DNA from: Chitinophagaceae bacterium 26-R-25
GTDB taxonomy: Bacteria > Bacteroidota > Bacteroidia > Chitinophagales > Chitinophagaceae
Reading direction: 5' to 3'
Assembly (NCBI GenBank): GCA_029906195.1
Contig: JARWSJ010000002.1
Span: 806,001-870,000, forward strand
DNA: 64,000 bases
Shown here: positions 1 to 64,000 of the stretch, piece after piece
Layout: each line of letters begins with the position of its first letter
How positions within the stretch are numbered: the stretch's first letter is position 1
Made by a program: the position numbers and the translations under genes
Notes under the pieces: generated by a model
Told to the model about the DNA's origin: nothing
Database searches by the model: none
Seen by the model: the letters and a program-made list of their open reading frames with translations, nothing else

Positions 1-2372
1 CTAAAAAAGGAAAGGCAGGCTTGCCAAAAATAACATTCAATGGTTATGCCGGCATACAGCAGGTGCCAAAGAAGATATCTGTACTGGATAGAGTTGGTTA
101 CCAAAAAGTAGTAAACGCTGCCACAACAAATGCAGGTCTTTCACTGGTTCCTGCAAATGATCCTTCCAGCCCAAATTTTGTTTCCAATATCAATACAGAC
201 TGGCAGGATGCTGCCCTGAAAAGAGGTTCTATTCAAAATTACAACGCAGGCATCTCTGGCGGAAGTGATGCGCTTAGTTACAACGTTTCTCTTGGTTATT
301 TCGATCAAACGGGCTACCAGGTTGGACCACAGGCTTACAAACGTTATTCTCTCAACACAAGTTTGCAGGGAAAGAAAGGTAAATTCAGCTATGGTGCCAA
401 GGTGGCTTACATGTATTCCAAGAAAGGCAACTATGCTGGTACTGCAAACCACGCTGTATTTGGAGGAACTGTTACCAGTATGCTCACTGCGATACCAACA
501 ATGCCTGTGTACGATTCAACAAAAGAAGGTGGTTACGGCGGAACTGATCAAACTATTCACCGTGCCATCTCTGCAAACGTTGTTGGTTTGAACTCAATCG
601 TGGACGACTGGAGCGAACGCAACCGGATATTGTTAAACGGTTGGGCAGAATTTGAAATCGTTAAAAATTTAAAATACAAGATCAACGCCAGCTTCGACAG
701 AACTGACTATAAAAACTACCATTATGAACCAAGCTTTGACATGGGTTTTTATTACATCAATACCCAGTACTATTATATGGAGGGCTTTGGTCAGCCAAAC
801 AAGCAGCTTGTAGAAAATACCCTGACATATAACTTCACTAAAGGAAGACACCAGGCAGATTTCCTTGCAGGTTATACGTTTGAGAAAATGAACAATTCAT
901 GGCAAACTGGTACTTCCCGCGATAACGGAAGCATGGAATTTCCTTCATTCAGCAATGCCGCCGCTTCTGCTAATACCATTACCGAATGGAGAGGTACTTA
1001 TGTTACCACAGGACTTCTTGGCAGAATTAACTACAACTACGATTCCCGCTATCTCCTTACTGTAAACTTTAGAAGAGACGGATCTTCCAAATTCGCTCCT
1101 GCAAAAAGATATGGTAACTACGTCGGTATCGCAGGTGCATGGAACATCACAAACGAAAAATTCATGACACTTCCTGCCTTTATCAGCAGCATGAAACTGC
1201 GTGGTGGATGGGGCACACTGGGTAACCAGCTTAATCTGACCGAGTATCAATGGCAACCGTTTATCAACACAGCTTCTAACTACAACTTCAGCAATACCTA
1301 TGCACATGGCGCCACTACCGTTTCAGTTGCGGATCCTAACCTGCATTGGGAGAGCTCTACCACAAGTGACGTCGCATTGGATATGGGTTTCATGAAAGAG
1401 AAACTAAACCTGACTGTTGAGTATTTTGATAAAAAAGCTTCAGACATTCTTACTGATTTGCCGTTACCATACTCTGTTGGTTCAGTGCCAAATACAATCA
1501 GGACCAATGCTGCAACTGTTAAGAATACAGGCGTTGAGGTGACCTTGGGTTATAGAAAAACGGAAGGCAGATTTACCTATAATGTAAGTGCAAACTTCTC
1601 TACCCTGAAAAATAAAGTGTTGAAACTGGGTGGTACCAATAATCCAATATATCGTTCCGGCAGTAAAACAGAAGTGGGCAGATCAGTGGGTGAACTATAC
1701 GGTTATCAAACCGAAGGCATTTTCCAAAGTACTGATCAGATCGCAGGCCACGCATTCCAGTCTGTATTAACAGCTCCCGGTGATGTGATCTTCAAAGCGC
1801 AGAACGGAAAAAATAACGATCATACATATACGCTTACAGATGGCAATGACAGAACATATCTCGGTAGCGCAATTCCTAAATACAACTATGGCTTTACATT
1901 TAATGCTGCCTATGCTGATTTTGATCTTTCTCTGTTCATCCAGGGAAGTGGCGGTAACAAAGTGTTTAACGGAGTTTACCAGGCGCTCATGACGGGCCAG
2001 TACGGCAACCAGCACACAGATGAGTTGAACTTCTGGTCAACAACTAACACAAACACAAAAGTTCCAAGACCTATCATTAACGATCCAAACGGCAACAACC
2101 GTTTCTCCGATCTGTTTGTTGAAAGCGGTTCTTATGTAAGATTGCAAAACGTACAAATAGGATACAACATTCCGGCTTCATCAGTTCTTATGAGAAAACA
2201 CGTTGTCAGCAAGCTGCGTTTTTATGTAGCGGGAGAGAACGTACTTACCCTGAGCAAATACAAAGGATATGATCCTGATTTTATCAGCGACGGGTTGTTT
2301 AACCGCGGTTTTGATTACGGTTCATTCCCTAATCCAAAAACGTTCATGTTCGGTATTCAGGCAGCGTTCTAA
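1..2372 (+). CDS. SusC/RagA-family TonB-dependent outer-membrane receptor (5' end missing)
   Basis: This is the C-terminal part of a SusC-type receptor, which imports oligosaccharides across the outer membrane with a SusD lipoprotein lid. The frame is already open at the left edge (first full codon at 3). The first residues resemble the end of a plug domain, so the signal peptide, N-terminal domain, TonB box and most of the plug lie outside the window. About 790 residues remain, nearly all beta-barrel. The protein ends FGIQAAF, an aromatic-terminated last strand typical of outer-membrane proteins. SusD starts 25 bp downstream. Arabinan as cargo is inferred from the GH51 and GH43 genes that follow. 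Confidence 0.95.
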   Translation, partial: KKGKAGLPKITFNGYAGIQQVPKKISVLDRVGYQKVVNAATTNAGLSLVPANDPSSPNFVSNINTDWQDAALKRGSIQNYNAGISGGSDALSYNVSLGYFDQTGYQVGPQAYKRYSLNTSLQGKKGKFSYGAKVAYMYSKKGNYAGTANHAVFGGTVTSMLTAIPTMPVYDSTKEGGYGGTDQTIHRAISANVVGLNSIVDDWSERNRILLNGWAEFEIVKNLKYKINASFDRTDYKNYHYEPSFDMGFYYINTQYYYMEGFGQPNKQLVENTLTYNFTKGRHQADFLAGYTFEKMNNSWQTGTSRDNGSMEFPSFSNAAASANTITEWRGTYVTTGLLGRINYNYDSRYLLTVNFRRDGSSKFAPAKRYGNYVGIAGAWNITNEKFMTLPAFISSMKLRGGWGTLGNQLNLTEYQWQPFINTASNYNFSNTYAHGATTVSVADPNLHWESSTTSDVALDMGFMKEKLNLTVEYFDKKASDILTDLPLPYSVGSVPNTIRTNAATVKNTGVEVTLGYRKTEGRFTYNVSANFSTLKNKVLKLGGTNNPIYRSGSKTEVGRSVGELYGYQTEGIFQSTDQIAGHAFQSVLTAPGDVIFKAQNGKNNDHTYTLTDGNDRTYLGSAIPKYNYGFTFNAAYADFDLSLFIQGSGGNKVFNGVYQALMTGQYGNQHTDELNFWSTTNTNTKVPRPIINDPNGNNRFSDLFVESGSYVRLQNVQIGYNIPASSVLMRKHVVSKLRFYVAGENVLTLSKYKGYDPDFISDGLFNRGFDYGSFPNPKTFMFGIQAAF

Positions 2373-2397
2373 TTTTTTATCGTTAAACTAACTAAGA

Positions 2398-3945
2398 ATG
2401 AAAAAGACTTTTTTGAAATACGGAATAGCCATTTGTTCGATCATCACTTTAGCGAGTTGTGATAAGCAACTTAACCAGGTCAACCCCAATTCTCAAACAT
2501 CATCAACCTTTTGGAAAACGCAAGACGATGCGCTTGCAGGAACAAATGCATGCTATCAAACTTTTATAGAAGATGGCGGCTACATGCGCTTTGCGCCCAT
2601 TTTGCTCAACGTGCAGGGCGATGACATAAAAAGCAACAGCCCGTGGACAGCTATCTCCAACGTCGGAAGATTCCAGTTGGGCACCGCCGATAATTCGGGG
2701 TACGGCTGGACATTTGATGAATTTTACCAGGGCATTTCACGTTGCAACCAGGTAATTCAGAATGCGCCCGGCATATCTATGGACAATGCATTGAAGAACC
2801 GTTTAGTTGGGGAGGCATACTTCTTACGCGGTCTTTATTATTTCCATTTGGTGAATATGTTTGGAAGTGTGCCATTGCCTACATCTCCTGCGAAAACATT
2901 GCCACAATCAACCGTCGCAGAAGGTTGGGCCCAGGTAAAATCAGATTTCAAAGCAGCCATTCCATTATTGCCTGCAACCTATGCAAACCCTGATAAGGGC
3001 CGCGCTACCAAAGGTGCAGCAATGGCTTATCTTGGAAAAGCATATCTCTTCAACGGTAATTTCGACAGTGCTTCAGCACAATTTAAATCTGTGATTGATC
3101 TCAATGTATATAGCCTGATGCCGAACTACGCGGACAATTTTGGCGAAAACAATGAAAACAATGCAGAGTCTGTTTTTGAACTTCAATTCTCCCTGACAGC
3201 GGGTGGTACAGACTTGCAGTGGCAAGGTGTGCCGTCCTCTACATGGGGCTTTTATTCAGCACGTGCCATCACATTTGGTGCGCCAAATTTTGGATGGACA
3301 GACGTTCAACCTACAGCAACAGCGTTGGCCGAGTATCGCCAGGAAAAAACAAAAGATGGCCAAATCGATCCTCGCTGTCTTGCGACTATTTTCTATAATG
3401 ATATTGTGGATACGCATTTGGCAAGCACTCCGATGTACCAGACAACTTTCCAGGCAGCTTACGCTTCAAGCCCTGCATACATGGCAGATACTTATTGCAA
3501 AAAGTATGAAAACTGGCAAGGTTCAAAACCGAATGAGTATGACTGGAAATCCGGCATTAACGAAAGGTTAATGCGTTATTCTGACGTAATGCTGATGTAT
3601 GCTGAATGCCAGAACGAACTGGGCAATGCGGCAGAGTGCGCAAAGTATATTCAGCTGGTGCGCAACAGAGCGAACCTGCCTGATCGTCAAACAGAATTTG
3701 CAGGCTACAGCAAAACACAAATGCGTGACCAGATCGGCCACGAAAGATTGCTCGAATTCTGCCTGGAAGGTCACCGATTTGATGACATCCGCAGATGGGG
3801 TTGGTTGAACGATGCAACTAAACTTGCATGGTTGAAATCAAGAGATCCGGAGTTCGGCAGCTATCTACCCGGCAGAGAATTGTTGCCAATTCCACAAACA
3901 GAGATTGATAACAATCCTGGCATTAAACAAAACGCGACTTACTAA
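2398..3945 (+). CDS. SusD/RagB-family glycan-binding lipoprotein
   Basis: Surface glycan-binding partner of the preceding SusC receptor. It is 515 residues long, the usual SusD size. A signal peptide ends in the lipobox LASC, with the lipidated cysteine at residue 21. The N-terminal half carries the helical TPR-like core, including a FLRGLYYFHLV segment. The C-terminal half has typical RagB motifs such as RYSDVMLMYAE and LLEFCLEGHRFDDIRRW. The gene follows susC by 25 bp, and a terminator-like hairpin plus a family A repeat lie after it. The hydrolases downstream may therefore have their own promoter. Its ligand is not readable from sequence; an arabinan-type glycan is inferred from the neighbours. 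Confidence 0.96.
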   Translation: MKKTFLKYGIAICSIITLASCDKQLNQVNPNSQTSSTFWKTQDDALAGTNACYQTFIEDGGYMRFAPILLNVQGDDIKSNSPWTAISNVGRFQLGTADNSGYGWTFDEFYQGISRCNQVIQNAPGISMDNALKNRLVGEAYFLRGLYYFHLVNMFGSVPLPTSPAKTLPQSTVAEGWAQVKSDFKAAIPLLPATYANPDKGRATKGAAMAYLGKAYLFNGNFDSASAQFKSVIDLNVYSLMPNYADNFGENNENNAESVFELQFSLTAGGTDLQWQGVPSSTWGFYSARAITFGAPNFGWTDVQPTATALAEYRQEKTKDGQIDPRCLATIFYNDIVDTHLASTPMYQTTFQAAYASSPAYMADTYCKKYENWQGSKPNEYDWKSGINERLMRYSDVMLMYAECQNELGNAAECAKYIQLVRNRANLPDRQTEFAGYSKTQMRDQIGHERLLEFCLEGHRFDDIRRWGWLNDATKLAWLKSRDPEFGSYLPGRELLPIPQTEIDNNPGIKQNATY

Positions 3946-3969
3946 CCCTTAGATTTAGATAAGCAAGCA

Positions 3970-4003
3970 AAAAGGAGCCGATTCTTCGGTTCCTTTCTTT
4001 TCT
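3970..4003 (+). terminator. Putative intrinsic terminator after susCD
   Basis: A stem built from AAAGGAGCCGA and TCGGTTCCTTT with a short TTC loop is followed by CTTTTCTG. It lies 25 bp past the susD stop. The T-tract is interrupted, so the call is moderate. Confidence 0.55.
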
Positions 4004-4020
4004 GAAGATTATGCTTGCGT

Positions 4021-4156
4021 TTTTTTTACCACGGAGGAAAGGAGGTTTTTTTCACAGAGGAAAGGAGACTTACGGAATTCACTCCGTTCCCTCTGTGCTC
4101 TCGTGAGTTACACAACATCTTTTGAAGAATCTCCTTTGTGCCCTCTGTGGTTTAAA
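4021..4156. repeat. Intergenic inverted-repeat element, family A
   Basis: The left arm opens with TTTACCACGGAGG and the right arm ends CCCTCTGTGGTTTAAA, its near reverse complement. Both arms also hold AAAGGAG/CTCCTTT units. The same design recurs at 32526-32680. With the terminator at 3970 it fills most of the 315 bp gap between susD and the first GH51 gene. I saw no ORF of merit in the gap. Confidence 0.8.
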
Positions 4157-4260
4157 ATTCTTTAGTGTGTTGCACCAGCAAAATGAAGCCCATAAAATTT
4201 TATAATTGTAAAAAATACACTTATTTTAGAGCTCTAATATTTACTCGAAAAAACAACGAC

Positions 4261-5790
4261 ATGAAATTCTTGCGATTGCTATTGGGAACATGTTCCCTAT
4301 TCACATCGGGATTGCTATTTGCCCAGACAAATATCTCCGTTAACACAAGCAATTCTTCAACCGTTATCAGCAAACACATTTACGGTCATTTTGCAGAGCA
4401 CCTGGGGCATTGCATTTACGGTGGCTTTTATGTGGGAGACACAAGTAAAACAATTCCCAACACGAATGGCGTTCGCAACGATATCATTGATGCACTTCGA
4501 AAATTGAAGATCCCAAACCTTCGCTGGCCGGGCGGGTGCTTTGCAGATACCTATCATTGGAAAGACGGCGTGGGGCCAAAAAACAAACGTCCTGAAATGG
4601 TGAACAAATGGTGGGGCGGTGTTACAGAAGACAACAGTTTTGGCACACACGACTTTCTAAATATGTGTGAACTGCTTGGTGCAGAACCATACCTTGCCGG
4701 TAATGTAGGAAGCGGAACCGTACAGGAACTGGCTGATTGGGTGCAGTATGTAAACTTCGATGGCAAAAGCCCGATGAGCGATTGGCGCAAACAAAATGGA
4801 AGGGAAAAACCTTGGAACGTAAAGTTCTGGGGCGTGGGTAACGAAGCGTGGGGTTGTGGTGGAAATATGCGTCCGGAATATTATGCAGATATATACCGCA
4901 AGTACGCAACCTTCATGGGCGGCGGTTTAATGCAAATTGCATCCGGTGCAAACAGTGCAGATTATCACTGGACAGAAACATTGATGAGCCAGATTCCACT
5001 GCACATGCTGGGTGGCGTAGCGCTTCACCATTATTCAGTAATTGACTGGAACCATAAAGGCCCTGCCACTGATTTTTCTGAACAACAATATTTTGCGACG
5101 ATGAAAAGCGCATGCTTCATGGATTCTTTAGTCATCAAGCATTCGGCTATAATGGATAAATACGATCCTAAAAAGAAAGTGGCGTTGGTGGTAGATGAGT
5201 GGGGTGGATGGTACGATGTAGAAGCAGGCACCAACCCAGGATTTTTATATCAGCAAAACACCATGCGCGATGCGATGATTGCAGGCGTTACACTAAACAT
5301 CTTCAACAATCACGCGGACCGCGTACGTGTCGCAAATCTTGCGCAATGCATCAACGTATTGCAGGCCGTGATTCTTACCGATAAAGAAAAAATGATCCTT
5401 ACACCTACATACCATGTTTTGGAAATGTATAACGTGCACCAGAATGCAAAACTGTTGCCTGTTACCATCAAGACAAATGACTATGTTCTTGGTAATGATA
5501 AGCTGCAGGCGGTGTGGGCTTCAGCATCAAAAGATTCATTGGGTGCTACACACATTTCACTGGTTAACATCGACTCTAAAAAATCACAGGACATTACCGT
5601 GAATTTTGACGGGGCTCAATTTAAAACAGTAAGCGGCAGAATACTTACTTCTGCTAAACTGACTGACCACAACACCTTTGAACAACCTGAAAAATTAAAA
5701 CCTGTTGCCTTCAGCGGAGCCAATGTAAAAGGTTCTACACTGATCGTGAAATTACCTCCGTTCTCAGTGGTTGTGCTGGAACTAAAATAA
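4261..5790 (+). CDS. GH51 alpha-L-arabinofuranosidase (secreted)
   Basis: A 509-residue retaining alpha-L-arabinofuranosidase that would trim terminal arabinofuranosyl groups from arabinan or arabino-oligosaccharides. The ATG at 4261 is chosen because it starts a clean signal peptide ending FAQ. An in-frame GTG at 4165 would add an unlikely 32 residues encoded in intergenic DNA. The catalytic acid/base is E195 in GNEAWG and the nucleophile is E313 in VDEWGG, both canonical for GH51. It lacks the N-terminal binding module present in the second GH51 gene at 8360. The next gene, GH43, starts 6 bp after its stop, which implies co-transcription. No clear promoter was found upstream. Confidence 0.95.
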   Translation: MKFLRLLLGTCSLFTSGLLFAQTNISVNTSNSSTVISKHIYGHFAEHLGHCIYGGFYVGDTSKTIPNTNGVRNDIIDALRKLKIPNLRWPGGCFADTYHWKDGVGPKNKRPEMVNKWWGGVTEDNSFGTHDFLNMCELLGAEPYLAGNVGSGTVQELADWVQYVNFDGKSPMSDWRKQNGREKPWNVKFWGVGNEAWGCGGNMRPEYYADIYRKYATFMGGGLMQIASGANSADYHWTETLMSQIPLHMLGGVALHHYSVIDWNHKGPATDFSEQQYFATMKSACFMDSLVIKHSAIMDKYDPKKKVALVVDEWGGWYDVEAGTNPGFLYQQNTMRDAMIAGVTLNIFNNHADRVRVANLAQCINVLQAVILTDKEKMILTPTYHVLEMYNVHQNAKLLPVTIKTNDYVLGNDKLQAVWASASKDSLGATHISLVNIDSKKSQDITVNFDGAQFKTVSGRILTSAKLTDHNTFEQPEKLKPVAFSGANVKGSTLIVKLPPFSVVVLELK

Positions 5791-5796
5791 GACTCT

Positions 5797-6771
5797 ATGA
5801 ACAAGCGAATACTTGGCGGTATTATTTGTGGCATCTGTTCACTGCAGATGAGTGCTCAGAATAAAAAAGATACCGCGTTTATTGCGAACGGAAATCCCAT
5901 CATTCAGCACAAATACACTGCTGACCCAGCGGCGATGGTGTATCACGATACGGTCTATTTGTACACCGGTCATGATGAAGCCAAACCACCGCACGAAGGT
6001 TATGTAATGCATGAATGGCTTTGCTTTTCAACCACCGATATGGTGCATTGGAAGGAACACCCGTCGCCTATGAACACGAAAGATTTTGCCTGGGCTAAAG
6101 ACGATGCATGGGCCTCGCAGGTGATAGAGCGAAACGGAAAATTCTATTGGTACGTAGCCGTGGAGCATGGCACTATACATGGCAAGGCAATCGGTGTTGG
6201 AGTGAGTGACAAGCCAACAGGTCCTTTTAAAGATGCCCGCGGTTCTGCGCTTATCACAAACGACATGACAAAGGCCACAAATATTTCCTGGGATGATATT
6301 GACCCAACAGTAATCATCGACGACGATGGACAAGCGTATCTCATTTGGGGAAATACCAAATGTTACTACGCAAAGTTGAAAGAGAATATGACTGAGCTTG
6401 ACGGGCCCATTCAAATCATTGATCTGCCAACATACACCGAAGCCCCATGGATACACAAACGCAACGGATGGTATTACTTGTCTTACGCAACACAGTTTCC
6501 CGAAAAGATTGCGTATGCGATGAGTCGCAGCATCAACGGGCCGTGGCAGTATAAAGGAATATTAAACGAGATAGCAGGCAATAGCAATACGAATCACCAG
6601 GCGATCATTGATTTCAAAGGAAAATCATACTTCATTTATCATAACGGGGGAATTAATACGAACGGTGGAAGTTTCAGAAGATCAGTTTGTATTGACTATC
6701 TCTACTACAACAAAGATGGTACAATGAAACGTGTAGTAATGACAACAGAAGGTGTGCAACCAAAAAAGTAG
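5797..6771 (+). CDS. GH43 glycoside hydrolase (secreted)
   Basis: A 324-residue five-bladed propeller enzyme of family GH43, which contains beta-xylosidases, arabinofuranosidases and arabinanases. The signal peptide ends MSAQ. The family triad is visible: base D43 in TADPAAMVY, pKa modulator D169 in DIDPTV, and acid E215 in TEAPWI. Substrate cannot be read from these residues; an exo-acting arabinofuranosidase or xylosidase fits the locus. It lies 6 bp after the GH51 gene and 6 bp before the next GH43 gene, so all three look co-transcribed. No carbohydrate-binding module is attached. Confidence 0.92.
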   Translation: MNKRILGGIICGICSLQMSAQNKKDTAFIANGNPIIQHKYTADPAAMVYHDTVYLYTGHDEAKPPHEGYVMHEWLCFSTTDMVHWKEHPSPMNTKDFAWAKDDAWASQVIERNGKFYWYVAVEHGTIHGKAIGVGVSDKPTGPFKDARGSALITNDMTKATNISWDDIDPTVIIDDDGQAYLIWGNTKCYYAKLKENMTELDGPIQIIDLPTYTEAPWIHKRNGWYYLSYATQFPEKIAYAMSRSINGPWQYKGILNEIAGNSNTNHQAIIDFKGKSYFIYHNGGINTNGGSFRRSVCIDYLYYNKDGTMKRVVMTTEGVQPKK

Positions 6772-6777
6772 AAAACA

Positions 6778-8274
6778 ATGAGACTGTTCAGTAAAAACAA
6801 TATTTGCGTGAAAGCAATGATGTTCGCTGCGGCATTGCTTCCCCTTGCTTGTTCGAAAAGCGGCGGTGGAACCAACAATAATGGTACAGATACGGTGATT
6901 GTCCCGCCTCCAAAAGCCTTCGACATCAACTCAATCAACGATACTTATGCGGACGTGGCACCATTCGCTAACTACCTGCAATGGGGAAGTTATAATGTAC
7001 ACGATCCGTCAATAAAGAAATTTGGTGACTACTACTATTGCTACAGTACAGATGCAGGATATGGCATAGATGTGCGTTTGGGCTTGCAGATACGCAAGTC
7101 AAAGGATCTTGTACAATGGCAGTTTGTAGGCTGGGTATTCAACACCCTTCCTCCCAAAGGTTCCGACTACATAAAGCAACAAGGCGGTACTCCTAACAAC
7201 TCTTTGTGGGCACCGTATGTAATGAAGGTGGGCAATGAATACAGGCTGTATTACTCCTTGTCTTCTTCAACAGCAAGACTAAGTGTGATCGGTTTAGCTA
7301 CTGCAACAACTCCTGAAGGTCCATGGACGGAGAAAGGCACAGTCGTTGTTTCTACTAACAATGCAGTCCGTCAAACAAATGCCATCGACCCAACGGTTAT
7401 TGTAACTCCTGCCGGAGAAAATTGGATGTACTACGGCTCTGCCTGGGATGGAATCTACGTGTTGAAACTGGATCCCACAACCGGACTTGCGGCCAGCAAC
7501 GGAGACATGGGCGTACGTGTTGCCAACCGCGGATTTACCAGTGGCAAATACAACGGCAACATCGAAGGCGCAGAAATTATTTACAATCCGGACCAGAAAA
7601 AATATTATCTCTTCATCGCCTACGATTGGCTGGAAACAAAATACAATGTGCGTGTCGGAAAAGGCGATAATCCGCAAGGGCCATTCTATGATTTCAATGG
7701 CGTTGATATCAACACAGATGTTGATCATGCACCCATGATTGTAGCGCCGTATCAATTCAGCGGCCACGGCGGATGGCAGGGAACCTCGCACTGTACAGTG
7801 TTTGATGATGGTTCCGGAAATTATTACATTGGCCACCAAGGCAGACCGGGCATAGCTAAATACTACATGGACCTGCATGTAAGAAAACTTTTCTGGACCA
7901 AAGACGGCTGGCCCGTTGCGTCACCTGAAAGATATGCATGGGAGGATAACAGCACCGTTGCAAAAGACAGCCTTGCAGGAAATTGGGAACAGATAATTTT
8001 AGGATATCGTGTTGTACCGGGTTATGCAGATGAGCAAACATCTCCCGATTTCCAGGTGTCACAAAACTTAACAATCGGAGCAAATGGAACATTAAATGGC
8101 GATGCAGCCAGCACCTGGACCTACACCGCACCATGGCTTGAAATGCATTGGAGCAATGGCTACACAGATAAAGTGTTCGTACAAAAAGGACGCGACTGGG
8201 AAAACAAAAAGTCAACAATAATATTTTCAGGTCTCAACAATGCAGGCACGGCAATTTGGGGAAAGAAAAAGTAG
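6778..8274 (+). CDS. GH43 arabinan endo-1,5-alpha-L-arabinanase lipoprotein
   Basis: A 498-residue surface-type lipoprotein with lipobox PLAC followed by a Gly/Asn-rich tether. The GH43 propeller carries base D76 in VHDPSI, modulator D204 in AIDPTV and an acid in NIEGAEI (E263 by my count). A histidine in GTSHCTVFDD matches the metal-site region of endo-arabinanases. After about residue 400 a separate beta-rich tail (WEQIILGYRVV onward) resembles the C-terminal domain of two-domain endo-arabinanases. As a lipidated endo-enzyme it is the likely first cutter of arabinan outside the cell (inference). It follows the upstream GH43 gene by 6 bp. The gap downstream contains a family C repeat arm. 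Confidence 0.92.
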   Translation: MRLFSKNNICVKAMMFAAALLPLACSKSGGGTNNNGTDTVIVPPPKAFDINSINDTYADVAPFANYLQWGSYNVHDPSIKKFGDYYYCYSTDAGYGIDVRLGLQIRKSKDLVQWQFVGWVFNTLPPKGSDYIKQQGGTPNNSLWAPYVMKVGNEYRLYYSLSSSTARLSVIGLATATTPEGPWTEKGTVVVSTNNAVRQTNAIDPTVIVTPAGENWMYYGSAWDGIYVLKLDPTTGLAASNGDMGVRVANRGFTSGKYNGNIEGAEIIYNPDQKKYYLFIAYDWLETKYNVRVGKGDNPQGPFYDFNGVDINTDVDHAPMIVAPYQFSGHGGWQGTSHCTVFDDGSGNYYIGHQGRPGIAKYYMDLHVRKLFWTKDGWPVASPERYAWEDNSTVAKDSLAGNWEQIILGYRVVPGYADEQTSPDFQVSQNLTIGANGTLNGDAASTWTYTAPWLEMHWSNGYTDKVFVQKGRDWENKKSTIIFSGLNNAGTAIWGKKK

Positions 8275-8314
8275 CGTGAATGGTGGATATGAATCGGGAA
8301 TCTTCGAACGTCAC

Positions 8315-8346
8315 AATTCTTAATTCCTAATTCCTAATTCTTAATT
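8315..8346. repeat. Family C repeat arm (TTCCTAA units)
   Basis: Four tandem near-copies of TTCCTAA/TTCTTAA lie just upstream of the second GH51 gene. The stretch at 8277-8300 (GTGAATGG, GAATCGGGAATC) loosely resembles family G. No full reverse-complement arm is visible here. Confidence 0.75.
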
Positions 8347-8359
8347 GACAACATATATT

Positions 8360-10327
8360 ATGCGAAAAATAAGTTTATTAATGATTGCTTTTTCTGCTTT
8401 CTGCATGCCCAATGCACGATCGCAGAAGCAATTGACGGTAAAGGTAAATCAGCCGAAAGGCGACATCCAGCCAACGATGTGGGGCGTATTCTTTGAAGAC
8501 ATCAACCTTGGTGCAGACGGCGGCATTTACGCAGAAATGGTAAAGAACCGCTCGTTTGAATTCTTCAGACCATTGATGGGATGGAACGTAACACGCAAGG
8601 CGGAAGGCGATGTGCTGGTAGTAAACAGAAAAGATGTAAACACTGCAAATCCGCGTTATTTAAGGGTTACAGCAACCAACGCTGCAAAAGGCGATATTGA
8701 ATTGGTGAATGAAGGGTTTCGTGGCATGGGCATTAAGAAAGACCTGCGTTATGATTTTTCTTTCATGTATCATCAGCAACAATCCGGCGTAAAGCTCACA
8801 GTCGAATTGATCGATGCAAATGGAAAAAGCATTGGTGGGACAACCATCACTCCGCAAGAATCCGGTGATGCATGGCACAAAGCAACCGCAAGCTTTAATG
8901 CAACCGCCACTGAATTGAAAGGAAAACTAAAAATAACAATCGAAGGAAATGGTGTGATTGACCTGGACATGATCTCTTTATTTCCCGGCGATACATGGAA
9001 AAAAAGGCCGGGCGGCATGCGCGCAGATATGGTGCAATTGCTCGCTGATATGAAGCCGGGTTTTATTCGTTTCCCCGGTGGTTGTATTGTGGAAGGTTTC
9101 GATCTGTCTCAGCGTTATCAATGGAAAAAAACGCTCGGTCCAATTGAAGAGAGACAATTGCTCATCAACCGCTGGAACTTTGAATTTGCACATCGGCCAA
9201 CACCGGATTACTTTCAGACATTTGGTTTAGGATTCTTCGAATATTTTCAACTCGCAGAAGATATAGGCGCAGAACCATTGCCGATATTGAACTGTGGCAT
9301 GGCTTGTCAGTTCAACTCTGCCGAAGTTGCTACGCTTGATGAACTTGATCCTTATGTGCAAGATGCACTCGATCTCATCGAATTTGCCAACGGCGATGTT
9401 TCTACAAAATGGGGCAAAGTGCGTGCAAACATGGGACATGCCGCCCCGTTCAATTTAAAAATGATGGGCGTGGGAAATGAAAACTGGGGCCCGCAATACA
9501 TCGAGCGTTTGAAAATTTTTACCAAAGCGATCAAATCAAAATATCCAGATTTCAAACTGGTAAACAGCTCTGGTACTGATCCTAACGGCGAACGTTTTGA
9601 TTATCTCAACACTGAGCTGCGCAAAATGAATGCCGACATCATCGACGAACATTATTATCGCCGACCTGAATGGTTCTTCGAAAATGCAAGACGCTACGAT
9701 AACTATCCGCGCAATGGCTCTAAGATATTCGGCGGAGAATATGCCGCTCAGAGCGATAAAACAGTGAGTGTCGACAATAAGAATTGCTGGCTGACCGCCT
9801 TGTCTGAAGCTGCCTTCATGACTGGACTTGAGCGCAATGCAGATGTTGTTAGTATGGCTTCCTATGCGCCTCTGTTTGCTCATGCAGATGGCTGGCAGTG
9901 GATACCTGATCTTATCTGGGTGAACAACCTGAAATCTTATGGTACGCCCGATTACTATGTACAGCAACTGTTCTCGTTAAACAAAGGGAACAAAGTTGTG
10001 CCAATCACGTTGAATAACGATGTAGTAGCAGGTCAGGATAGCTTGTATGCCGCTGCGGCAATTGACACGAAGACAAATGAGCTGATCATCAAATTGGTAA
10101 ACGCCTCAAACAAATCACAAGAGACATCTTTATCACTTGATGGTGTTAAGAAATTAGCATCACAAGGAACATTAACTGTTTTGCAAAGCGATGATTTGAT
10201 GGCGGTGAATTCTTTCAATGAACCAACTAAAGTTTCACCAAAGCTGTCTACGATTAAATTGAGTGGAAAGAAAATAAATCTCTCTGCAGCGCCTTATTCA
10301 TTTAGCGTGCTACGAGTGAAAATATAA
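8360..10327 (+). CDS. GH51 alpha-L-arabinofuranosidase with N-terminal beta-sandwich module (secreted)
   Basis: A 655-residue enzyme of the larger GH51 type. ATG 8360 is preferred over an in-frame TTG at 8345 because it begins a signal peptide ending ARSQ. Near the N-terminus GVFFEDINLG is typical of this subgroup. Residues of roughly 80-220 form a carbohydrate-binding-like beta-sandwich inside the enzyme. The catalytic acid/base is E374 in GNENWG and the nucleophile is E460 in GGEYAA. A C-terminal beta-domain follows and ends SFSVLRVKI. It differs in architecture from the GH51 at 4261, so the two probably attack different side-chain linkages or chain lengths (inference). Confidence 0.95.
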   Translation: MRKISLLMIAFSAFCMPNARSQKQLTVKVNQPKGDIQPTMWGVFFEDINLGADGGIYAEMVKNRSFEFFRPLMGWNVTRKAEGDVLVVNRKDVNTANPRYLRVTATNAAKGDIELVNEGFRGMGIKKDLRYDFSFMYHQQQSGVKLTVELIDANGKSIGGTTITPQESGDAWHKATASFNATATELKGKLKITIEGNGVIDLDMISLFPGDTWKKRPGGMRADMVQLLADMKPGFIRFPGGCIVEGFDLSQRYQWKKTLGPIEERQLLINRWNFEFAHRPTPDYFQTFGLGFFEYFQLAEDIGAEPLPILNCGMACQFNSAEVATLDELDPYVQDALDLIEFANGDVSTKWGKVRANMGHAAPFNLKMMGVGNENWGPQYIERLKIFTKAIKSKYPDFKLVNSSGTDPNGERFDYLNTELRKMNADIIDEHYYRRPEWFFENARRYDNYPRNGSKIFGGEYAAQSDKTVSVDNKNCWLTALSEAAFMTGLERNADVVSMASYAPLFAHADGWQWIPDLIWVNNLKSYGTPDYYVQQLFSLNKGNKVVPITLNNDVVAGQDSLYAAAAIDTKTNELIIKLVNASNKSQETSLSLDGVKKLASQGTLTVLQSDDLMAVNSFNEPTKVSPKLSTIKLSGKKINLSAAPYSFSVLRVKI

Positions 10328-10394
10328 GTTCTCAGTTGTTGTTAAAACGGGTTTGAGGTGAGATGAGAATCTTATACCTTGAACCCTATTTTTT

Positions 10395-10540
10395 TGAGAG
10401 AAAGCACACAGATGACACAGATTGGACTGATTTACACTGATATTTTGATCATGTAAAAAACATAAAATGAGATTTATCTCATTCATAAATTATCTGCTTC
10501 ATCTTAACCTATCATCAGGATCTTAAAAATCTGCGTTCTT
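10395..10540. repeat. Degenerate intergenic repeat, family H-like
   Basis: The right end reads ATCTTAAAAATCTGCGTTC, matching the family H arms at 37251-37295 and 46329-46390. The left end has ACACAGATGACACAGATT, a weak counterpart. The arms are much less perfect than in the other members. It fills the gap between the second GH51 and third GH43 genes. Confidence 0.5.
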
Positions 10541-10543
10541 ATT

Positions 10544-11515
10544 ATGAAAAAGGTTTTGCTACTTGGTTTGTTAGCCATCTCGACGCTGGCAAATGCACAA
10601 AAGTTAGAAACAAACATTTCTGTACATGATCCTGTCATTATCAAACAGGATAGCGTGTATTATATTTTTTGCACCGGCATGGGCATTTCTGTTTGGTCGT
10701 CGACGAACATGAAAGAATGGAAAAAGGAAAAACCTGTTTTTGAGAAAGCTCCGCAATGGGCCGTGGATGCGGTTCCTGGCTTTAAGGGACATGTCTGGGC
10801 GCCCGATATCAGCTTTCACAACGGCATGTATTATTTGTATTACGCAGTTTCGGCATTTGGGAAAAACACTTCTTGTATTGGCCTGGCCATAAACAAAACA
10901 TTAGATCCCCGCTCTCCAAATTACAAATGGACAGATCTTGGAAAAGTAATTCAATCTGTTCCCAACAGAGACATGTGGAACGCGATTGATCCGAATTTGA
11001 TAGTGGATGAAAATAAAATAGCGTGGCTGGATTTCGGTTCATTTTGGGATGGCATAAAACTGGTGAGGCTGGATAGCAGCTTGCAGAAAGTCGCACAACC
11101 TGAAGAGTGGCATTCACTTGCATCTCGTCCAAGAAGTTCTGCGGCGGATTCATCCGCGGGAGATGGTGCCATTGAGGCTCCGTTTATTTTCAGGAGAGGA
11201 AAATATTATTACCTCTTTGTTTCGTTTGACTATTGTTGTCGCGGTCCCAAGAGCACTTACAAAATGATGGTTGGCAGAAGCGAAAAAATAGCCGGCCCAT
11301 ACCTCGACAAAGACAATAAAGACATGGCGCTCGGCGGCGGCTCATTGTTGTTGCAAGGCGATAGTAATTGGTACGGCGTTGGTCATAATGCCGTTGCAAC
11401 ATTTGACAGCAAAGATTATCTCATCTTCCACGGCTACGATGCCCACGACAATGGAAAACCAAAGCTCCGAATTGAAGAGCTAACTTGGTTAAACGACTGG
11501 CCGGAGGTCAAATAG
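10544..11515 (+). CDS. GH43 arabinan endo-1,5-alpha-L-arabinosidase (secreted)
   Basis: A 323-residue single-domain GH43 enzyme with a signal peptide ending ANAQ. Base D29 in VHDPVI, modulator D149 in AIDPNL and acid E211 in IEAPFI are all present. HVWAPDIS, LYYAVS and FDYCCRG are typical of small endo-arabinanases. Unlike the GH43 at 6778 it is not a lipoprotein, so it is probably periplasmic, acting on imported oligosaccharides (inference). It ends the visible utilisation locus. No hybrid two-component sensor, AraC regulator, or arabinose isomerase or kinase gene lies in the window, so those would have to be left of the edge or elsewhere. Confidence 0.9.
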   Translation: MKKVLLLGLLAISTLANAQKLETNISVHDPVIIKQDSVYYIFCTGMGISVWSSTNMKEWKKEKPVFEKAPQWAVDAVPGFKGHVWAPDISFHNGMYYLYYAVSAFGKNTSCIGLAINKTLDPRSPNYKWTDLGKVIQSVPNRDMWNAIDPNLIVDENKIAWLDFGSFWDGIKLVRLDSSLQKVAQPEEWHSLASRPRSSAADSSAGDGAIEAPFIFRRGKYYYLFVSFDYCCRGPKSTYKMMVGRSEKIAGPYLDKDNKDMALGGGSLLLQGDSNWYGVGHNAVATFDSKDYLIFHGYDAHDNGKPKLRIEELTWLNDWPEVK

Positions 11516-11620
11516 TTTTTCTACCACTAAGGCACTAAGTGCACTGAGCTCCACTAAGGGGTCGCTGAAATTAAAATCATTCTTAGTGAAACTTAGTGTA
11601 CTTAGTGGCTTAGTGGTAAA
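11516..11620. repeat. Intergenic inverted-repeat element, family B
   Basis: The left arm holds CTACCACTAAGGCACTAAG and the right arm holds ACTTAGTGGCTTAGTGGTA. The arms are about 80 percent reverse-complementary over some 30 bp, with a loop of about 35 bp. The element begins at the stop codon of the GH43 gene. Related arms occur at 42205-42298 and 51651-51701. Confidence 0.85.
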
Positions 11621-11640
11621 TCTGCGTCTTGCCCAGAAAC

Positions 11641-11664
11641 TAATTCCTGATTCCTGATTCCTGC
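11641..11664. repeat. Family C repeat arm (TTCCTGA units)
   Basis: Three tandem copies of TTCCTGA-like units lie directly beside the family B element, with no complementary arm nearby. The rest of the 296 bp gap shows only a weak TAACTTTA box at 11761-11768 before the next gene. Confidence 0.65.
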
Positions 11665-11811
11665 ATCATCGACTAAATCATTTCATCGCACAACTCCCGC
11701 AATCTATCTCTCATTTCCTCATCTTCCGCTATTTATAAAAATTAAGGGTTTGCCGTCGAATAACTTTACACGACTAAACAACACTGACCTTAATTTTTAA
11801 AATGAGTCATT

Positions 11812-12153
11812 ATGAAAAAGATGCTCCTGATCCTGGCGATCCTTATTACTGCTACTGGTTTCAAAGCGAAAGCGCAAGACGAAAGCCCAGCTAAAACTCC
11901 AAAATGGATATCTGATAAAGGCTATTGGGTTCTCGAAGACAACAAAAAAGGAAATTCATTTTCCGTTATCAACTTTTATAACAATGACAATCAACTCGTT
12001 TACAGGGAAAAATTGATCGGCACCTCATTAAACATCAATAAGAAGAAAACGCTGATGAAGCTGAAAGATGCCCTTGAAGCATCCATCGTAGCGTGGGAAG
12101 AAAATCATACGCTGAGAGAAAACGAAGCCATCGTAGCCAAAGTAATGCAGTAG
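11812..12153 (+). CDS. Small secreted protein of unknown function
   Basis: A 113-residue protein with a clear signal peptide ending KAQ near residue 22. The mature part is short and charged, with TPKWISDKGYWVLEDN and a helical C-terminal segment (MKLKDALEASIVAWEEN). I recognise no family. A TAACTTTA sequence at 11761-11768, one base off the Bacteroidota -7 consensus, is a candidate promoter. The stop codon TAG overlaps the first base pairs of a family K palindrome. The LytS/LytTR pair follows 200 bp downstream, but nothing ties the genes functionally. Confidence 0.7.
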   Translation: MKKMLLILAILITATGFKAKAQDESPAKTPKWISDKGYWVLEDNKKGNSFSVINFYNNDNQLVYREKLIGTSLNINKKKTLMKLKDALEASIVAWEENHTLRENEAIVAKVMQ

Positions 12154-12232
12154 AGACAAGGCACCGCCTTGTCTTCGCCCGTCCCCGAATTCAGATGCAT
12201 ACAGAGACAAGGCAATGCAATGCCTTGTCTGT
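12152..12232. repeat. Two tandem hairpins, family K
   Basis: Two adjacent palindromes share the stem GACAAGGC/GCCTTGTC: one at 12154-12174 with a 3-base loop, one at 12202-12232 extended by ACAGA/TGT. The first overlaps the stop codon of the small secreted gene. They are the same design as the pair at 40230-40348. Confidence 0.8.
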
Positions 12233-12351
12233 ACGGAGCCTAAGATTTTCTGTATACGAAAAACGAATTTTCGTCGCTAATCAGATATACCGGGTTTTCA
12301 AACGCTGAACAATTTTGTAACTTAGTAAGCGGGGCATAAATCCTTGTTGTC

Positions 12352-13485
12352 ATGGAAAAATATCCTCTCTTATTTTCGGACAAATACAAGTATACACGGC
12401 ATTTGTTGTGGTGGCTCAGCTGGTGGATATTCAGTGGAGTATTGTATTCATTTGGTTGCGCCCCAGCCACAGTTCCCTATACCGAAAGATTGTCCTGCGC
12501 AATGGTTGAATCGCTTTTGTTTCTTCCAGCTCACATTTTCATGGCTTACACTCTTATGTATTTTGTGGTGCCAAAGTTTATCCTGAAAGGAAAGTATCCC
12601 CTGGCTGCAATAATGGTGATTGTGGTAGTCGTTGCAACCGGAGTGATTTCAGCGCTGATTTCAAACTATATGGTAATGCCTTTTCGGAAAATGTTCTTTC
12701 CTGGTTTTTACACAGCTGCCACGAGTTCTGTTTATGCAACATTCTTTTTGTCATTCCTGGCGGGACTTCGCGGTGGTATAACCATAGGCGGAATGGCTGC
12801 TGCCATCAAGCTCATGAAATATTGGTATGTAAAAGAACAACGCAACCTGCAATTGCAAAAAGAAAACGTGGAGACGCAATTGCAGTTATTGAAAGCGCAG
12901 GTACATCCCCATTTTTTGTTCAATACGCTAAATAACGTCTATGCTCATACGCAGGAAGAATCGCCCATCGCTTCCGGTTTAGTACTGGGCCTTTCAGATA
13001 TGTTGCGTTATATCCTGTATGAATGTAACCAGCCATTGGTGCCGCTTAGCAAGGAAATTAAAATGATCAGGGACTACGTAAAACTTGAGACAGTTCGTTA
13101 CGGTAACAAACCAGACATCAATATTGATGTAGAAGGAGATGTAGATGAATACCAGATAGCACCTTTGTTACTTTTGCCGCTTGTTGAAAACAGCTTTAAA
13201 CACGGCGCCAGTGATATGCTGGAAAATCCCTGGATCAACGTGCACATTTATTTTGAAAAGAATGTTATGCATTTGAAGATCATGAACGGCAAGGCCCCAT
13301 CAAAATCAGTTTCAAAAGTTGGCGGTATTGGTTTGCAAAATTTGACAAAACGCCTTCAGCTTTTGTATGAAGGAAAATACCAGTTTGCTATCATCGAAGA
13401 TGTAGATGTGTTTGTTGTAAACCTTGACATTGAATTGCAAAGGCAGAAAGTAAACGTGCCAGCAGCAGCCCTAAAATACGCGTGA
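12352..13485 (+). CDS. LytS/YehU-type sensor histidine kinase
   Basis: A 377-residue membrane histidine kinase. Four hydrophobic segments occupy roughly residues 17-37, 52-74, 84-106 and 122-150. A short coiled stretch follows (LQLQKENVETQLQLLK), then the His_kinase domain with the phosphoacceptor histidine in HPHFLFNTLN. The N box is LPLVENSFKHG and the G box is GGIGLQNL. There is no recognisable extracellular sensor domain, so the membrane segments may sense directly (inference). The LytTR response regulator begins immediately downstream, and the two form a conserved two-gene system. The signal and targets are unknown. Confidence 0.93.
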   Translation: MEKYPLLFSDKYKYTRHLLWWLSWWIFSGVLYSFGCAPATVPYTERLSCAMVESLLFLPAHIFMAYTLMYFVVPKFILKGKYPLAAIMVIVVVVATGVISALISNYMVMPFRKMFFPGFYTAATSSVYATFFLSFLAGLRGGITIGGMAAAIKLMKYWYVKEQRNLQLQKENVETQLQLLKAQVHPHFLFNTLNNVYAHTQEESPIASGLVLGLSDMLRYILYECNQPLVPLSKEIKMIRDYVKLETVRYGNKPDINIDVEGDVDEYQIAPLLLLPLVENSFKHGASDMLENPWINVHIYFEKNVMHLKIMNGKAPSKSVSKVGGIGLQNLTKRLQLLYEGKYQFAIIEDVDVFVVNLDIELQRQKVNVPAAALKYA

Positions 13486-13487
13486 TT

Positions 13488-14222
13488 ATGAGTGACCCAA
13501 ATGTGATAAAATGCCTGGTGATAGATGACGAGCCGCCTGCCCGCAGCATACTAAAAAACTACATTGAAGCTATGCCGGCATTGAAGTGGGTAGGAGAGTG
13601 TGGCAATGCCATTCAGGCACTGTCGTACCTGCAGCAAAACGAAGTTCACTTGATCTTTCTCGATATAAGGATGCCGCAGCTAAGTGGCATTGACTTTCTT
13701 AAAACACTTAAAAATCCTCCTGCTGTAATTTTTACAACTGCTTATTCAGATTACGCCATTCAAAGTTATGATCTTGATGCGCTTGATTATTTATTGAAGC
13801 CCATACAGTTTGAGAGATTCATAAAGGCGATCAATAAAGTGCTGTACGCAAAAGGAAACAAGCAATTGCCTGAAGCGGCTGCAAATACAGATACTCCGGC
13901 TGTTACGGAAAGTTTTGTATACTTCCGCGCTGATAGGAAAATGGTCAAAGTGATGCTGCGGGATATTCATTATATCGAAAGCATGAAAGATTATGTAAAG
14001 GTCTTTACGGGCAGCGGTACCATCGTAACGCGTCAATCCATCATCTCACTCGAAGCCATGTTGCCCGGCAATTTGTTTCTGCGCACACATCGCTCCTTCA
14101 TCGTCTCCCTCGAAAAGATCCGCTCCTTCACCAACGAAGTCATCGAAATAGATAAGTCAGAAATACCGGTGGGGAAGTTGTATAGGAATAATGTGATGAA
14201 AATACTAGAAATTAGAAATTAG
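13488..14222 (+). CDS. LytTR-family DNA-binding response regulator
   Basis: A 244-residue partner of the preceding kinase. ATG 13488 lies 2 bp after the kinase stop. An in-frame GTG at 13482 would overlap that stop and is the alternative. The receiver domain has the acidic pair DDE near the N-terminus and the phospho-aspartate in FLDIRMP. Thr and Lys of the receiver fold lie in FTTAYSD and YLLKPIQF. The C-terminal LytTR domain covers roughly residues 140-240 (YFRADRKMVKV, FLRTHRSFIVSL). Its last residues EIRN and the stop codon are encoded by the family C arm that begins at 14206. Confidence 0.94.
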   Translation: MSDPNVIKCLVIDDEPPARSILKNYIEAMPALKWVGECGNAIQALSYLQQNEVHLIFLDIRMPQLSGIDFLKTLKNPPAVIFTTAYSDYAIQSYDLDALDYLLKPIQFERFIKAINKVLYAKGNKQLPEAAANTDTPAVTESFVYFRADRKMVKVMLRDIHYIESMKDYVKVFTGSGTIVTRQSIISLEAMLPGNLFLRTHRSFIVSLEKIRSFTNEVIEIDKSEIPVGKLYRNNVMKILEIRN

Positions 14223-14330
14223 GAGTTAGGAGTTAGAGTTGGGTGGCTCACAAGCTTCTTACAAAGCTTTTCTACGAGAAAGACTAAGCGCAAGAATTCT
14301 AATTCCTAACTCCTGATTCCTAATTCCTTC
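14206..14330. repeat. Intergenic inverted-repeat element, family C, between convergent genes
   Basis: The left arm (14206-14238) is GAAATTAG/GAGTTAG units and the right arm (14295-14329) is CTAATTCC/CTAACTCC units. They are strong reverse complements with a loop of about 55 bp. Each arm contains the stop codon of one flanking convergent gene, so both proteins end in Arg-Asn-stop. Confidence 0.9.
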
Positions 14331-15597
14331 CATAACTAACCCGCCAAATCTTATTGCTCGTATCATCCGTAATCAGCAACGACCCATCGGGAAGCACAAC
14401 AATGCCCACAGGACGCCCACGCACTTTTCCATGATCAAGGTCTTCAATGAAACCGGTTAAGAATTCTTCAGGATCGCCGGAAGGTTTGCCATCTTTGAAT
14501 GGAACAAACAGTACCCTGTAACCTGCGATAGGCTTGCGGTTCCACGAACCATGTTGTGTAATAAAAGCCCCATTGTGATATTTTTCAGGAAAAGCCTTTT
14601 TGTCGTAGAATGCAAGGCCGAGCGACGCCGTGTGCGAACCAAGCGGAACGTCTGGTATGATTGCCCGCTGCACAAGATCTGGCTGAACCTGCTCCACACG
14701 GGGATCAAGATGCTGTCCCCAATAGCAATATGGCCATCCATAAAAACCGTTTTCTTTAACACTCGTTACATAATCAGGAACGAGATTGTCTCCCAATTCG
14801 TCGCGCTCATTCACAGAAGTCCAAAGTGTCTCCGTGCCTGGCGCCCAGCCCATGCCGACAGGGTTGCGAAGGCCTGCAGCATACACACGCATCCCGGTGC
14901 CATCAGGATTGACCTCAAGGATATTGCCTCTTAATTTTTCATTCTCCAGACCTTTCTCACCGTGGTCCGTGCCCGAGCCAATGCCTATGTAGATTTTTGA
15001 ATTGTCTTTGTTGGTAATGATATTTCTTGTCCAGTGACGATTGATTTTTCCATCCGGAAGATCAAGCAATTTCTCTCCCTTCGAAGTGATTTTTGTAGCC
15101 CCGGTTTCGTAGGTGTAACGCACAAGTGCGTCCGTATTTCCAACATAGAAATGGTTGCCGATTAACAGCATTCCAAAAGGCTGTTTAAGCCCGCTTAAAA
15201 AAGTTTCTTTCACCTCAGGCTTGCCATCGTGGTCGGCATCGCGCAACAGCGTGATTCGGTTGGCGCTTTTCTTCATGCTGTTGGATTTGTTGGCGCCCAC
15301 AAACGCTGCTCCTATCTTTTCGAAGAAACCATGATGCGTGTTAGATTCTGCTACCAGTACATCGCCATTTGGAAGCACATACAGCCAGCGGGGGTTTTGC
15401 AAACCATCGTAATAAAGATCCACAGTAAATCCTTCCGGTGCGATTGGTTTTGTGCCGTCCTTCCAGGCTTTTACATTGCTGAAGTTCATGTGCGATTTAG
15501 TGGCGTTCGGTGGTGGCAAAGTGTCTTTTTGCTGTGCAAAAGACAGCAAAGGAGCAAGCGTCATAATCAATAAAATGTATCCTGTTTTCATGGTCAT
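14320..15597 (-). CDS. Sorbosone dehydrogenase-like six-bladed propeller protein (secreted)
   Basis: A 425-residue secreted protein of the quinoprotein glucose/sorbosone dehydrogenase fold. The signal peptide ends LSFAQ; a second ATG at 15591 is an equally good start. Family segments are GLRNPVGMGWAPGT, NERDELGDNL, GFYGWPYCYWGQ, HGSWNRKPIAGY and LPDGSLLITDDTSNKIW. Members oxidise sugars with PQQ, but many relatives are only propeller proteins, so activity is unproven. It is convergent with the LytTR gene. Its final GRN and TAG stop are encoded inside the right arm of the family C element. Confidence 0.85.
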   Translation of the reverse strand: MTMKTGYILLIMTLAPLLSFAQQKDTLPPPNATKSHMNFSNVKAWKDGTKPIAPEGFTVDLYYDGLQNPRWLYVLPNGDVLVAESNTHHGFFEKIGAAFVGANKSNSMKKSANRITLLRDADHDGKPEVKETFLSGLKQPFGMLLIGNHFYVGNTDALVRYTYETGATKITSKGEKLLDLPDGKINRHWTRNIITNKDNSKIYIGIGSGTDHGEKGLENEKLRGNILEVNPDGTGMRVYAAGLRNPVGMGWAPGTETLWTSVNERDELGDNLVPDYVTSVKENGFYGWPYCYWGQHLDPRVEQVQPDLVQRAIIPDVPLGSHTASLGLAFYDKKAFPEKYHNGAFITQHGSWNRKPIAGYRVLFVPFKDGKPSGDPEEFLTGFIEDLDHGKVRGRPVGIVVLPDGSLLITDDTSNKIWRVSYGRN

Positions 15598-15710
15598 TTT
15601 ATTTGAGGTTGAATAATAGTGGAGAAAGAAAATGATACAGATAGAGAGGTATATTCAAAAGGTATGCCTCGCCCATTGAACTTTGATTTTGCTTTTAAAA
15701 TGAGTAGTTT

Positions 15711-16178
15711 ATGGGTAAAATACTGTTTATGAAATGTAAGCTTCTATGGTCATTGTTATTGTTGATTGTTATTTCTGTTGTTTCGTTTAACGCAAACGCA
15801 CAGCAAAAAAGCAACACAAATGAATATTTTACTATCGAAAACTACTATAAGGTAAAATGGGGCTCTGCCGGCGAGTTCATCGATCTGTGGAAGAAAAATC
15901 ACTATCCTTTATTAAAGAAGGCAATGGAAAAAGGAGACATCATCAGCGTGACCGCATATGCTCCCATGCTGCATTCTGGTGAAGATACAAGATGGGATTT
16001 TCGTGTAACGATTGTATTTAAAAATGCAGCACTCGCTTTCGCAGAAGATCTTCTCGATCCATACAAAAAGCAGTTATATCCTGACCAGGATAAGCTAAAG
16101 AAAGAAGAACAACACAGGTTTGAATTGCTGCTTTCTCATTGGGATGTGATGGTTGAGCAATTAATAATTAATAATTAA
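15711..16178 (+). CDS. Secreted protein of unknown function
   Basis: A 155-residue protein with a long hydrophobic signal peptide ending ANAQ; the ATG at 15729 is the alternative start. The mature region contains YYKVKWGSAGEFIDLWKK and a charged C-terminal half, and could be an alpha/beta-barrel-like fold, but I cannot assign a family. A GAACTTTG sequence about 40 bp upstream resembles a -7 box with one mismatch. The last residues LIINN and the stop are encoded by the family M repeat. It is convergent with the VIT-family gene. Confidence 0.7.
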   Translation: MGKILFMKCKLLWSLLLLIVISVVSFNANAQQKSNTNEYFTIENYYKVKWGSAGEFIDLWKKNHYPLLKKAMEKGDIISVTAYAPMLHSGEDTRWDFRVTIVFKNAALAFAEDLLDPYKKQLYPDQDKLKKEEQHRFELLLSHWDVMVEQLIINN

Positions 16179-16303
16179 TAAAGAATAATTTATAGGGCAT
16201 CAGTCGTTTTTAATCGCAACTTCAAAACTCTCAAATTACATGGGGCCAATATTTTTAACAGATTGCAACACCTATTAATTGTTAATTATTAATTATTAAT
16301 TAC
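16159..16303. repeat. Intergenic inverted-repeat element, family M, between convergent genes
   Basis: Left arm: three AATTAAT/AATAATT units at 16159-16183. Right arm: four TTAATTA units at 16273-16303. The loop is about 90 bp and otherwise featureless. Each arm reaches into a stop codon: 16176-16178 on the plus strand and 16303-16305 on the minus strand. Confidence 0.85.
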
Positions 16304-17007
16304 TACGATTGAATCAATCTCGCAATACCAAACGCACAACCCGCAGCAAGGGCTCCGATAACGGTTACACGCAATGCCCCGCCCCAGGCATTTACACCGG
16401 TAATTTTACTTTTAAAGAAACCGAAGGCAAATAAACAGATGAGCGTAACAACTGCGGAAATTTTTAGCGCTTGCAAAGGCGTATCGATAAAGAAGTAAGG
16501 CAACAATGGAACAATGCCGCCCGCGACGTAAGAAAGGCCAATATTGAAAGCGCTGTTCCTTGCTCTTTTAGGATCTGGTTTGTCAAGGCCAAGTTCGTAC
16601 TTCATCATAAAGTCAACCCACTTTTCTTTATCTTTCGTCATCTCTTCAACCGCTTGCTCTTGCACCTCCTCACTAAGGCCAAGATTCGCAAAGAACTCTT
16701 TTACTTCCGCTTTTTCTTTGTGGGGAACCGTTTCCACCTCTTCATGCTCACGTTTCAACTCGGAGTTGTAATGATCGATTTCTGTTTTGCCTGCGAGGTA
16801 ACCGCCAAGTCCCATCGCGATGGAACCTGCCGCAATCTCAGCCAAACCTGCAATCACAATTAAGTGCGTAGAAGAAACAGCGCCACTCAAACCCGCTGCC
16901 AATGCGAATGGAACAGTAAGACCATCGCTCATTCCAATAACGATATCTGTAAGTATATCCGAACTCTGAAGATGTAATTCTTTGTGTTGGTGGTCGTGAT
17001 GCTCCAT
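16303..17007 (-). CDS. VIT1/CCC1-family Fe/Mn transporter
   Basis: A 234-residue integral membrane protein of the vacuolar-iron-transporter family, which exports Fe2+ or Mn2+ from the cytosol. The N-terminus is His-rich (MEHHDHQHKE). The first two membrane helices contain IGMSDGLTVPFALAAGLSG and AGSIAMGLGGYLAG, typical of the family. A long charged helical segment between about residues 85 and 145 matches the cytosolic metal-binding domain of VIT proteins. Three more hydrophobic segments follow. Direction and metal are inferred from the family. Nothing nearby suggests iron regulation. Confidence 0.9.
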   Translation of the reverse strand: MEHHDHQHKELHLQSSDILTDIVIGMSDGLTVPFALAAGLSGAVSSTHLIVIAGLAEIAAGSIAMGLGGYLAGKTEIDHYNSELKREHEEVETVPHKEKAEVKEFFANLGLSEEVQEQAVEEMTKDKEKWVDFMMKYELGLDKPDPKRARNSAFNIGLSYVAGGIVPLLPYFFIDTPLQALKISAVVTLICLFAFGFFKSKITGVNAWGGALRVTVIGALAAGCAFGIARLIQS

Positions 17008-17020
17008 AGAGTAAAAATAG

Positions 17021-17175
17021 ATTGAATTATTGAATCATCGAGTAGCTCATTAACTGAATAACTGATTAACTGAATAACTGAACTTGAAAATTGACCTTTC
17101 ATCAATAATTCAATTATTCAATAATTCAACGCCTCAGTTAATCAGTTATTCAGTTAATCAGTTATTCAGTTATTA
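17021..17175. repeat. Interleaved inverted-repeat element, family F
   Basis: Two arm pairs are interleaved in the order A-B-A'-B'. A (ATTGAATTATTGAAT, 17021-17035) pairs with A' (ATTCAATTATTCAATAATTC, about 17107-17126). B (TAACTGAATAACTGATTAA region, 17050-17082) pairs with B' (17133-17175). B' runs into the stop codon of rocD. The topology is pseudoknot-like instead of a simple hairpin. Confidence 0.85.
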
Positions 17176-18408
17176 GTCCAGCACTTTTAAGCTCTCTGCA
17201 ATAATCTCCACACATTCATCAATCTGGTCTTTCGTTATCACGAGAGGAGGCGCGAATCGTATTTTGTCGCCGTGAGTTGGCTTTGCAAGCAAACCATTTT
17301 CTTTAAGTTGCAAACAGAGATCCCATGCTGCCTCACGGTTGGCATGATCCACAACAATGGCATTCAGCAAGCCTTTGCCACGAATCAATTTGATATGAGG
17401 AGAATTCAATGCTTCGATTTTTTCTCTGAAATATTGGCCCATAGTTTCTGCATTCTCAGCCAATTTTTCATCTGTCAAAACACGCAATGATGCCATCGCA
17501 ACTTTACAAGCCAATGGATTTCCGCCATAGGTAGAACCATGTTCGCCGGGTTTAATAGTGAGCATGATCTCATCGTTTGCCAGCACAGCACTCACCGGTA
17601 AAGTGCCGCCACTCAAGGCTTTGCCAAGAATCAAAATATCAGGATGAACATTTTCGTGATCACAGGCAAGCATCTTTCCAGTTCTTGCCAATCCTGTTTG
17701 AATTTCATCTGCAATGAAAAGTACATTGTGCGCTTCACACAATTGTTTTGCTTTATTCAAATAGCCTTCCTGAGGAACCACAACACCCGCTTCACCTTGA
17801 ATTGGTTCTACTAAAAAGCCTGCAACATTTTTATCCTGCAATGCATTTGCCAAAGCATCAATATTGTTATAAGGAATGATCTCAAAGCCCGGTGTGTAAG
17901 GCCCGAATTTACTGTAAGAAGACGGATCGCTGCTGAAAGAGATCACAGTGCTCGTGCGGCCATGGAAGTTTTCAGAACACACAATGATCTTTGCTTTATT
18001 ATCTTCAATGCCCTTTACCAGGTAACCCCAGCGACGACAAAGCTTGATAGCCGTTTCCACTGCCTCAACGCCTGTGTTCATCGGCAATACTTTATCAAAA
18101 CCAAAAATGCCGGTGATCATTTTCTCAAACTCACCCAGCAAATTATTATAGAACGCTCTCGATGTAAGTGTGAGTTGTTGGGCCTGCTCAATTAATGCTG
18201 CAATGATTGCAGGATGGCAATGCCCCTGGTTTACAGCTGAATAGCCGCTAAGAAAATCGTAGTAACGCTTGCCATCCACGTCATATACAAAAACGCCTTC
18301 TCCCTTATTCAAAACAACCGGAAGCGGATGATAATTGTGTGCGCCATATTTTTCTTCCAGCGACAAATAATAGTTGGTCTGTTCAGTTACAGAAAGGGTT
18401 TGTTCCAT
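17173..18408 (-). CDS. rocD: Ornithine aminotransferase (ornithine--oxo-acid transaminase)
   Basis: A 411-residue class III PLP aminotransferase that converts ornithine and 2-oxoglutarate to glutamate-5-semialdehyde and glutamate, in arginine and ornithine breakdown. The PLP-binding lysine is in ILGKALSGG, preceded by [29 protein letters not shown] near the N-terminus and [16 protein letters not shown] are typical of RocD. The ATG at 18408 gives a full-length protein. No other arginine-catabolism gene lies beside it. The 264 bp upstream holds only small hairpins (for example CCCGC/GCGGG near 18496-18515) and no clear -7 box. Confidence 0.95.
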
Positions 18409-18628
18409 GATAACAGTCTTTAAAAGTTGAAATAATAGTGCAGCACGCAGTTAGTGTCGACACAGTATTGGTGAAAAATAAACGATAGGTGAAATTGCCC
18501 GCCAGATGTAGCGGGTAGCACATAACCTAACCTCGATGATTGAGGAAATCAAGGTTGAAAGAAAGAAAATGCGGTATGTGAATTAGTGTTCTGATATGTG
18601 CAAGATAGGGAAATAAGTTGAAAAGGGA

Positions 18629-19360
18629 AAGTTGTTAGTAGTTAGTTATTGGTTGTTAGCCACGACTTGGTGCTATGCAACGCCTGTTAGACCTTGTTCA
18701 TGATTTTGTCTGTCTACGATTGTCCAAATGGTATCGTCGTACAATAATTTAGTACTGTCAATATCAGTAGCTTTAAACGCTAATATTTTTGTTTTTCCAC
18801 GAAAGGATTTGAATAGAAATCGTATCTCGCTGATTTTATCATTTTCAAAGAGAGTAGAAGTGGTCGTTAGATAGCCAACTACAGGCTCGTCTTTTTTTAG
18901 GATACACGTATTGTTAAGAAAAGACGATTCTGAAATATTCAATCTTCTTTGCTTATTTTCTAACGTAAAAAAGAGCTGTCTTAGATTTATAGAAGAATTA
19001 TGTGTCCATCCGTTTTTCTCAAATCTAATATCAATATCGACGTCTTTTAAGTTAAAGGTATGATTTACAGAAACGACACTTAATTTAAACAGATATAGAG
19101 ATTTAGGTTCACCGCGAAATTCGCCAACGTTGTCATATTGGCTTACCAATTTACCTACTATTCGTGCTGGAGCAAGTTTTTCATATAAAAAAGGAGTCCA
19201 TGCCGCAATTACACCTAACAATGTGAAAAGAAGAGAAAGATCCATACCGTTTTTTTTGAAAATATATAGCCTGAATGCCTTATTGATTAGCAAGATCGCG
19301 AGAGCGAAATTGATGCAGATATATCGCTCACCAGTTTCTTTTCTATCAACCAACAACTCC
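18629..19360. repeat. Family L inverted repeats enclosing one gene
   Basis: The left arm GTTGTTAGTAGTTAGTTATT (18631-18650, continuing to 18661) and the right arm CTATCAACCAACAACTCCC (19342-19360) are approximate reverse complements. They flank the hypothetical gene at 18673-19245. The right arm abuts the stop codon of queD. The same arrangement, with a different gene inside, occurs at 52883-53201. Confidence 0.6.
18673..19245 (-). CDS. Hypothetical membrane-anchored protein
   Basis: A 190-residue protein I do not recognise. The ATG at 19245 is chosen because it starts an N-terminal membrane anchor (LSLLFTLLGVIAAWTPFLYE); the upstream extension of the frame has no supporting features. The rest is beta-rich, with VSVNHTFNLKDVDIDIRFE and KISEIRFLFKSF. 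It could face the cytosol from a single anchor. The gene is more AT-rich than its neighbours and sits alone between two family L arms, which suggests later acquisition (inference). Confidence 0.65.
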   Translation of the reverse strand: MDLSLLFTLLGVIAAWTPFLYEKLAPARIVGKLVSQYDNVGEFRGEPKSLYLFKLSVVSVNHTFNLKDVDIDIRFEKNGWTHNSSINLRQLFFTLENKQRRLNISESSFLNNTCILKKDEPVVGYLTTTSTLFENDKISEIRFLFKSFRGKTKILAFKATDIDSTKLLYDDTIWTIVDRQNHEQGLTGVA

Positions 19361-19717
19361 CTATTCGCCAGAATAAATCACTCCCGTCGTTGGCGTTTCG
19401 TATAGTTCGATTCTGCTGAGTTTTGGTAAAACAGGTTTTAATGTATTCCAGATCCAGATGGTAATATTTTCTGCAGTGGGATTTTGCAGACCGGGTACAT
19501 CGTTGATCAGTTTGTGATCAAGTGTATCGATAATAGGAGAGATGGCGTCTTTCAATTCTTTGAAATCCATGATCCAGCCGTAATGTTCATCCGGTTTTCC
19601 CTGGATGAAAACTTTCAGTTTGTAGGTGTGACCGTGCATGTTTTTGCACTTGTGACCTTCCGGTACATTCGGTAAAAAATGCGCTGAATCAAAAGAGAAT
19701 TCCTTATAAATTTCCAT
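19361..19717 (-). CDS. queD: 6-carboxytetrahydropterin synthase / 6-pyruvoyl-tetrahydropterin synthase family (QueD)
   Basis: A 118-residue enzyme of the PTPS/QueD family, which converts dihydroneopterin triphosphate to a carboxy- or pyruvoyl-tetrahydropterin; in bacteria this usually serves queuosine synthesis. The ATG at 19717 is preferred to a TTG three codons upstream. Zinc-ligand histidines lie in DSAHFL and MHGHTY, and the catalytic cysteine is in HKCKNMHGH. A perfect -7 box lies 21 bp upstream. The stop codon abuts a family L arm. No other queuosine gene is in view. Confidence 0.92.
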   Translation of the reverse strand: MEIYKEFSFDSAHFLPNVPEGHKCKNMHGHTYKLKVFIQGKPDEHYGWIMDFKELKDAISPIIDTLDHKLINDVPGLQNPTAENITIWIWNTLKPVLPKLSRIELYETPTTGVIYSGE

Positions 19718-19737
19718 ACTACCCAAATTTCAGGCTG

Positions 19738-19745
19738 CAAAAGTA
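19738..19745 (-). promoter_or_regulatory. Bacteroidota -7 box before queD
   Basis: Reads TACTTTTG on the minus strand, a perfect TAnnTTTG match 21 bp upstream of the queD ATG. The position expected for the -33 element lies inside the family E arm and shows no TTTG. Confidence 0.55.
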
Positions 19746-19870
19746 CAAAATTTGAAAATGTGTTAATTTGAAAATTTGAAAATTGAGGAGCCTGACTGCT
19801 CAATTTCCCCTCAGAGAAACGCACGGAAAGCATTTTCAAATTAGCACATCTTCAAATTTTCAAATTATTG
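19746..19870. repeat. Intergenic inverted-repeat element, family E
   Basis: The left arm (19746-19787) has AATTTGAAAATGTG and AATTTGAAAATTTGAAAA units. The right arm (19831-19870) is its reverse complement, ending in the stop codon of the flavin-reductase-like gene. The order of the distinctive ATGTG-TTAA segment is conserved in both arms. Confidence 0.85.
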
Positions 19871-20740
19871 CGCCAGGCGCAACAACGCTTGCCAGGCCTC
19901 GCTTACCTTGCCCTCGTTCAGCAGCTGTGCGGCATGTTGAGCGATTTGTTTTGTTTTTTCTTCCCCGTTTGATTGAAGAAGTTTGGCTAGTTTCTCGTCG
20001 TTACACGAAGCTTCGGCAGCTGGTAAACTGTCCACATTGGCCAATTGGCCCAAATGGTTGCCGGTCAGCGTTTTATGCTCTTTTATGAACGTTGGGAGCT
20101 TGTCTACGCCAATTCCAAGCTTCGTATTGGGTTTTTCCACCTCAAACAAATTGTCCGGCGTAATGCGAGCGTACCAGTTGCTTCCCAACCTTGCCACGTG
20201 GTGTATTTTGCGCTGATCTATCATGCCTTTGCCGTCCAAAATGGTTTCGTCGATATGCATGCAAAGCACCTCACAAATAACAAGATTGCCAGCGCCGCCA
20301 TTGGTTCCCAACGGTTTAACCTCAATAACCTTGCATTCGAGTTTTATTTTGGATTCCTTTACCATTGGTGGTTTTACCAATGTGGCAGGTTCTTGCGTAA
20401 AGCCCGCCTTGAGAAATTCGTTTACCCCTTTCTCATATTCGCAGGAAGCAAGACTGGTTTGTTGAACCATATCTTCATCCACAATATTGATCACCACTTC
20501 CGGCACTTCCTGCACATTTAGCAGGGAATGCTTTACGGTATTATCTCTCACTCTGCGGCTTGGAGAAAATATAACAATGGCCGGGTCCGACGAAAACAGG
20601 TTGAAAAAACTGAACGGGCTCAAATTTACATTGCCGTCTGCATCAATCGTGCTCGCAAAAGCGATCGGTCTTGGTGCGATGGCGTGTTGCAAATATTGCT
20701 GCCTTTGTACCGTAGTTATTTCACTAAGATTAATGAGCAT
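19865..20740 (-). CDS. Flavin reductase-like FMN-binding protein
   Basis: A 291-residue protein with an N-terminal FMN-binding split barrel: RPIAFASTIDADGNVNLSPF and SRRVRDNTVKHSLLN mark the flavin site. The C-terminal 70-80 residues are helical. Its start overlaps the end of the fumarylacetoacetase-family gene by 11 bp, so it is translated with the tyrosine-catabolism genes. The exact reaction is unknown; relatives reduce flavin for oxygenases or act as oxidoreductases. No maleylacetoacetate isomerase gene is seen here, but this fold offers no evidence that it replaces one. Confidence 0.85.
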   Translation of the reverse strand: MLINLSEITTVQRQQYLQHAIAPRPIAFASTIDADGNVNLSPFSFFNLFSSDPAIVIFSPSRRVRDNTVKHSLLNVQEVPEVVINIVDEDMVQQTSLASCEYEKGVNEFLKAGFTQEPATLVKPPMVKESKIKLECKVIEVKPLGTNGGAGNLVICEVLCMHIDETILDGKGMIDQRKIHHVARLGSNWYARITPDNLFEVEKPNTKLGIGVDKLPTFIKEHKTLTGNHLGQLANVDSLPAAEASCNDEKLAKLLQSNGEEKTKQIAQHAAQLLNEGKVSEAWQALLRLAQ

Positions 20741-21740
20741 TTTTTTTCAATTGTAAAATGGAGTAATCAGTGTCTTCTTTTACAATCGTATTGGAGAGTT
20801 TGCCAAGTGCATCAATTTCCATATCCACTACGTCACCATCTTGTAACCATTGCTCTTTATAGTCTGGGTTTTCCAATTTGCCCGTACCGTTCAATTCAAG
20901 GAAACATCCTGTGCCAACGGTTCCGCTGCCAATCACATCTCCCGGGTAAAGTGTTACACCATAGCTCGCACGTTCAATTATTTCAGCAAACGTCCAATCC
21001 ATATCTGCAAGGTTTCCTGTGCTCACTTGTTTGCCATTGACAAAACATTTCATGGCAAGATTCCAGTTTTTGCCTTCATGGTTTGGTTTTGCAGGTACTT
21101 CGTAGTTTGTTAGTTCATCTTTTGTAACCAAATATGGTCCGAGCGTTGTAGAGAAATCTTTTCCCTTCGCAGGTCCGAGATTCAGCAACATTTCTTCCAT
21201 TTGCAAAGTGCGTGCACTCATATCGTTCATGATCATCAGGCCGCCAATATAATCATCTGCGTCTTTCGCTTTGATGTTCCTTCCTTCCTTGCAAATAACG
21301 ATCGCACACTCCAGTTCGAAATCAAGTTTGTGAAAATGATCTGGCATGCAATAGATTTTCCCTGGTCCTTCCACTGCCTGGTGATTGGTGAAGTAAAAGA
21401 TCGGATACTGGTCAAACTCAGGAATCATGGGCACTTTACGATTACGACGTGCGGCCGCTACGTGCTGGCGGAAGGCATAACCATCGCGCATAGACGTGGG
21501 ACGCGGAACCGGAGAAAGCAACTGCACCTGTTCAAACGGTGTGCTGGTTACCACTAATTTTCCACTGATAATTTGTTCCAATGCCTGCGATGCCAGTCTA
21601 ATCTGCGTATCCCAATCACCGAGGAACAAAGCCATTTTTGAAAGCAACTGCGGATGCAGCGTTTGCATATCATACACATTGCCTTCATGCAGCAAACCCA
21701 ATTGCTCACTGCCTTTTTCGATATAAGAGAGAAGTTTCAT
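20730..21740 (-). CDS. Fumarylacetoacetate hydrolase family protein
   Basis: A 336-residue FAH-fold hydrolase. Metal and active-site segments are visible in LDFELECAIVI and GLMIMNDMSARTLQ, followed by KGKDFSTTLGPYLVT and GDVIGSGTVGTGC. The context, downstream of hppD and hmgA, supports fumarylacetoacetase as the last step of tyrosine breakdown, giving fumarate and acetoacetate. The family also contains other C-C hydrolases, so the product is inferred. A family C element separates it from hmgA. It overlaps the next gene by 11 bp. Confidence 0.9.
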   Translation of the reverse strand: MKLLSYIEKGSEQLGLLHEGNVYDMQTLHPQLLSKMALFLGDWDTQIRLASQALEQIISGKLVVTSTPFEQVQLLSPVPRPTSMRDGYAFRQHVAAARRNRKVPMIPEFDQYPIFYFTNHQAVEGPGKIYCMPDHFHKLDFELECAIVICKEGRNIKAKDADDYIGGLMIMNDMSARTLQMEEMLLNLGPAKGKDFSTTLGPYLVTKDELTNYEVPAKPNHEGKNWNLAMKCFVNGKQVSTGNLADMDWTFAEIIERASYGVTLYPGDVIGSGTVGTGCFLELNGTGKLENPDYKEQWLQDGDVVDMEIDALGKLSNTIVKEDTDYSILQLKKNAH

Positions 21741-21745
21741 TTATT

Positions 21746-21875
21746 TTAGGAATTAGGAATTAGAAATTAGGAAGCAGAAGAGTGAATTAAGAATTAGCAA
21801 TCAGGAATTAAGAATTCTGCAAAGTGCGATCACTCAAACAATTCTAATTCCTAATTTCTAATTCCTAATTCCTGC
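21746..21875. repeat. Intergenic inverted-repeat element, family C
   Basis: The left arm (21746-21777) is AATTAGG units, with a second degenerate set at 21784-21819. The right arm (21841-21875) is TTCTAATTCC units and touches the hmgA stop codon. The loop is about 60 bp. Confidence 0.9.
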
Positions 21876-23032
21876 TATTCCGCCCAACTCATAATATACC
21901 CCTCATTCTCAATCTCCAGAGCTTCCTCGGTGAGCATGAGCGGGTGGAATGTATCTACCATTACGGCCAGTTCTTTTGTTTCTTTTGCGCCGATGCTTTT
22001 TTCCACCATTCCGGGATGCGGGCCGTGTGGAATACCAGCTGGGTGCAAGGTGATCATACCGCGGGTTACATTTTTGCGGCTCATAAAATCGCCATCGACG
22101 TAGTACAGCAATTCATCACTGTCAATGTTGGAGTGATTATATGGTGCAGGAATGGCTTGCGGATGATAATCAAACAGTCTCGGCACGAAAGAGCAAACTA
22201 CAAAGTTGTTGGCTTCAAAGGTTTGATGCACTGGCGGCGGCTGATGCACACGACCTGTGATCGGTTCAAAATCGTGAATGCTGAATGCAAAAGGATAGCA
22301 GCAGCCATCCCAACCTACAACATCAAATGGATGCGTTCCATAGTGCAGGTCATACATTATGCCTTTCTTTTTTGCCTTGATAAAAAAGTCGCCTTTCTCA
22401 TCAAATGTTTGCAGGTCTTGCGGCGTGCGAATATCTCTTTCACAGTATGGAGAGTGCTCCAGCAACTGTCCATATTTGCTTTGATATCTTTTCGGAAAAC
22501 GGATCGGACTGAATGATTCAACAATAAACAGCCTGTTGTTTTCAGTAGCAAATTCTATCTGATAGATAGTACCTCTTGGCAACACCAAATAGTCTCCATA
22601 AGAAAAAGGCAACTGGCCGTAAACAGTTCTCAGCACACCACTTCCCTCATGCACAAAGATCATTTCATCCGCATCTGTGTTCTTGTAGAAATAATCCTTC
22701 ATGCTCTGCTGCGGTGCAGCCAATACAATGTGGCAATCATTGTTTACCAAAACAGCTTTGCGACTGTCGAGGAAATCCTTTTCAGGTTTTACTTTAAAAC
22801 CATCAAAGCTATGATGTGCCAATGTGTGTTTCTGTGCGATCTTCGGTGAAACGTCATTGCCTGTCACAGCTTTAATGATCTGTGTTGGCGGATGCACGTG
22901 GTACAGCAAAGAATAATCATTGGAAAATCCTTCCGTTGAAAAAAGCTGCTCCGAGTAAAGTGTACCATCCTTCTTGCGGAACTGCGTATGTCTTTTATGA
23001 GGAATTTCCCCCAGTTTAAAATAGTGTGGCAT
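21875..23032 (-). CDS. hmgA: Homogentisate 1,2-dioxygenase
   Basis: A 385-residue Fe(II) dioxygenase that opens homogentisate to maleylacetoacetate. ATG 23032 is chosen over a TTG three codons earlier. Iron ligands fit the histidine of PYNHSN, the glutamate of DELLYY and a histidine in IPHGPHPG, the family triad. QPPPVHQTFEANNFVVCSF is also typical. It is shorter than the roughly 430-residue proteobacterial enzymes but in line with Bacteroidota forms as I recall them. It lies downstream of hppD and upstream of the FAH-family gene, in pathway order. Confidence 0.94.
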   Translation of the reverse strand: MPHYFKLGEIPHKRHTQFRKKDGTLYSEQLFSTEGFSNDYSLLYHVHPPTQIIKAVTGNDVSPKIAQKHTLAHHSFDGFKVKPEKDFLDSRKAVLVNNDCHIVLAAPQQSMKDYFYKNTDADEMIFVHEGSGVLRTVYGQLPFSYGDYLVLPRGTIYQIEFATENNRLFIVESFSPIRFPKRYQSKYGQLLEHSPYCERDIRTPQDLQTFDEKGDFFIKAKKKGIMYDLHYGTHPFDVVGWDGCCYPFAFSIHDFEPITGRVHQPPPVHQTFEANNFVVCSFVPRLFDYHPQAIPAPYNHSNIDSDELLYYVDGDFMSRKNVTRGMITLHPAGIPHGPHPGMVEKSIGAKETKELAVMVDTFHPLMLTEEALEIENEGYIMSWAE

Positions 23033-23060
23033 GGCAAACAAGTTATGAGTTATGAATTAA

Positions 23061-23180
23061 GTAAAAAGTAAAAAATAAAAAGGAAAAACGGTGCTAACAT
23101 TATTTTGACTGTTCAATTCTTCTTAAAAATACTCAACGCGACAGTGTTACAATTTTTTGACTTTTTCTTTTTACTTATCC
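23061..23180. repeat. Intergenic inverted-repeat element, family I
   Basis: Left arm GTAAAAAGTAAAAAATAAAA (from 23061) and right arm GACTTTTTCTTTTTACTT (23159-23176) are reverse complements. It lies between hmgA and hppD. Confidence 0.75.
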
Positions 23181-23189
23181 CTGACGTTT

Positions 23190-24323
23190 TTATAAATTCC
23201 CTCTCAATGCCTGTTCTCTTTCGATGGCTTCAAACAATGCTTTAAAGTTGCCTGCACCAAAGCTTTTTGCACCTTTACGTTGAATGATCTCAAAGAAAAG
23301 AGTTGGTCTGTCTTCCACAGGCTTTGTAAAGATCTGCAATAAATAGCCTTCTTCATCACGATCAACCAAAATGCCCAATTCTCTCAAAGGAGCAATGTCT
23401 TCGTCAATTTTACCTACACGAGCTGAAAGCTCATCGTAATAAGCGCTAGGAGGAGCTGGTAAAAATTCAACGCCCCGGGCTTTCATCGCTCTTACCGTAG
23501 TAACGATATCTTTTGTAGCAACGGCAATGTGCTGAACGCCTTCGCCTTCGTAGAATTCAAGGTATTCTTCTACCTGTGATTTCTTTTTACCTTCAGCCGG
23601 TTCGTTGATCGGGAACTTAACGTATCCATTACCGTTACTCATTACTTTACTCATCAAAGCAGAGTATTCGGTATTGATTTGTTTATCGTCAAACGACAAA
23701 ATGTTCGTGAACCCCATGATTTTTTCATACCACTCAACTACCGGTATCATTCGGTTCCAGTCAACGTTGCCCACGCAATGGTCTATGTATTGTAAACCTG
23801 TTGGCTCAGGGTGGTAATTGGTTTTGTACTCAACAAACCCTGGCATGAAAACGCCTTTGTAATCTTTTCTTTCTACAAACAGGTGAACGGTTTCGCCATA
23901 TGTGTAGATGCCACACATTTTCACTTCACCGTTGTCATCCATCAGTGTAGTTGGTTCCATGTAAACTTTTGCACCGCGTGAAGTAGTTTCTTCAAAGGCA
24001 CCATAAGCGTCATCCACAGACAGTGCAAGGATTTTCACGCCATCACCATGTTTTTTAACGTGCTCAGCAATTGGGCCATCAGAGCGCAATGCAGTAGTGA
24101 ATATTAATCTGATTTTACCTTGTTGTAAAACATAAGAAGCTCTGTCGCGAACGCCTGTTTCCGGGCCGGCATAAGCCAGGTCCTGGAAGCCAAAAGCTGT
24201 TTTATAAAAGTGCGCTGCTTGTTTAGCATTACCTACGTAAAACTCAACGTGGTCAGTACCGTTAAGTTGTAAAAAGTCGTGTGCGGCAACCACCTCAGGA
24301 GCGCCTGAATTTGAAGCAATCAT
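23190..24323 (-). CDS. hppD: 4-hydroxyphenylpyruvate dioxygenase
   Basis: A 377-residue Fe(II) enzyme that converts 4-hydroxyphenylpyruvate to homogentisate, entry to the tyrosine pathway encoded downstream. ATG 24323 (MIASNSG) is chosen because a longer open frame adds 26 hydrophobic residues unlike the family. Two vicinal-oxygen-chelate domains are seen. Iron ligands fit YIDHCVGN, GVQHIAVAT and the glutamate in LFFEIIQRKGAKSFG. The C-terminal GNFKALFEAIEREQ is the lid helix. The 282 bp to the zeta-like gene holds a hairpin but no clear promoter. Confidence 0.96.
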   Translation of the reverse strand: MIASNSGAPEVVAAHDFLQLNGTDHVEFYVGNAKQAAHFYKTAFGFQDLAYAGPETGVRDRASYVLQQGKIRLIFTTALRSDGPIAEHVKKHGDGVKILALSVDDAYGAFEETTSRGAKVYMEPTTLMDDNGEVKMCGIYTYGETVHLFVERKDYKGVFMPGFVEYKTNYHPEPTGLQYIDHCVGNVDWNRMIPVVEWYEKIMGFTNILSFDDKQINTEYSALMSKVMSNGNGYVKFPINEPAEGKKKSQVEEYLEFYEGEGVQHIAVATKDIVTTVRAMKARGVEFLPAPPSAYYDELSARVGKIDEDIAPLRELGILVDRDEEGYLLQIFTKPVEDRPTLFFEIIQRKGAKSFGAGNFKALFEAIEREQALRGNL

Positions 24324-24445
24324 GTTTAATTTAGTATTAAGTGAAGAATAAATAGTATCGGGAAATAGCAACAAATGCAGCTGCATAAAGCATACTGGCA
24401 TTGCATAAGAATTATGTAACGGAGATTATATGGCCGAGTCGGTTG

Positions 24446-24483
24446 CGAGCGTCACCATGAGGAAAATGTAGTGTCCACGCTCG
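24446..24483. other. Stable hairpin between divergent genes
   Basis: CGAGCGT (24446-24452) pairs perfectly with ACGCTCG (24477-24483). The stem continues CAC/GTG after a 3-base bulge, and the loop is 15 bases. It lies about 120 bp upstream of hppD and of the zeta-like gene, so it could be in either leader. No known riboswitch class was recognised. Confidence 0.4.
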
Positions 24484-24572
24484 TCAGAAAATATTTTATG
24501 AGAATAATCTGGTCTCAAGCTGTTTCGTGTTAGTACAAAGTAAGTGTTTTTTACAGGTATCAGCAAAAGGAG

Positions 24573-24600
24573 TTTGTTAAAAGGTAAGGGGGTATATTTG
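24573..24600 (+). promoter_or_regulatory. Candidate promoter of the zeta-like operon
   Basis: TATATTTG (24593-24600) is a perfect TAnnTTTG box; TTTG at 24573-24576 could be the -33 element, although the 16 bp spacer is short. The -7 box ends 5 bp before ATG 24606, so the transcript would be leaderless or nearly so. Confidence 0.5.
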
Positions 24601-24605
24601 TGAAT

Positions 24606-25193
24606 ATGGAGGAAAAAAATCTCTACATTATTGCTGGATGCAACGGTGCGGGTAAGACTACTGCATCGTTTACAATATTACCGGAGATGTTGAATATTAA
24701 GGAGTTTGTGAATGCAGATGAAATTGCAAAGGGGCTGTCTCCATTTAATCAGGAAGGTGTTGCTCTTGAAGCGGGAAGAATAATGCTGCATCGGATTAAT
24801 GAATTATTGACCGAGAACAAAAGTTTTGCTTTCGAGACAACCCTTTCTACCAAAAGCTACAAGAACAAGATCAGGGAAGCAAAAGAAAGGGGTTATGGAG
24901 TCGTTTTATTGTTTTTCTATCTGGATTCTGTTGAATTGGCGAAACAAAGGGTGAAAACCAGGGTTTCCGAAGGAGGTCACAATATCGAACCTGATGTAAT
25001 TGAAAGGCGATACATCGGAGGAATAAGAAATTTGTTCGATATTTACATTGAAATTGTTGATCGGGCATTCATTTTTGACAATTCGAATGGAGAACCTGAA
25101 TTGATTATAAAAAGAATAGCAACAGGAGAAGTTGAAATTGCTGATTACACAAAATTTGACACATTGAAGTTTTTTTATGAAAAACATAAATAA
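24606..25193 (+). CDS. Zeta-toxin-like P-loop kinase
   Basis: A 195-residue P-loop protein of the zeta-toxin/AAA group. The Walker A motif is GCNGAGKTT near the N-terminus. FVNADEIAKGLSPF and FAFETTLSTKSY match the substrate-binding and helical segments of zeta-type kinases, which phosphorylate UDP-amino sugars. RVSEGGHNIEPDVIERRY carries conserved arginines. ATG 24606 is preferred to GTG 24600 because the -7 box ends at 24600. A 54-residue gene overlaps its 3' end by 17 bp. Toxicity is not shown; many relatives are uncharacterised kinases. Confidence 0.85.
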   Translation: MEEKNLYIIAGCNGAGKTTASFTILPEMLNIKEFVNADEIAKGLSPFNQEGVALEAGRIMLHRINELLTENKSFAFETTLSTKSYKNKIREAKERGYGVVLLFFYLDSVELAKQRVKTRVSEGGHNIEPDVIERRYIGGIRNLFDIYIEIVDRAFIFDNSNGEPELIIKRIATGEVEIADYTKFDTLKFFYEKHK

Positions 25194-25341
25194 AGACGAA
25201 GAGCTCACCGAAAAAATTTTGAAAGGACTCAAAGAGTCATTCAGAAGACTTATTGAGTTCAAAAAAAGTAAAGGGACAGATTTGATCGTTTCTCGAGACG
25301 GCAAGATTGTAAGAATTAATCCAAACGATATTAAAATTTAA
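25177..25341 (+). CDS. Small protein overlapping the zeta-like gene; candidate antitoxin
   Basis: A 54-residue frame starting at ATG 25177, inside the last codons of the zeta-like gene. The 17 bp overlap, in another frame, suggests translational coupling. The N-terminal half is a charged helix (EKILKGLKESFRRLIEF) and the C-terminal half a short beta-like segment ending VSRDGKIVRINPNDIKI. An intrinsic terminator follows at 25386. The size, position and sharing of one transcript suggest an antidote or accessory subunit, but in classical epsilon-zeta systems the antitoxin gene comes first. I do not recognise a named family. Confidence 0.65.
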   Translation: MKNINKDEELTEKILKGLKESFRRLIEFKKSKGTDLIVSRDGKIVRINPNDIKI

Positions 25342-25356
25342 TAAAAGCTCAGCCAT

Positions 25357-25425
25357 CTACAAATCTGACTGATGCACGAAGTACTGTTCCGGGAACCACA
25401 ATTCCGGAACTTTTTTTATTAAATA
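25357..25425 (-). pseudogene. Remnant copy of the 3' end of ispE
   Basis: Read on the minus strand this stretch encodes FPEQYFVHQSDL-stop, against FPEHYFVHQSDLS-stop at the end of intact ispE (26197 onward). About 55-70 bp are roughly 80 percent identical to 26203-26270. Upstream the match fades with a small frame difference. No start or kinase core is present. The copy also carries the hairpin used as terminator by the zeta operon. Confidence 0.75.
25386..25417 (+). terminator. Intrinsic terminator after the zeta-like operon
   Basis: GTTCCGG (25386-25392) and CCGGAAC (25404-25410) form a perfect 7-bp stem, followed by seven T residues. It lies 45 bp past the small gene and is embedded in the ispE 3'-end remnant. 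Confidence 0.85.
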
Positions 25426-25537
25426 CCCACGGCAATTTCATATTGGTTCGGTAATCCAAATCGGACATTATTTGTTTGAAATAAAAATTGCATGCTATTT
25501 TTGGCCCCTGTAACCCATGTAAACTAAAACCTCTGAC

Positions 25538-26200
25538 ATGAAGTATTTTTTCCTTTCTCTGTTGTTTGGAACACTTGCAATAACAACAAATGCCCAAAAC
25601 CCCAAAAAGGTCGATTTAAATGAATTCATACTTGAGTGTATGAAAAATACGGGTGATTTGCCCCATAAACAAATGGCCTTTTGGTTGCCATCCGAATATT
25701 GGGACGTGGTTGCGGAACAAATGAAATTGGCGCCTGATGCAGTCGCTCAGATTCAATCCGAGATGAATAACTACCTTTTATTTGTTGCAGTGGATTATTC
25801 AATAGCGTCTGCTCAATTTACTTATAAGAGCGATGACGAAATTAGAAAAACACTTAAGCTTACAGATAGCTTAGGCAATAGCTATAGCCCCCTGGGATTG
25901 AATGATGTTTCTCCTCTTGCTCAACAGTTTTTGGGCGTTATGCAGCCTTTATTTGCAAAACTATGCGGGCAATTGGGTGAGGGCATGCATATATATCTAT
26001 TTGATTCTAAGAAAGTGAATGCCAAAACATATATCAGCCTTAAAAAACCTAATAGATTGTTCTTGAGTTGGGATGATGTAAAGATCAAATGGACCACGCC
26101 ATTTGCTTCGGTGTTACCGGCAAAAGTTTGTCCTGTTGATCATGAACTGATGAAAGGCAACTGGAACTATTGCCCTGTACATGGAGCTAAACTTAATTAA
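25538..26200 (+). CDS. Secreted protein with a C-terminal zinc-ribbon-like cysteine pair
   Basis: A 220-residue protein with a signal peptide ending TNAQ. The mature part is mostly helical and not assignable to a family I know. The C-terminus holds CPVDHELMKGNWNYCPVHG, a CP-x-x-H ... CP-x-H arrangement resembling a small metal-binding knuckle (inference). The gene is convergent with ispE and their stop codons overlap by 3 bp. It lies between intact ispE and a remnant of the ispE 3' end, so it looks like an inserted single-gene islet. The hairpin at 26228 inside ispE can serve as its terminator. Confidence 0.75.
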   Translation: MKYFFLSLLFGTLAITTNAQNPKKVDLNEFILECMKNTGDLPHKQMAFWLPSEYWDVVAEQMKLAPDAVAQIQSEMNNYLLFVAVDYSIASAQFTYKSDDEIRKTLKLTDSLGNSYSPLGLNDVSPLAQQFLGVMQPLFAKLCGQLGEGMHIYLFDSKKVNAKTYISLKKPNRLFLSWDDVKIKWTTPFASVLPAKVCPVDHELMKGNWNYCPVHGAKLN

Positions 26201-27012
26201 GATAAATCAGACTGATGCACGAAATAATGTTCCGGGAACTTGAAATCCGGGACATTTTTTTTGTCAAAAATGCCGTATACAGAGGCGCCGCTTCCGCTCA
26301 TCGACGCATATGCAGCCCCTTGTGCATAAAGCTCGTCTTTGATATTTTTAATTGCAGGATGCGCCCCAAAAACAGCTTCTTCAAAATCATTTTTTAAAGA
26401 TTCTTTCCAGGTACTTATCGGCTGTGCTATGATGTCAGATAAAGATTGACCAACCGGAGTGGGTGTTATTTGAGAAAAGGCCCAGCCTGTGTTTACGTGT
26501 ATGCCCGGATTTACAATTACAATTTTGCGTCCCTTCAAAACGGAAACGTCAACCTGTTGCATTATTTCTCCTCTGCCCGTTGCAAGGCATGGCTTATTAA
26601 TGATGAAAAAAGGACAATCGCTTCCCAATTGCAGTGCGAGGTCTATCAACTCGCCAGGGGATAATTTCAGTTGAAATTTTTGATTGAGTAACAATAGGGT
26701 AGCGGCCCCATCAGAAGAACCTCCTCCCAGGCCAGCGCCTAACGGAATGGCTTTATGCAAATGCATATAAACAGGAGGTAAGCCGAATTTTTGCTTCAGC
26801 AAATCATAGGCTCTTACGCAAAGATTTTTTGAGGGATCACCGTCAACAGCAATACCTGAAACTTTCAATGAAAATGTATCTGCTTGAATAATCTCCAATG
26901 CATCTTTCAATGCGATAGGATGGAAAATGGTTTCCAGGTTATGGTAACCATCGTTACGTTTCCCAACAATATGAAGGCCAAGATTGATTTTGCAAATGGG
27001 AAATGAGACCAT
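26197..27012 (-). CDS. ispE: 4-diphosphocytidyl-2-C-methyl-D-erythritol kinase
   Basis: A 271-residue GHMP kinase that phosphorylates CDP-methylerythritol in the non-mevalonate isoprenoid pathway. The ATP-binding GHMP motif PLGAGLGGGSSDGAAT is intact, the N-terminal KINLGLHIVGKRNDGYHN is diagnostic, and ASMSGSGASVYGIF is the third GHMP motif. Its stop codon overlaps that of the convergent secreted gene. About 20 codons of its 3' end are duplicated at 25357. A family D element separates it from the upstream gene. Confidence 0.95.
   Translation of the reverse strand: MVSFPICKINLGLHIVGKRNDGYHNLETIFHPIALKDALEIIQADTFSLKVSGIAVDGDPSKNLCVRAYDLLKQKFGLPPVYMHLHKAIPLGAGLGGGSSDGAATLLLLNQKFQLKLSPGELIDLALQLGSDCPFFIINKPCLATGRGEIMQQVDVSVLKGRKIVIVNPGIHVNTGWAFSQITPTPVGQSLSDIIAQPISTWKESLKNDFEEAVFGAHPAIKNIKDELYAQGAAYASMSGSGASVYGIFDKKNVPDFKFPEHYFVHQSDLS
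26228..26262 (+). terminator. Plus-strand terminator-like hairpin inside ispE
   Basis: TGTTCCGG pairs with CCGGGACA (one mismatch or wobble) and eight T residues follow. On the plus strand this lies 28 bp past the stop of the secreted gene, so it may end that transcript while coding for IspE on the other strand. Confidence 0.55.
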
Positions 27013-27017
27013 TATTT

Positions 27018-27193
27018 AATTGAAAATTGAAAGTTGAAAGTTGAAAATTGAAAAGGAAGGTCAGGCAGAATTTATTATTTAGATGATTGTCAGGATTTGG
27101 CATCTCAAATCAGAAGATCATAACAAATCATGACGTTCATAGAAATCAGTGCTCTCATTTTCAACTTTCAACTTTCCATTTTCAATTAATTTA
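27018..27193. repeat. Intergenic inverted-repeat element, family D
   Basis: The left arm (27018-27056) is TTGAAAA/AGTTGAA units and the right arm (27156-27193) TTTTCAA/CTTTCAA units; loop about 100 bp. The right arm runs up to the stop codon at 27191. Confidence 0.9.
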
Positions 27194-27787
27194 CCTTTTC
27201 CTATTATTTATTTCATCACGAATGGCAATAGCGCGGATATAGTCTTCCTGCTCCAACACCTCGTTGAGTAAGGTGTTCAATTCTTCCAGTGTTAGTGCTT
27301 TCAGATCTTCATTGTGCGACATTTCCTCTTTTTGAGAAACGGTGGCAGTAGAGGATGACTTCTTTTTTTTGCCAGTGTCTTCCATTAAAATGCCGGCGCT
27401 TTCGAGAATGTGTTCGTAAGTATAGATCGGGCAACCGAAACGAACGGCCAAAGCCAGGGCGTCCGAAGTTCGGGAATCAATTTCAACTGTATCGCGTTCG
27501 CTTACGCATAAAAGTTTGGAGTAGAAAATACCTTCCTGCAAATCGCTGATAACGATTTCGGTCAGGTCAACATTAAAAGCGCTCATGAAGTTTTTCATGA
27601 GGTCGTGTGTCAGAGGGCGGCTCGGATGCATTTTTTCCAGCGCAACAGCAATTGCCTGCGCTTCAAAGCCTCCGATGACAATCGGTAAACGGCGAAGTCC
27701 GTTAACCTCACCTAAAACCACTGCATAGGAATGTGTTTGCGTAATGCTGTGCGATAGGGCCACAATTTCTAATTCTATTTTCCTCAT
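27191..27787 (-). CDS. Bifunctional nuclease (DUF151) family protein with UVR motif
   Basis: A 198-residue protein. ATG 27787 is chosen over an upstream GTG. The BFN/DUF151 domain covers about residues 1-130 (LPIVIGGFEAQAIAVALE, PLTHDLMKNF, SRTSDALALAVRFGCPIY). A Lys/Ser linker leads to a C-terminal UVR-type helical hairpin (LNEVLEQEDYIRAIAIRDE), which in UvrB and other proteins mediates protein contacts. Nuclease activity is described for a few relatives only, so function here is uncertain. It lies between etfA and ispE, separated from both by family D repeats. Confidence 0.85.
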   Translation of the reverse strand: MRKIELEIVALSHSITQTHSYAVVLGEVNGLRRLPIVIGGFEAQAIAVALEKMHPSRPLTHDLMKNFMSAFNVDLTEIVISDLQEGIFYSKLLCVSERDTVEIDSRTSDALALAVRFGCPIYTYEHILESAGILMEDTGKKKKSSSTATVSQKEEMSHNEDLKALTLEELNTLLNEVLEQEDYIRAIAIRDEINNRKR

Positions 27788-27881
27788 ATAATTAAACACA
27801 TCCGCTTTTTACAAACGGACTTTTATGGTTGAAAGGCAAATATAAGAATTTGATATCTGAAAAAAGGGGGAGAATTTGGGG

Positions 27882-28030
27882 GAATTGAAAATTGAAAATT
27901 GAAAGTTGAAAATGAGCCCAGGCTAAGAAAACTTATCGATATATGTGAACATTTTTAGGCAAAAAAAATGGAAAACGGGAACTATTGTCATTCCATTTTC
28001 CATTTTCAACTTTCAATTTTCAATTATTTA
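27882..28030. repeat. Intergenic inverted-repeat element, family D
   Basis: Left arm 27882-27914 (AATTGAAAATTGAAAATTG start) and right arm 27989-28030 (CATTTTCAACTTTCAATTTT inside) are reverse complements with a loop of about 75 bp. The right arm ends in the etfA stop codon. Confidence 0.9.
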
Positions 28031-28990
28031 TGCGCCTTTTAGTTTTTTCACAGCGGCAATGATTTTGGGAAGTACTTCGAATGCGTCTCCCACGATACCA
28101 TAATCTGCGGCTTTGAAGAAAGGAGCTTCCGGATCTTTATTGATCACAACAATCACTTTACTTCTGTTTACGCCAGCCAAATGTTGGATGGCTCCGGATA
28201 TACCGACTGCGATATAGAGATTTGGAGCAATTGCCAAACCTGTTTGCCCTACGTGCTCGTGGTGTGGGCGCCAGTGTGCATCTGCCACCGGACGGCTACA
28301 TGCAAGCGCGGCACCGAGTAGGTGTGCAAGCTCTTCGAGCATGCCCCAGTTTTCGGGTCCTTTCATACCACGGCCACCACTCACTACCACTTCAGCTTCA
28401 CTCAACGGCACTTCACCTGTTACTTTATTGGTAGCGGTAACTTTTACTTTTGGAGCATCTACTGTTGCCTCAAAAGCAGCTACTTCTGCTGTACCTGCGC
28501 CTTCAGTTACCTGGAATGCATTTGGGTTCAAAGCAATGATCTTAATATCGCTGTTGATCGCCACATTTGCGAAAGCTTTACCGGAAAAAACGGTTTTCTT
28601 AACGGAGAAGCCATTGCTTGTATCTGGTAATGCCATTGCTCCTGTTACGAGTCCTGCTTTCAGTTTTGCTGAAAGGCGGGGAGCGATCGCTTTTCCATCG
28701 ACGTTATTGGAAAACACAATTACTTTGGCGCCGGTTTTTTCCGCAACCTGTGCGATTACTTTTGCATAGACCTGTCCATCAAGATGAGCAAGGTTGTCGT
28801 TTGTAACCTGGTGGATCTTTTTTACACCATATTTACCAAGGCCAGCGAGATCATCCTGCACTTTTCCCAATACCACACCTTCTGCTGTTGTACCTAGTTG
28901 TTCAGCGATTTTTGAGCCATAAGAAAGCACTTCGTAAGAAGCCTTTTTAATGTGGCCATCCGCCTGATCGATATATATTAAAACTGACAT
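28028..28990 (-). CDS. etfA: Electron transfer flavoprotein subunit alpha
   Basis: A 320-residue FAD-binding subunit of ETF, which passes electrons from acyl-CoA and other dehydrogenases to the quinone pool. The C-terminal FAD domain is clear: VVSGGRGMKGPENW, PHHEHVGQTG, YIAVGISGAIQHLAG and VVINKDPEAPFF. The N-terminal domain is the usual alpha/beta fold. It lies downstream of etfB with a 159 bp spacer filled by a family E repeat, unusually long for an etfBA pair. Confidence 0.96.
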   Translation of the reverse strand: MSVLIYIDQADGHIKKASYEVLSYGSKIAEQLGTTAEGVVLGKVQDDLAGLGKYGVKKIHQVTNDNLAHLDGQVYAKVIAQVAEKTGAKVIVFSNNVDGKAIAPRLSAKLKAGLVTGAMALPDTSNGFSVKKTVFSGKAFANVAINSDIKIIALNPNAFQVTEGAGTAEVAAFEATVDAPKVKVTATNKVTGEVPLSEAEVVVSGGRGMKGPENWGMLEELAHLLGAALACSRPVADAHWRPHHEHVGQTGLAIAPNLYIAVGISGAIQHLAGVNRSKVIVVINKDPEAPFFKAADYGIVGDAFEVLPKIIAAVKKLKGA

Positions 28991-28996
28991 GGAGTT

Positions 28997-29152
28997 AATT
29001 TGAAAATTTGAAAATTAGATAATTTGAAAATGGGAGAACCGATTTGAAAATTTGAGAATTTGAAGATTTGAAGATTGCTTGTGATCGACTGGTCTGATTG
29101 AACTTCGGCGATCGCCATTTTCAAATTTTCAAATTGCCACATTTTCAAATTA
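28997..29152. repeat. Intergenic inverted-repeat element, family E, inside etfBA
   Basis: Left arm: seven or more ATTTGAAAA-type units at 28997-29075. Right arm: ATTTTCAAATTTTCAAATTG-type units at 29115-29152, running into the etfB stop codon. It interrupts what would otherwise be a tight two-gene operon. Confidence 0.9.
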
Positions 29153-29893
29153 AATAGCTTTTGCTTCATCGTGGAGCAGTCTTACCAATTCTTCTGCCTG
29201 ATCAGCAGGAACTAGTTTAACCCCTGATTTCGCAGGAGGTAATTCAAAACCTACAACACTTGTAAGATTGTCTACTGCAACAGGTTCTACCACTTTCAAC
29301 GGTTTTGTACGTGCCGCCATGATACCGCGCATGTTCGGAATGCGGGCTTCAGCCATGCCTTTCTGGCAGCTAACTACCAAAGGCAATTGTACTTCGTTGA
29401 TTTCTTCACCACCTTCAATTTCACGTGTGATGGTGGCAGTTGTACCGTTCAAATCAAATTTTGTAGCAAGGGCAACATAAGGAAGATCGAGCAATTCTGC
29501 TACCAATCCACCGATTGAAGACCCGTTATAATCAATTGTTTCTTTACCTGTAAACACAAGGTCGTAGGCACCTTGTTTGGCAACTTCTGCAATTTGCGAT
29601 GCGATGTAAAAACTGTCGTGGTTATCGGCATTTACACGAATGGCTTCATCGCCACCCAATGCAAGGGCCTTGCGGATGATGGGTTCAGCATCTGCACCAC
29701 CTACTGTTACAAGGTGAAGCGTAATGGAACTGTCTTTTTCTTTTAGTTCAAGGGCGCGAACCAAAGCATACCATTCATCATAGGGATTGATGATCCATTG
29801 CACACCATCCTGTGCAAATTTCGTGTTGTTATCGCTGAAGGCTATTTTTGCCGTAGTATCCGGCGTCTTACTAACGCAAACTAAAATCTTCAT
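29150..29893 (-). CDS. etfB: Electron transfer flavoprotein subunit beta
   Basis: A 247-residue AMP-binding subunit of ETF. It starts MKILVCVSKTPDTTAKI, typical of the family. GKETIDYNGSSIGGLVAELL and the recognition-loop region around MAEARIPNMRG are present. A good promoter lies 46-74 bp upstream. The TPR gene is divergent. Its last codons (AKAI) lie just before the family E repeat. Confidence 0.96.
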   Translation of the reverse strand: MKILVCVSKTPDTTAKIAFSDNNTKFAQDGVQWIINPYDEWYALVRALELKEKDSSITLHLVTVGGADAEPIIRKALALGGDEAIRVNADNHDSFYIASQIAEVAKQGAYDLVFTGKETIDYNGSSIGGLVAELLDLPYVALATKFDLNGTTATITREIEGGEEINEVQLPLVVSCQKGMAEARIPNMRGIMAARTKPLKVVEPVAVDNLTSVVGFELPPAKSGVKLVPADQAEELVRLLHDEAKAI

Positions 29894-29938
29894 ATCGCAA
29901 ATTTAAGTTGACTAAAAAGGTTGTTTATGCAACCAAAA

Positions 29939-29967
29939 CAAAGATAAGCGCTGTAAAGATAGGGCAA
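29939..29967 (-). promoter_or_regulatory. Promoter of etfBA
   Basis: On the minus strand TTG (29967-29965) is followed after 18 bp by TATCTTTG (29946-29939). This matches the Flavobacterium-type TTG-N17-23-TAnnTTTG consensus, 46 bp upstream of the etfB ATG. No repeat arm intervenes. Confidence 0.75.
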
Positions 29968-30003
29968 GAACATTTTTTGAATTAAATTTTGTCTACTGAT
30001 TTT

Positions 30004-30315
30004 ATGGACCGTATAGCCAAACTGAAGGAATTTTTACTGCAAAATCCAAATGATAATTTTCTGGAACATGCGCTGGCATTGGAATACATTAAAGCCGGAG
30101 ATGAGGAGAAAGCGCGCAATTTATTTGAAACAATTTTGCAACGTGATCCTTCTTACATCGGATCCTATTATCACCTGGCACAGCTGCTTGAAAGAAATGG
30201 CCTCACAAGTGAAGCCATTTCGTGGTATGAGAAAGGTATGGTTGCTGCTAAAAATGCGAATGATAATCACGCTTTTAACGAGTTAAGAATGGCTTGGGAA
30301 GAACTGACGCTGTAA
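30004..30315 (+). CDS. Small TPR-repeat protein
   Basis: A 103-residue protein made of about two TPR units: FLEHALALEYIKAGDEEKA with LFETILQRDPSY, then YYHLAQLLERNGLTSEAISW. ATG 30004 is preferred to a TTG at 29989. No signal peptide is seen, so it is probably a cytosolic adaptor. It is divergent from etfB, and its last 33 bp overlap the convergent membrane-protein gene. Partner unknown. Confidence 0.8.
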   Translation: MDRIAKLKEFLLQNPNDNFLEHALALEYIKAGDEEKARNLFETILQRDPSYIGSYYHLAQLLERNGLTSEAISWYEKGMVAAKNANDNHAFNELRMAWEELTL

Positions 30316-31002
30316 TGCCAGCTGGGTTCTCTTGTAGGAAATGTCTGAAAGAAAATCTGCCGCTGCCAGCAAAAGAATTACACGTGTAAAAAAGTAGGCG
30401 CCAAGATTCAGTAAGCCAATTTGTGGCACCAGCATTTTTTGTTCTTCGAAAGGTTTTGCGAAAAAATAGTACGGCATCAGGGCTTCTATGATAAAATAAG
30501 TAAAATTATAGATCATAAACCCGGCCACGATAAGAAAGCGGGTGAACACAAAGTTTTGCTTTTCCGGTTTTTGGTAGAGCAGCGCCAAAGCCACTGCGGT
30601 AATGATTATTGACCACATGGAAGGCGGTATCAGGGCTGTTAAGTGAATGTGATCGATAGGCTCGAACCACAATTCTTTTACCCACAAAGCCATAACAGGA
30701 ATGATGGAAATAACAAGGAACTTCCTGAACAGTGGCTTGTCCCACAAAACATACAATATGAGTAAGGCTGTAATGATGTCCACGGGACGTGTAAGATTAA
30801 AGCCTATTGCATAAGCCGGATTTTCATGGCCCAGGAACAAACGGAGCAGGGTAATGACGAGATTATATCCCGCATTTATCGCCAGTAATTTTAAGAATGT
30901 AAATTGCATTCCCTTTTTCAGGAGAATAAACAATATGGTGCAAATGAGAATGAGAGCAGATAAAACGTCAGCTGTCGTTATAAGGCCATTAATTATCTCC
31001 AT
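30283..31002 (-). CDS. Polytopic membrane protein of unknown function
   Basis: A 239-residue hydrophobic protein with about seven membrane segments (for example LSALILICTILFILL and SIIITAVALALLY) and short loops. A charged tail, SYKRTQLALQRQFF, closes it. I recognise no family. The last 11 codons overlap the convergent TPR gene. No -7 box is obvious in the 150 bp between it and tilS. Confidence 0.75.
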   Translation of the reverse strand: MEIINGLITTADVLSALILICTILFILLKKGMQFTFLKLLAINAGYNLVITLLRLFLGHENPAYAIGFNLTRPVDIITALLILYVLWDKPLFRKFLVISIIPVMALWVKELWFEPIDHIHLTALIPPSMWSIIITAVALALLYQKPEKQNFVFTRFLIVAGFMIYNFTYFIIEALMPYYFFAKPFEEQKMLVPQIGLLNLGAYFFTRVILLLAAADFLSDISYKRTQLALQRQFFPSHS

Positions 31003-31154
31003 GTGTAAGGGGTTAAACTTATATTAGGGTTAAATTTAGTCGGCCTAGATAACTTTTACAAGAGCAAAAACCCTTTAGTAAAGTTGCGATTTTTTCGAGT
31101 ATTTGCTACCGTGTACCGGTTGCAAAAAATAACCATAGATCACGTTTTAATCGA

Positions 31155-32504
31155 ATGAAAAGACTGGAAGATTTATTTAAGGATTTTATAGAGCAGGAAA
31201 AGCTTTTTTCTGCGAAAGACAAGCTGCTAGTGGCTGTGAGCGGTGGCGTGGATTCTGTTGTTGTGTGTGAATTGTTGCATCGCAACGGCTTTTCTTTTGC
31301 TATTGCCCATTGCAATTTTCAGTTGCGCGGTGAGGAAAGTGAGCGTGATGAACGGTTTGTGCGAAATCTTGCCGACAAATACAAGGCACAACTGCATGTA
31401 CAAAGATTTGATACCGAAAAAGAAGCAGAAAAAAATAAAATCTCGATACAGGTAGCAGCACGGAAGCTGCGATACGACTGGTTTAAAGAGATTCTGGAGA
31501 GTGAAGAGTGGAATCAAACCGGGGGTGCGAAAAATTATTTGCTGACAGCCCATCACCGGGATGATAACGTTGAAACAGTTCTGATGAATTTCTTCAAAGG
31601 CACTGGTATTGCGGGTCTTCACGGCATTTTGCCAAAAAAAGATCACATAGTAAGACCGCTGCTGTTTGCAGGTAAGGAGGATATAAGGCAGTTTGCACTA
31701 GTGGAAAACCTTGAGTGGGTAGAGGATAGCTCAAATAGTTCGGATAAATATTCCCGAAATTATTTCAGGCACCAGGTTATTCCGATGGTGGAGAAGATTT
31801 ACTCAGAAGCTGCACAAAATCTCGCCGACAACATTGAACGATTCCGGGATATAGAGATTTTATATAACGGGGCATTGGCCAAACAAAAGAAAAAACTGTT
31901 GGTGCAAAACGGAAAAGAGTGGCAAATTCCTGCGCTGAAATTGCAGCAAACTCCTGCCGGCAGAACCATTCTTTTTGAAATATTGCAACCATTTGATTTT
32001 TCGCCTGCTCAAACGCCGGAAGTATGGAATTTGCTGGAGAGTGAAAGTGGCAAATACATTGATTCATCTACCCACAGGGTCCTAAAAAACAGAAACTGGT
32101 TGGTGATTTCGCCATTGGCAACGGCGCAATCGCAGATCATCGTTATAGAAACAAACGATGAGGAAATAACTTTCTCTGAAGGCAAATTAAATTTCAAAAA
32201 GACCGCCAATAAAGAGATCAACTCGTCTCCGGACATCGCTAAACTCGACGCTTCGCGGATTACTTTTCCTCTCTTACTGCGTAAATGGAAGCAGGGCGAC
32301 TATTTCTACCCGTTAGGCATGCAGAAAAAGAAAAAAATCAGCCGCTTTTTGATTGATCAAAAAGTATCACTCACCAGTAAAGAGAAAGTGTGGGTGCTGG
32401 AAATGAACAAAAAGATCATCTGGGTAGTGGGAATGAGGATAGATGACAGGTTTAAGGTTGGAGAGAAAACCGGCGAGGTTTTAGAGATTTCTTTTCAACG
32501 CTAA
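31155..32504 (+). CDS. tilS: tRNA(Ile)-lysidine synthetase
   Basis: A 449-residue N-type ATP pyrophosphatase that adds lysine to C34 of tRNA-Ile(CAU), changing it to read AUA. The P-loop motif is LVAVSGGVDSVV near residue 27. AIAHCNFQLRGEESERDE and LLTAHHRDDNVETVLM are diagnostic. A C-terminal TilS substrate-binding domain follows (RKWKQGDYFYPLGMQKKKKI). The length is normal. It is convergent with the porin-like gene across a family A element. Confidence 0.95.
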   Translation: MKRLEDLFKDFIEQEKLFSAKDKLLVAVSGGVDSVVVCELLHRNGFSFAIAHCNFQLRGEESERDERFVRNLADKYKAQLHVQRFDTEKEAEKNKISIQVAARKLRYDWFKEILESEEWNQTGGAKNYLLTAHHRDDNVETVLMNFFKGTGIAGLHGILPKKDHIVRPLLFAGKEDIRQFALVENLEWVEDSSNSSDKYSRNYFRHQVIPMVEKIYSEAAQNLADNIERFRDIEILYNGALAKQKKKLLVQNGKEWQIPALKLQQTPAGRTILFEILQPFDFSPAQTPEVWNLLESESGKYIDSSTHRVLKNRNWLVISPLATAQSQIIVIETNDEEITFSEGKLNFKKTANKEINSSPDIAKLDASRITFPLLLRKWKQGDYFYPLGMQKKKKISRFLIDQKVSLTSKEKVWVLEMNKKIIWVVGMRIDDRFKVGEKTGEVLEISFQR

Positions 32505-32525
32505 AGCACTAAATTTTACTAAGAG

Positions 32526-32680
32526 TTTTTTTACCACAGAGGTAGCAGAGGTTTTTTCACAGAGAAAAGGAGGTTTGTGAAACACTCTTTTCTTGTCTAT
32601 CCTTTCGTTATCGGCTGTGTATTTCCAGCATTTCTCCTTCACTCTGTGAAGAAAGCTCCTTACCTCCGTGGTAAAAAAAA
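32526..32680. repeat. Intergenic inverted-repeat element, family A
   Basis: Left arm 32526-32573 (TTTACCACAGAGG start) and right arm 32631-32680 (ACCTCCGTGGTAAA end) are about 80 percent reverse-complementary over 48 bp, with a 57 bp loop. A family B-like fragment (CTAAAGCACTAAATTTTACT) precedes it at 32501-32520. It lies between convergent tilS and the porin-like gene. Confidence 0.88.
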
Positions 32681-32698
32681 GACGCCTTAGGCGTCTTC
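32673..32698 (-). terminator. Intrinsic terminator of the porin-like gene
   Basis: AAGACGCC and GGCGTCTT (32679-32697) form a perfect 8-bp stem with a TTA loop. Read leftward it is followed by eight T residues. It sits directly on the end of the family A right arm. Confidence 0.85.
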
Positions 32699-32725
32699 AA
32701 AAATTTATGAACTCTGTTGTAAACA

Positions 32726-34312
32726 CTAAAACTTAATCCCGAACGTCAGCACCGCATTCCCATTGCTGCCCATTACAGTGGCAAAAGTATTGCTGCCCGG
32801 AGGGCTGACGTGATAAGGGAAATTCACGTCTTTTGTAAGCGTTTGAACGTAAGCCAGGTCAACGAATAATCCTTTGTTTCTATAGCCAAGCCCGCCGCTG
32901 ATATTCATCAAATTCGCTTTTAGATCATTTTTGTCTTTGTAAGGATTGCCGTAGTACGCAAAGCCAGCACGAACCATATACTTTTCAAATTTTATCTCCC
33001 CGCCTAATTTAAAATTAAACGCACCACGATAATAACCTTTCACGGTATTGTTCACTCCTTTAAAATAGGCTTCATCGTCGGCATAACCTTCATTCGCGGA
33101 TGAAAACCTTGACCAGCGGTGGTTCAGGTATTCGATGTCGGCAGTGATGAACCCTTTTTGATTCTTCACATTTTCCTGGCCGCCGCCAAACATATACGTT
33201 CCACTTAGCATAAAGCGGGTGGGCGTTTGCAGGTCATATTTGTAAGAATTTGGAAGGCTGCTCAGGCTGTTCAGGTTGTCCGTTGTTTCTGTAAACTTGC
33301 CATAAACGGTGCCTATATCGCTGGTAGTGCTTGAGTGGTAAGTGTCCGTAAGTGCGAAAAGGCTCGGCGTGTGGATCACCAATCCCATTCTGAAAGCCTC
33401 TGAAAATTTATAGATTGCACCGATTTTAAAGTTGAAACCTACTCCGGATGATTTGTAATCTTCCGTATAAGTCATGCTGTTGAATACGCTGTCATTCGGC
33501 CCCACGGTATTTGACTCCTGGTAAACACGATGGCTGCGGAAATTAACAATAGGCACGCCTATGCTTCCACCGATAGAAAGTTTATCCTGATTTGAGGACG
33601 CAAATCCAATGGCTATTTCTGTGATTCCGCCTTTATTGGTGATGGTGTTTTCCTGGAAGATGGGATGATTATCCAGATAGATCACATCTTCGGGGCGTGA
33701 ATAAATTTCCCCATTGTTCGGGTCAATGTCAACAAGGTATGTTGACAGGTGCATGCGTGTTGTATATGAAAGAGAAGGATCGCCTATTGCCTGGTTAATA
33801 AGCTGTTCGTCGGTTAAATTGGGATAGCCTTCGCTATATTTAGCAAACTCATTCTTTGATTCGGTAGTAAATGAGCTGTAATCATTTTGACCCTTATAAT
33901 GAATGGTTGAGTTGAAATTTGCGGTGCGGTTCACGCCAATACTAAAGGCGGAATTGTTCCATTTTTTGTAAGGATTTGGCATTCCCCAAACAATGCCGCT
34001 TGTTCCAATTACAAAGCGGGTCATATTATTGGCTTTGGTGCCATCCGTTCCCCTGTAGTCGCTTTTGCCTCCATAAAATGAAAGTCCCGGGCTAAAAGTA
34101 ATTTCACTCGTTTTATATAAGCCAAGGCCTGCAGGGTTATAAAAGAGTGATGTGATATCACCGCCTAAGGAAACGCTGGCACCACCAATAGCCTGGTTGC
34201 GTGCAGTGCCGGAAGGGGTGGCCCAGGAATGACGCAAAGCATCTTCGGGTAACTGGGAATAACCATAAACGTAAATAATTAAAAAGCCAATCGCTGCGAG
34301 AGTTTTTTTCAT
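32726..34312 (-). CDS. OmpP1/FadL-like outer-membrane porin
   Basis: A 528-residue outer-membrane beta-barrel. The signal peptide ends YGYSQ. The N-terminal mature part ARNQAIGGASVSLGGDITSL followed by FYNPAGLGL is the plug-region signature of the FadL/TodX group, which take up hydrophobic compounds. It ends in VLTFGIKF, a typical last strand. Paired aromatic strands occur throughout. The substrate is unknown. It has its own terminator, and a family N repeat separates it from the lipoprotein gene upstream. Confidence 0.85.
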   Translation of the reverse strand: MKKTLAAIGFLIIYVYGYSQLPEDALRHSWATPSGTARNQAIGGASVSLGGDITSLFYNPAGLGLYKTSEITFSPGLSFYGGKSDYRGTDGTKANNMTRFVIGTSGIVWGMPNPYKKWNNSAFSIGVNRTANFNSTIHYKGQNDYSSFTTESKNEFAKYSEGYPNLTDEQLINQAIGDPSLSYTTRMHLSTYLVDIDPNNGEIYSRPEDVIYLDNHPIFQENTITNKGGITEIAIGFASSNQDKLSIGGSIGVPIVNFRSHRVYQESNTVGPNDSVFNSMTYTEDYKSSGVGFNFKIGAIYKFSEAFRMGLVIHTPSLFALTDTYHSSTTSDIGTVYGKFTETTDNLNSLSSLPNSYKYDLQTPTRFMLSGTYMFGGGQENVKNQKGFITADIEYLNHRWSRFSSANEGYADDEAYFKGVNNTVKGYYRGAFNFKLGGEIKFEKYMVRAGFAYYGNPYKDKNDLKANLMNISGGLGYRNKGLFVDLAYVQTLTKDVNFPYHVSPPGSNTFATVMGSNGNAVLTFGIKF

Positions 34313-34345
34313 GTCCAGATTAATTCTTAGAAATTTAGGAATACT

Positions 34346-34409
34346 AGACCTGACAGGTTTAAAGGCTCATTCAATAAAGTGAAAAACGTTGAGAAAACCT
34401 GTCAGGTCT
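34346..34409. repeat. Perfect inverted repeat, family N
   Basis: AGACCTGACAGGTTT (34346-34360) and AAACCTGTCAGGTCT (34395-34409) are perfect 15-bp reverse complements with a 34 bp loop. Each arm itself contains the near-palindrome ACCTGACAGGT. Confidence 0.85.
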
Positions 34410-34413
34410 TAAT

Positions 34414-34444
34414 AAAAAAGGAAACACGTTTCTAGCATGTTTCC
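34414..34444 (-). terminator. Intrinsic terminator of the Tyr/Asn-rich lipoprotein gene
   Basis: GGAAACA (34420-34426) and TGTTTCC (34438-34444) form a 7-bp stem with an 11-base loop. On the minus strand it is followed by a T-tract (34414-34419). It lies 31 bp past the stop. Confidence 0.75.
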
Positions 34445-34475
34445 TTCCAAGTATCGTGTCTTTGTTGGTATTACA

Positions 34476-35357
34476 TTAATGACCTCGGCTTGGTCTGCTG
34501 TAGCCACCGCCACCGCCGCCGCCGGAAGTGCCACCACCACCGCCACCTCTATAACTGCCACCAGATGATGATGGTGCAGGAGTATAAGATGGAGGAGTAT
34601 ATGTTCTTTGCGGTCTGCTGTTGCTGTTGTCGTACGTATTGGTGTTATTATAACTTCTGCTGGAAGTACTGTTAGTGCTTCTGTTGCTATTGTTATAGCT
34701 GCTACTGTTAGGAGTATAATAACTGCTTCCACGGCTTGAGCTAGGTCTCACCGCATTCGCATTATTGTAACCATTGTTCAGGTAAGAGCTGCTTGATCTT
34801 GGGTTCAAATACTTATTGCTATTGCTATAGCTGCTGCCCAAATAGCTGCTTGTGTTAAATGCCGGACGGGTATAAGTTGCTCCTGCAACAGGATATTTAC
34901 CCGGATAATAACCGCCTACAGGATAGTAGCTGCAGTAAGGGCTATAATATGGCATTGCATATGGATTGTAAAAACTGTTCCAGTAGTAATAACTGTTCCA
35001 CGGATTGTAAATGCCTGCACCCATGCCGAAACCATAACCATAGCTCATACTGTTCCAGTAGTAATTGCTATATGCAGAATAGTACATTGGATTACCAATG
35101 CTTAAACGAAGAAAACGATCATTGTAATAATCGGAATTGTTGTAGCTGTCATAACTACTGTTGTTGCCGCTGTAATAATCGCGATAATTGTCGTTATTGC
35201 CATTATTACCGGCGTGTGCCGTAGTATATGCTTCGCCTTGCTGAGCTGGGGGTGCCGGAGAATAGTAGGTGTCGTCAGGAGTTTGTCCTTGCTTGTACAC
35301 AGAACAACTGCTTAGAACCACCAATCCCAAAACAACGCTCAAAAATTTGTTATTCAT
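34476..35357 (-). CDS. Low-complexity Tyr/Asn/Ser/Gly-rich lipoprotein
   Basis: A 293-residue lipoprotein with lipobox LSSC. The mature chain is almost entirely low complexity in three blocks: Asn/Tyr/Asp-rich (YRDYYSGNNSSYDSY), Tyr/Pro-rich (NPYAMPYYSPYCSYYPVGG) and a Ser/Asn region leading to a Gly-rich tail (GGGGGTSGGGGGGG) ending SRPSRGH. There is no folded domain I can identify. Such composition suggests a surface or matrix protein with disordered, self-associating character (inference). It has its own terminator and is divergent from proS. Confidence 0.8.
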   Translation of the reverse strand: MNNKFLSVVLGLVVLSSCSVYKQGQTPDDTYYSPAPPAQQGEAYTTAHAGNNGNNDNYRDYYSGNNSSYDSYNNSDYYNDRFLRLSIGNPMYYSAYSNYYWNSMSYGYGFGMGAGIYNPWNSYYYWNSFYNPYAMPYYSPYCSYYPVGGYYPGKYPVAGATYTRPAFNTSSYLGSSYSNSNKYLNPRSSSSYLNNGYNNANAVRPSSSRGSSYYTPNSSSYNNSNRSTNSTSSRSYNNTNTYDNSNSRPQRTYTPPSYTPAPSSSGGSYRGGGGGGTSGGGGGGGYSRPSRGH

Positions 35358-35481
35358 TGCTGAGGGTTTATATTATTAAATATATTTTTGCGCTTTCGCA
35401 AGTATAAAGTTACAACAAATAGTCCACGGATAACTACAAAAGTTTCGGATGAAAACTAACTTTTATATGAACGGGAACGAT

Positions 35482-35584
35482 CGTGAATGGTGAAACGTGA
35501 ATCGTGAATTGGGATTCTCTGTTTGAAAACCATTCCGGCCATTCAGGAACAGATTATTCACGATTGAAGATTCACGTTTCACGC
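35482..35584. repeat. Intergenic inverted-repeat element, family G
   Basis: Left arm GTGAATGGTGAAACGTGAAT (from 35483) and right arm ATTCACGTTTCACGC (ending 35584), with an inner ATTCACGATT copy, are reverse complements; loop about 45 bp. Unlike most elements it lies between divergent genes (lipoprotein and proS). A second copy is at 54474-54543. Confidence 0.85.
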
Positions 35585-35610
35585 TTAAAACACTACAAGA
35601 CTTCAAAAAA

Positions 35611-37089
35611 ATGAGCAAAGAAATTACAAGCAGGCAGCAGGATTATTCGCAATGGTACAATGACCTGGTTCTAAAAGGCGAGTTGGCAGACTATTCCGCG
35701 GTAAGGGGATGTATGGTAATAAAACCATATGGATTCGCTCTTTGGGAAAACATGAGAGATGTGCTGGACAGAAAATTTAAAGATACCGGTCACGTGAATG
35801 CGTATTTCCCCTTGCTTGTGCCCAAAAGCCTTTTTGAAGCGGAGGAAAAAAATGCGGAAGGTTTCGCAAAAGAATGCGCGGTGGTTACGCACTACCGCCT
35901 GAAAACTGATCCTGAGAAGCACGGTAAACTGATCGTAGATCCTGAGGCAAGGCTGGAAGAAGAGCTTATCATCCGCCCAACCAGCGAAGCAATCATCTGG
36001 AACACTTATAAAGGCTGGATACAATCTTACCGCGATTTGCCTTTGCTGATCAACCAGTGGGCAAACGTAATGCGCTGGGAAATGCGTACGCGCCTATTCC
36101 TGAGAACGGCGGAATTTTTGTGGCAGGAAGGCCACACTGCACACGCTACTTCCGAAGAAGCGGTTGCAGAAACTGTTCAAATGCTGGACGTATATGCTGA
36201 TTTCGTAGAACAATACATGGCATTGCCGGTGATCAAAGGAGTGAAAACAGAAAGCGAGCGTTTTGCAGGTGCGGTTGATACATATTGTATTGAGGCGTTG
36301 ATGCAGGATGGGAAAGCCTTGCAGGCGGGAACTTCGCACTTCCTGGGACAAAATTTCGCGAAAGCATTCGACGTAAAATTCTCTGATAAAAATAACAAGC
36401 TGGATTATGTTTGGGCAACCAGCTGGGGTGTGAGCACAAGATTAATTGGTGCGTTGGTAATGGCCCACAGTGATGACGACGGACTGATATTGCCTCCAAA
36501 AATCGCTCCCCTGCAGGTCGTAATTGTTCCTATTTACAAAGGCGACGAGCAAAGAGCTATAATCAAAGAAGTGATGAGCCCGGTGGTAAAAATGTTGAAG
36601 GAGCTTGGCATTTCCGTGAAATACGATGACGCCGACAACTCAAGACCAGGATGGAAATTTGCAGAACACGAGAAAAAAGGTGTGCCTGTTCGTATTGCCG
36701 TTGGCGCAAGAGATCTTGAAAATAATGTTGTAGAGGTTGCGAGACGCGATACAAAGGAAAAAATGAGCGTAAGCATGGACGGTATAGCTTACTATGTTAA
36801 AACTTTGCTGGATGAAATTCAGCTGAACATGTTTGAAAAAGCAAGGATTTACCGCGACGAGCACATCACCAAAGTAAATACATGGGATGAATTTGTGAAT
36901 ACTTTGGAAACAAAAGCCGGATTTGTGTCAGCGCATTGGGATGGCACTGCTGAAACTGAAGCTGCGATCAAAGAAAAAACAAAAGCGACCATTCGCTGCA
37001 TTCCTCTGAACAATGAGCAGGAAAGCGGCAAATGTATTTTAACCGGCAAACCAAGCACGCAGAGAGTGTTGTTTGCGCAAGCTTATTAA
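35611..37089 (+). CDS. proS: Prolyl-tRNA synthetase, short archaeal/eukaryote-type (ProS type 3)
   Basis: A 492-residue class II synthetase that charges tRNA-Pro. It lacks the editing insertion of the long bacterial form and has the C-terminal extension of the type 3 enzymes. Motif 2 and ATP-site residues are in RPTSEAIIW and [15 protein letters not shown], with [13 protein letters not shown] next. The anticodon domain begins near [17 protein letters not shown] 35611 lies 27 bp after a family G arm. Bacteroidota commonly carry this type. A family H element follows the stop. Confidence 0.95.
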
Positions 37090-37094
37090 AAGAC

Positions 37095-37295
37095 AGGAAC
37101 GCAGATTTTCAAGATTATGATGATTTGTTATGATTTTGTTTTGAGTCGCACAAATTGATGACAGGATATTTCTAACCATTATATTAAAAAAGGAACGTAG
37201 ATTAAAAAGATCTTTGCTGGTTTATAAGATTTTTTATGCTGCTTATTTTTAAGATCATGATAATCATCAAAATCTTGAGAATCTGCGTTCTTTCT
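37095..37295. repeat. Intergenic inverted-repeat element, family H
   Basis: Left arm 37095-37137 starts AGGAACGCAGATTTTCAAGA and right arm 37251-37295 contains AATCTTGAGAATCTGCGTTC. A third partial copy (AGGAACGTAGATT) lies at 37191-37203. Arms match those at 46251-46390 closely. It fills the gap between proS and rlmH. Confidence 0.85.
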
Positions 37296-37305
37296 CATCG
37301 CAACT

Positions 37306-37779
37306 ATGAAGCTGCAACTCTGGTCAATAGGCAAAGCACATGAAGCTTACGTAAAAATGGGTGTGGAAGATTTTACGAAGCGCATCAACAACTATTTTCC
37401 TGCCGACTGGACGATTGTTCCTCCTCTTAAGAATGCAGCTACGCTTTCTGAAGTTGATCTAAAAAGAAAAGAAGGCGAAGTGATCTTGAACATGCTGCAA
37501 AAAGATGATTACCTCGTGCTGCTTGATGAAAGAGGCAAATCATTTTCTTCAGAAAAACTTGCTGAATTTGTACAGCAACGCGCAAATGAAAGCACAAAAA
37601 ATGTTATCTTCCTGATCGGCGGCGCATTTGGCGTAGATGAAGCCGTTTCCAAACGAGCCAATTATAAATGGTCGCTTTCTCAACTTGTATTTCCTCATCA
37701 ATTGGTAAGACTAATTTTGGCAGAGCAGGTGTACAGGGCATGTACGATTTTGCGAAATGAAAAGTATCATCATGTGTAG
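37306..37779 (+). CDS. rlmH: 23S rRNA (pseudouridine1915-N3)-methyltransferase
   Basis: A 157-residue SPOUT methyltransferase acting on pseudouridine 1915 of 23S rRNA. The AdoMet knot has LVLLDERGKSFSSE and FLIGGAFGVDEAV. The C-terminus LAEQVYRACTILRNEKYHH is diagnostic. ATG 37306 follows the family H element by 10 bp. The length is the family standard. Confidence 0.96.
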   Translation: MKLQLWSIGKAHEAYVKMGVEDFTKRINNYFPADWTIVPPLKNAATLSEVDLKRKEGEVILNMLQKDDYLVLLDERGKSFSSEKLAEFVQQRANESTKNVIFLIGGAFGVDEAVSKRANYKWSLSQLVFPHQLVRLILAEQVYRACTILRNEKYHHV

Positions 37780-37784
37780 AGGAG

Positions 37785-37957
37785 AAGTCAAAAGGCAAAA
37801 TTAAAAAGTAAAAAAGATGGAACTCTTTATGGGTTTGCTTTTGAATTTTTACTTTTTACTTCTTACTTTTTTAAATAGTTTTAGTGAAAATGTGTTGTGG
37901 TGCATCTTTACTTACACAACTGTTTTTACTTTTGATTTTTACTTTTTATTTTTTACA
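37785..37957. repeat. Intergenic inverted-repeat element, family I
   Basis: Left arm AAAATTAAAAAGTAAAAAAG (37797-37816). Right arms at 37840-37874 (AATTTTTACTTTTTACTTC) and again at 37922-37957. The second right arm ends 4 bp before the rhomboid ATG. Confidence 0.75.
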
Positions 37958-37961
37958 GCCC

Positions 37962-38612
37962 ATGTTAACTTTTAGCATAACAACCATCATCATCGTCGTA
38001 ACCTGTATAGTGTCGTTCATAGCGTTTGGCAACGAGCGATTAAAAAATGATCTGCTCTTCTGGCCATCCGAAGTTGATGACAGAAGACAATACTATCGGT
38101 TTCTCACATACGGATTTGTTCATGGAGATTTTATTCACTTAGGATTCAATATGCTTTCGCTGTACTCATTTGGTACCTATGTGGAGAAATATCTTTTTAC
38201 ACAGAGTCATTTATTTGGACATTCTGCTGCTACCATGTACATATTGCTATATGTGCTGGGGCTTATCGTTTCTGCGATTCCGGATTATTTCTACTACAGA
38301 AATTATTCCAGCTATCGTGCTTTAGGTGCTTCCGGAGCCGTGTGTGCCGTGATTTTTGCGGGAATTATGCTGGAACCCAAACTGCCGATATCAATGTTCT
38401 TTATACCAGTTCGCATACCGGGTTATATCTTCGGCGTTATTTTCATTGCCATTTCAATTTGGCTCGGAAAAAGAGGTGGAGACAATATTGGTCACCGCGC
38501 TCACATCAGCGGAGCGATATTCGGCATTTTGTTTACCATTATAGCCGCCAGGGCATTTTCAAATTTCGACGTTGTGAAATCGTTTTTAGATGCGGTGTTG
38601 AATAGGTATTAG
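37962..38612 (+). CDS. Rhomboid-family intramembrane serine protease
   Basis: A 216-residue, six-helix membrane protein. ATG 37962 is chosen because the frame upstream is entirely family I repeat. The catalytic serine is in ALGASGAVCAV and the histidine in NIGHRAHISGA, the usual Ser-His dyad. FVHGDFIHLGFNMLSL is the conserved loop and helix 2 motif. Substrates are unknown. The final codons lie beside the family L arm at 38609. Confidence 0.9.
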   Translation: MLTFSITTIIIVVTCIVSFIAFGNERLKNDLLFWPSEVDDRRQYYRFLTYGFVHGDFIHLGFNMLSLYSFGTYVEKYLFTQSHLFGHSAATMYILLYVLGLIVSAIPDYFYYRNYSSYRALGASGAVCAVIFAGIMLEPKLPISMFFIPVRIPGYIFGVIFIAISIWLGKRGGDNIGHRAHISGAIFGILFTIIAARAFSNFDVVKSFLDAVLNRY

Positions 38613-38789
38613 GAAGTTGTTAGTTGATAGGGAAGTTGCCAGTGGCCGGTTTCCGGTGGCCTGTAGTTGAAATTCAAAATTTGTTTTGAAATAGAAGACT
38701 GCCACAATTCTTAGAAAAATTGTGCACCAAAACACTGGCATCTGGTAACTGGCTACCGGCAACCAAATACTAACAACTAACAACCCTAC
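38609..38789. repeat. Intergenic inverted-repeat element, family L, between convergent genes
   Basis: Left arm 38609-38659 includes GTTGTTAGTTGATAGGG and GCCAGTGGCCGG. Right arm 38733-38789 includes ACTGGCATCTGG and ACTAACAACTAACAACCC. The order is the reverse complement. The loop contains a CACAATT/AATTGTG hairpin. The right arm ends in the stop codon of the GH1 gene. Here no gene lies between the arms. Confidence 0.85.
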
Positions 38790-40141
38790 TGTGTCAGCAA
38801 ATCCCTGAACCAATAGCCAGAATCTTTTATCGTGCGTAGTTGTGTTTTGAAATCTACGTGTATCAAGCCGAATCGTGCGTTGTAGCCTTCGGACCATTCA
38901 AAGTTGTCCATTAAGGTCCAGGCCATATAGCCTTTAACATTGATGCCTTCTTTCTTTGCTTTAAGTACAGCCTGCAAGTGGCTTTGGAAATAGTCAATGC
39001 GTTGCTGATCAGCTATTGCACCATCTTTAACAACGTCGTTAAAAGCGGCACCATTTTCTGAAATAATAAGTTCCTTAATGGCACCATATTTCCAAAATTG
39101 CTTAATGATGTTATAAAAACCATTTGCATTTATTTCCCAACCCATTGCTGTGTGAGGAACTTTTCGAGTTGCTGCTTTTACTTCAGAAGCATTCACAATT
39201 GGAATGAATGGATTGTGTTTTACAACTACCGGAAAATAATTTTGCAGTCCAATGAAATCCATGTCGAACCTAAGCTTGTCGGTATATTTCCATGCAGTAT
39301 TGGCCAGTTCCAGTTTTTCGAGCAACGCAAAATCATCTTTAGGGTAACCCTTGCCAAGCAATGGTTCGATAAATAACCTATTGAGAAGAATGTCTGTTTT
39401 AAGCGCAGCCGCTTTATCTTCTTTTGAATCGCTAAAAGGAATTACCTGCGAGCAGGAGAACGTGGTGCCGATATATGCTTTGGAAACTTCACTGCGTAGA
39501 ATGCGGCCTCCTTCTGCCTGCGCCATTGCGGCGTGGTGAACAGCTTTAAGAAAATTGGTCACGCCCGTTTTGCCCGGCGCATGTTTGCCGATCATATAAC
39601 CCAGCATGGTAAAGCCAAACGGCTCATTCAGCACAATCCATTTTTTTACTTTATCACCATATTCTGTCGCGCAAAACGTAGCATAACGATTGAACCATTT
39701 GTTCATATGGTGACTTGTCCATCCGCCTTCTTTTTCCAGTGCAGCTGGAAGGTCCCAGTGGTACAGGGTTACAAACGGATCCATGTCGAGCTTGAGACAT
39801 TCATCAATTACTTTATGATAAAATGCAACGCCTTCTTTATTTGGTTTGCCAGTACCCTCGGGAAATATTCTGGACCAAGAAATGGAAAAACGAAAAGCTT
39901 TGAAGCCAAGTGCTTTTGCGAGCAATAAGTCGTCTTTATAACGGTGGTAAAAGTCGCAGGCTACATAAGGCTTTGCAGCGCCTTTGATCTTTCCCTGCCT
40001 GCGGGCAAAATTATCCCAGATAGAAGGGCCGCGGCCATCTTCACTATAAGCGCCTTCATTTTGAGCCGCAGCCATCGCTACGCCCCAAATAAAGTTTTCT
40101 CCAAAATCTTTCAGGCGGAAAGGTAGTTTACTTGATGTCAC
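38786..40141 (-). CDS. GH1 beta-glucosidase-type glycoside hydrolase
   Basis: A 451-residue GH1 enzyme. The acid/base glutamate is in VLNEPFGFT and the nucleophile in IISENGAAF, both canonical. N-terminal FIWGVAMAAAQNEG and WSRIFPEGTGKPN also match. No signal peptide is seen, so it is probably cytosolic, splitting beta-glucosides or related disaccharides. Specificity is not decided by these motifs. It is not near other sugar genes. Confidence 0.93.
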   Translation of the reverse strand: MTSSKLPFRLKDFGENFIWGVAMAAAQNEGAYSEDGRGPSIWDNFARRQGKIKGAAKPYVACDFYHRYKDDLLLAKALGFKAFRFSISWSRIFPEGTGKPNKEGVAFYHKVIDECLKLDMDPFVTLYHWDLPAALEKEGGWTSHHMNKWFNRYATFCATEYGDKVKKWIVLNEPFGFTMLGYMIGKHAPGKTGVTNFLKAVHHAAMAQAEGGRILRSEVSKAYIGTTFSCSQVIPFSDSKEDKAAALKTDILLNRLFIEPLLGKGYPKDDFALLEKLELANTAWKYTDKLRFDMDFIGLQNYFPVVVKHNPFIPIVNASEVKAATRKVPHTAMGWEINANGFYNIIKQFWKYGAIKELIISENGAAFNDVVKDGAIADQQRIDYFQSHLQAVLKAKKEGINVKGYMAWTLMDNFEWSEGYNARFGLIHVDFKTQLRTIKDSGYWFRDLLTQ

Positions 40142-40229
40142 GTCTTCACTAAGGTTTTGATTTTACATTATCATAAAATCGTAAAGAACAATGTACGAAA
40201 GAAGTATGAACATATTGTTATGTTTTCCG

Positions 40230-40348
40230 TAGAGACGCTTTGAAAGCGTCTCTTGCTGCATCATTTTGATGGTGTTTTCTTGTAGCAATTGCGATATTAG
40301 ATCGCACACGCTGTATGTTTTAGAGAGACGCATTTAATGCGTCTCTAC
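40230..40348. repeat. Paired hairpins, family K
   Basis: GAGACGCTT/AAGCGTCTC at 40232-40252 and AGAGACGCATT/AATGCGTCTCT at 40324-40346 are two tight palindromes about 70 bp apart. The second contains the stop codon of the downstream-strand MORN gene at its centre. Confidence 0.88.
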
Positions 40349-41203
40349 ATAATCTTTTTCAAACATCAATTTGCCGCGTTTATTGTAGATGCTAAGTCGT
40401 ACCAGGCTGCCATTTGAATCATACCATTTCCATTCTCTTGTTTTAACGCCATTATCATAATTACCAACGGATTTCATTCTTCGGCCATTTTCTTCAATTG
40501 TTAGCAGCCATACCCCGTTGCGCATGCCGTTGTTGTAATAACCTGAGTCCTGCACGGTTCCATCTTCAAAGAAGTTCATGTATAAGCCATGCTGAAGACA
40601 TGAAAAGAATGGGGGTTTATAGGAAGGAGAACTAATATTCTGCTGCACCAATGCCGGAAGAAAAATTCTTTCTGAAGGATTGCCGGCAATATTGAATGAA
40701 TAGTAAGACGTAAGTTGTTTGAATGCCGCAGTCATATCCCTCTTTGCAAGCGTAGTTAATGGATAGATGATTTGCTTGCCATCTTTTCTTGCAAATTCAT
40801 TTATGATCATGCTGTACCGAAAAGCATTGTAAGTTCTCAGGTAACGCACGTTTCCGTTGGGATACCACACTTTCCAGACACCATCTGGAATATTGTTTTT
40901 AAAACTTCCCGAGTCGCAAATAATGCCTGAATCGTACCAACTGTTCCATGTGCCATTTAGTTTCCGATTCTTAAAATGACCGTGAAACCTGATGTTTGTT
41001 GTGTTTTCGGAAACTGCAATTTCATTAACAATATAGCGGTGATTGTCTGCAATTTCATCCTGAAATACAGAAGTGCTTTCAATTTGTCTGATCAATTCCG
41101 AATGAGGCTGTGTGGAAGTATCAGAATTTGCAATCGTTGAATCGTTGGCAACACACCGGGTAATGCAAAACAGCATTACACAAGTGTAAGTAATGTGTTT
41201 CAT
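40334..41203 (-). CDS. MORN-repeat (YwqK-like) secreted protein
   Basis: A 289-residue protein with an N-terminal signal segment (YTCVMLFCITRCVAN). It carries several MORN_2-type units of the form G-x-W-x-x-[WY]-x-x-[DN]-G: NGTWNSWYDSG, DGVWKVWYPNGNVRY, NGVWLLTIEENGR and REWKWYDSNGSLV. Such repeats are usually structural. Function is unknown. It starts 16 bp after the miaA stop, so they probably share a transcript. Its last four residues VETH and the TAA stop are encoded by a family K palindrome. Confidence 0.8.
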   Translation of the reverse strand: MKHITYTCVMLFCITRCVANDSTIANSDTSTQPHSELIRQIESTSVFQDEIADNHRYIVNEIAVSENTTNIRFHGHFKNRKLNGTWNSWYDSGIICDSGSFKNNIPDGVWKVWYPNGNVRYLRTYNAFRYSMIINEFARKDGKQIIYPLTTLAKRDMTAAFKQLTSYYSFNIAGNPSERIFLPALVQQNISSPSYKPPFFSCLQHGLYMNFFEDGTVQDSGYYNNGMRNGVWLLTIEENGRRMKSVGNYDNGVKTREWKWYDSNGSLVRLSIYNKRGKLMFEKDYVETH

Positions 41204-41219
41204 ATATGGCCTGCTTTTG

Positions 41220-42125
41220 TTATCGCGGGATATTGGACACGTAATCTTCTATGTTGCTGATGTTTGTGGGTGCAAACCATTGAATGGCTGCGTCTCTGGA
41301 AAACCAGGTAATTTGCCTTTTCGCGTAGTGTCTTGTGTTCTGCTTGATGAGTTCTGCTGCTTTCTCTAATGTTATTCTTCCTTCCATATAGTCAAACAAC
41401 TCAGAGTAGCCAACAGTTTGCAAAGCATTCAAATTTCTTTGTGGAAATAATGCGGAGGCTTCTTCAAGCAGGCCTTCATTCATCATTTCATCAACGCGTG
41501 TATTGATTTGGCTGTAGAGAATTTCACGAGGCAATTGCAAACCAATCTTAACGATGTTGAAGGGCCTTTCTTTTTTGAGGTTTGATTGAAAGCTTCTTAT
41601 TGATCTTCCGGTAGATACCACCACTTCAAGCGCACGCATAAGGCGTTGTGGGTTATGCTGCTCACCGGTGGCAAAATATTCGGGATCTTTTTCTTTTACT
41701 TCGCTTTGCAACCATTCAAGTCCTTTTTGCTCAAATGATTGTATGATGTTTTGTCGCACATCAGCAGAAATTTTCGGAATCTCATCCATGCCTTCGCAAA
41801 ATGCCTTTACATATAGACCCGTACCACCTACCATTATAGTAGTATTTTTTGTAATAAATATATCGGCGGCTTTGGCGAGTGCATATTCTTCAAAAACGGC
41901 GGCATTTACTTCATCATGTATTGAATGGGAGTTGATAAAATAATGTTTTACCTCCTCTAATTGCTGCGATGTTGGTTTTGCCACACCAATATTCATTTCC
42001 CGGAAACACTGGCGCGAGTCAGCAGAAATAATTGGCGTGTCAAACTTTTTTGCCAGCTGAATAGCCAAAGAAGTTTTTCCAACAGCAGTGGGCCCAACGA
42101 TTATGATAACTGTGTGAGGTAGAAT
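41220..42125 (-). CDS. miaA: tRNA dimethylallyltransferase; no standard start codon visible
   Basis: Encodes MiaA, which adds a dimethylallyl group to A37 of tRNAs. The P-loop GPTAVGKTS, then SADSRQCFREMNIG and VGGTGLYVKAF, are intact. Upstream of the P-loop the frame reads back TVIII then HPLISIL to a TAA at 42138-42140, with no ATG, GTG or TTG. The only in-frame TTG (42068) lies inside the P-loop region and would remove the nucleotide site. I place the start at an ATT (42125), giving 301 residues. The missing start coincides with a family C arm at 42123-42160. A rare ATT start, a sequence error or a damaged gene are all possible. Confidence 0.85.
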   Translation of the reverse strand: MLPHTVIIIVGPTAVGKTSLAIQLAKKFDTPIISADSRQCFREMNIGVAKPTSQQLEEVKHYFINSHSIHDEVNAAVFEEYALAKAADIFITKNTTIMVGGTGLYVKAFCEGMDEIPKISADVRQNIIQSFEQKGLEWLQSEVKEKDPEYFATGEQHNPQRLMRALEVVVSTGRSIRSFQSNLKKERPFNIVKIGLQLPREILYSQINTRVDEMMNEGLLEEASALFPQRNLNALQTVGYSELFDYMEGRITLEKAAELIKQNTRHYAKRQITWFSRDAAIQWFAPTNISNIEDYVSNIPR

Positions 42126-42160
42126 AGAAATTAGGAATTAGGAATTAGGAATTAGAAACC
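42123..42160. repeat. Family C repeat arm overlapping the miaA start
   Basis: Five AATTAGG/AATTAGA units in tandem. On the minus strand they run directly into the first codons of miaA. Only a weak complementary CCTGATTC segment follows at 42177-42184. Confidence 0.85.
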
Positions 42161-42204
42161 AGGAATATTTCGGATGCCTGATTCTTTTTGATTTAGGAGA
42201 GGTT

Positions 42205-42298
42205 TTGACACTAAGTTTCTTTAAGTGAATCCCTTAGTGAAACTTAGTGTCCTTAGTGTCCGCCCGGATGAATCCATTCGGACAAGCCTTAGTGGTAA
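42205..42298. repeat. Intergenic repeat, family B
   Basis: GACACTAAGTTTC at 42207-42219 is reverse-complementary to GAAACTTAGTGTC at 42238-42250. Further right, CTTAGTGTC and CTTAGTGG units enclose a GTCCG/CGGAC hairpin (42258-42283). It separates miaA from the pRiA4b-type gene. Confidence 0.8.
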
Positions 42299-42322
42299 TA
42301 TTTGAGATTCGAAGCATCTCTT

Positions 42323-42892
42323 CTAGAAGTCATCGGTTTCTTCGGTGCTTTCTTCTTCTTCGTTGGAATCTGAATCTGTATCATCCTCTTCGCCTTCTTC
42401 GCCAAAACCTTCCGCACCTTTTGTAAGATCATATTTTTCTTCGATCTCTGTAAGCTTATCGCCGCCGATTCCCTTTGTACCGTATTGAGATGGTCCAATC
42501 CCTTCTGTTCTGATAACAACAGGGTAGGTGAGTTTAGCGTTTTCTTCTTTGGAAACATTGATCAATTCAACCAGGAATGTCCAGTTCTTCGCAAAATCGT
42601 ATACGTAAATAAATTTTTGATTAGGGTCAAAAATCTCGGTGCCAATTAAAGTCGCGTCCATTAATAATGGATCAGCTTTATAAGGCTTATTGTATTTTTC
42701 AAGAGAAATTTCCCTTCCTCTTTGCCAGTGATCATTGCTGCGATAAAAAGTAGCCTGGTGTTTACTATCAAATTCATAGGCTTTTAATATCACCTGGTGA
42801 AGCTCCAAAAAAGTTTGTTTGTGCTTCACTACAACGTCTCTGTAAATGCTATCATCTTCTTCGAAATAGATCCTGAATTTTAAAACAGCCAT
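42323..42892 (-). CDS. Plasmid pRiA4b ORF-3-like family protein
   Basis: A 189-residue protein with the pRiA4b_ORF3/IS1096 passenger-like fold: KFRIYFEEDDSIYRDVVV, LHQVILKAYEFD and FIYVYDFAKNWTFLVEL are typical. The C-terminal 40 residues are highly acidic (GEEGEEDDTDSDSNEEEEST). The family name recalls mobile elements, but no transposase lies nearby and the gene looks chromosomal. Function is unknown. It has family B and family J elements on either side. Confidence 0.88.
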   Translation of the reverse strand: MAVLKFRIYFEEDDSIYRDVVVKHKQTFLELHQVILKAYEFDSKHQATFYRSNDHWQRGREISLEKYNKPYKADPLLMDATLIGTEIFDPNQKFIYVYDFAKNWTFLVELINVSKEENAKLTYPVVIRTEGIGPSQYGTKGIGGDKLTEIEEKYDLTKGAEGFGEEGEEDDTDSDSNEEEESTEETDDF

Positions 42893-42976
42893 GATTTCTA
42901 AAAATTAATTCAATATCAATAAATCGTTCGTTTGCGTGCCCAAAATAAAACAAAATAGTGAAAAGCAGAATGGTAA

Positions 42977-43098
42977 ATGCTTAATGCTTAATGCCGAACG
43001 CTTAACGCTCAACGCAGAACTTCGTGTGTTCTTTGCGTTCTGCGTTAAGCTTTAAGCGTTAAGCGTTTTGCGTTCCGCGTTCTGCATTCAGCGTTATA
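42977..43098. repeat. Large inverted-repeat element, family J
   Basis: Left arm 42977-43025 is built from GCTTAATG/GCTTAACGC and CAACGCAGAAC units. Right arm 43027-43098 repeats GCGTTCTGCGTTAAGC and TTAAGCGTTAAGCG units. The arms nearly touch, so almost the whole element can fold on itself. The right arm reaches about 40 bp into the cca coding region. Confidence 0.9.
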
Positions 43099-44498
43099 CC
43101 TATTTCACTAGCTTTTTTTATCATAAAAGAATGTGCCGCATCGTAAGCGTTTTCAATTTCTCCGTCCAAAATAGCATCTTTTATTGCATCTTTTATAATG
43201 CCTACTTCACGGCCCGGTCGTAAATTGAAAGTTTCCATAATCATTTCACCCGTGATAGGTGGTTGCCAGTTGCGGATCCTGTCGTTTTCTTCTACCTGTT
43301 GTAATCGGTTGCGTACCAATTCGAAATTATCGAGATAGCGTTTTACTTTTTGTTTATTCTTAGATGTGATGTCCGCTTCGCACAATGTCATCAAAGCGTC
43401 AATATCATCTCCCGCATCAAATAGTAAACGGCGAATAGCGGAATCCGTGATGTTCTCTTTTGTTAAACTGATGGGCCTTAAATGAAGTTCCACCATTTTG
43501 CGTACAAAACGCATCTTTTCGTTTTGCGGCAGTTTTAATTTGGTGAAAATTTTCGGCACCATTCTGCCTCCTACAACTTCGTGGCCATGAAAGGTCCAGC
43601 CATGGCCCTGCTCAAATTTCTTCGTTGCCGGCTTTGCAATATCATGTAGCACTGCCGCCCATCGCAACCATAAGTCATTTGTATTATGGGAGATATTATC
43701 AACTACCTGCAGTGTGTGATAAAAATTGTCCTTGTGTCCTTTGCCGTCAATATATTCAGCTCCTGCCAGATCTACCATTTGAGGAAAGATAATGTGCAGC
43801 AAGCCTGTTTGATAGAGCAGGTCAAAGCCAATTGATGGTTTGTTGCTCGCTAAAATTTTATTGAGTTCGTCTGTTATGCGCTCCTGAGTAATTATACGAA
43901 TGCGCTCAACGTTATTTTTAATGCCTTGCAGCGTTTCATCCGCAATTTGAAAATTCAATTGTGAAGCGAAACGAATGGCACGCATCATTCGCAATGGATC
44001 ATCGCTGAAAGTTGCATCAGGATTAAGCGGCGTTTTGATGATCTTGTTTTGGAGATCCCGCAAGCCATTGAACGGATCAATTATTTCACCGTAGTCTTCA
44101 TCGTTTAAACTTACCGCCAATGCATTGATGGTAAAATCTCTTCTGTCCTGGTCATCCTTCAAAGTACCCGGTAGAACATCCGGATTGCGGCTATGATATT
44201 TGTAGCTTTCCTTGCGGGCGCCAACAAATTCTATTTCAAAATTATCAAGCTTGATTTGAGCTGTACCATAAGTTTTGAAAAAAGCAACCTGTGGTTTAGG
44301 ATTGAATCTTTCTGCTACTTTATGTGCCAGCTCAATGCCATCCCCTACGCAAACAATGTCGGCATCTTTTGTTTTTCTGCCAATAAGTTTATCCCTTACA
44401 AAGCCGCCAATGATATAACAAGGCGTTTGCAGGTCCTTAGCAGCGTGTGCAATTTTTTTAAAAACAAATAATTCTTTTTCCGAGCAATTAATATACAT
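43059..44498 (-). CDS. cca: CCA tRNA nucleotidyltransferase with HD domain
   Basis: A 479-residue enzyme that builds or repairs the 3' CCA of tRNA. The nucleotidyltransferase motif is GGFVRDKLIGRKTKDADIV; DRRDFTINALA and LRMMRAIRFASQ follow. An HD phosphohydrolase-like domain has the metal pair in AAVLHDIAKPATKK. It fits the single-protein type with HD domain found in Bacteroidota. The C-terminal residues LNAERGTQNA and the TAA stop are encoded by the family J repeat, so the protein tail seems repeat-derived. A perfect -7 box lies 8 bp upstream of the ATG. Confidence 0.93.
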   Translation of the reverse strand: MYINCSEKELFVFKKIAHAAKDLQTPCYIIGGFVRDKLIGRKTKDADIVCVGDGIELAHKVAERFNPKPQVAFFKTYGTAQIKLDNFEIEFVGARKESYKYHSRNPDVLPGTLKDDQDRRDFTINALAVSLNDEDYGEIIDPFNGLRDLQNKIIKTPLNPDATFSDDPLRMMRAIRFASQLNFQIADETLQGIKNNVERIRIITQERITDELNKILASNKPSIGFDLLYQTGLLHIIFPQMVDLAGAEYIDGKGHKDNFYHTLQVVDNISHNTNDLWLRWAAVLHDIAKPATKKFEQGHGWTFHGHEVVGGRMVPKIFTKLKLPQNEKMRFVRKMVELHLRPISLTKENITDSAIRRLLFDAGDDIDALMTLCEADITSKNKQKVKRYLDNFELVRNRLQQVEENDRIRNWQPPITGEMIMETFNLRPGREVGIIKDAIKDAILDGEIENAYDAAHSFMIKKASEIGITLNAERGTQNA

Positions 44499-44506
44499 AG
44501 ATGGGA

Positions 44507-44514
44507 CAAAGATA
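44507..44514 (-). promoter_or_regulatory. Bacteroidota -7 box before cca
   Basis: TATCTTTG on the minus strand, 8 bp upstream of the ATG, which implies a very short leader. The -33 position lies in the family D arm that starts at 44521, and no TTG is present there. Confidence 0.6.
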
Positions 44515-44520
44515 AATTTA

Positions 44521-44661
44521 ATTGAGAATTGAAAATTGAAAGTTGAAAATGCGTCGCTGTTTAAGGGTTCTCCTTATCTGTCGTACCGAAAACAACCCTT
44601 TTATTATTAGTCTTCTGGAAATAAAAGCATTTTCAATTTTCAATTTTCAATTTTCAACTCC
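44521..44661. repeat. Intergenic inverted-repeat element, family D
   Basis: Left arm 44521-44551 (GAATTGAAAATTGAAAGTTG inside) and right arm 44627-44661 (TTTTCAATTTTCAATTTTC inside) are reverse complements; loop about 75 bp. The right arm encodes the last residues of the GT9 gene. Confidence 0.9.
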
Positions 44662-45647
44662 CTAAGCAATTGCTCATCCCTTATATCCATTGCACACTTA
44701 TAGTGCTTTAACGGACAGGCTTTGTAGCCATGTATGCCACAAGGACGGCATGTGAGTTTTTCTTCAACTTCTATGATGATTTTTTTGTCGGAAAGCGGCC
44801 CGAAACCAAAATATGGAACAGTGGAGCAATAGACCGCAGCAACAGGCGCATTCACAGAAGATGCAAAATGCATAGGTGCAGAGTCGTTTACATAGTTCAT
44901 TATGGAACCTTTCATCAGTGCGGCTGATTGAAGAAAACTTAGTTTGCCGCTTAAGTCGGTGATTTTTACAGATGGGCAGCCATTAATGATTTCTTCGCAC
45001 AAGCCTTTATCAGAAGGCGCTCCCAAAAGATATACATGAATATGCGTTGGAATTTTTTGCAGGAAACTGATCCATTTTACTGCAGGAAATTGTTTTGTGA
45101 ACCACACAGAAGCCGGTGCCACGCAAATGTATTCGCCTTGTTTGTGCTGCGCTACTGCATTTTCATCTTCTACAGTTGGATAAAGTCTTGGCTTAAAAAC
45201 TTTATCGTCTGTGAAATGTTTTATCAGGTCATTACAGCGATCAATCTCGTGAATAGGATGTTGTGCGTCGCTGAAAATATGTTTAACCTTTGTGGTAAAC
45301 AGAAAGCTCAACGGGTTTTTATCGTAGCCGATTTTTTCTTTAGCGCCTGAAAACGCAGTGAGAATGCCCGTTGCAGCATACCGCTGAACGTTTATGACCT
45401 TGTCATATTTTTTTGACTGGATGACGCGCAACATTTTTTTCAGGTTGCGAAGCTTTCCTTCTTTCTTGTTCCAAACCAACGTTTCCCTGATAAAAGGGTG
45501 GCCTTTCGTTAAACCTTCATTCCCTTTTCTCACCAAAAAATCAATAGCAGCATCCGGGAAATAAGTGTGAAGTTTTTCAATGATTCCGGTAGCTAAAACT
45601 ACGTCTCCGATAAAAGCGGTTTGTATAACTAAGAATTGTTGCGGCAA
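44640..45647 (-). CDS. Glycosyltransferase family 9 (heptosyltransferase-like)
   Basis: A 335-residue GT9 enzyme of the type that adds heptose or other sugars to lipopolysaccharide. QTAFIGDVVLATGIIEKLH is the N-terminal motif and CVAPASVWFTKQFP the central one. NDSAPMHFASSVNAPVAAVY is the nucleotide-sugar site. A cysteine cluster near the end (LTCRPCGIHGYKACP) is common in the family. The start is TTG, 11 bp after the Sua5-type gene, with purine-rich AAGAAGA between. The final ELKIEN and TGA stop are read from the family D arm. Confidence 0.9.
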   Translation of the reverse strand: MPQQFLVIQTAFIGDVVLATGIIEKLHTYFPDAAIDFLVRKGNEGLTKGHPFIRETLVWNKKEGKLRNLKKMLRVIQSKKYDKVINVQRYAATGILTAFSGAKEKIGYDKNPLSFLFTTKVKHIFSDAQHPIHEIDRCNDLIKHFTDDKVFKPRLYPTVEDENAVAQHKQGEYICVAPASVWFTKQFPAVKWISFLQKIPTHIHVYLLGAPSDKGLCEEIINGCPSVKITDLSGKLSFLQSAALMKGSIMNYVNDSAPMHFASSVNAPVAAVYCSTVPYFGFGPLSDKKIIIEVEEKLTCRPCGIHGYKACPLKHYKCAMDIRDEQLLRELKIEN

Positions 45648-45658
45648 TGTTCTTCTTT

Positions 45659-46231
45659 TTATTTTCTAATAATGGTAATATCATTCACACCGTTCCACTT
45701 TACAATCGCGGAGGCAGCAGCTTCAGCAGTTTCGTGTTGTCTGAATTTTACTACATAATCAACATTGTTTTTTATGCGCTCATCAATGTCTGCAAACTTC
45801 GCTGGTGTGGGCTGTCCCGAAATATTCGCAGACGTTGAAACGATCGGTTTGCGAAAGCGTTTAATAAGATGTTTACAAAAATCATCTTTCACCAATCGTA
45901 TTCCAATACTGCCATCTTTGTTGATAACATTGTCAGCAAGACCAATGGCGCCGTGGTAAATTACCGTGGTAGGTTTGGTTACGCTTGCCAAATAATCGAA
46001 TACCTGCAAGTCAATGCCGGCAACGTATTTTAGTATATCCCGCTCATCCGCCAGCAGAATGATCATGCTCGAAGAAGCGGGACGTTGTTTTACTTCGAAT
46101 ATTTTATCTACAGCGGCGGGATCCGTCGCATCACAGCCGAGCCCCCAAACTGTGTCTGTAGGATACAAAATTGTTCCACCCGATCTCAGTACATCGAGAC
46201 ATTTCTCTATATCGTCATCGAAATTTTCCAT
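45659..46231 (-). CDS. L-threonylcarbamoyladenylate synthase (Sua5/YciO/YrdC family)
   Basis: A 190-residue enzyme that makes threonylcarbamoyl-AMP for t6A37 in tRNA. ATG 46231 is chosen; upstream ATGs in frame lie inside a family H repeat and beyond the -7 box. GGTILYPTDTVWGLGCDATD is the diagnostic start of the YrdC domain, followed by KQRPASSSMIILL, GSIGIRLVKDDFCKHL and PIVSTSANISGQPTP. It has no C-terminal Sua5 extension. It is co-transcribed with the GT9 gene, 11 bp apart. Confidence 0.93.
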   Translation of the reverse strand: MENFDDDIEKCLDVLRSGGTILYPTDTVWGLGCDATDPAAVDKIFEVKQRPASSSMIILLADERDILKYVAGIDLQVFDYLASVTKPTTVIYHGAIGLADNVINKDGSIGIRLVKDDFCKHLIKRFRKPIVSTSANISGQPTPAKFADIDERIKNNVDYVVKFRQHETAEAAASAIVKWNGVNDITIIRK

Positions 46232-46237
46232 TGGGGG

Positions 46238-46245
46238 CAAAGATA
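46238..46245 (-). promoter_or_regulatory. Bacteroidota -7 box before the Sua5-type gene
   Basis: TATCTTTG on the minus strand, 6 bp before the ATG; the transcript would be nearly leaderless. The -33 region is occupied by the family H arm that starts at 46251. Confidence 0.6.
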
Positions 46246-46250
46246 GAACA

Positions 46251-46390
46251 GGAACGCAGATTTTCATGATTGTCATGATTTTTAAGATTTTTTGATTTGA
46301 GATTTGAAATCAAATCAGTTGCTAACCTTAAATCTCCGATCTCAGATTTTAATCATGTCAAATCATGACAATCATGAAAATCTGCGTTCC
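46251..46390. repeat. Long inverted-repeat element, family H
   Basis: Left arm 46251-46314 starts GGAACGCAGATTTTCATGAT and right arm 46329-46390 ends ATCATGAAAATCTGCGTTCC. Most positions pair across 60 bp, with a 14 bp loop. This is the most perfect element in the window, with arms shared with 37095-37295. Confidence 0.92.
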
Positions 46391-46399
46391 GTCTCTGGC

Positions 46400-46434
46400 A
46401 AAAAAAGAGCAGCTAATCTTTCGATCAGCTGCTC
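46400..46434 (-). terminator. Intrinsic terminator of the secreted-repeat lipoprotein gene
   Basis: GAGCAGCT (46407-46414) pairs with AGCTGCTC (46427-46434). Read leftward, seven T residues follow. It lies 48 bp past the stop of the gene at 46482. Confidence 0.8.
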
Positions 46435-46481
46435 AGACTTTAAATGGAAAAGCTAACGTATACTGGAATTCTGCTAAGAAG

Positions 46482-47348
46482 TTATGGTTGTGGTGCCGTA
46501 GCTGAACTGTTGTTTGCAATCGGCCATATGCCAGGAGCAGGGAAACTTATGCCTTTGTTTACTCCTCTGCTGCTTGGACCGTCATGCTGGAAATAATATA
46601 ACGGCCATCCTTTAAATGTGAGTTGTTTTTTGCCAAACACATCGATGGAGCCGAAATCTGCTTTTGATAAAACGGAAGGCAGACTTTGTACGGATGAAAC
46701 CTGGAATATCGGCCATAGAGCATCGTTGCTAAAATCAGATTTGGTGTAATTGTTTTTGTTGAACTTGTCAGGACTGAAAGCATATATAGTACGACCCAGG
46801 CTGTCTACAATGTACAAGGTTGCTTCAGAGCCTTCTGTATAGTCGTGTTTATAATTTTTGCCATCGTCACCTACGAGTTGTCCTTTGGCGAGCATGAGTG
46901 TGTAGTCTGGTTTTGCTACGAACCAAACGCCATTCAAACCATCTCCTTTAACATCGCCTTGCTTTGCATCGCTTGCAAAATAGTATAACGGCCAGCCTTT
47001 GTAGGTAAGTTGTTCATCTCCGTCGGTACGATGGATATCCTCAATATCATTATTGCCGATGCCTTGTGAAACAGATGGATTTTTAACATTAAATAGGGGC
47101 CATGTAACAAGACAAGCACCGGTACAGGCAGATTGACCACTAACGTCTGGTGCAAAAACATATAGCGTTCTACCATTACTATCGGCCAGGATTTTTCCAA
47201 ATTGAGGGTTGTCAATAATTTGAACAGAAGGCTTTGGTGTGTTGTTATTATTGTTATTGTTGCTGCTGTCTTTGGAACATGCGGCAAATAACATTACAAT
47301 GCACAACACTGCGGGCATGCCGGTAGCATGATGAAATACTCGTTTCAT
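46482..47348 (-). CDS. Lipoprotein with secreted repeats (COG4315/Lipoprotein_15 type)
   Basis: A 288-residue lipoprotein. ATG 47348 is chosen because it begins a signal peptide with lipobox FAAC; a longer frame adds 54 residues without signal features. A short Asn/Ser linker follows. Two long units each hold a pair of motifs: SNGRTLYVFAPD ... WPLF with YKGWPLYYFASD, and SLGRTIYAFSPD ... WPIF with FKGWPLYYFQHD. These match the secreted repeat of unknown function. The first unit has a CTGAC cysteine pair. A TATCTTTC sequence just upstream is one base off the -7 consensus. Confidence 0.87.
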   Translation of the reverse strand: MKRVFHHATGMPAVLCIVMLFAACSKDSSNNNNNNNTPKPSVQIIDNPQFGKILADSNGRTLYVFAPDVSGQSACTGACLVTWPLFNVKNPSVSQGIGNNDIEDIHRTDGDEQLTYKGWPLYYFASDAKQGDVKGDGLNGVWFVAKPDYTLMLAKGQLVGDDGKNYKHDYTEGSEATLYIVDSLGRTIYAFSPDKFNKNNYTKSDFSNDALWPIFQVSSVQSLPSVLSKADFGSIDVFGKKQLTFKGWPLYYFQHDGPSSRGVNKGISFPAPGIWPIANNSSATAPQP

Positions 47349-47546
47349 TGAAAGATAATTTTTAATGGTAAAATTTGATTGGAAGCTTTCGCAGGTAACT
47401 GTCAATGAATACGGCGAATGAAGTAGAGAGGTTGCCTGTGGGAAGAAGTTTTTTGTATGAAATGTGCTTACTGCCTCAGTTTCAGGGAATTTTGTATTTT
47501 CATTGAGCAAAGAACAGTTACTTTAGAACAGTTTTAATAGCATAAA

Positions 47547-48419
47547 GTGGAACAGAACAGTCTTACAAAAATAAAGTTAATAGAGTGCCCTCGTGATGCC
47601 ATGCAGGGCTGGAAAAATTTTATACCTACACCTACAAAAGTTGAATATATCAACAGTCTTTTGAAAGTAGGGTTCGACACGTTGGATTTTACCAGCTTTG
47701 TTTCTCCCAAAGCTATTCCTCAAATGGCCGATGCGAAAGAAGTGGTAACACAAATTGATCTTGCAAATTCGAAAACAAAGTTATTGGCAATCGTTGCAAA
47801 TGTACGTGGGGCGCAAGATGCAGCAGTGTATGATTCCATCAGCTATTTGGGTTTCCCGTTTTCAATTTCTCCTACATTTCAAATGCGCAATACCAATAGC
47901 ACAATTGAAGACTCATTCGACACCGTTAAGCAATTGCAGGAGATTTGCGCCAAGGCAGGCAAAGAGCTGGTAGTCTACATTTCAATGGCCTTTGGAAATC
48001 CATATGGAGACAAGTATGACAAAAATATTGTTGTTGAATGGATAAACAAATTGACGCCATTGGGCATTAAAATTATTTCCCTTGCAGACACTGTAGGCGT
48101 CGCAAGTGCACAACAGGTAAGCGATTTAACTTCCTACGTCATAAGGATGTTGCCTGATTATGAGATAGGTATTCACTTACATTCCACTGCCCTTAACCGA
48201 AAAGAAAAATTGGAAGCCGCGCTAAATGCCGGCTGTTATCGCGTTGATGGCGCATTAAAAGGAATCGGCGGTTGCCCAATGGCAAACGACGATCTGGTGG
48301 GAAATATGGATATGGAATGGATCGTCAACTATCTTGAAGGCAAGAACATTAAAACAGGTATTGACAAAGAAGCGCTGCAAAAGAGCCTGTTGTTGGCTGA
48401 TAGCGTGTTTTCGAATTAA
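47547..48419 (+). CDS. Hydroxymethylglutaryl-CoA lyase-like enzyme
   Basis: A 290-residue HMGL-like TIM-barrel enzyme, probably splitting HMG-CoA to acetyl-CoA and acetoacetate in leucine breakdown. It starts at GTG 47547. The catalytic arginine fits ECPRDAMQG; the metal histidines fit IHLHSTALNR. The lyase loop GIGGCPMANDD carries the essential cysteine and separates lyases from the related synthases. No other leucine gene is nearby. A perfect CGAATTAA/TTAATTCG hairpin overlaps the stop (48412-48433) and may act as a weak terminator. Confidence 0.9.
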   Translation: MEQNSLTKIKLIECPRDAMQGWKNFIPTPTKVEYINSLLKVGFDTLDFTSFVSPKAIPQMADAKEVVTQIDLANSKTKLLAIVANVRGAQDAAVYDSISYLGFPFSISPTFQMRNTNSTIEDSFDTVKQLQEICAKAGKELVVYISMAFGNPYGDKYDKNIVVEWINKLTPLGIKIISLADTVGVASAQQVSDLTSYVIRMLPDYEIGIHLHSTALNRKEKLEAALNAGCYRVDGALKGIGGCPMANDDLVGNMDMEWIVNYLEGKNIKTGIDKEALQKSLLLADSVFSN

Positions 48420-48436
48420 TTGTTATTAATTCGCTT

Positions 48437-48444
48437 TACTTTTG
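48437..48444 (+). promoter_or_regulatory. -7 box before the GSCFA gene
   Basis: TACTTTTG matches TAnnTTTG, 27 bp upstream of ATG 48472. No well-spaced -33 TTG is seen. Confidence 0.45.
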
Positions 48445-48471
48445 CCTTTTAAAATTTAATCTTTCAGGCGG

Positions 48472-49452
48472 ATGGATTTCATGCTCGATATAAACATCAA
48501 GTCTCCGGATGTTCCCGTACAATATGGAGAAAACATAATGCTCATGGGTTCCTGCTTTACTGAGCATATTGGCAACAGACTAGAAGAGTTGAAATTTAAT
48601 ACTTTACAAAACCCCAACGGCATATTGTTCGATCCTGTTAGCGTTTGCAAAAGTCTGGTAAGCTATATAGAAAACAAGCAATACACAGCAGATGATCTTT
48701 TCTATTTAAACGAGTTGTGGCAAAGCTGGCAACACCATTCACGCTTTTCCGGAATGGACCAGCAAAATGTTTTGGCACAAATAAATGCTTCACAACAAAG
48801 GGCGCATGATTTCCTGATGAACGCAGATTGGTTGATTGTTACGCTGGGCTCTTCCTTTTCGTACAGGCTCGCAGAAAACAATGAATCCGTAGCAAACTGC
48901 CATCGCGCTCCCGCACAAACTTTCCGCAAGCATTTGCTTTCAATAGAAGAAACAGTTACTTCGCTGGATACCACGATGCATAGATTGTTTCACTTCAATA
49001 AGAAATTGAAAATCATTTTTACCATCAGCCCGGTTAGGCATATCCGTGATGGAGTGGTGGAAAACAACAGAAGCAAAGCGAGACTACTAGAGGCGGTGCA
49101 TCACATGGTCAATAAGTTTGATCGCTTGCATTATTTTCCGGCCTACGAATTGGTAATTGATGTACTGCGCGACTATCGCTTCTACGACGTAGACATGGTG
49201 CATCCGAATTATCCGGCCACTGAGTTTGTGTTTGAAAAATTTGTGCAACATTATTTTTCCGATGCCTCAAAGGACTTGATGAAAGAGATTCGCCAAATTG
49301 CCATTGCCCGCAGGCATCGTTCAATGCAACCTGCTACAAATGCGCATCAGCAATTTCTAAAATCACACTATGATAAGGCTCAAAAACTAAGTGCTCAACA
49401 TCCGTTTTTGGATTTAAGCGAGGAGATGGAATATTTTCAGGGAAATGCCTAG
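48472..49452 (+). CDS. GSCFA-domain protein
   Basis: A 326-residue protein with the GSCFA motif (LMGSCFTEHIG) near residue 25, which names a family with a probable SGNH-like hydrolase fold. TLGSSFSYRL, TISPVRHIRDG and MVHPNYPATEFVFEKF are the other conserved blocks and could supply the catalytic His of the SGNH set. Substrate is unknown; acyl ester hydrolysis is inferred. No signal peptide is seen. It lies between the HMGL-like gene and mnmA. Confidence 0.9.
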   Translation: MDFMLDINIKSPDVPVQYGENIMLMGSCFTEHIGNRLEELKFNTLQNPNGILFDPVSVCKSLVSYIENKQYTADDLFYLNELWQSWQHHSRFSGMDQQNVLAQINASQQRAHDFLMNADWLIVTLGSSFSYRLAENNESVANCHRAPAQTFRKHLLSIEETVTSLDTTMHRLFHFNKKLKIIFTISPVRHIRDGVVENNRSKARLLEAVHHMVNKFDRLHYFPAYELVIDVLRDYRFYDVDMVHPNYPATEFVFEKFVQHYFSDASKDLMKEIRQIAIARRHRSMQPATNAHQQFLKSHYDKAQKLSAQHPFLDLSEEMEYFQGNA

Positions 49453-49523
49453 ATGTTTCCACAAATGACATTTCCATGATTATTACCGATATATAGATAT
49501 TCATCAATAAATGGAATGATGTG

Positions 49524-49531
49524 TATCTTTG
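49524..49531 (+). promoter_or_regulatory. -7 box before mnmA
   Basis: TATCTTTG is a perfect TAnnTTTG match, 21 bp upstream of the mnmA ATG. A -33 TTG is not evident, and no repeat arm is present here. Confidence 0.55.
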
Positions 49532-49552
49532 CAAACATTTTAAAAATTAATT

Positions 49553-50659
49553 ATGAGCCGTAAAGGAAAAGTCCTGGTTGCAATGAGTGGCGGTATTGAC
49601 AGTACCGTTACGGCTCTGATGCTCAACCAGGAAGGATATGAAGTGGTCGGCATTACCATGAAAACATGGGATTATGCCACCAGCGGTGCCTCAAAAAAAG
49701 AAACGGGCTGTTGCAATCTTGACAGCTTCAATGATGCCCGCATGGCTGCCGTACAGCATGGTTTTCCGCATTTTATACTGGATATACGTGAGGAGTTCGG
49801 CGATTTTGTGATAGATAATTTTGTGGAAGAATACATGGCGGGCCGCACGCCTAACCCATGTGTGATGTGCAATACACATATTAAATGGCGCGCTTTGCTG
49901 AAAAGGGCCGATGCACTTGATTGTGAGTTTATTGCAACCGGTCACTATGGTAATATTCAACAGCACACAAATGGCAGATATTACGTGAGCAAAGGTCTGG
50001 ACGAACTGAAAGACCAGAGCTATGTGCTTTGGGGACTGCAGCAGGACCTTTTGAGCCGTACATTGTTACCACTGGGTAAATACCGTAAAACGGAAATTCG
50101 CCAGATGGCGGCAGATTTTGGTTATCCTGAATTGGCAAAAAAGGCGGAGAGCTACGAAATATGTTTTGTACCCGATAACGATTACCGCAACTTCCTGAAA
50201 AAGAAAGTAGACGGATTAGAGGAGAAAGTTAGTGGTGGTTTTTTCGTCGACAAATCAGGCAAAATTCTCGGAAAACATAAAGGTTACCCTTTTTATACGA
50301 TCGGTCAGCGTAAAGGACTTGATATTGCCCTTGGCAAGCCGGTTTTTGTAACAGAAATACGTCCTGAAACCAACACGGTTGTTTTGGGCGATGAAATTGA
50401 CCTGGAAAGGCCGGAAATGAACGTCGCGAAGATCAATTGGATGAAATACGACGCTGTTACTGACGGAATGGAGGCGATCACTAAAATCCGTTATAAGGAT
50501 AAAGGAAGCCTTAGCAATCTTTACAACAATGACAATAATGGCGTAACAGTTCGCTTTTACGAAAATGCCAAGGGCATAGCACCCGGCCAGAGCGCTGTGT
50601 TTTACGACGGCGATGACGTTATTGGTGGAGGTATTATTCAAAGGAGCGCAATTCTTTAA
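49553..50659 (+). CDS. mnmA: tRNA-specific 2-thiouridylase
   Basis: A 368-residue PP-loop enzyme that puts sulfur at position 2 of the wobble uridine in tRNA-Lys, -Glu and -Gln. The ATP motif is VAMSGGIDSTV. The two catalytic cysteines are in NPCVMCNTHIKW and YEICFVPD. KSYVLWG-like KDQSYVLWGLQQ and YPFYTIGQRKGL are further family blocks. It is full length. A strong intrinsic terminator follows 26 bp past the stop. Confidence 0.97.
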   Translation: MSRKGKVLVAMSGGIDSTVTALMLNQEGYEVVGITMKTWDYATSGASKKETGCCNLDSFNDARMAAVQHGFPHFILDIREEFGDFVIDNFVEEYMAGRTPNPCVMCNTHIKWRALLKRADALDCEFIATGHYGNIQQHTNGRYYVSKGLDELKDQSYVLWGLQQDLLSRTLLPLGKYRKTEIRQMAADFGYPELAKKAESYEICFVPDNDYRNFLKKKVDGLEEKVSGGFFVDKSGKILGKHKGYPFYTIGQRKGLDIALGKPVFVTEIRPETNTVVLGDEIDLERPEMNVAKINWMKYDAVTDGMEAITKIRYKDKGSLSNLYNNDNNGVTVRFYENAKGIAPGQSAVFYDGDDVIGGGIIQRSAIL

Positions 50660-50684
50660 CAATATTTCTATATTTAAAACGTTC

Positions 50685-50718
50685 AAAAACCGGTTATACA
50701 ACCGGTTTTTATTTTTTT
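50685..50718 (+). terminator. Intrinsic terminator of mnmA
   Basis: AAAAACCGGTT and AACCGGTTTTT form a perfect 11-bp stem around a four-base loop, then ATTTTTTT. Confidence 0.92.
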
Positions 50719-50751
50719 GCATCTATAGAGGTAGTATTTAAATAATTAATA

Positions 50752-51591
50752 GTGATCAATCAATCGTTTCAGGAAACAAACAAGTTCAGTATAAGCAGCA
50801 GAGTTCAGTGGCTGATTGTAATTGCCTGTATAACAATGGTTTTTGTGGCCTGTTCCAAAACCGACAATTACAAAAGTGATTCGCTGAGCGATTACATGCC
50901 CCTGCAAAAGGGTAAATACTGGATCTATTTGTTAGATTCTACCAATTACTACAATTCTCAAAAAGTTCAGACGCAATATCAATTGAAAGATGTAGTAGAT
51001 GATACCCTGACCGATAACCTCAGCAGACTTACTTATCGATTGTACCGCTACATACGCCCATCGTCAAGCACAAGTGAAACTGATTGGAAACTCATGGGCG
51101 AATATTACATGATTCCAACAAAACAGACGCTTGAAACCATCGATTTTTACAATTTTAAATACCAGTCTCTTAAACTGCCTGTCGCGATGAATTTGACATG
51201 GAAGGGAAATAGTTATCTCCCTGCTTTCCCTTATTCAGAGGCACTTCCCGTACAATCGTCATTTAATTTTACCGTAGATGGTGGAATGGGTGATTGGGAT
51301 TACACGTACACAGGAGTAGGAGAGAGTGAAACAATAAATGGCAAGAATTACGATAATGTAGTAACCGTAAGCCAGGAAGACGCATCCACCAACTTACTTG
51401 AAGACAATCAAACGCCCACAAACGTGAACGACTTCGCAACAAGAGCCTTTTCAGCAGAAAAATATGCGAAAAATGTCGGCTTGATTTATAAGAAACTGGA
51501 GCTATGGGAGCATCAGCCAGCCAGCCCAACAAATCCCGACGGCTATTATGTAGGTTTTGGAATTCAGCTGCAATTAATTGATCATAATTAG
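50752..51591 (+). CDS. Lipoprotein of unknown function
   Basis: A 279-residue lipoprotein. The start is GTG 50752, since no ATG precedes the signal peptide, whose lipobox is FVAC. The mature part opens YMPLQKGKYWIYLLDS, a motif I associate with uncharacterised Bacteroidota lipoproteins. The chain is beta-rich with many Tyr/Asn/Thr residues. No domain is assigned. It ends before a TTATTTGAA/TTCAAATAA hairpin (51608-51627). Confidence 0.75.
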   Translation: MINQSFQETNKFSISSRVQWLIVIACITMVFVACSKTDNYKSDSLSDYMPLQKGKYWIYLLDSTNYYNSQKVQTQYQLKDVVDDTLTDNLSRLTYRLYRYIRPSSSTSETDWKLMGEYYMIPTKQTLETIDFYNFKYQSLKLPVAMNLTWKGNSYLPAFPYSEALPVQSSFNFTVDGGMGDWDYTYTGVGESETINGKNYDNVVTVSQEDASTNLLEDNQTPTNVNDFATRAFSAEKYAKNVGLIYKKLELWEHQPASPTNPDGYYVGFGIQLQLIDHN

Positions 51592-51607
51592 GAGGTCTTA
51601 TCGAAAG

Positions 51608-51701
51608 TTATTTGAACATTCAAATAAGAGCGATTAAGCCTCGTATTTAGCTTAGTGAAACTTAGTGTCCTCCGTGCCTTAGTGGTAAACTCTGGGTCTT
51701 A
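51608..51701. repeat. Hairpin plus family B repeat arm between convergent genes
   Basis: TTATTTGAA/TTCAAATAA (51608-51627) is a perfect 9-bp palindrome with a 2-base loop. It is followed by CTTAGTGAAACTTAGTGTCC and CTTAGTGGTAAA units (51651-51690), the right-arm type of family B. The segment runs to the stop codon of the methyltransferase gene. No left arm of family B is present. Confidence 0.75.
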
Positions 51702-52877
51702 TTTTCTCAGCAAAGCCGCGAACATCGTATCTGCTTTCTTATCATATCCCGCAAGTACTTGCATTTTTATCAAGGTTAACCCCTTTTCCTCCAAACGTTT
51801 TACTGCAGCCTCATTTTCCTTTTTGAAAACAGAGCAGGTGATATAAAGAAAATAACCGCTTTCAGCCAACGCCTCCACAACATTTGCGGTGATATTTGTT
51901 TGCAACTTTACATAATGAACTATTTTTTCCGTGGAAAAAAATGACAGTTGCTCGGGCGTTCTCCCCCACGTGCCACTGCCAGAGCAAGGCACATCTGCAA
52001 TAATGAGGTCGAAGTTTTTTGCCGGAGATTTTACTTGAGGATCGGAAAGGTCAAGAACGAATGATTGATATTTTGGAATGCCAGCATCTCTAAAGCGTTC
52101 GTGTAAATTGGCCAAAATACTGTTTCGAATATCAGATACCGTTAGGTTGATGTTTTTTTTGTAGTCGTAGAACATGATCGACTTACCACCGCTGGCAGCA
52201 CAGCAATCCCACACATTAACAACTTTCTTTTCGACGTTTATTTCCTTGAAAAAAGAGGCCACATTTTGGGAATTCAGGTCCTGAATAACTGCTTCCTTGT
52301 TTAGTTGAACGATGTCATCAATTTTTACAGCGCTGGAAACAGATAACGTATTTGGGGCAATTGAGTTAGATGGAATTTCAGCAGCATTAAACTTACCGAC
52401 AACCTTACTTTCGTTTCCTGGCCTTACTCTCAAAAAGACATCCGGTTGAATTAAATGAGAAGTGCTGAATGCAGCAGCAGCAATGCCTTCACTCAATTCA
52501 TCCTGCCATGAAAATATCTCAGCGAGTATATCTTTTTCTGAAAGATGAAATTCATTTGCAACGAAATGTAGCTTTTCTTCCAGTGAAAGTATGGCCGGGT
52601 CTTTCCAATTTGGTTTAAAGTAGTTGAGAAAATCGTTAGAATCAACGCTAGTAAGAAACAAGCCTGCAAGTATTTTTTCATTCACCGCAGCGTTTGCCAA
52701 AGCCTTGCCCAGTCTGAAATAGCAGAAACACAGATGGGAAATTTGCTTTCTGTCTTTAGAGCCAAACTTCTTATGCTCCTTAAAATAATTTTTGATCCAT
52801 GCACTGAAAGGAATAGTTCCTTTGTACTGGCCAATCAAATCTGAAGCATTGCGCAAATGATGTTCGAAGATTTTCAA
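51699..52877 (-). CDS. RsmB/NOP-family RNA cytosine methyltransferase
   Basis: A 392-residue class I AdoMet-dependent methyltransferase that forms m5C in rRNA or tRNA. The AdoMet site is NVWDCCAASGGKSIMF. The catalytic cysteines fit DVPCSGSGTWGR and LYITCSVFKKEN. The N-terminal 130 residues form the NusB-like or RNA-binding part. The start is TTG 52877; no ATG is available nearby, and the codons upstream are family L repeat. The target base is unknown. Confidence 0.9.
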   Translation of the reverse strand: MKIFEHHLRNASDLIGQYKGTIPFSAWIKNYFKEHKKFGSKDRKQISHLCFCYFRLGKALANAAVNEKILAGLFLTSVDSNDFLNYFKPNWKDPAILSLEEKLHFVANEFHLSEKDILAEIFSWQDELSEGIAAAAFSTSHLIQPDVFLRVRPGNESKVVGKFNAAEIPSNSIAPNTLSVSSAVKIDDIVQLNKEAVIQDLNSQNVASFFKEINVEKKVVNVWDCCAASGGKSIMFYDYKKNINLTVSDIRNSILANLHERFRDAGIPKYQSFVLDLSDPQVKSPAKNFDLIIADVPCSGSGTWGRTPEQLSFFSTEKIVHYVKLQTNITANVVEALAESGYFLYITCSVFKKENEAAVKRLEEKGLTLIKMQVLAGYDKKADTMFAALLRK

Positions 52878-52878
52878 A

Positions 52879-53073
52879 TCAAGTTGTTTGTTGTTCGTTG
52901 ATAGTTGTTAGTAGTTGCTTTGATTGTTCGGCAGAAATTGTTTCCCCGTTCAGCGATTGTTGTAGCCCCTTTTTAACTTTTTCAAGAAAAACAATCTTGT
53001 CGACCAATTGATCTAAGGTAAACTTTTCTGGGAGCTGCTCAATTATACGTAAAACTTCTTCTTTTATTAGCAT
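52879..53073 (-). CDS. Small antitoxin-like protein without a visible toxin
   Basis: A 64-residue protein: EEVLRIIEQLPEKFTLDQLV and DKIVFLEKVKKGL form two charged helices, then SLNGETISAEQSKQLL. The layout resembles antitoxins of RelBE-like Bacteroidota modules, but no toxin gene follows; the methyltransferase gene starts 1 bp after its stop. The tail TTINEQQTT is encoded by a family L arm. I infer an antitoxin remnant or a stand-alone regulator. It lies entirely between the two family L arms. Confidence 0.6.
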   Translation of the reverse strand: MLIKEEVLRIIEQLPEKFTLDQLVDKIVFLEKVKKGLQQSLNGETISAEQSKQLLTTINEQQTT

Positions 53074-53201
53074 ACAAAGTCTTTAATGAACTTCCGGATA
53101 AAATTAAGGCAGGACAAATAAACTATCTTATTTGTCCTGCCTTTTATGTTGACGATAGTGAATTATTTCTAACAACTATCAACTAACAACCAACAACTGT
53201 T
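52883..53201. repeat. Family L inverted repeats enclosing a small gene
   Basis: Left arm 52883-52918 has GTTCGTTGATAGTTGTTAG and right arm 53171-53201 has CTAACAACTATCAACTAAC, clear reverse complements. They bracket the 64-codon gene and a terminator hairpin. The left arm encodes that gene's C-terminus. Confidence 0.8.
53106..53143 (-). terminator. Intrinsic terminator downstream of odhB
   Basis: AAGGCAGGACAAATAA and TTATTTGTCCTGCCTT make a perfect 16-bp stem with a 6-base loop. Short T-tracts on both sides could let it work in either direction. It lies about 60 bp past odhB and just upstream of the 64-codon gene. Confidence 0.85.
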
Positions 53202-53202
53202 C

Positions 53203-54432
53203 TTAAAGTTCCAAAAGCGCTTTCACCGGATCTTTACCGAACAAAAGCAACTCTGGTTTTTCCAGCAATTCTTTTACTCTCACCAGGAAGCTCACAGACT
53301 CGCGACCATCGATAATACGGTGATCGTAGCTTAACGCGAGGTACATCATTGGTCTGATCTCTACTTTGCCATTGATCGCCATTGGTCTGTCCTGAATTTT
53401 GTGCATGCCCAGGATAGCAGACTGTGGAATATTAATAATCGGAGTACTCATCAGCGATCCGAATACACCGCCATTTGTAATTGTAAATGTACCGCCCTGC
53501 ATTTCTTCCATGCTCAATTTGTTATCGCGAGCTTTAGTAGCAAGTTCCACTACTTTCTTCTCAATACCTGCCATATCAAGGCTTTCAGCGTTTCGGATAA
53601 CCGGAACGACAAGGCCTTTAGGTGCAGACACTGCTATGGAAACGTCGCAATAGTCGTGGTAAATAATAGAATCGCCATCGATGTAAGCATTTACAGCCGG
53701 CCACTCTTGCAATGCATAGCAAACAGCTTTTGTAAAGAAGCTCATGAAACCAAGGTTAACACCGTGTTTTTCTTTGAACTTGTCTTTGTTCTGAGCACGT
53801 ATTGCCATGATGTTTGTCATGTCCACTTCATTGAAAGTGGTCAGCATCGCAGTTGTGTTCTTTGCTTCAACCAGGCGGCGGGAAACTGTTTTGCGCAGGT
53901 TGCTCATTTTTTCACGTTTTTCTTCACGTGTAAATGCAGTAGCGCCTGGGCGACGTCCCGGATTATTCAATGCGTCCAGCACATCATTTTTCAGGATCTT
54001 TCCACCTGTGCCTGATGCGTGAATGGAAGATGGGTCTACTTTTTTATCAGCGATAATTGCTGAGGCAACAGGGGTTGCCTTAATATCATTTGAAATAGCT
54101 GTAACCGGCGCTTGTTGAGCGGCAGGAGCAGCTTTTGCTTCTTCTTTTTTTGGAGCTTGTACTGCTACTGCAGGAGCGGCTTTCCCTTCTGGTTTTGGTG
54201 CAGATTCATCAATTTGGCAAAGCACATCGCCAATTTTTAGCGTGTCGCCTTCTGCTGCTTTTGTTTTCAGGGCACCGGCTTGTTCTGCATTCACTTCAAA
54301 AGTTGCTTTTTCACTTTCAAGCTCTGCAATTACTTCATCTCTGTCTACATATTCTCCGTCCTTCTTTAGCCATTTTACCAGCGTTACTTCGCTGATAGAT
54401 TCACCTACTGTTGGTACTTTAATATCAATCAT
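53203..54432 (-). CDS. odhB: Dihydrolipoyllysine-residue succinyltransferase (E2 of 2-oxoglutarate dehydrogenase)
   Basis: A 409-residue E2 subunit of the 2-oxoglutarate dehydrogenase complex. The lipoyl domain covers about residues 1-75, with the lipoyl lysine in [11 protein letters not shown]. An Ala/Pro/Lys-rich linker follows, then the E1/E3-binding domain ([18 protein letters not shown]). The catalytic core ends with the HxxxDG motif in [12 protein letters not shown]. It lies downstream of sucA on the same strand, with a family G repeat in the 114 bp gap. Confidence 0.96.
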
Positions 54433-54473
54433 TCGATGCGTTTTTTATTGATGGGGATTTATCCCGTTATGTT

Positions 54474-54543
54474 GCGTGAATGGTGAAACGTGAATCGTGA
54501 ATAGTAAGAACCGAATTGACGATTGACCATTCACGATTGCCGA
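54474..54543. repeat. Intergenic inverted-repeat element, family G, between sucA and odhB
   Basis: Left arm GCGTGAATGGTGAAACGTGA (54474-54493) plus ATCGTGAAT, and right arm GACGATTGACCATTCACGATT (in 54519-54539), are reverse complements with a short loop. Closely similar to 35482-35584. The right arm ends 4 bp from the sucA stop. Confidence 0.82.
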
Positions 54544-54546
54544 CCA

Positions 54547-57309
54547 CTAAATAGAAAATGCTGTTTCGATTATTTCTGCTTGTTCCTGAGCGTGTACTTT
54601 AGCATAACCCGTAGCAGTAGCCGCACTTGGCTGTCTGCTGATCACACCGTAGTTAATAGACTTCAGGTTCATTTGCAGGAATGAAGCCGCACCCATGTTC
54701 AACGGCTCTTCCTGAACCCAGAACCATGTTGCTTTCGCATATTTTTTATAAAGAGCTTCCAGTTGAGTAGCAGGTAAAGGGTACAATTGTTCCAAACGAA
54801 TGATTGCAACATCTTTCCTGTTTTCTTTTTGCTGGCGCTCTGCAAGATCGTAATATACTTTTCCAGAACAGAACAAAACTTTTTTCACATCGCCTGCCTC
54901 GCCTACAAATGCATCGTCTATCACTTCTTTGAACATGGTGCCGGTAGCAAATTCTTTTTTATCAGAATAAGCAGCAGGTAAACGCAAATTCGCTTTTGGC
55001 GAGAAGTTGATCATCGGCTTTCTGATCGGCCATGTTTGCTGGCGACGCAATGCGTGGAACAAATTGGCTGCAGTAGTGATGTTGGTAACGATCATGTTCA
55101 GCTCAGCACACTGTTGCAGGTAACGCTCCAGTCTCGCACTACTGTGCTCTGGTCCCTGGCCCTCATAACCGTGTGGCAATAACATTACCAGGCCGCTCAT
55201 CTGTTGCCACTTGGTTTCTGCAGCGCTGATGAACTGGTCAATCATGGTTTGTGCTCCGTTACTGAAGTCACCAAATTGTGCTTCCCAAAGAACCAAAGCT
55301 TTAGGGTTAGCTACTGAGTAACCATACTCAAAACCTAGCACACCATATTCGCTTAGCAAGGAGTTGTAAATTCTGAAAAGACCTTTCGCATCTGGAATTT
55401 GACTAAGTCTGTTGTAAGCCTGGTCATTTTCTTCATCTCTCAAAACGGCATGACGGTGAGAGAATGTGCCGCGGCGCACGTCTTGTCCGCTCATACGCAC
55501 ATCATTCCCTTCCAAAAGCAAACTACCATAAGCCATCAGCTCAGCGGAGGCCCAGTCTAGTTTCCCTTCGTCAGTAAACAATTTCACTTTATCCTGTAAC
55601 AATTTCTCCACTTTACGAAGTGGTTTGAAATTGGAAGGCAAAGTCATTATAGCATCGAATACTTTTTTGAAATCTGCTTCGTTGATACCGGTTGCGGGAG
55701 ATTTTTCGAAGTCTGCAGCAGTTGCTTTGCGCAGATCTTTCCACCACAGCTCAGGCTTTTGATATGAGTAAGGCAAAGGATTTTGCTTGATATCATCCAG
55801 ACGTTCCTGTAAGTCGGCCCAGAATTTTTTCTCCATTTCCTTTGCAAGATCCTGTGCATCGGATTCGCCGTTTTGTATCAGGAACTGCGTATACACTTCA
55901 CGAGGGTTAGCATGCTTTTCAATCAAAGCATACAATTTCGGTTGTGTATATTTTGGATCGTCGCCTTCGTTGTGACCGTGTCTGCGATAGCAAACCATGT
56001 CAATGAAAACGTCACAATTAAACTCCTGGCGATAGCGTGCAGCGATTTCTGCGCATTTTACAACAGCCTCAGCATCGTCGCCATTTACGTGGAAAACCGG
56101 TGCATGAACCGTTGCAGCAAGGCTCGTACAATAGTCAGAGCTTCTTGCATCGTTGAAATCTGTTGTGAAACCAATCTGGTTGTTGATTACGTAGTGAATG
56201 GTTCCTCCAACATAATAACCATCCAGTTCACTCATTTGCAATACTTCGTACACAATACCCTGGCCCGCTACAGAAGCGTCACCATGAATAAGGATGGGAA
56301 GTATTTTGTCGTAGTCGCTATTGTATATAACATCAGCCTTACTTCTCGAAAAACCGATCACCACAGGGTCAACGGCTTCCAGGTGAGAAGGGTTAGGACA
56401 AAGCTGAAGATTCACTTTTTTGCCATCCGGAGTAGAATGTTCGGCGCGGAAACCAAGGTGATATTTTACGTCACCACTTCCCATTGTTTGATCTGGAACT
56501 GATTTTCCTTCAAACTCGCTGAAAATTTGCTCGTAGGTTTTTCCCAATGTATTTGCCAGGACGTTCAAACGACCGCGGTGAGCCATACCGATCACTACTT
56601 CCTGTACGCCATAATCTGCTCCGGTATTAATGATAGCATCAAGCGCTGGAATAGTCGTTTCACCACCTTCGAGTGAGAAACGTTTTTGACCGACATATTT
56701 TGTGTGAAGGAATTTTTCGAAGATTACGCCCTGGTTCAGTTTCTCAAGGATGCGTTTTCTTTTTTCGATTGGAAGAGGCTGGTTGAATTTCTTTTCCATT
56801 TCATTGTACAGGAAATCAACTTTTGCCTGATCGCTAATGTATTTAAACTCAACACCTACATTGCCGGCATAAGCCTTTTGCAGGTAATTGCGGATATCTC
56901 TAAGTGTTGCCTGGCCCAGTCCGATAAAGTTACCGGCGTAAAATTTAGCATCCAGATCAGCCTCTGTAAATCCGTAAAATTCAAGTGTAAGATTTGCGCC
57001 CCGGTCAATTCGTGGGCGAATTGGGTTGGTCGTCGCGATCAGGTGACCTTTGTTGCGGTAGCCTAAGATCATGCGATAAGCACCGATTTCCTTCTTCCAG
57101 TCGATGCCACTTACAGCGGTTCCGTTTTCAGACGGAGCGACTGCTGCGGACCCGTTGCCATTGGTTGCGTTGTTAGAAACTGCGAAATCAAAACCTTCAA
57201 AAAACATTTTAAATTCCGGATCTACATCATTTGGGTTCTTTACAAAATCCTGATATAAACTTTCAATGTAGGCCGGAGAGGAGCTGGTTATGTACTGAAA
57301 ATCCTTCAT
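54547..57309 (-). CDS. sucA: 2-oxoglutarate dehydrogenase E1 component
   Basis: A 920-residue thiamine-diphosphate enzyme that decarboxylates 2-oxoglutarate in the TCA cycle. ATG 57309 (MKDFQYITS) is chosen; a longer frame adds 21 unrelated residues. IGMAHRGRLNVLANTLGKT and GDASVAGQGIVYEVLQ mark the ThDP domain. LPHGYEGQGPEHSSARLE is diagnostic of the transketolase-like second half. odhB follows. A GATATTTG sequence upstream is one base off a -7 box. rpsT is divergent. Confidence 0.97.
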   Translation of the reverse strand: MKDFQYITSSSPAYIESLYQDFVKNPNDVDPEFKMFFEGFDFAVSNNATNGNGSAAVAPSENGTAVSGIDWKKEIGAYRMILGYRNKGHLIATTNPIRPRIDRGANLTLEFYGFTEADLDAKFYAGNFIGLGQATLRDIRNYLQKAYAGNVGVEFKYISDQAKVDFLYNEMEKKFNQPLPIEKRKRILEKLNQGVIFEKFLHTKYVGQKRFSLEGGETTIPALDAIINTGADYGVQEVVIGMAHRGRLNVLANTLGKTYEQIFSEFEGKSVPDQTMGSGDVKYHLGFRAEHSTPDGKKVNLQLCPNPSHLEAVDPVVIGFSRSKADVIYNSDYDKILPILIHGDASVAGQGIVYEVLQMSELDGYYVGGTIHYVINNQIGFTTDFNDARSSDYCTSLAATVHAPVFHVNGDDAEAVVKCAEIAARYRQEFNCDVFIDMVCYRRHGHNEGDDPKYTQPKLYALIEKHANPREVYTQFLIQNGESDAQDLAKEMEKKFWADLQERLDDIKQNPLPYSYQKPELWWKDLRKATAADFEKSPATGINEADFKKVFDAIMTLPSNFKPLRKVEKLLQDKVKLFTDEGKLDWASAELMAYGSLLLEGNDVRMSGQDVRRGTFSHRHAVLRDEENDQAYNRLSQIPDAKGLFRIYNSLLSEYGVLGFEYGYSVANPKALVLWEAQFGDFSNGAQTMIDQFISAAETKWQQMSGLVMLLPHGYEGQGPEHSSARLERYLQQCAELNMIVTNITTAANLFHALRRQQTWPIRKPMINFSPKANLRLPAAYSDKKEFATGTMFKEVIDDAFVGEAGDVKKVLFCSGKVYYDLAERQQKENRKDVAIIRLEQLYPLPATQLEALYKKYAKATWFWVQEEPLNMGAASFLQMNLKSINYGVISRQPSAATATGYAKVHAQEQAEIIETAFSI

Positions 57310-57466
57310 GGGAATAGTAACTTTATATGGAAGCCAAAAAATTGGTACGCAAATATCGGGAAATACTGCCACGATATAACTAAATTTTTGAACTAAGAGG
57401 AAAACATATCACAAAAACGCTCTGATTTTCGTCATTTAAGACGCAGATATATTTTTTTCAATAAAA

Positions 57467-57498
57467 TTTGGCAGACAAAGAATAGCGTCTTACCTTTG
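57467..57498 (+). promoter_or_regulatory. Promoter of rpsT
   Basis: TTTG (57467-57470), a 20-bp spacer and TACCTTTG (57491-57498) match the Bacteroidota -33/-7 consensus exactly. The ATG lies 21 bp downstream. Confidence 0.9.
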
Positions 57499-57519
57499 CC
57501 GTCCTAAAATTTTCGAATA

Positions 57520-57780
57520 ATGGCTAATCATAAAGCTACCAAAAAAGATGTGCGTCAGGCAGCAAAACGCAGAGACAGAAACCGTTATCATGGTAAAACT
57601 ACCCGTAACGCTATCCGTGATTTGAAAGAGAACAAGGAGAAAAAAGCTTTTGATGAAAGCCTTCCAACCGTTGCAGCTATGATCGACAAACTGGCTAAAC
57701 GTGGCGTTATCCATAAAAACAAAGCAGCTAACCTGAAAAGCAAATTGGCTAAAAAGTCAAATGCTTTAGCTACTGCTTAA
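57520..57780 (+). CDS. rpsT: 30S ribosomal protein S20
   Basis: An 86-residue, Lys/Arg-rich, all-helical protein that binds the 5' domain of 16S rRNA. It begins MANHKATKKDVRQAAKRRDR and has the KRGVIHKNKAANLKSKLAKK segment that is almost invariant in S20. A full promoter and an intrinsic terminator bracket it, so it is a single-gene unit. Confidence 0.97.
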   Translation: MANHKATKKDVRQAAKRRDRNRYHGKTTRNAIRDLKENKEKKAFDESLPTVAAMIDKLAKRGVIHKNKAANLKSKLAKKSNALATA

Positions 57781-57835
57781 TTGGATTAGAAGGTATTTCA
57801 AAATAAAGAGAACTTCTTTTTAATCAATATATTGG

Positions 57836-57864
57836 AAGCCTGTTGTTTGTGCAGCAGGCTTTTT
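57836..57864 (+). terminator. Intrinsic terminator of rpsT
   Basis: AAGCCTGTTG pairs with CAGCAGGCTT (one G-T wobble) around a 6-base loop, followed by TTT. It lies 55 bp past the stop. Confidence 0.85.
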
Positions 57865-57984
57865 GTCGTTTGTGTTGATGATGTATGTCAAGCTAAATTG
57901 AGATATCTTACTGCCTGTAGCCAAATAGTGCTAACGCATTATTTACTCGTCTTCCCAGTAAGTTCATAATTTGGAAGGTCATAG

Positions 57985-58467
57985 TTATTTGTCCCCGGCT
58001 CTTTCATTCAATTCTTTAAATGCAAGGATTATTTCAGTCAGTTGTTTATTTTGTTTATGCAAAAGCATAGCATTATAAATTTCTGTTCCCTCAACAATAG
58101 CTAGCCCATCTTCTTTTATCAATGAGCCATCGTTGTAAGAATAAAACCAGAGGTCAAATTTTCTTTTTCTTGCATACTGTCTTTCATCCATGCTGTCGCA
58201 AACGTATACAGTCACGTTATCAATCTTTTTGAAAAATAGATTCATGACAAAAGAAACTGTTGCACCAACTCTTGCATCTCCCTGATTTTCATCCGGGCTT
58301 CCTTCAATTGCGTCTATGTTAAAAGAATATACAGGGCAAGTAATATGTGGATAATCAGCAAACATGTAACTATAGTCAAGAAAATAAATCTTATATTTTA
58401 TTCCAGACACAGTTATAAACTCGAATGAGTATTCATCATTTTCCTGTAATTGATAGGGGCTTAACAA
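57985..58467 (-). CDS. DUF6169-like protein
   Basis: About 160 residues. YSFEFITVSGIKYKIYFLDY and VYSFNIDAIEG, with a DARVGATVSFVMNLFFK helix, resemble the Bacteroidota DUF6169 proteins as I remember them. The start is uncertain: no ATG is in frame, and TTG 58467 (LLSPYQLQ) fits family length best, with TTG 58494 and 58542 as alternatives. It overlaps the upstream 57-residue gene by 32 bp, so translational coupling is likely. Function is unknown. Confidence 0.65.
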   Translation of the reverse strand: MLSPYQLQENDEYSFEFITVSGIKYKIYFLDYSYMFADYPHITCPVYSFNIDAIEGSPDENQGDARVGATVSFVMNLFFKKIDNVTVYVCDSMDERQYARKRKFDLWFYSYNDGSLIKEDGLAIVEGTEIYNAMLLHKQNKQLTEIILAFKELNERAGDK

Positions 58468-58609
58468 AGTCGAACTTTTCTTTAATATCTGCAATTTTGC
58501 CCCCCTTTTGAATATGCTCACGAATAGCCTTTTTATCTTCAATCATTTTTTTGAAGATAAAGGCCCCTTTGGAACTTGTGGAAGTAGTTATTGAATCTTT
58601 ATTTTTCAT
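58436..58609 (-). CDS. Small protein preceding the DUF6169-like gene
   Basis: A 57-residue frame starting at ATG 58609 (MKNKDSITTSTSSKG). A charged helix FIFKKMIEDKKAIREHIQKG is followed by IADIKEKFDFVKPL. A perfect -7 box lies 8 bp upstream and the gene overlaps the DUF6169-like gene, both of which favour a real gene. The proportions (small helical protein, then a larger partner in an overlapping frame) resemble two-component small modules, but no toxin or antitoxin family is recognised. Confidence 0.6.
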   Translation of the reverse strand: MKNKDSITTSTSSKGAFIFKKMIEDKKAIREHIQKGGKIADIKEKFDFVKPLSITGK

Positions 58610-58617
58610 GAGCATCA

Positions 58618-58625
58618 CAAATCTA
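58618..58625 (-). promoter_or_regulatory. -7 box of the DUF6169 operon
   Basis: TAGATTTG on the minus strand matches TAnnTTTG. A TTTG lies 24 bp further upstream, slightly too far for a standard -33. The ATG is 8 bp away, so the mRNA would be close to leaderless. Confidence 0.55.
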
Positions 58626-58740
58626 ATCAATTTTTTGTTTGTCGTTAGCCAAAATAAAGATTTAGATCGTTTTAATATGCTTTCAATAAAACGTAAGTTG
58701 CTGATAATTAGGAGGAAGTTGACGGTTTGTTAGCTATAAC

Positions 58741-59184
58741 CTACAAATGCCTCTGCTTCCAGTCCGCATATGACATTTCGAATTTGATTTCCCCTGTTTT
58801 TAGTAAGCCGGCATCTCTCCAGCCTGATTTTCTGTAAAAATTCTCTGCCCGGGTGCCAGGCATGGTGCTCAGCCAAATGGTCCGGTGTGATTGTTCAAAC
58901 CCCCAATGCAGCATCAAGTCATGCAATCTTTTTCCGATGCCCTTGCCCTCGTAGGATGGGTCGACAAATAAAGCCCAGACGTTGGGATCACTTTTGGAGA
59001 TTATCGAAAAACCGATTATTTCGTTTTCCAACTCACAAACCCAGCCTTTTCCGCCAACAGTTATAAATCTGACATAATCTTCGTGAGTGACCAGGTTAGG
59101 GTTGTCCAGTACATTTTCCTTAACGGCCATTCTTACCCTATGCATGCCTGCGATATCGTTGATATTAGCTTCCCGGATGTTCAT
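58741..59184 (-). CDS. GNAT-family N-acetyltransferase
   Basis: A 147-residue acetyltransferase with the acetyl-CoA motif A in VDPSYEGKGIGKRLHDLM and motif B around ENFYRKSGWRDAG. It starts IREANINDIAGMHRVR, a typical first strand and helix. The substrate is unknown. It stands alone between the DUF6169 operon and the divergent DUF2723 gene. Confidence 0.92.
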   Translation of the reverse strand: MNIREANINDIAGMHRVRMAVKENVLDNPNLVTHEDYVRFITVGGKGWVCELENEIIGFSIISKSDPNVWALFVDPSYEGKGIGKRLHDLMLHWGFEQSHRTIWLSTMPGTRAENFYRKSGWRDAGLLKTGEIKFEMSYADWKQRHL

Positions 59185-59520
59185 AATAGTAATAGAAATT
59201 GATGTTTACGGATACTGTGAAGATATGGTTTTTCGAAAAACGGACCTTGGATGGGGCTTTATAGTAGGAGATCTGGAACCGAAAGATGAGAAACAAAGTA
59301 TAATGTTAGTCTTCTCATGACAAATTTCAAAGCTTATTTTTAAAAAATTAACGTTAAAAGGGAAGTACGGCCCTCCAATTTTGTTTGCAACCATTATATT
59401 TACCCTTTATTAATTAAAATACCTAAACTATTTGAGCAGGAAGCCTCATTTTTAGAACATTACAGTAATAGTGTGTTCAAAATTCTTGTAGGTTTGCCCG
59501 GTTTAAAAAAAGAACGATTT
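59185..59520. other. Divergent intergenic region with a -7 box
   Basis: A 336 bp gap between divergent GNAT and DUF2723 genes. TAGGTTTG at 59489-59496 is a perfect plus-strand -7 match, 24 bp before ATG 59521; no well-spaced -33 is visible. Short frames on both strands have no recognisable homology. No repeat arm is present. Confidence 0.55.
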
Positions 59521-62500
59521 ATGACTTTTAACAAAGTGAACAACATTGTTGGATGGATTGTTTGCGCGGTTGCCTGCGCTGTCTATCTGATGACAATGGA
59601 AGCTACTGCCAGCTTATGGGATTGCGGTGAATTTATTTCCAGTGTATTTAAAATGCAAATCCCTCACCCGCCCGGGGCGCCTCTTTTCGTTATGCTGGGC
59701 AGATTATTTGTAGTTGTTTTTGGCGGTAGCAATCCTGCGAAAGCCGTAAACATCATGAGTGCTCTTTGCAGCGGTTTTACCATTCTTTTCTTATTCTGGA
59801 GCATTACCCACTTTGCAAGAAAAATATTTTTAAAAGGCGCTGCTGAACTGAACGCTCAGCAATTGTTCATTACTATGAGTGCCGGTGTTGTTGGTGCTTT
59901 GGCATATACTTTCAGTGATTCATTTTGGTTCAGTGCTGTAGAAGGTGAAGTGTACGCGATGTCATCTTTATTTACAGCATTGGTTTTTTGGGCGATGCTT
60001 AAATGGGAGCACAGCGCAGATGAACCTAATTCTGATAAATGGATTCTTTTCATATTCTTTATGATGGGTCTTTCGATAGGCGTTCACTTGCTGGGATTGT
60101 TGACAATTCCTGCGATTGTGATGATCTATTATTTCAAACGCTATAATGCAACTCCTTGGGGCACTTTCTGGGCCTTCCTTATTGGTTGTGCTGTAACGGG
60201 CTTTGTGCAATTGGTAGTGATTCAATACTCCGTTAAATGGGCCGGGATGTTCGACATCTGGTTCGTAAACGGATTCCGTTTGCCTTTCTTCTCCGGATTC
60301 GTTTTCTTCTTTGTGTTACTGGCGGTTGTATTCTTTGTTCTACTGCGTTATGCAAGCAAGAAAAATTATACATTCCTTCGTTTAGGTATCTGGTGCTTCA
60401 TTTTCATGTTGTTGGGTTACTCAAGTTACCTGACAACGATGATCCGTTCGAATGCTAATCCAGCCGTTGATATGTATAATGTAGATAACCCTAACTCATT
60501 GGTAGGATATCTTGGCCGTGATCAGTATGGTGATTTTCCTTTGCTTTATGGACAGGTGTTTACCGCCACTCCAACTGATTACAAGGAAACATCGATGAAG
60601 TACACAAAAGGTAAAGACAAATATGAAGAGATAGGTAAAGATGTAAAACCTGTGTACAGCTCTGATGATATGATGCTTTTCCCTCGCGTTTGGGATGCCA
60701 GCAATGATCAGGGACATGCCCAGTTCTACAAAGATTGGTTGGGGTTGGATCAAAACGAAAAGCCGACGATGGCCAATAACATCAACTTCTTTATTGGTTA
60801 CCAGGTTAACTGGATGTACTTGCGTTACTTCATGTGGAACTTTGCAGGAAGACAAAACGATATAGAGGGTTTTGCGCCCGGCAACGTTCGTGACGGTAAC
60901 TGGATCTCCGGTATTTCTTTCATCGATAATATGCGTCTTGGTGATCAATCTACATTGCCGGACAGCATTAAGAATAATAAAGCAAACAACAAGCTTTTCT
61001 TCCTGCCTTTAATTCTCGGGTTGATCGGTGCTTATTTCCAATATAAGAAAGACAGAAAAGACTTCCTTGTCGTAGGATTGTTATTTTTCTTCACCGGGCT
61101 TGCGATTGTTCTTTATCTGAACCAGGCCGGAAACCAGCCACGTGAACGTGACTACGCTTATGCGGGTTCATTCTACGCATATGCATTTTGGATCGGTTTA
61201 GGCGTAATGCAGGTGGCAGAATGGCTGAACAGGAAAATGGCGCTGTCGAGTTCTAATTATGTGGCTGCAGGTTTGTGCTTTTTAGCAGTGCCAGTAATTA
61301 TGGGCAACCAGGAATGGGATGACCACGATCGTAGCAAGAAAGTGTTGGCTAGAGACCTGGCTAAAGATTACCTCGAAAGCTGTCCGCCAAATGCAATCCT
61401 TTTTACTTACGGCGATAACGACACTTATCCTTTGTGGTACGCACAGGAGGTTGAGCATATTCGTCCTGATATCCGTGTAATTAATAACAGTTTGCTGGGT
61501 ATCGACTGGTATATCAACCAATTGCGCTACAAAGTGAACGAAAGCGATCCTATCGATGTGATCCTTACTCCGGAGCAAATTCAGGGCCGTAATCGTGATT
61601 ATATTGTTTACAATCCTCAAAAGAATGTAAACCCTAGCAACTACTACGATCTGTACGACGTGATGAAAAACGTAGTAGGTAGCGATGATCCTAACATGCA
61701 GGTTCAGATGCAGGGTGGCGATAGATTGAACGTAATGCCAACCAAGAAATTCCGCGTTCCTGCGGATGAGGCTGTTGTGCGTGCAAACGGAACGGTAAAT
61801 CCTACAGATACTGTAACTGATTTGATGATAGATATACCCGAGGCTAAGAATTATATCATGAAAAATGATATCGCTATTCTTAACATTATCGCAGCGAACA
61901 AATGGAAACGTCCGGTTTGCTTTACTGCAGCATACTCTGCTCAGGAGTTGGGCTTCGGTAATTTCGTTCGCAAAGATGGTTTGACTTACAGGTTAGTGCC
62001 TGTAAAAAATAACTCAGGTGTGAATGTAGACTGGATGGTTGACAAGCTGATGAACAAATTTGGATTTGGCAGTGCCGATATCAAAGGTGTTTATTTCGAC
62101 GAAACAAACCGTCTGCATTTGAATACAATCCGTATGGCATACGCAGAAGCTGCTGCAGCTGCTGCTGACCAGGGAAATAAAGACATTGCTAAAAAAGTGC
62201 TGGACAAAGCTGACAAAGGCATTCTTGAAGAAAACATGCCTTACGCAATGGTAAGCTCCAACAACAGACACAATTACTTTACTTTCAAATTCTTAGAAGC
62301 TTGCTACAAAGCGGGTTACAAAGAATTGGCGGATCACGTTTCAAAAGCACTTCATAAAGATTTTGATCAGCAGATGAGCTACTATAGAAATCTTTCTGAT
62401 GGTAGACAGGAATCAATGAGACAGGAAATTGCGGGTGCACAACAATTGTCGCAAATGCTGCAAATGCTGGACGCACAGTACAATAACGGCAATGCTCCGA

Positions 62501-62580
62501 AAATCACTCCGGAAATGCAGGGTGTTATTTCAAATGATACCAACGCTAAAGCGGGTGCACAAACTAAAGATTCTAAATAA
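59521..62580 (+). CDS. DUF2723 polytopic membrane protein (probable glycosyltransferase)
   Basis: A 1019-residue protein. ATG 59521 is chosen because the -7 box lies at 59489, downstream of an in-frame GTG at 59473. The N-terminal DUF2723 domain has about ten membrane helices; its motif TASLWDCGEFISSVFKMQIP and HPPGAPLFVMLGRL resemble the acidic first loop of GT-C glycosyltransferases. The soluble C-terminal half includes YGDNDTYPLWYAQ and RDYAYAGSFYAYAFWIGLG. Transfer of a sugar from a lipid donor outside the membrane is inferred. A terminator follows. Confidence 0.88.
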   Translation: MTFNKVNNIVGWIVCAVACAVYLMTMEATASLWDCGEFISSVFKMQIPHPPGAPLFVMLGRLFVVVFGGSNPAKAVNIMSALCSGFTILFLFWSITHFARKIFLKGAAELNAQQLFITMSAGVVGALAYTFSDSFWFSAVEGEVYAMSSLFTALVFWAMLKWEHSADEPNSDKWILFIFFMMGLSIGVHLLGLLTIPAIVMIYYFKRYNATPWGTFWAFLIGCAVTGFVQLVVIQYSVKWAGMFDIWFVNGFRLPFFSGFVFFFVLLAVVFFVLLRYASKKNYTFLRLGIWCFIFMLLGYSSYLTTMIRSNANPAVDMYNVDNPNSLVGYLGRDQYGDFPLLYGQVFTATPTDYKETSMKYTKGKDKYEEIGKDVKPVYSSDDMMLFPRVWDASNDQGHAQFYKDWLGLDQNEKPTMANNINFFIGYQVNWMYLRYFMWNFAGRQNDIEGFAPGNVRDGNWISGISFIDNMRLGDQSTLPDSIKNNKANNKLFFLPLILGLIGAYFQYKKDRKDFLVVGLLFFFTGLAIVLYLNQAGNQPRERDYAYAGSFYAYAFWIGLGVMQVAEWLNRKMALSSSNYVAAGLCFLAVPVIMGNQEWDDHDRSKKVLARDLAKDYLESCPPNAILFTYGDNDTYPLWYAQEVEHIRPDIRVINNSLLGIDWYINQLRYKVNESDPIDVILTPEQIQGRNRDYIVYNPQKNVNPSNYYDLYDVMKNVVGSDDPNMQVQMQGGDRLNVMPTKKFRVPADEAVVRANGTVNPTDTVTDLMIDIPEAKNYIMKNDIAILNIIAANKWKRPVCFTAAYSAQELGFGNFVRKDGLTYRLVPVKNNSGVNVDWMVDKLMNKFGFGSADIKGVYFDETNRLHLNTIRMAYAEAAAAAADQGNKDIAKKVLDKADKGILEENMPYAMVSSNNRHNYFTFKFLEACYKAGYKELADHVSKALHKDFDQQMSYYRNLSDGRQESMRQEIAGAQQLSQMLQMLDAQYNNGNAPKITPEMQGVISNDTNAKAGAQTKDSK

Positions 62581-62624
62581 TGGCACAATAATGTGATACA
62601 GAACATGAACTGGTTCTGTTAATG

Positions 62625-62661
62625 AAAACGCTTCGCACTTGTGCGGAGCGTTTTTGTTTTT
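62625..62661 (+). terminator. Intrinsic terminator of the DUF2723 gene
   Basis: AAAACGCTTCGCAC and GTGCGGAGCGTTTT pair over 14 bp with one mismatch and a TT loop, followed by TGTTTTT. It starts 45 bp past the stop. Confidence 0.9.
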
Positions 62662-62745
62662 CAACCAAACTGATTGTAAATTGTTACTGAATAAGGTAAA
62701 AGTCGAAATTAGAAATTCAAATAAGTGGCCGTTACGCGGCAACCA

Positions 62746-62833
62746 TTTTTTACTTTTTACTTTTTATTTTTTACTTGTTAAAAAGATAACTCAGAGGAAA
62801 TCCTTTTTACTTTTTGATTTTTTACTTTTAATT
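62746..62833. repeat. Family I repeats, two arms in direct orientation
   Basis: ACTTTTTACTTTTTATTTTT (62752-62771) and TTTTTACTTTTTGATTTTTT (62803-62822) are direct copies, not inverted. A short GTAAAAGTC at 62695-62703 may be the missing opposite arm. With the terminator at 62625 this accounts for most of the 308 bp gap before the VWA gene. Confidence 0.7.
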
Positions 62834-62888
62834 TAATCCCAATGTTCTTTAATTATAAATCGTAAATTGTATCAAGGGAGGAAAGTTT

Positions 62889-63986
62889 ATGAAGGGATAT
62901 TTATTTAGTGGCTTCGACCCGAACGAACAAGGCAAATCTGCTTTTGAAAAACTTCTTGAAATTTTTATGCAGCTTCTTACTTATACCAACGGTGACGTAG
63001 GAGAAGCTTTGCAATGGCTCAATCAACTTGATAGAGAATACCAGATCACTGATGATGATTATGGCATGGGGGATTTTGTGGACGAGCTGAAAGACAAAGG
63101 TTACATTGATGAAAACAAACAAACGGGTGAAATAAAGATCACACCTAAAACAGAACGCGGCATTCGCAAAAGATCATTGGAAGAGATCTTCGGTAAGCTA
63201 AAAAAAACAAAGCAGGGAAATCACAACACATTCAAGCCGGGGCTGGGAGATGAGCAAAACCCGGAAACAAGACCGTTTCGCTTTGGTGATATGCTGGAGC
63301 AAATTGATTTTACGGAGTCCATCAGAAACGCGCAGATCAACCACGGCGTGGAAAGTTTTTCGATGAAGGAAGATGATTTGCAAATCCGTGAGACTGATTT
63401 CAAAGCGCAGACATCTACGGTACTGATGATTGATATTTCGCACTCAATGGTTTTGTATGGAGAAGATCGCATTACTCCTGCCAAGAAAGTGGCGATGGCA
63501 TTGAGCGAATTGATCACAACGAAATACCCAAAAGACACTTTAGACATTGTTGTGTTTGGGAACGATGCATGGCCGGTGGAAATCAAGGATCTTCCTTATC
63601 TACAGGTTGGTCCATACCATACGAACACAGTGGCAGGATTGGAACTCGCAATGGATTTGCTGCGCAGAAGAAGAAATCCGAACAAGCAAATTTTTATGAT
63701 AACAGATGGAAAGCCTACTTGTCTTAAAATTGGCAAACGTTATTATAAAAACAGTTTTGGTTTGGACAGGCGAATTACAAACCGTTGCCTCAATCTTGCA
63801 GCGCAATGTAAGAAACTGAAAATTCCTATTACAACATTTATGATCGCAAGCGACCCTTACCTGCAGCGATTTGTAAATGAGTTTACAGAAACCAATAACG
63901 GTAAGGCTTTCTTTGCATCGCTCGATCACTTGGGCGCATTTATTTTTAAAGATTTTGAAAGTGGTAAAAGAAAAACAGTTTATTAA
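62889..63986 (+). CDS. VWA-domain protein
   Basis: A 365-residue cytosolic protein. Residues 1-110 are helical. A linker leads to a von Willebrand A domain starting near residue 175, with the metal site DISHSM in place of the usual DxSGS, plus GEDRITPAKKVAMALSELI and FMITDGKPTCLKIG. Proteins like this often work with MoxR-type AAA ATPases; none is in view, but one could lie to the right. A strong Shine-Dalgarno-like GGGAGGAAAG (62877-62886) precedes the ATG, rare for Bacteroidota and unlike its neighbours. A family C arm begins right after the stop. Confidence 0.88.
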   Translation: MKGYLFSGFDPNEQGKSAFEKLLEIFMQLLTYTNGDVGEALQWLNQLDREYQITDDDYGMGDFVDELKDKGYIDENKQTGEIKITPKTERGIRKRSLEEIFGKLKKTKQGNHNTFKPGLGDEQNPETRPFRFGDMLEQIDFTESIRNAQINHGVESFSMKEDDLQIRETDFKAQTSTVLMIDISHSMVLYGEDRITPAKKVAMALSELITTKYPKDTLDIVVFGNDAWPVEIKDLPYLQVGPYHTNTVAGLELAMDLLRRRRNPNKQIFMITDGKPTCLKIGKRYYKNSFGLDRRITNRCLNLAAQCKKLKIPITTFMIASDPYLQRFVNEFTETNNGKAFFASLDHLGAFIFKDFESGKRKTVY

Positions 63987-64000
63987 TTAAGAATTAGGAA
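63987..64000. repeat. Start of a family C repeat arm, cut by the window edge
   Basis: TTAAGAATTAGGAA begins right after the VWA stop codon and runs off the right edge. Confidence 0.6.

Follow-up and report, generated by a model that had tools for sequence, protein, structure and literature searches.

Intergenic quasipalindromes with tandem-unit arms persist behind stop codons and are probably rewritten in place in a Chitinophagaceae genome

Introduction

The STRR heptanucleotide repeats of cyanobacteria are heptamer tandem repeats located between genes as direct arrays, and we know of no inverted-arm architecture among them. The elements analyzed here share the heptamer tandem units between genes; however, they arrange them in inverted arms.

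According to the sections available of MacGregor 2015 (PMC4679880), TAACTGA repeats are intergenic, provide stops in all three frames, and occur patchily in Bacteroidetes together with other heptamers; horizontal transfer was proposed without a mechanism. The Beggiatoaceae sequences comprise 169 direct sets and one indirect set, mostly just before start codons, and some sets in the Microcystis sample lie between stop codons (PMC4679880). One of our families, F3, contains the TAACTGA word, but with an 8-nt period and inverted arms instead of direct 7-mers. F3 is also one family of many, the elements here lie behind stop codons rather than before starts, and their site persistence and turnover were measured.

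REPs and REPINs are described, in the accessible parts of the sources, as short inverted pairs in gene gaps associated with RAYTs (PMC3733652, PMC3116915), and the GTAG end of a REP often gives the neighboring ORF its TAG stop (PMC3733652). Compared with REPs so described, our tandem-unit arms lack both tag and core hairpin, repeat with a period of 7-10 nt, and have no linked transposase that we found. The BrickBuilt MITE of Porphyromonas gingivalis, as presented in part of its description (PMC4596501), combines an intergenic minisatellite with small inverted ends and 23-nt units with leader and tail; it is one family with 19 copies in ATCC 33277, 49-591 nt from genes. Both systems belong to Bacteroidota, are intergenic, and join a minisatellite to inverted ends, whereas the units here measure 7-10 nt. 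Finally, in quasipalindrome template-switch mutagenesis the arms grow more alike and the spacer may invert (PMC7202029, PMC8604942). Arm matching and loop inversion were likewise observed here; the process is described there as mutagenic, not as what drives a population of repeats throughout a genome.

The window is a 64,000-nucleotide stretch of the genome of Chitinophagaceae bacterium 26-R-25 (G000), which is close to Pinibacter aurantiacus. It was compared with the genomes of two related species (G001 and G002).

Results

Abundance of the elements

Window gaps were defined as intergenic regions no shorter than 30 bp (n = 46), with boundaries from a simple gene caller. Gaps of up to 2,000 bp were used, and of up to about 1,500 bp in the genome-sample pair count and the family classification. 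A tandem-unit or REP arm of a defined family was found in 29 of the 46 gaps (27 tandem-unit and two REP-only), and both arms of one family in 18 (17 tandem-unit and one REP), whereas five sets of dinucleotide-preserving shuffles of the window gaps contained no family. The preliminary description had counted about thirty intergenic elements, which agrees with this result; its statement that nearly every non-operonic gap holds one was too strong, as 17 of the 46 gaps, seven of them divergent, are element-free.

The comparison of real with shuffled gaps, which the same description had proposed, showed that arm pairs are abundant. Ungapped inverted pairs scoring at least 14 numbered 19 in the window versus 0.2 per shuffled set, and pairs scoring at least 20 occurred in 12 of the 46 window gaps. 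In a genome sample of 20 evenly spaced 20-kb stretches, 67 of 244 gaps harbored such a strong pair, whereas none appeared in three shuffles per gap or within 316 kb of coding sequence. By extrapolation from 67 strong pairs per 400 kb, the 6.5-Mb genome would contain roughly 1,000 elements.

Unit families and architecture

Sixteen unit families were distinguished, related dialects among them, and all have one architecture. Unit lengths of 7, 8, and about 9-10 nt were obtained, as anticipated earlier.

Inverted pairs of F1 (AATTGAA) lie at 27016-27189, with a nested F8 remnant, where G001 and G002 carry the REP pair R1; at 27883-28026, with an unrelated loop; and at 44518-44657, where G001 carries the dialect F16 (GAGTTGA). 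F2 (AATTTGAA) forms inverted pairs at 19747-19866 and, with inner copies, at 28995-29153. At 17023-17174, perfect 31-nt arms of F3 (TAACTGAA) are interleaved with TGAATTAT-type arms, and G002 has a 9-nt unit. F4 (AATTAGG) is represented by a pair at 14207-14328 that fills a convergent gap, with both gene ends within the arms, by a pair at 21748-21873 replaced by F7 in G002, by a single minus-strand arm at 8315-8346, and by an arm followed by an F10 arm at 42129-42258. F5 (AAAAGTA) pairs occur at 23059-23176, where G002 carries a GAGTTAT-type unit, and at 37785-37953, with further F5 arms on the minus strand at 62745-62829. F6 (AGTTGTT) has a single plus-strand arm at 18630-18659, an inverted pair with a 257-nt loop at 52882-53198, and arms at 38615-38784 that surround a CCGGTAGCCAGT inverted pair.

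The F7 (AATTAAT) pair at 16159-16305 includes the stop of the upstream gene in one arm. F8 (GAACGCAGATTTTCATGAT) pairs were found at 37096-37290, where G001 has F2 elements on either side of an extra small open frame, and at 46251-46390, with perfect 31-nt arms. The element at 10404-10538 is a chimera with F9 (ACACAGATG) on the left and F8 on the right; in G002, F4 is on the left and F9 on the right. F10 (CACTAAGG) forms a pair at 11522-11620 and a single minus-strand arm at 51651-51689. F11 (CACAGAGG / AAAGGAGG) has an arm with a degenerate partner at 4023-4150, where both relatives carry another family, and a pair at 32526-32679; Tandem Repeats Finder (TRF) reported one 23-nt row of two copies at 4023-4067. 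F12 (CGTGAAT) occurs as a pair at 35482-35582 and as an arm with a degenerate partner at 54475-54543, and F13 (GCGTTAA) as a pair at 42962-43095. A separate class comprises the REPIN-like REP pair GTAGAGACAAGGC at 12150-12234, in a REP-only gap, and copies of the REP-type R2 (GTAGAGACGC) at 40229-40348, with the REP-only gap at 40325-40348.

Other genera of Chitinophagaceae, surveyed at the 68 of 80 loci that reached at least 9 kb, have the same architecture with different units. The view that one generating process, rather than one spreading repeat, produced the elements is supported by the architecture common to sixteen families, by these other genera, and by the replacement of one family by another at the same sites. 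Nesting was also observed, with F8 inside F1 at eight of nine F1 loci in a sample picked by similarity to such an element, and REPs were found within F1 loops.

The purine fraction of the inward strand exceeded 0.50 in every tandem-unit family but F6 (15 of 16; F6 had 0.47, and F8 and F13 only 0.51); certain of these families are dialects of one another or comprise no more than two members. F8 had been expected across phyla; this was rejected, as its 19-mer occurred only in G000 among 198 sampled Bacteroidota genomes. A literature search, with most subscription journals beyond reach, returned no description of multi-family elements with inverted heptamer arms.

Position behind stop codons

The elements are placed between the stop codon and the next promoter, at stop codons that they often supply themselves. 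Among co-directional elements of all tandem-unit and unclassified families, 68 of 79 lie nearer to the upstream stop than to the downstream start. Density is highest in convergent gaps (30 elements in 16.1 kb), compared with 79 in 71.5 kb of co-directional and 18 in 37.1 kb of divergent gaps.

Stops reading inwards were more numerous in 88 elements, fewer in 16, and tied in 23. F1, F2, F3, F6, F7, and F9, together with a handful of small families, produce the excess, whereas F4 is balanced and F5, F8, and F10 lean slightly in the opposite direction. An all-frame stop cassette was therefore rejected as a general rule and, as the effect is confined to certain families, kept only as a permissive property. 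The preliminary description did not mention that the elements sit at stop codons, that their sites persist, or that true REPs occur among them.

Site persistence across three species

The search for the same arms in related species, also proposed earlier, revealed that element-bearing sites persist while the sequence there often differs. The three genomes were compared over 400 kb, with occupancy scored by family profile unless stated. Among 213 gaps of G000 and G001, 146 were occupied in both, 58 in neither, and 8+1 were discordant (Fisher P about 4e-42). Forty gaps measuring 100 bp or more and totaling 9.8 kb, of which 23 are co-directional, 16 divergent, and one convergent, lack elements in both species. 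Co-occupancy could also arise from saturation of all dispensable gaps.

When strict inverted pairs were scored, 214 gaps of G000 and G001 gave 68 occupied in both, 25 only in G000, 24 only in G001, and 97 in neither; the corresponding figures for 186 gaps of G000 and G002 were 40, 42, 19, and 85. Strict-pair occupancy is thus much less conserved, indicating that intact palindromes appear and vanish where family sequence persists.

Fifteen sites were profile-occupied in G000 and G001 and empty in G002; on reading, some carry other dialects, some are deletions, and some are possible gains. As the families were defined mostly on G000, occupancy of G001 and G002 is underestimated. The nine G000/G001-discordant sites included no clean tandem-unit gain, except possibly one F13 fragment, and the sites read contained no clean filled/empty pair for tandem-unit elements.

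Family turnover and dialect swaps

No family was shared at 34 of the 146 sites co-occupied in G000 and G001, and at 27 of 116 in G000 and G002. Elements occupy 111 sites in each of the three species: a family is shared throughout at 73, one lineage is odd at 9, 9, and 9, all differ at 7, 4 are mixed, and 2 lie outside these classes.

The commonest swap was F1/F16 in G001 (11) and F4/F7 in G002 (five); together, F1/F16 and F4/F7 account for 13 of 32 family pairs among the 16 commonest swap types in G001. Of the 16 F16 sites of G001, 14 hold F1 in G000, five of them also in G002. The F16 21-mer that includes an odd inner unit has 63 copies in G001, 15 in G000, and three in G002. Site 97 has kept its central hairpin, and the arms on either side of it are of different dialects in the species compared. 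Swaps between unlike families, such as F13/F3 and F1/R1, are also numerous and are not easily explained by homology-driven conversion; they would need a new hairpin inserted in an old one, followed by decay, and nesting was indeed observed.

Arms and loops

Orthologous arms were compared for elements still pairing in both species. In 38 elements of G000 and G001 (1,089 positions), 36 positions were altered in the two arms together without loss of pairing, versus about two expected by our own arithmetic under independent arms, and 88 had changed in one arm only. For G000 and G002 (21 elements and 567 positions), there were 12 paired double changes and 62 one-arm changes.

Among 108 orthologous loop pairs, five were inverted, 36 collinear, and 67 matched neither way, whereas 11,809 non-orthologous pairs gave 24 inverted and 13 collinear, so that 0.2 inversions would be expected among 108. 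Arm homogenization and spacer inversion, which together mark quasipalindrome template switching, were both found. For the same-family comparison, loops of at least 30 nt (109 of 143) were used with family sequence masked, and only one of 596 same-family loop pairs was related (14 of the pairs are REPs).

Discussion

Three possible sources had been put forward in advance, namely template switching at hairpins, REP-associated transposases, and selection for mRNA hairpins. Template switching gives the best fit, given the paired arm changes, the loop inversions, and the arm swap around a conserved core. We consider it probable that the elements are quasipalindromes with minisatellite arms that are copied and overwritten in situ by template switching. 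The same sites with different letters suggest rewriting in place rather than insertion by a jumping gene. Transposition fits these sequence comparisons less well than template switching that acts inside an arm, from arm to arm, or from one locus to another; this last kind of copying is inferred from the pattern.

Under such a mechanism, replication would stall at a hairpin and the nascent strand would switch template. A switch within an arm would alter the unit number, a switch between arms would make them match and might flip the loop, and a switch between loci would overwrite an existing hairpin with an arm of a better-represented dialect. The outcome would be dispersed palindromes in concerted evolution. 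Two conditions may be permissive, the stop-containing units, which would let an element land at the end of a gene without harm, and the lack of a detected SbcD, the palindrome nuclease, in G000. In G000 the SbcD model had no match, and two of 19 genomes exceeded its cut-off, which only eight of the 14 control genomes passed (13 had a match at E 0.001). As SbcD is also absent from relatives with few elements, its absence is at most permissive.

Alternatively, one or several mobile hairpin elements could insert at random, with dispensable gaps saturated and newcomers landing in old elements and looking like swaps. The nesting of F8 and REPs in F1 elements, the numerous swaps between unlike families, and the inner pair at 38637-38760, missing from both relatives, favor this explanation. 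We nevertheless regard it as unlikely, since 595 of 596 same-family loop pairs are unrelated, swaps prefer similar dialects, arms change around a conserved core, and the discordant sites offer no clean gain beyond the possible F13 fragment.

Selection on RNA structure, whether for hairpins at mRNA 3' ends or for terminators working in both directions, with compensatory change maintaining the arms, would account for the position after stop codons, the coevolving arms, and the high density in convergent gaps. However, the sense strand of co-directional gaps showed 86 G-T against 85 A-C mismatches (38 against 45 in a first set), which rejects the 3:1 ratio assumed for selected RNA helices (P about 4e-12). 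Neither a wobble-tolerant helix nor, within the window, an Rfam match was found, and orthologous sites carry different families, while pairing alone gives no cause for dialect replacement. Selection for mRNA hairpins is therefore improbable as the source.

The proposed search for Y1/RAYT genes did detect REP-associated transposases, and REPs and a RAYT-like gene coexist with the tandem-unit elements as a separate class. That a RAYT (Y1) transposase moved the elements as REPs or REPINs might be argued from the 206-aa open Y1 frame of G000, which lies between inverted palindromes, and from GTAG-tagged REP pairs that share gaps and swap with tandem-unit elements. Yet those palindromes belong to the REP R6 and to no F family, an F8 element being present on one side only, and the scanned Y1 loci L210 and L213 had no F arm pair. 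The GTAG end characterizes R1, R2, and R5, whereas the listed tandem-unit arms have neither GTAG nor CGTC at their outer ends and no small hairpin. Y1 matches also do not track element load in these small samples (nine each in G012 and G016, with no inverted pair in the single 20-kb stretch of G012), making this origin very improbable. MITEs derived from one or several insertion sequences, their terminal inverted repeats built from tandem subrepeats, would agree with the inverted arms, intergenic placement, and high copy number, but are hardly credible given the unconserved interiors (one of 596 same-family loop pairs related), the numerous arm families, the lack of an evident target duplication at the inspected sites, no convincing plasmid match (none for F8 and F10, and for F9 a single one of 31 nt within a plasmid gene of Bacteroides), and, among viral contigs, no match for the F10 pattern and one for the F8 pattern.

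If rewriting by template switching is the process, the elements may tentatively be seen as a within-genome replicator with neither transposase nor fixed sequence, in which palindromic minisatellite arms overwrite other hairpins, sites are inherited, and dialects compete. Such competition would resemble the concerted evolution of satellites, possibly dispersed here over about a thousand sites behind stop codons. A caution for annotation follows, as the 3' ends of genes in such genomes are often fixed by the repeat and not by the gene. The three close species offer a natural system for counting palindrome correction, loop inversion, and conversion between loci, and the explanation, if true, would account for the one shape common to many unlike repeats of bacterial gene gaps.

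Tandem-unit elements in the genome

The elements consist of inverted arms of about 20-60 nt around a loop, each arm built of short tandem units of 7, 8 or 9-10 nt. Window gaps were delimited with a simple gene caller, and family arms were found in 29 of the 46 gaps (tandem-unit families in 27 of these 29). Both arms of one family were present in 18 of the 46 gaps, and none of the defined families occurred in the shuffled window gaps. The window corresponds to C2:806001-870000 of a genome of 6.5 Mb (G000). In 20 evenly spaced stretches of this whole genome, 67 of 244 gaps contained an inverted pair scoring at least 20, versus none in shuffles or in 316 kb of coding sequence. The arm pairs noted in the preliminary description thus exceed the shuffled background, and scaling up would give approximately 1,000 elements per genome. 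The nearest named relative found was Pinibacter aurantiacus MAH-26 (one protein, 99% identity).

The unit families comprise F1 (AATTGAA), F2 (AATTTGAA), F3 (TAACTGAA), F4 (AATTAGG), F5 (AAAAGTA), F6 (AGTTGTT), F7 (AATTAAT), F8 (GAACGCAGATTTTCATGATTGTCATGAT), F9 (GCACACGGATGACACGGATT), F10 (CACTAAGGA), F11 (CACAGAGG), F12 (CGTGAAT) and F13 (GCGTTAA), a list that is not exhaustive, as further families exist. The inward-read strand was purine-rich in 15 of 16 tandem-unit families, the exception being F6, and two families stood at just 0.51. A single F5-like element in another sampled genome (G005, one of loci L191-L193) was reversed, with CTTTTGAATTTTTACTTTTG reading inwards. REPs (GTAGAGACAAGGC and others) were present in the same gaps as the tandem-unit elements and were handled as a separate class.

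Position at stop codons

Among 79 co-directional elements, whose median distance from the stop was 5 nt, 68 were closer to the upstream stop and 10 were closer to the downstream start. The median distance to either stop was 3.5 nt in 30 convergent gaps; divergent gaps held 18 elements. With REPs counted in, 96 of 158 stop-side views placed the element no more than 10 nt from the stop. The unit and the gene's own stop codon shared a phase in 31 of 73 cases, whereas the stop density of the units that follow would predict 10.5. Where gene ends are orthologous, the stop may switch along with the element: site 134 has TGA with F1 in G000 versus TAA with F2 in G001, and at site 238 a REP provides TAG in both same-genus relatives (G001 and G002). 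Published accounts describe GTAG REPs that supply TAG stops (PMC3733652) and TAACTGA repeats that carry stops in all frames (PMC4679880).

Selection for mRNA hairpins, one of the sources first proposed, is probably not the explanation, as sense-strand mismatches in co-directional gaps of the three genomes were equally G-T (86) and A-C (85), and no Rfam match was obtained in the window.

Site persistence and family turnover

We compared gap occupancy, scored by family profiles, across 400 kb of synteny. In the 213 gaps shared with G001, 146 were occupied in both genomes, 8 in G000 only, 1 in G001 only and 58 in neither; the 186 gaps shared with G002 gave 116, 21 (G000 only), 2 (G002 only) and 47. 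Strict inverted pairs, that is, intact palindromes, were less constant between species: 68 in both, 25 in G000 only, 24 in G001 only and 97 in neither (n = 214), and 40, 42, 19 and 85, respectively, against G002 (n = 186). When the nine profile discordances with G001 were inspected individually, two proved to be REP matches that were spurious or ancestral, and two reflected replaced genes. Single sites showed a deletion in G000 (site 223), the gain of a REP, a swap to a family outside the defined set and a decayed F16 element; a tandem-unit fragment was gained at one site at most. The profile match was missing in G002 alone at 15 sites, some being other dialects and some deletions, and some may be gains in G000 and G001.

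No family was shared at 34 of the 146 (G001) and 27 of the 116 (G002) co-occupied sites. A family was shared throughout at 73 of the 111 sites that all three species occupied; each species was the odd lineage at 9, all three differed at 7, and 4 were mixed. In the window, F1 occupies 27016-27189 in G000, where both relatives have a REP pair; F4 at 21748-21873 corresponds to F7 in G002, F1 at 44518-44657 corresponds to F16 in G001, and 17023-17174 has 8-nt units in G000 and 9-nt units in G002.

At site 148, G002 lacks the whole R4 REP pair and retains short flanks, possibly a clean empty REP site. At 37090-37305, both relatives have an additional short open frame flanked by repeat elements; G000 is without this frame, and therefore the repeats may help gene gain and loss.

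How elements change

The two arms change in a coupled manner. In 38 same-family orthologous elements of G000 and G001, 36 positions were altered in both arms and still paired, 88 in one arm, 5 otherwise and 960 not at all, whereas independent arms would give about 2 paired double changes by our arithmetic. The 21 elements compared with G002 gave 12, 62, 4 and 489 positions, respectively. Loops also invert: with family sequence masked, 5 of 108 orthologous loop pairs matched in reverse complement only, 36 were collinear and 67 were neither, against 24 inverted and 13 collinear among 11,809 control pairs. Template switching between inverted repeats is described as homogenizing the arms (PMC8604942, PMC7202029) and inverting the spacers (PMC8604942).

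Families disperse without their loops. The exact F1 23-mer has 199 copies in G000 and 86 in G002, and only 1 of 596 same-family loop pairs was related, which rejects a single MITE. Dialect replacement is also concerted. The F16 sites of G001 (unit GAGTTGA, related to F1) were F1 in G000 at 14 of 16, and 5 of these 14 were F1 in G002 too, against an F1 baseline of 32 of 154 occupied G000 sites. A 21-mer of F16 that includes an odd inner unit was counted 63 times in G001, 15 in G000 and 3 in G002. At site 97, a conserved hairpin lies between arms that are both F1 in G000 and both F16 in G001, and at site 25 a lone array was altered in place. F8 was nested within F1 at 8 of 9 F1 loci, which were fetched for their resemblance to such an element, and 10404-10538 is a chimera with a left F9 arm and a right F8 arm. 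An inverted CCGGTAGCCAGT pair inside F6 arms (38637-38760) is missing in both relatives.

Plain REPs were rejected, as an open Y1/RAYT-like transposase frame of 206 aa (L002:1176-1866; G000:C1:2605487) has a REP of its own on both sides, in the form of inverted GCAAGGCTTGTAGCC palindromes. This palindrome also occurs elsewhere in G000 (L130). Another locus (L001; G000:C1:1715468) holds an IS200-like Y1 gene interrupted by several stops or frame changes and adjoined by CCTACGGAGC-type palindromes.

Distribution beyond the genus

Within the genome samples, F8 is restricted to the genus, being found in none of 197 other Bacteroidota and in 2 of 98 Chitinophagaceae genomes, both same-genus. A 31-nt F9 match within a plasmid gene was the sole hit of the plasmid search with F8, F9 and F10, and the virus search for F8 and F10 gave a single viral contig with an exact F8 19-mer. 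Three genera besides this one had the F1 23-mer, with 13, 4 and 1 copies; in five stretches fetched from one genome (G256), a single match lay within a strong inverted pair. A long cluster near 7767 of L223 (G256) alternates F1 units with AATGTGC-type units. The F3 25-mer had 24 overlapping matches at seven places in one other genus, where the strong inverted pairs of the fetched stretches were made of AATGTGAT, not F3.

Element load outside the genus is low. Inverted pairs were found at 13 of 68 loci and in 19 of 676 gaps of the Chitinophagaceae sample, including 1 positive locus and 4 positive gaps from P. aurantiacus itself. Small samples of eleven genomes gave 0-19% of gaps, the 19% (G004) being REP-like palindromes. 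The same architecture with other units occurred elsewhere in the Chitinophagaceae sample (AATTGTC, GTATGGAA, AGTCTGGAGTTAGG) and in the stretches fetched for F1 or F3 matches (AATGTGATAATTTGAT, AGGTGTTAGGTATC), several of the latter about 13 nt or less from a stop.

SbcD is half of a palindrome-cutting nuclease. The SbcD search gave no match in G000 and exceeded the cut-off in 2 of 19 relatives; because most relatives are likewise without SbcD, its absence can only be permissive.

Interpretation

The coupled change of arms, the inversion of loops, the spread of arms without loops and the replacement of dialects are observed; template switching is their probable cause, and in particular would have copied sequence between loci. 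Many family swaps are between unlike families, so a second process, insertion plus decay, would be needed for these. The elements are tandem-unit quasipalindromes that form a real and dense population at stop codons, in which the site is inherited and the sequence is rewritten.
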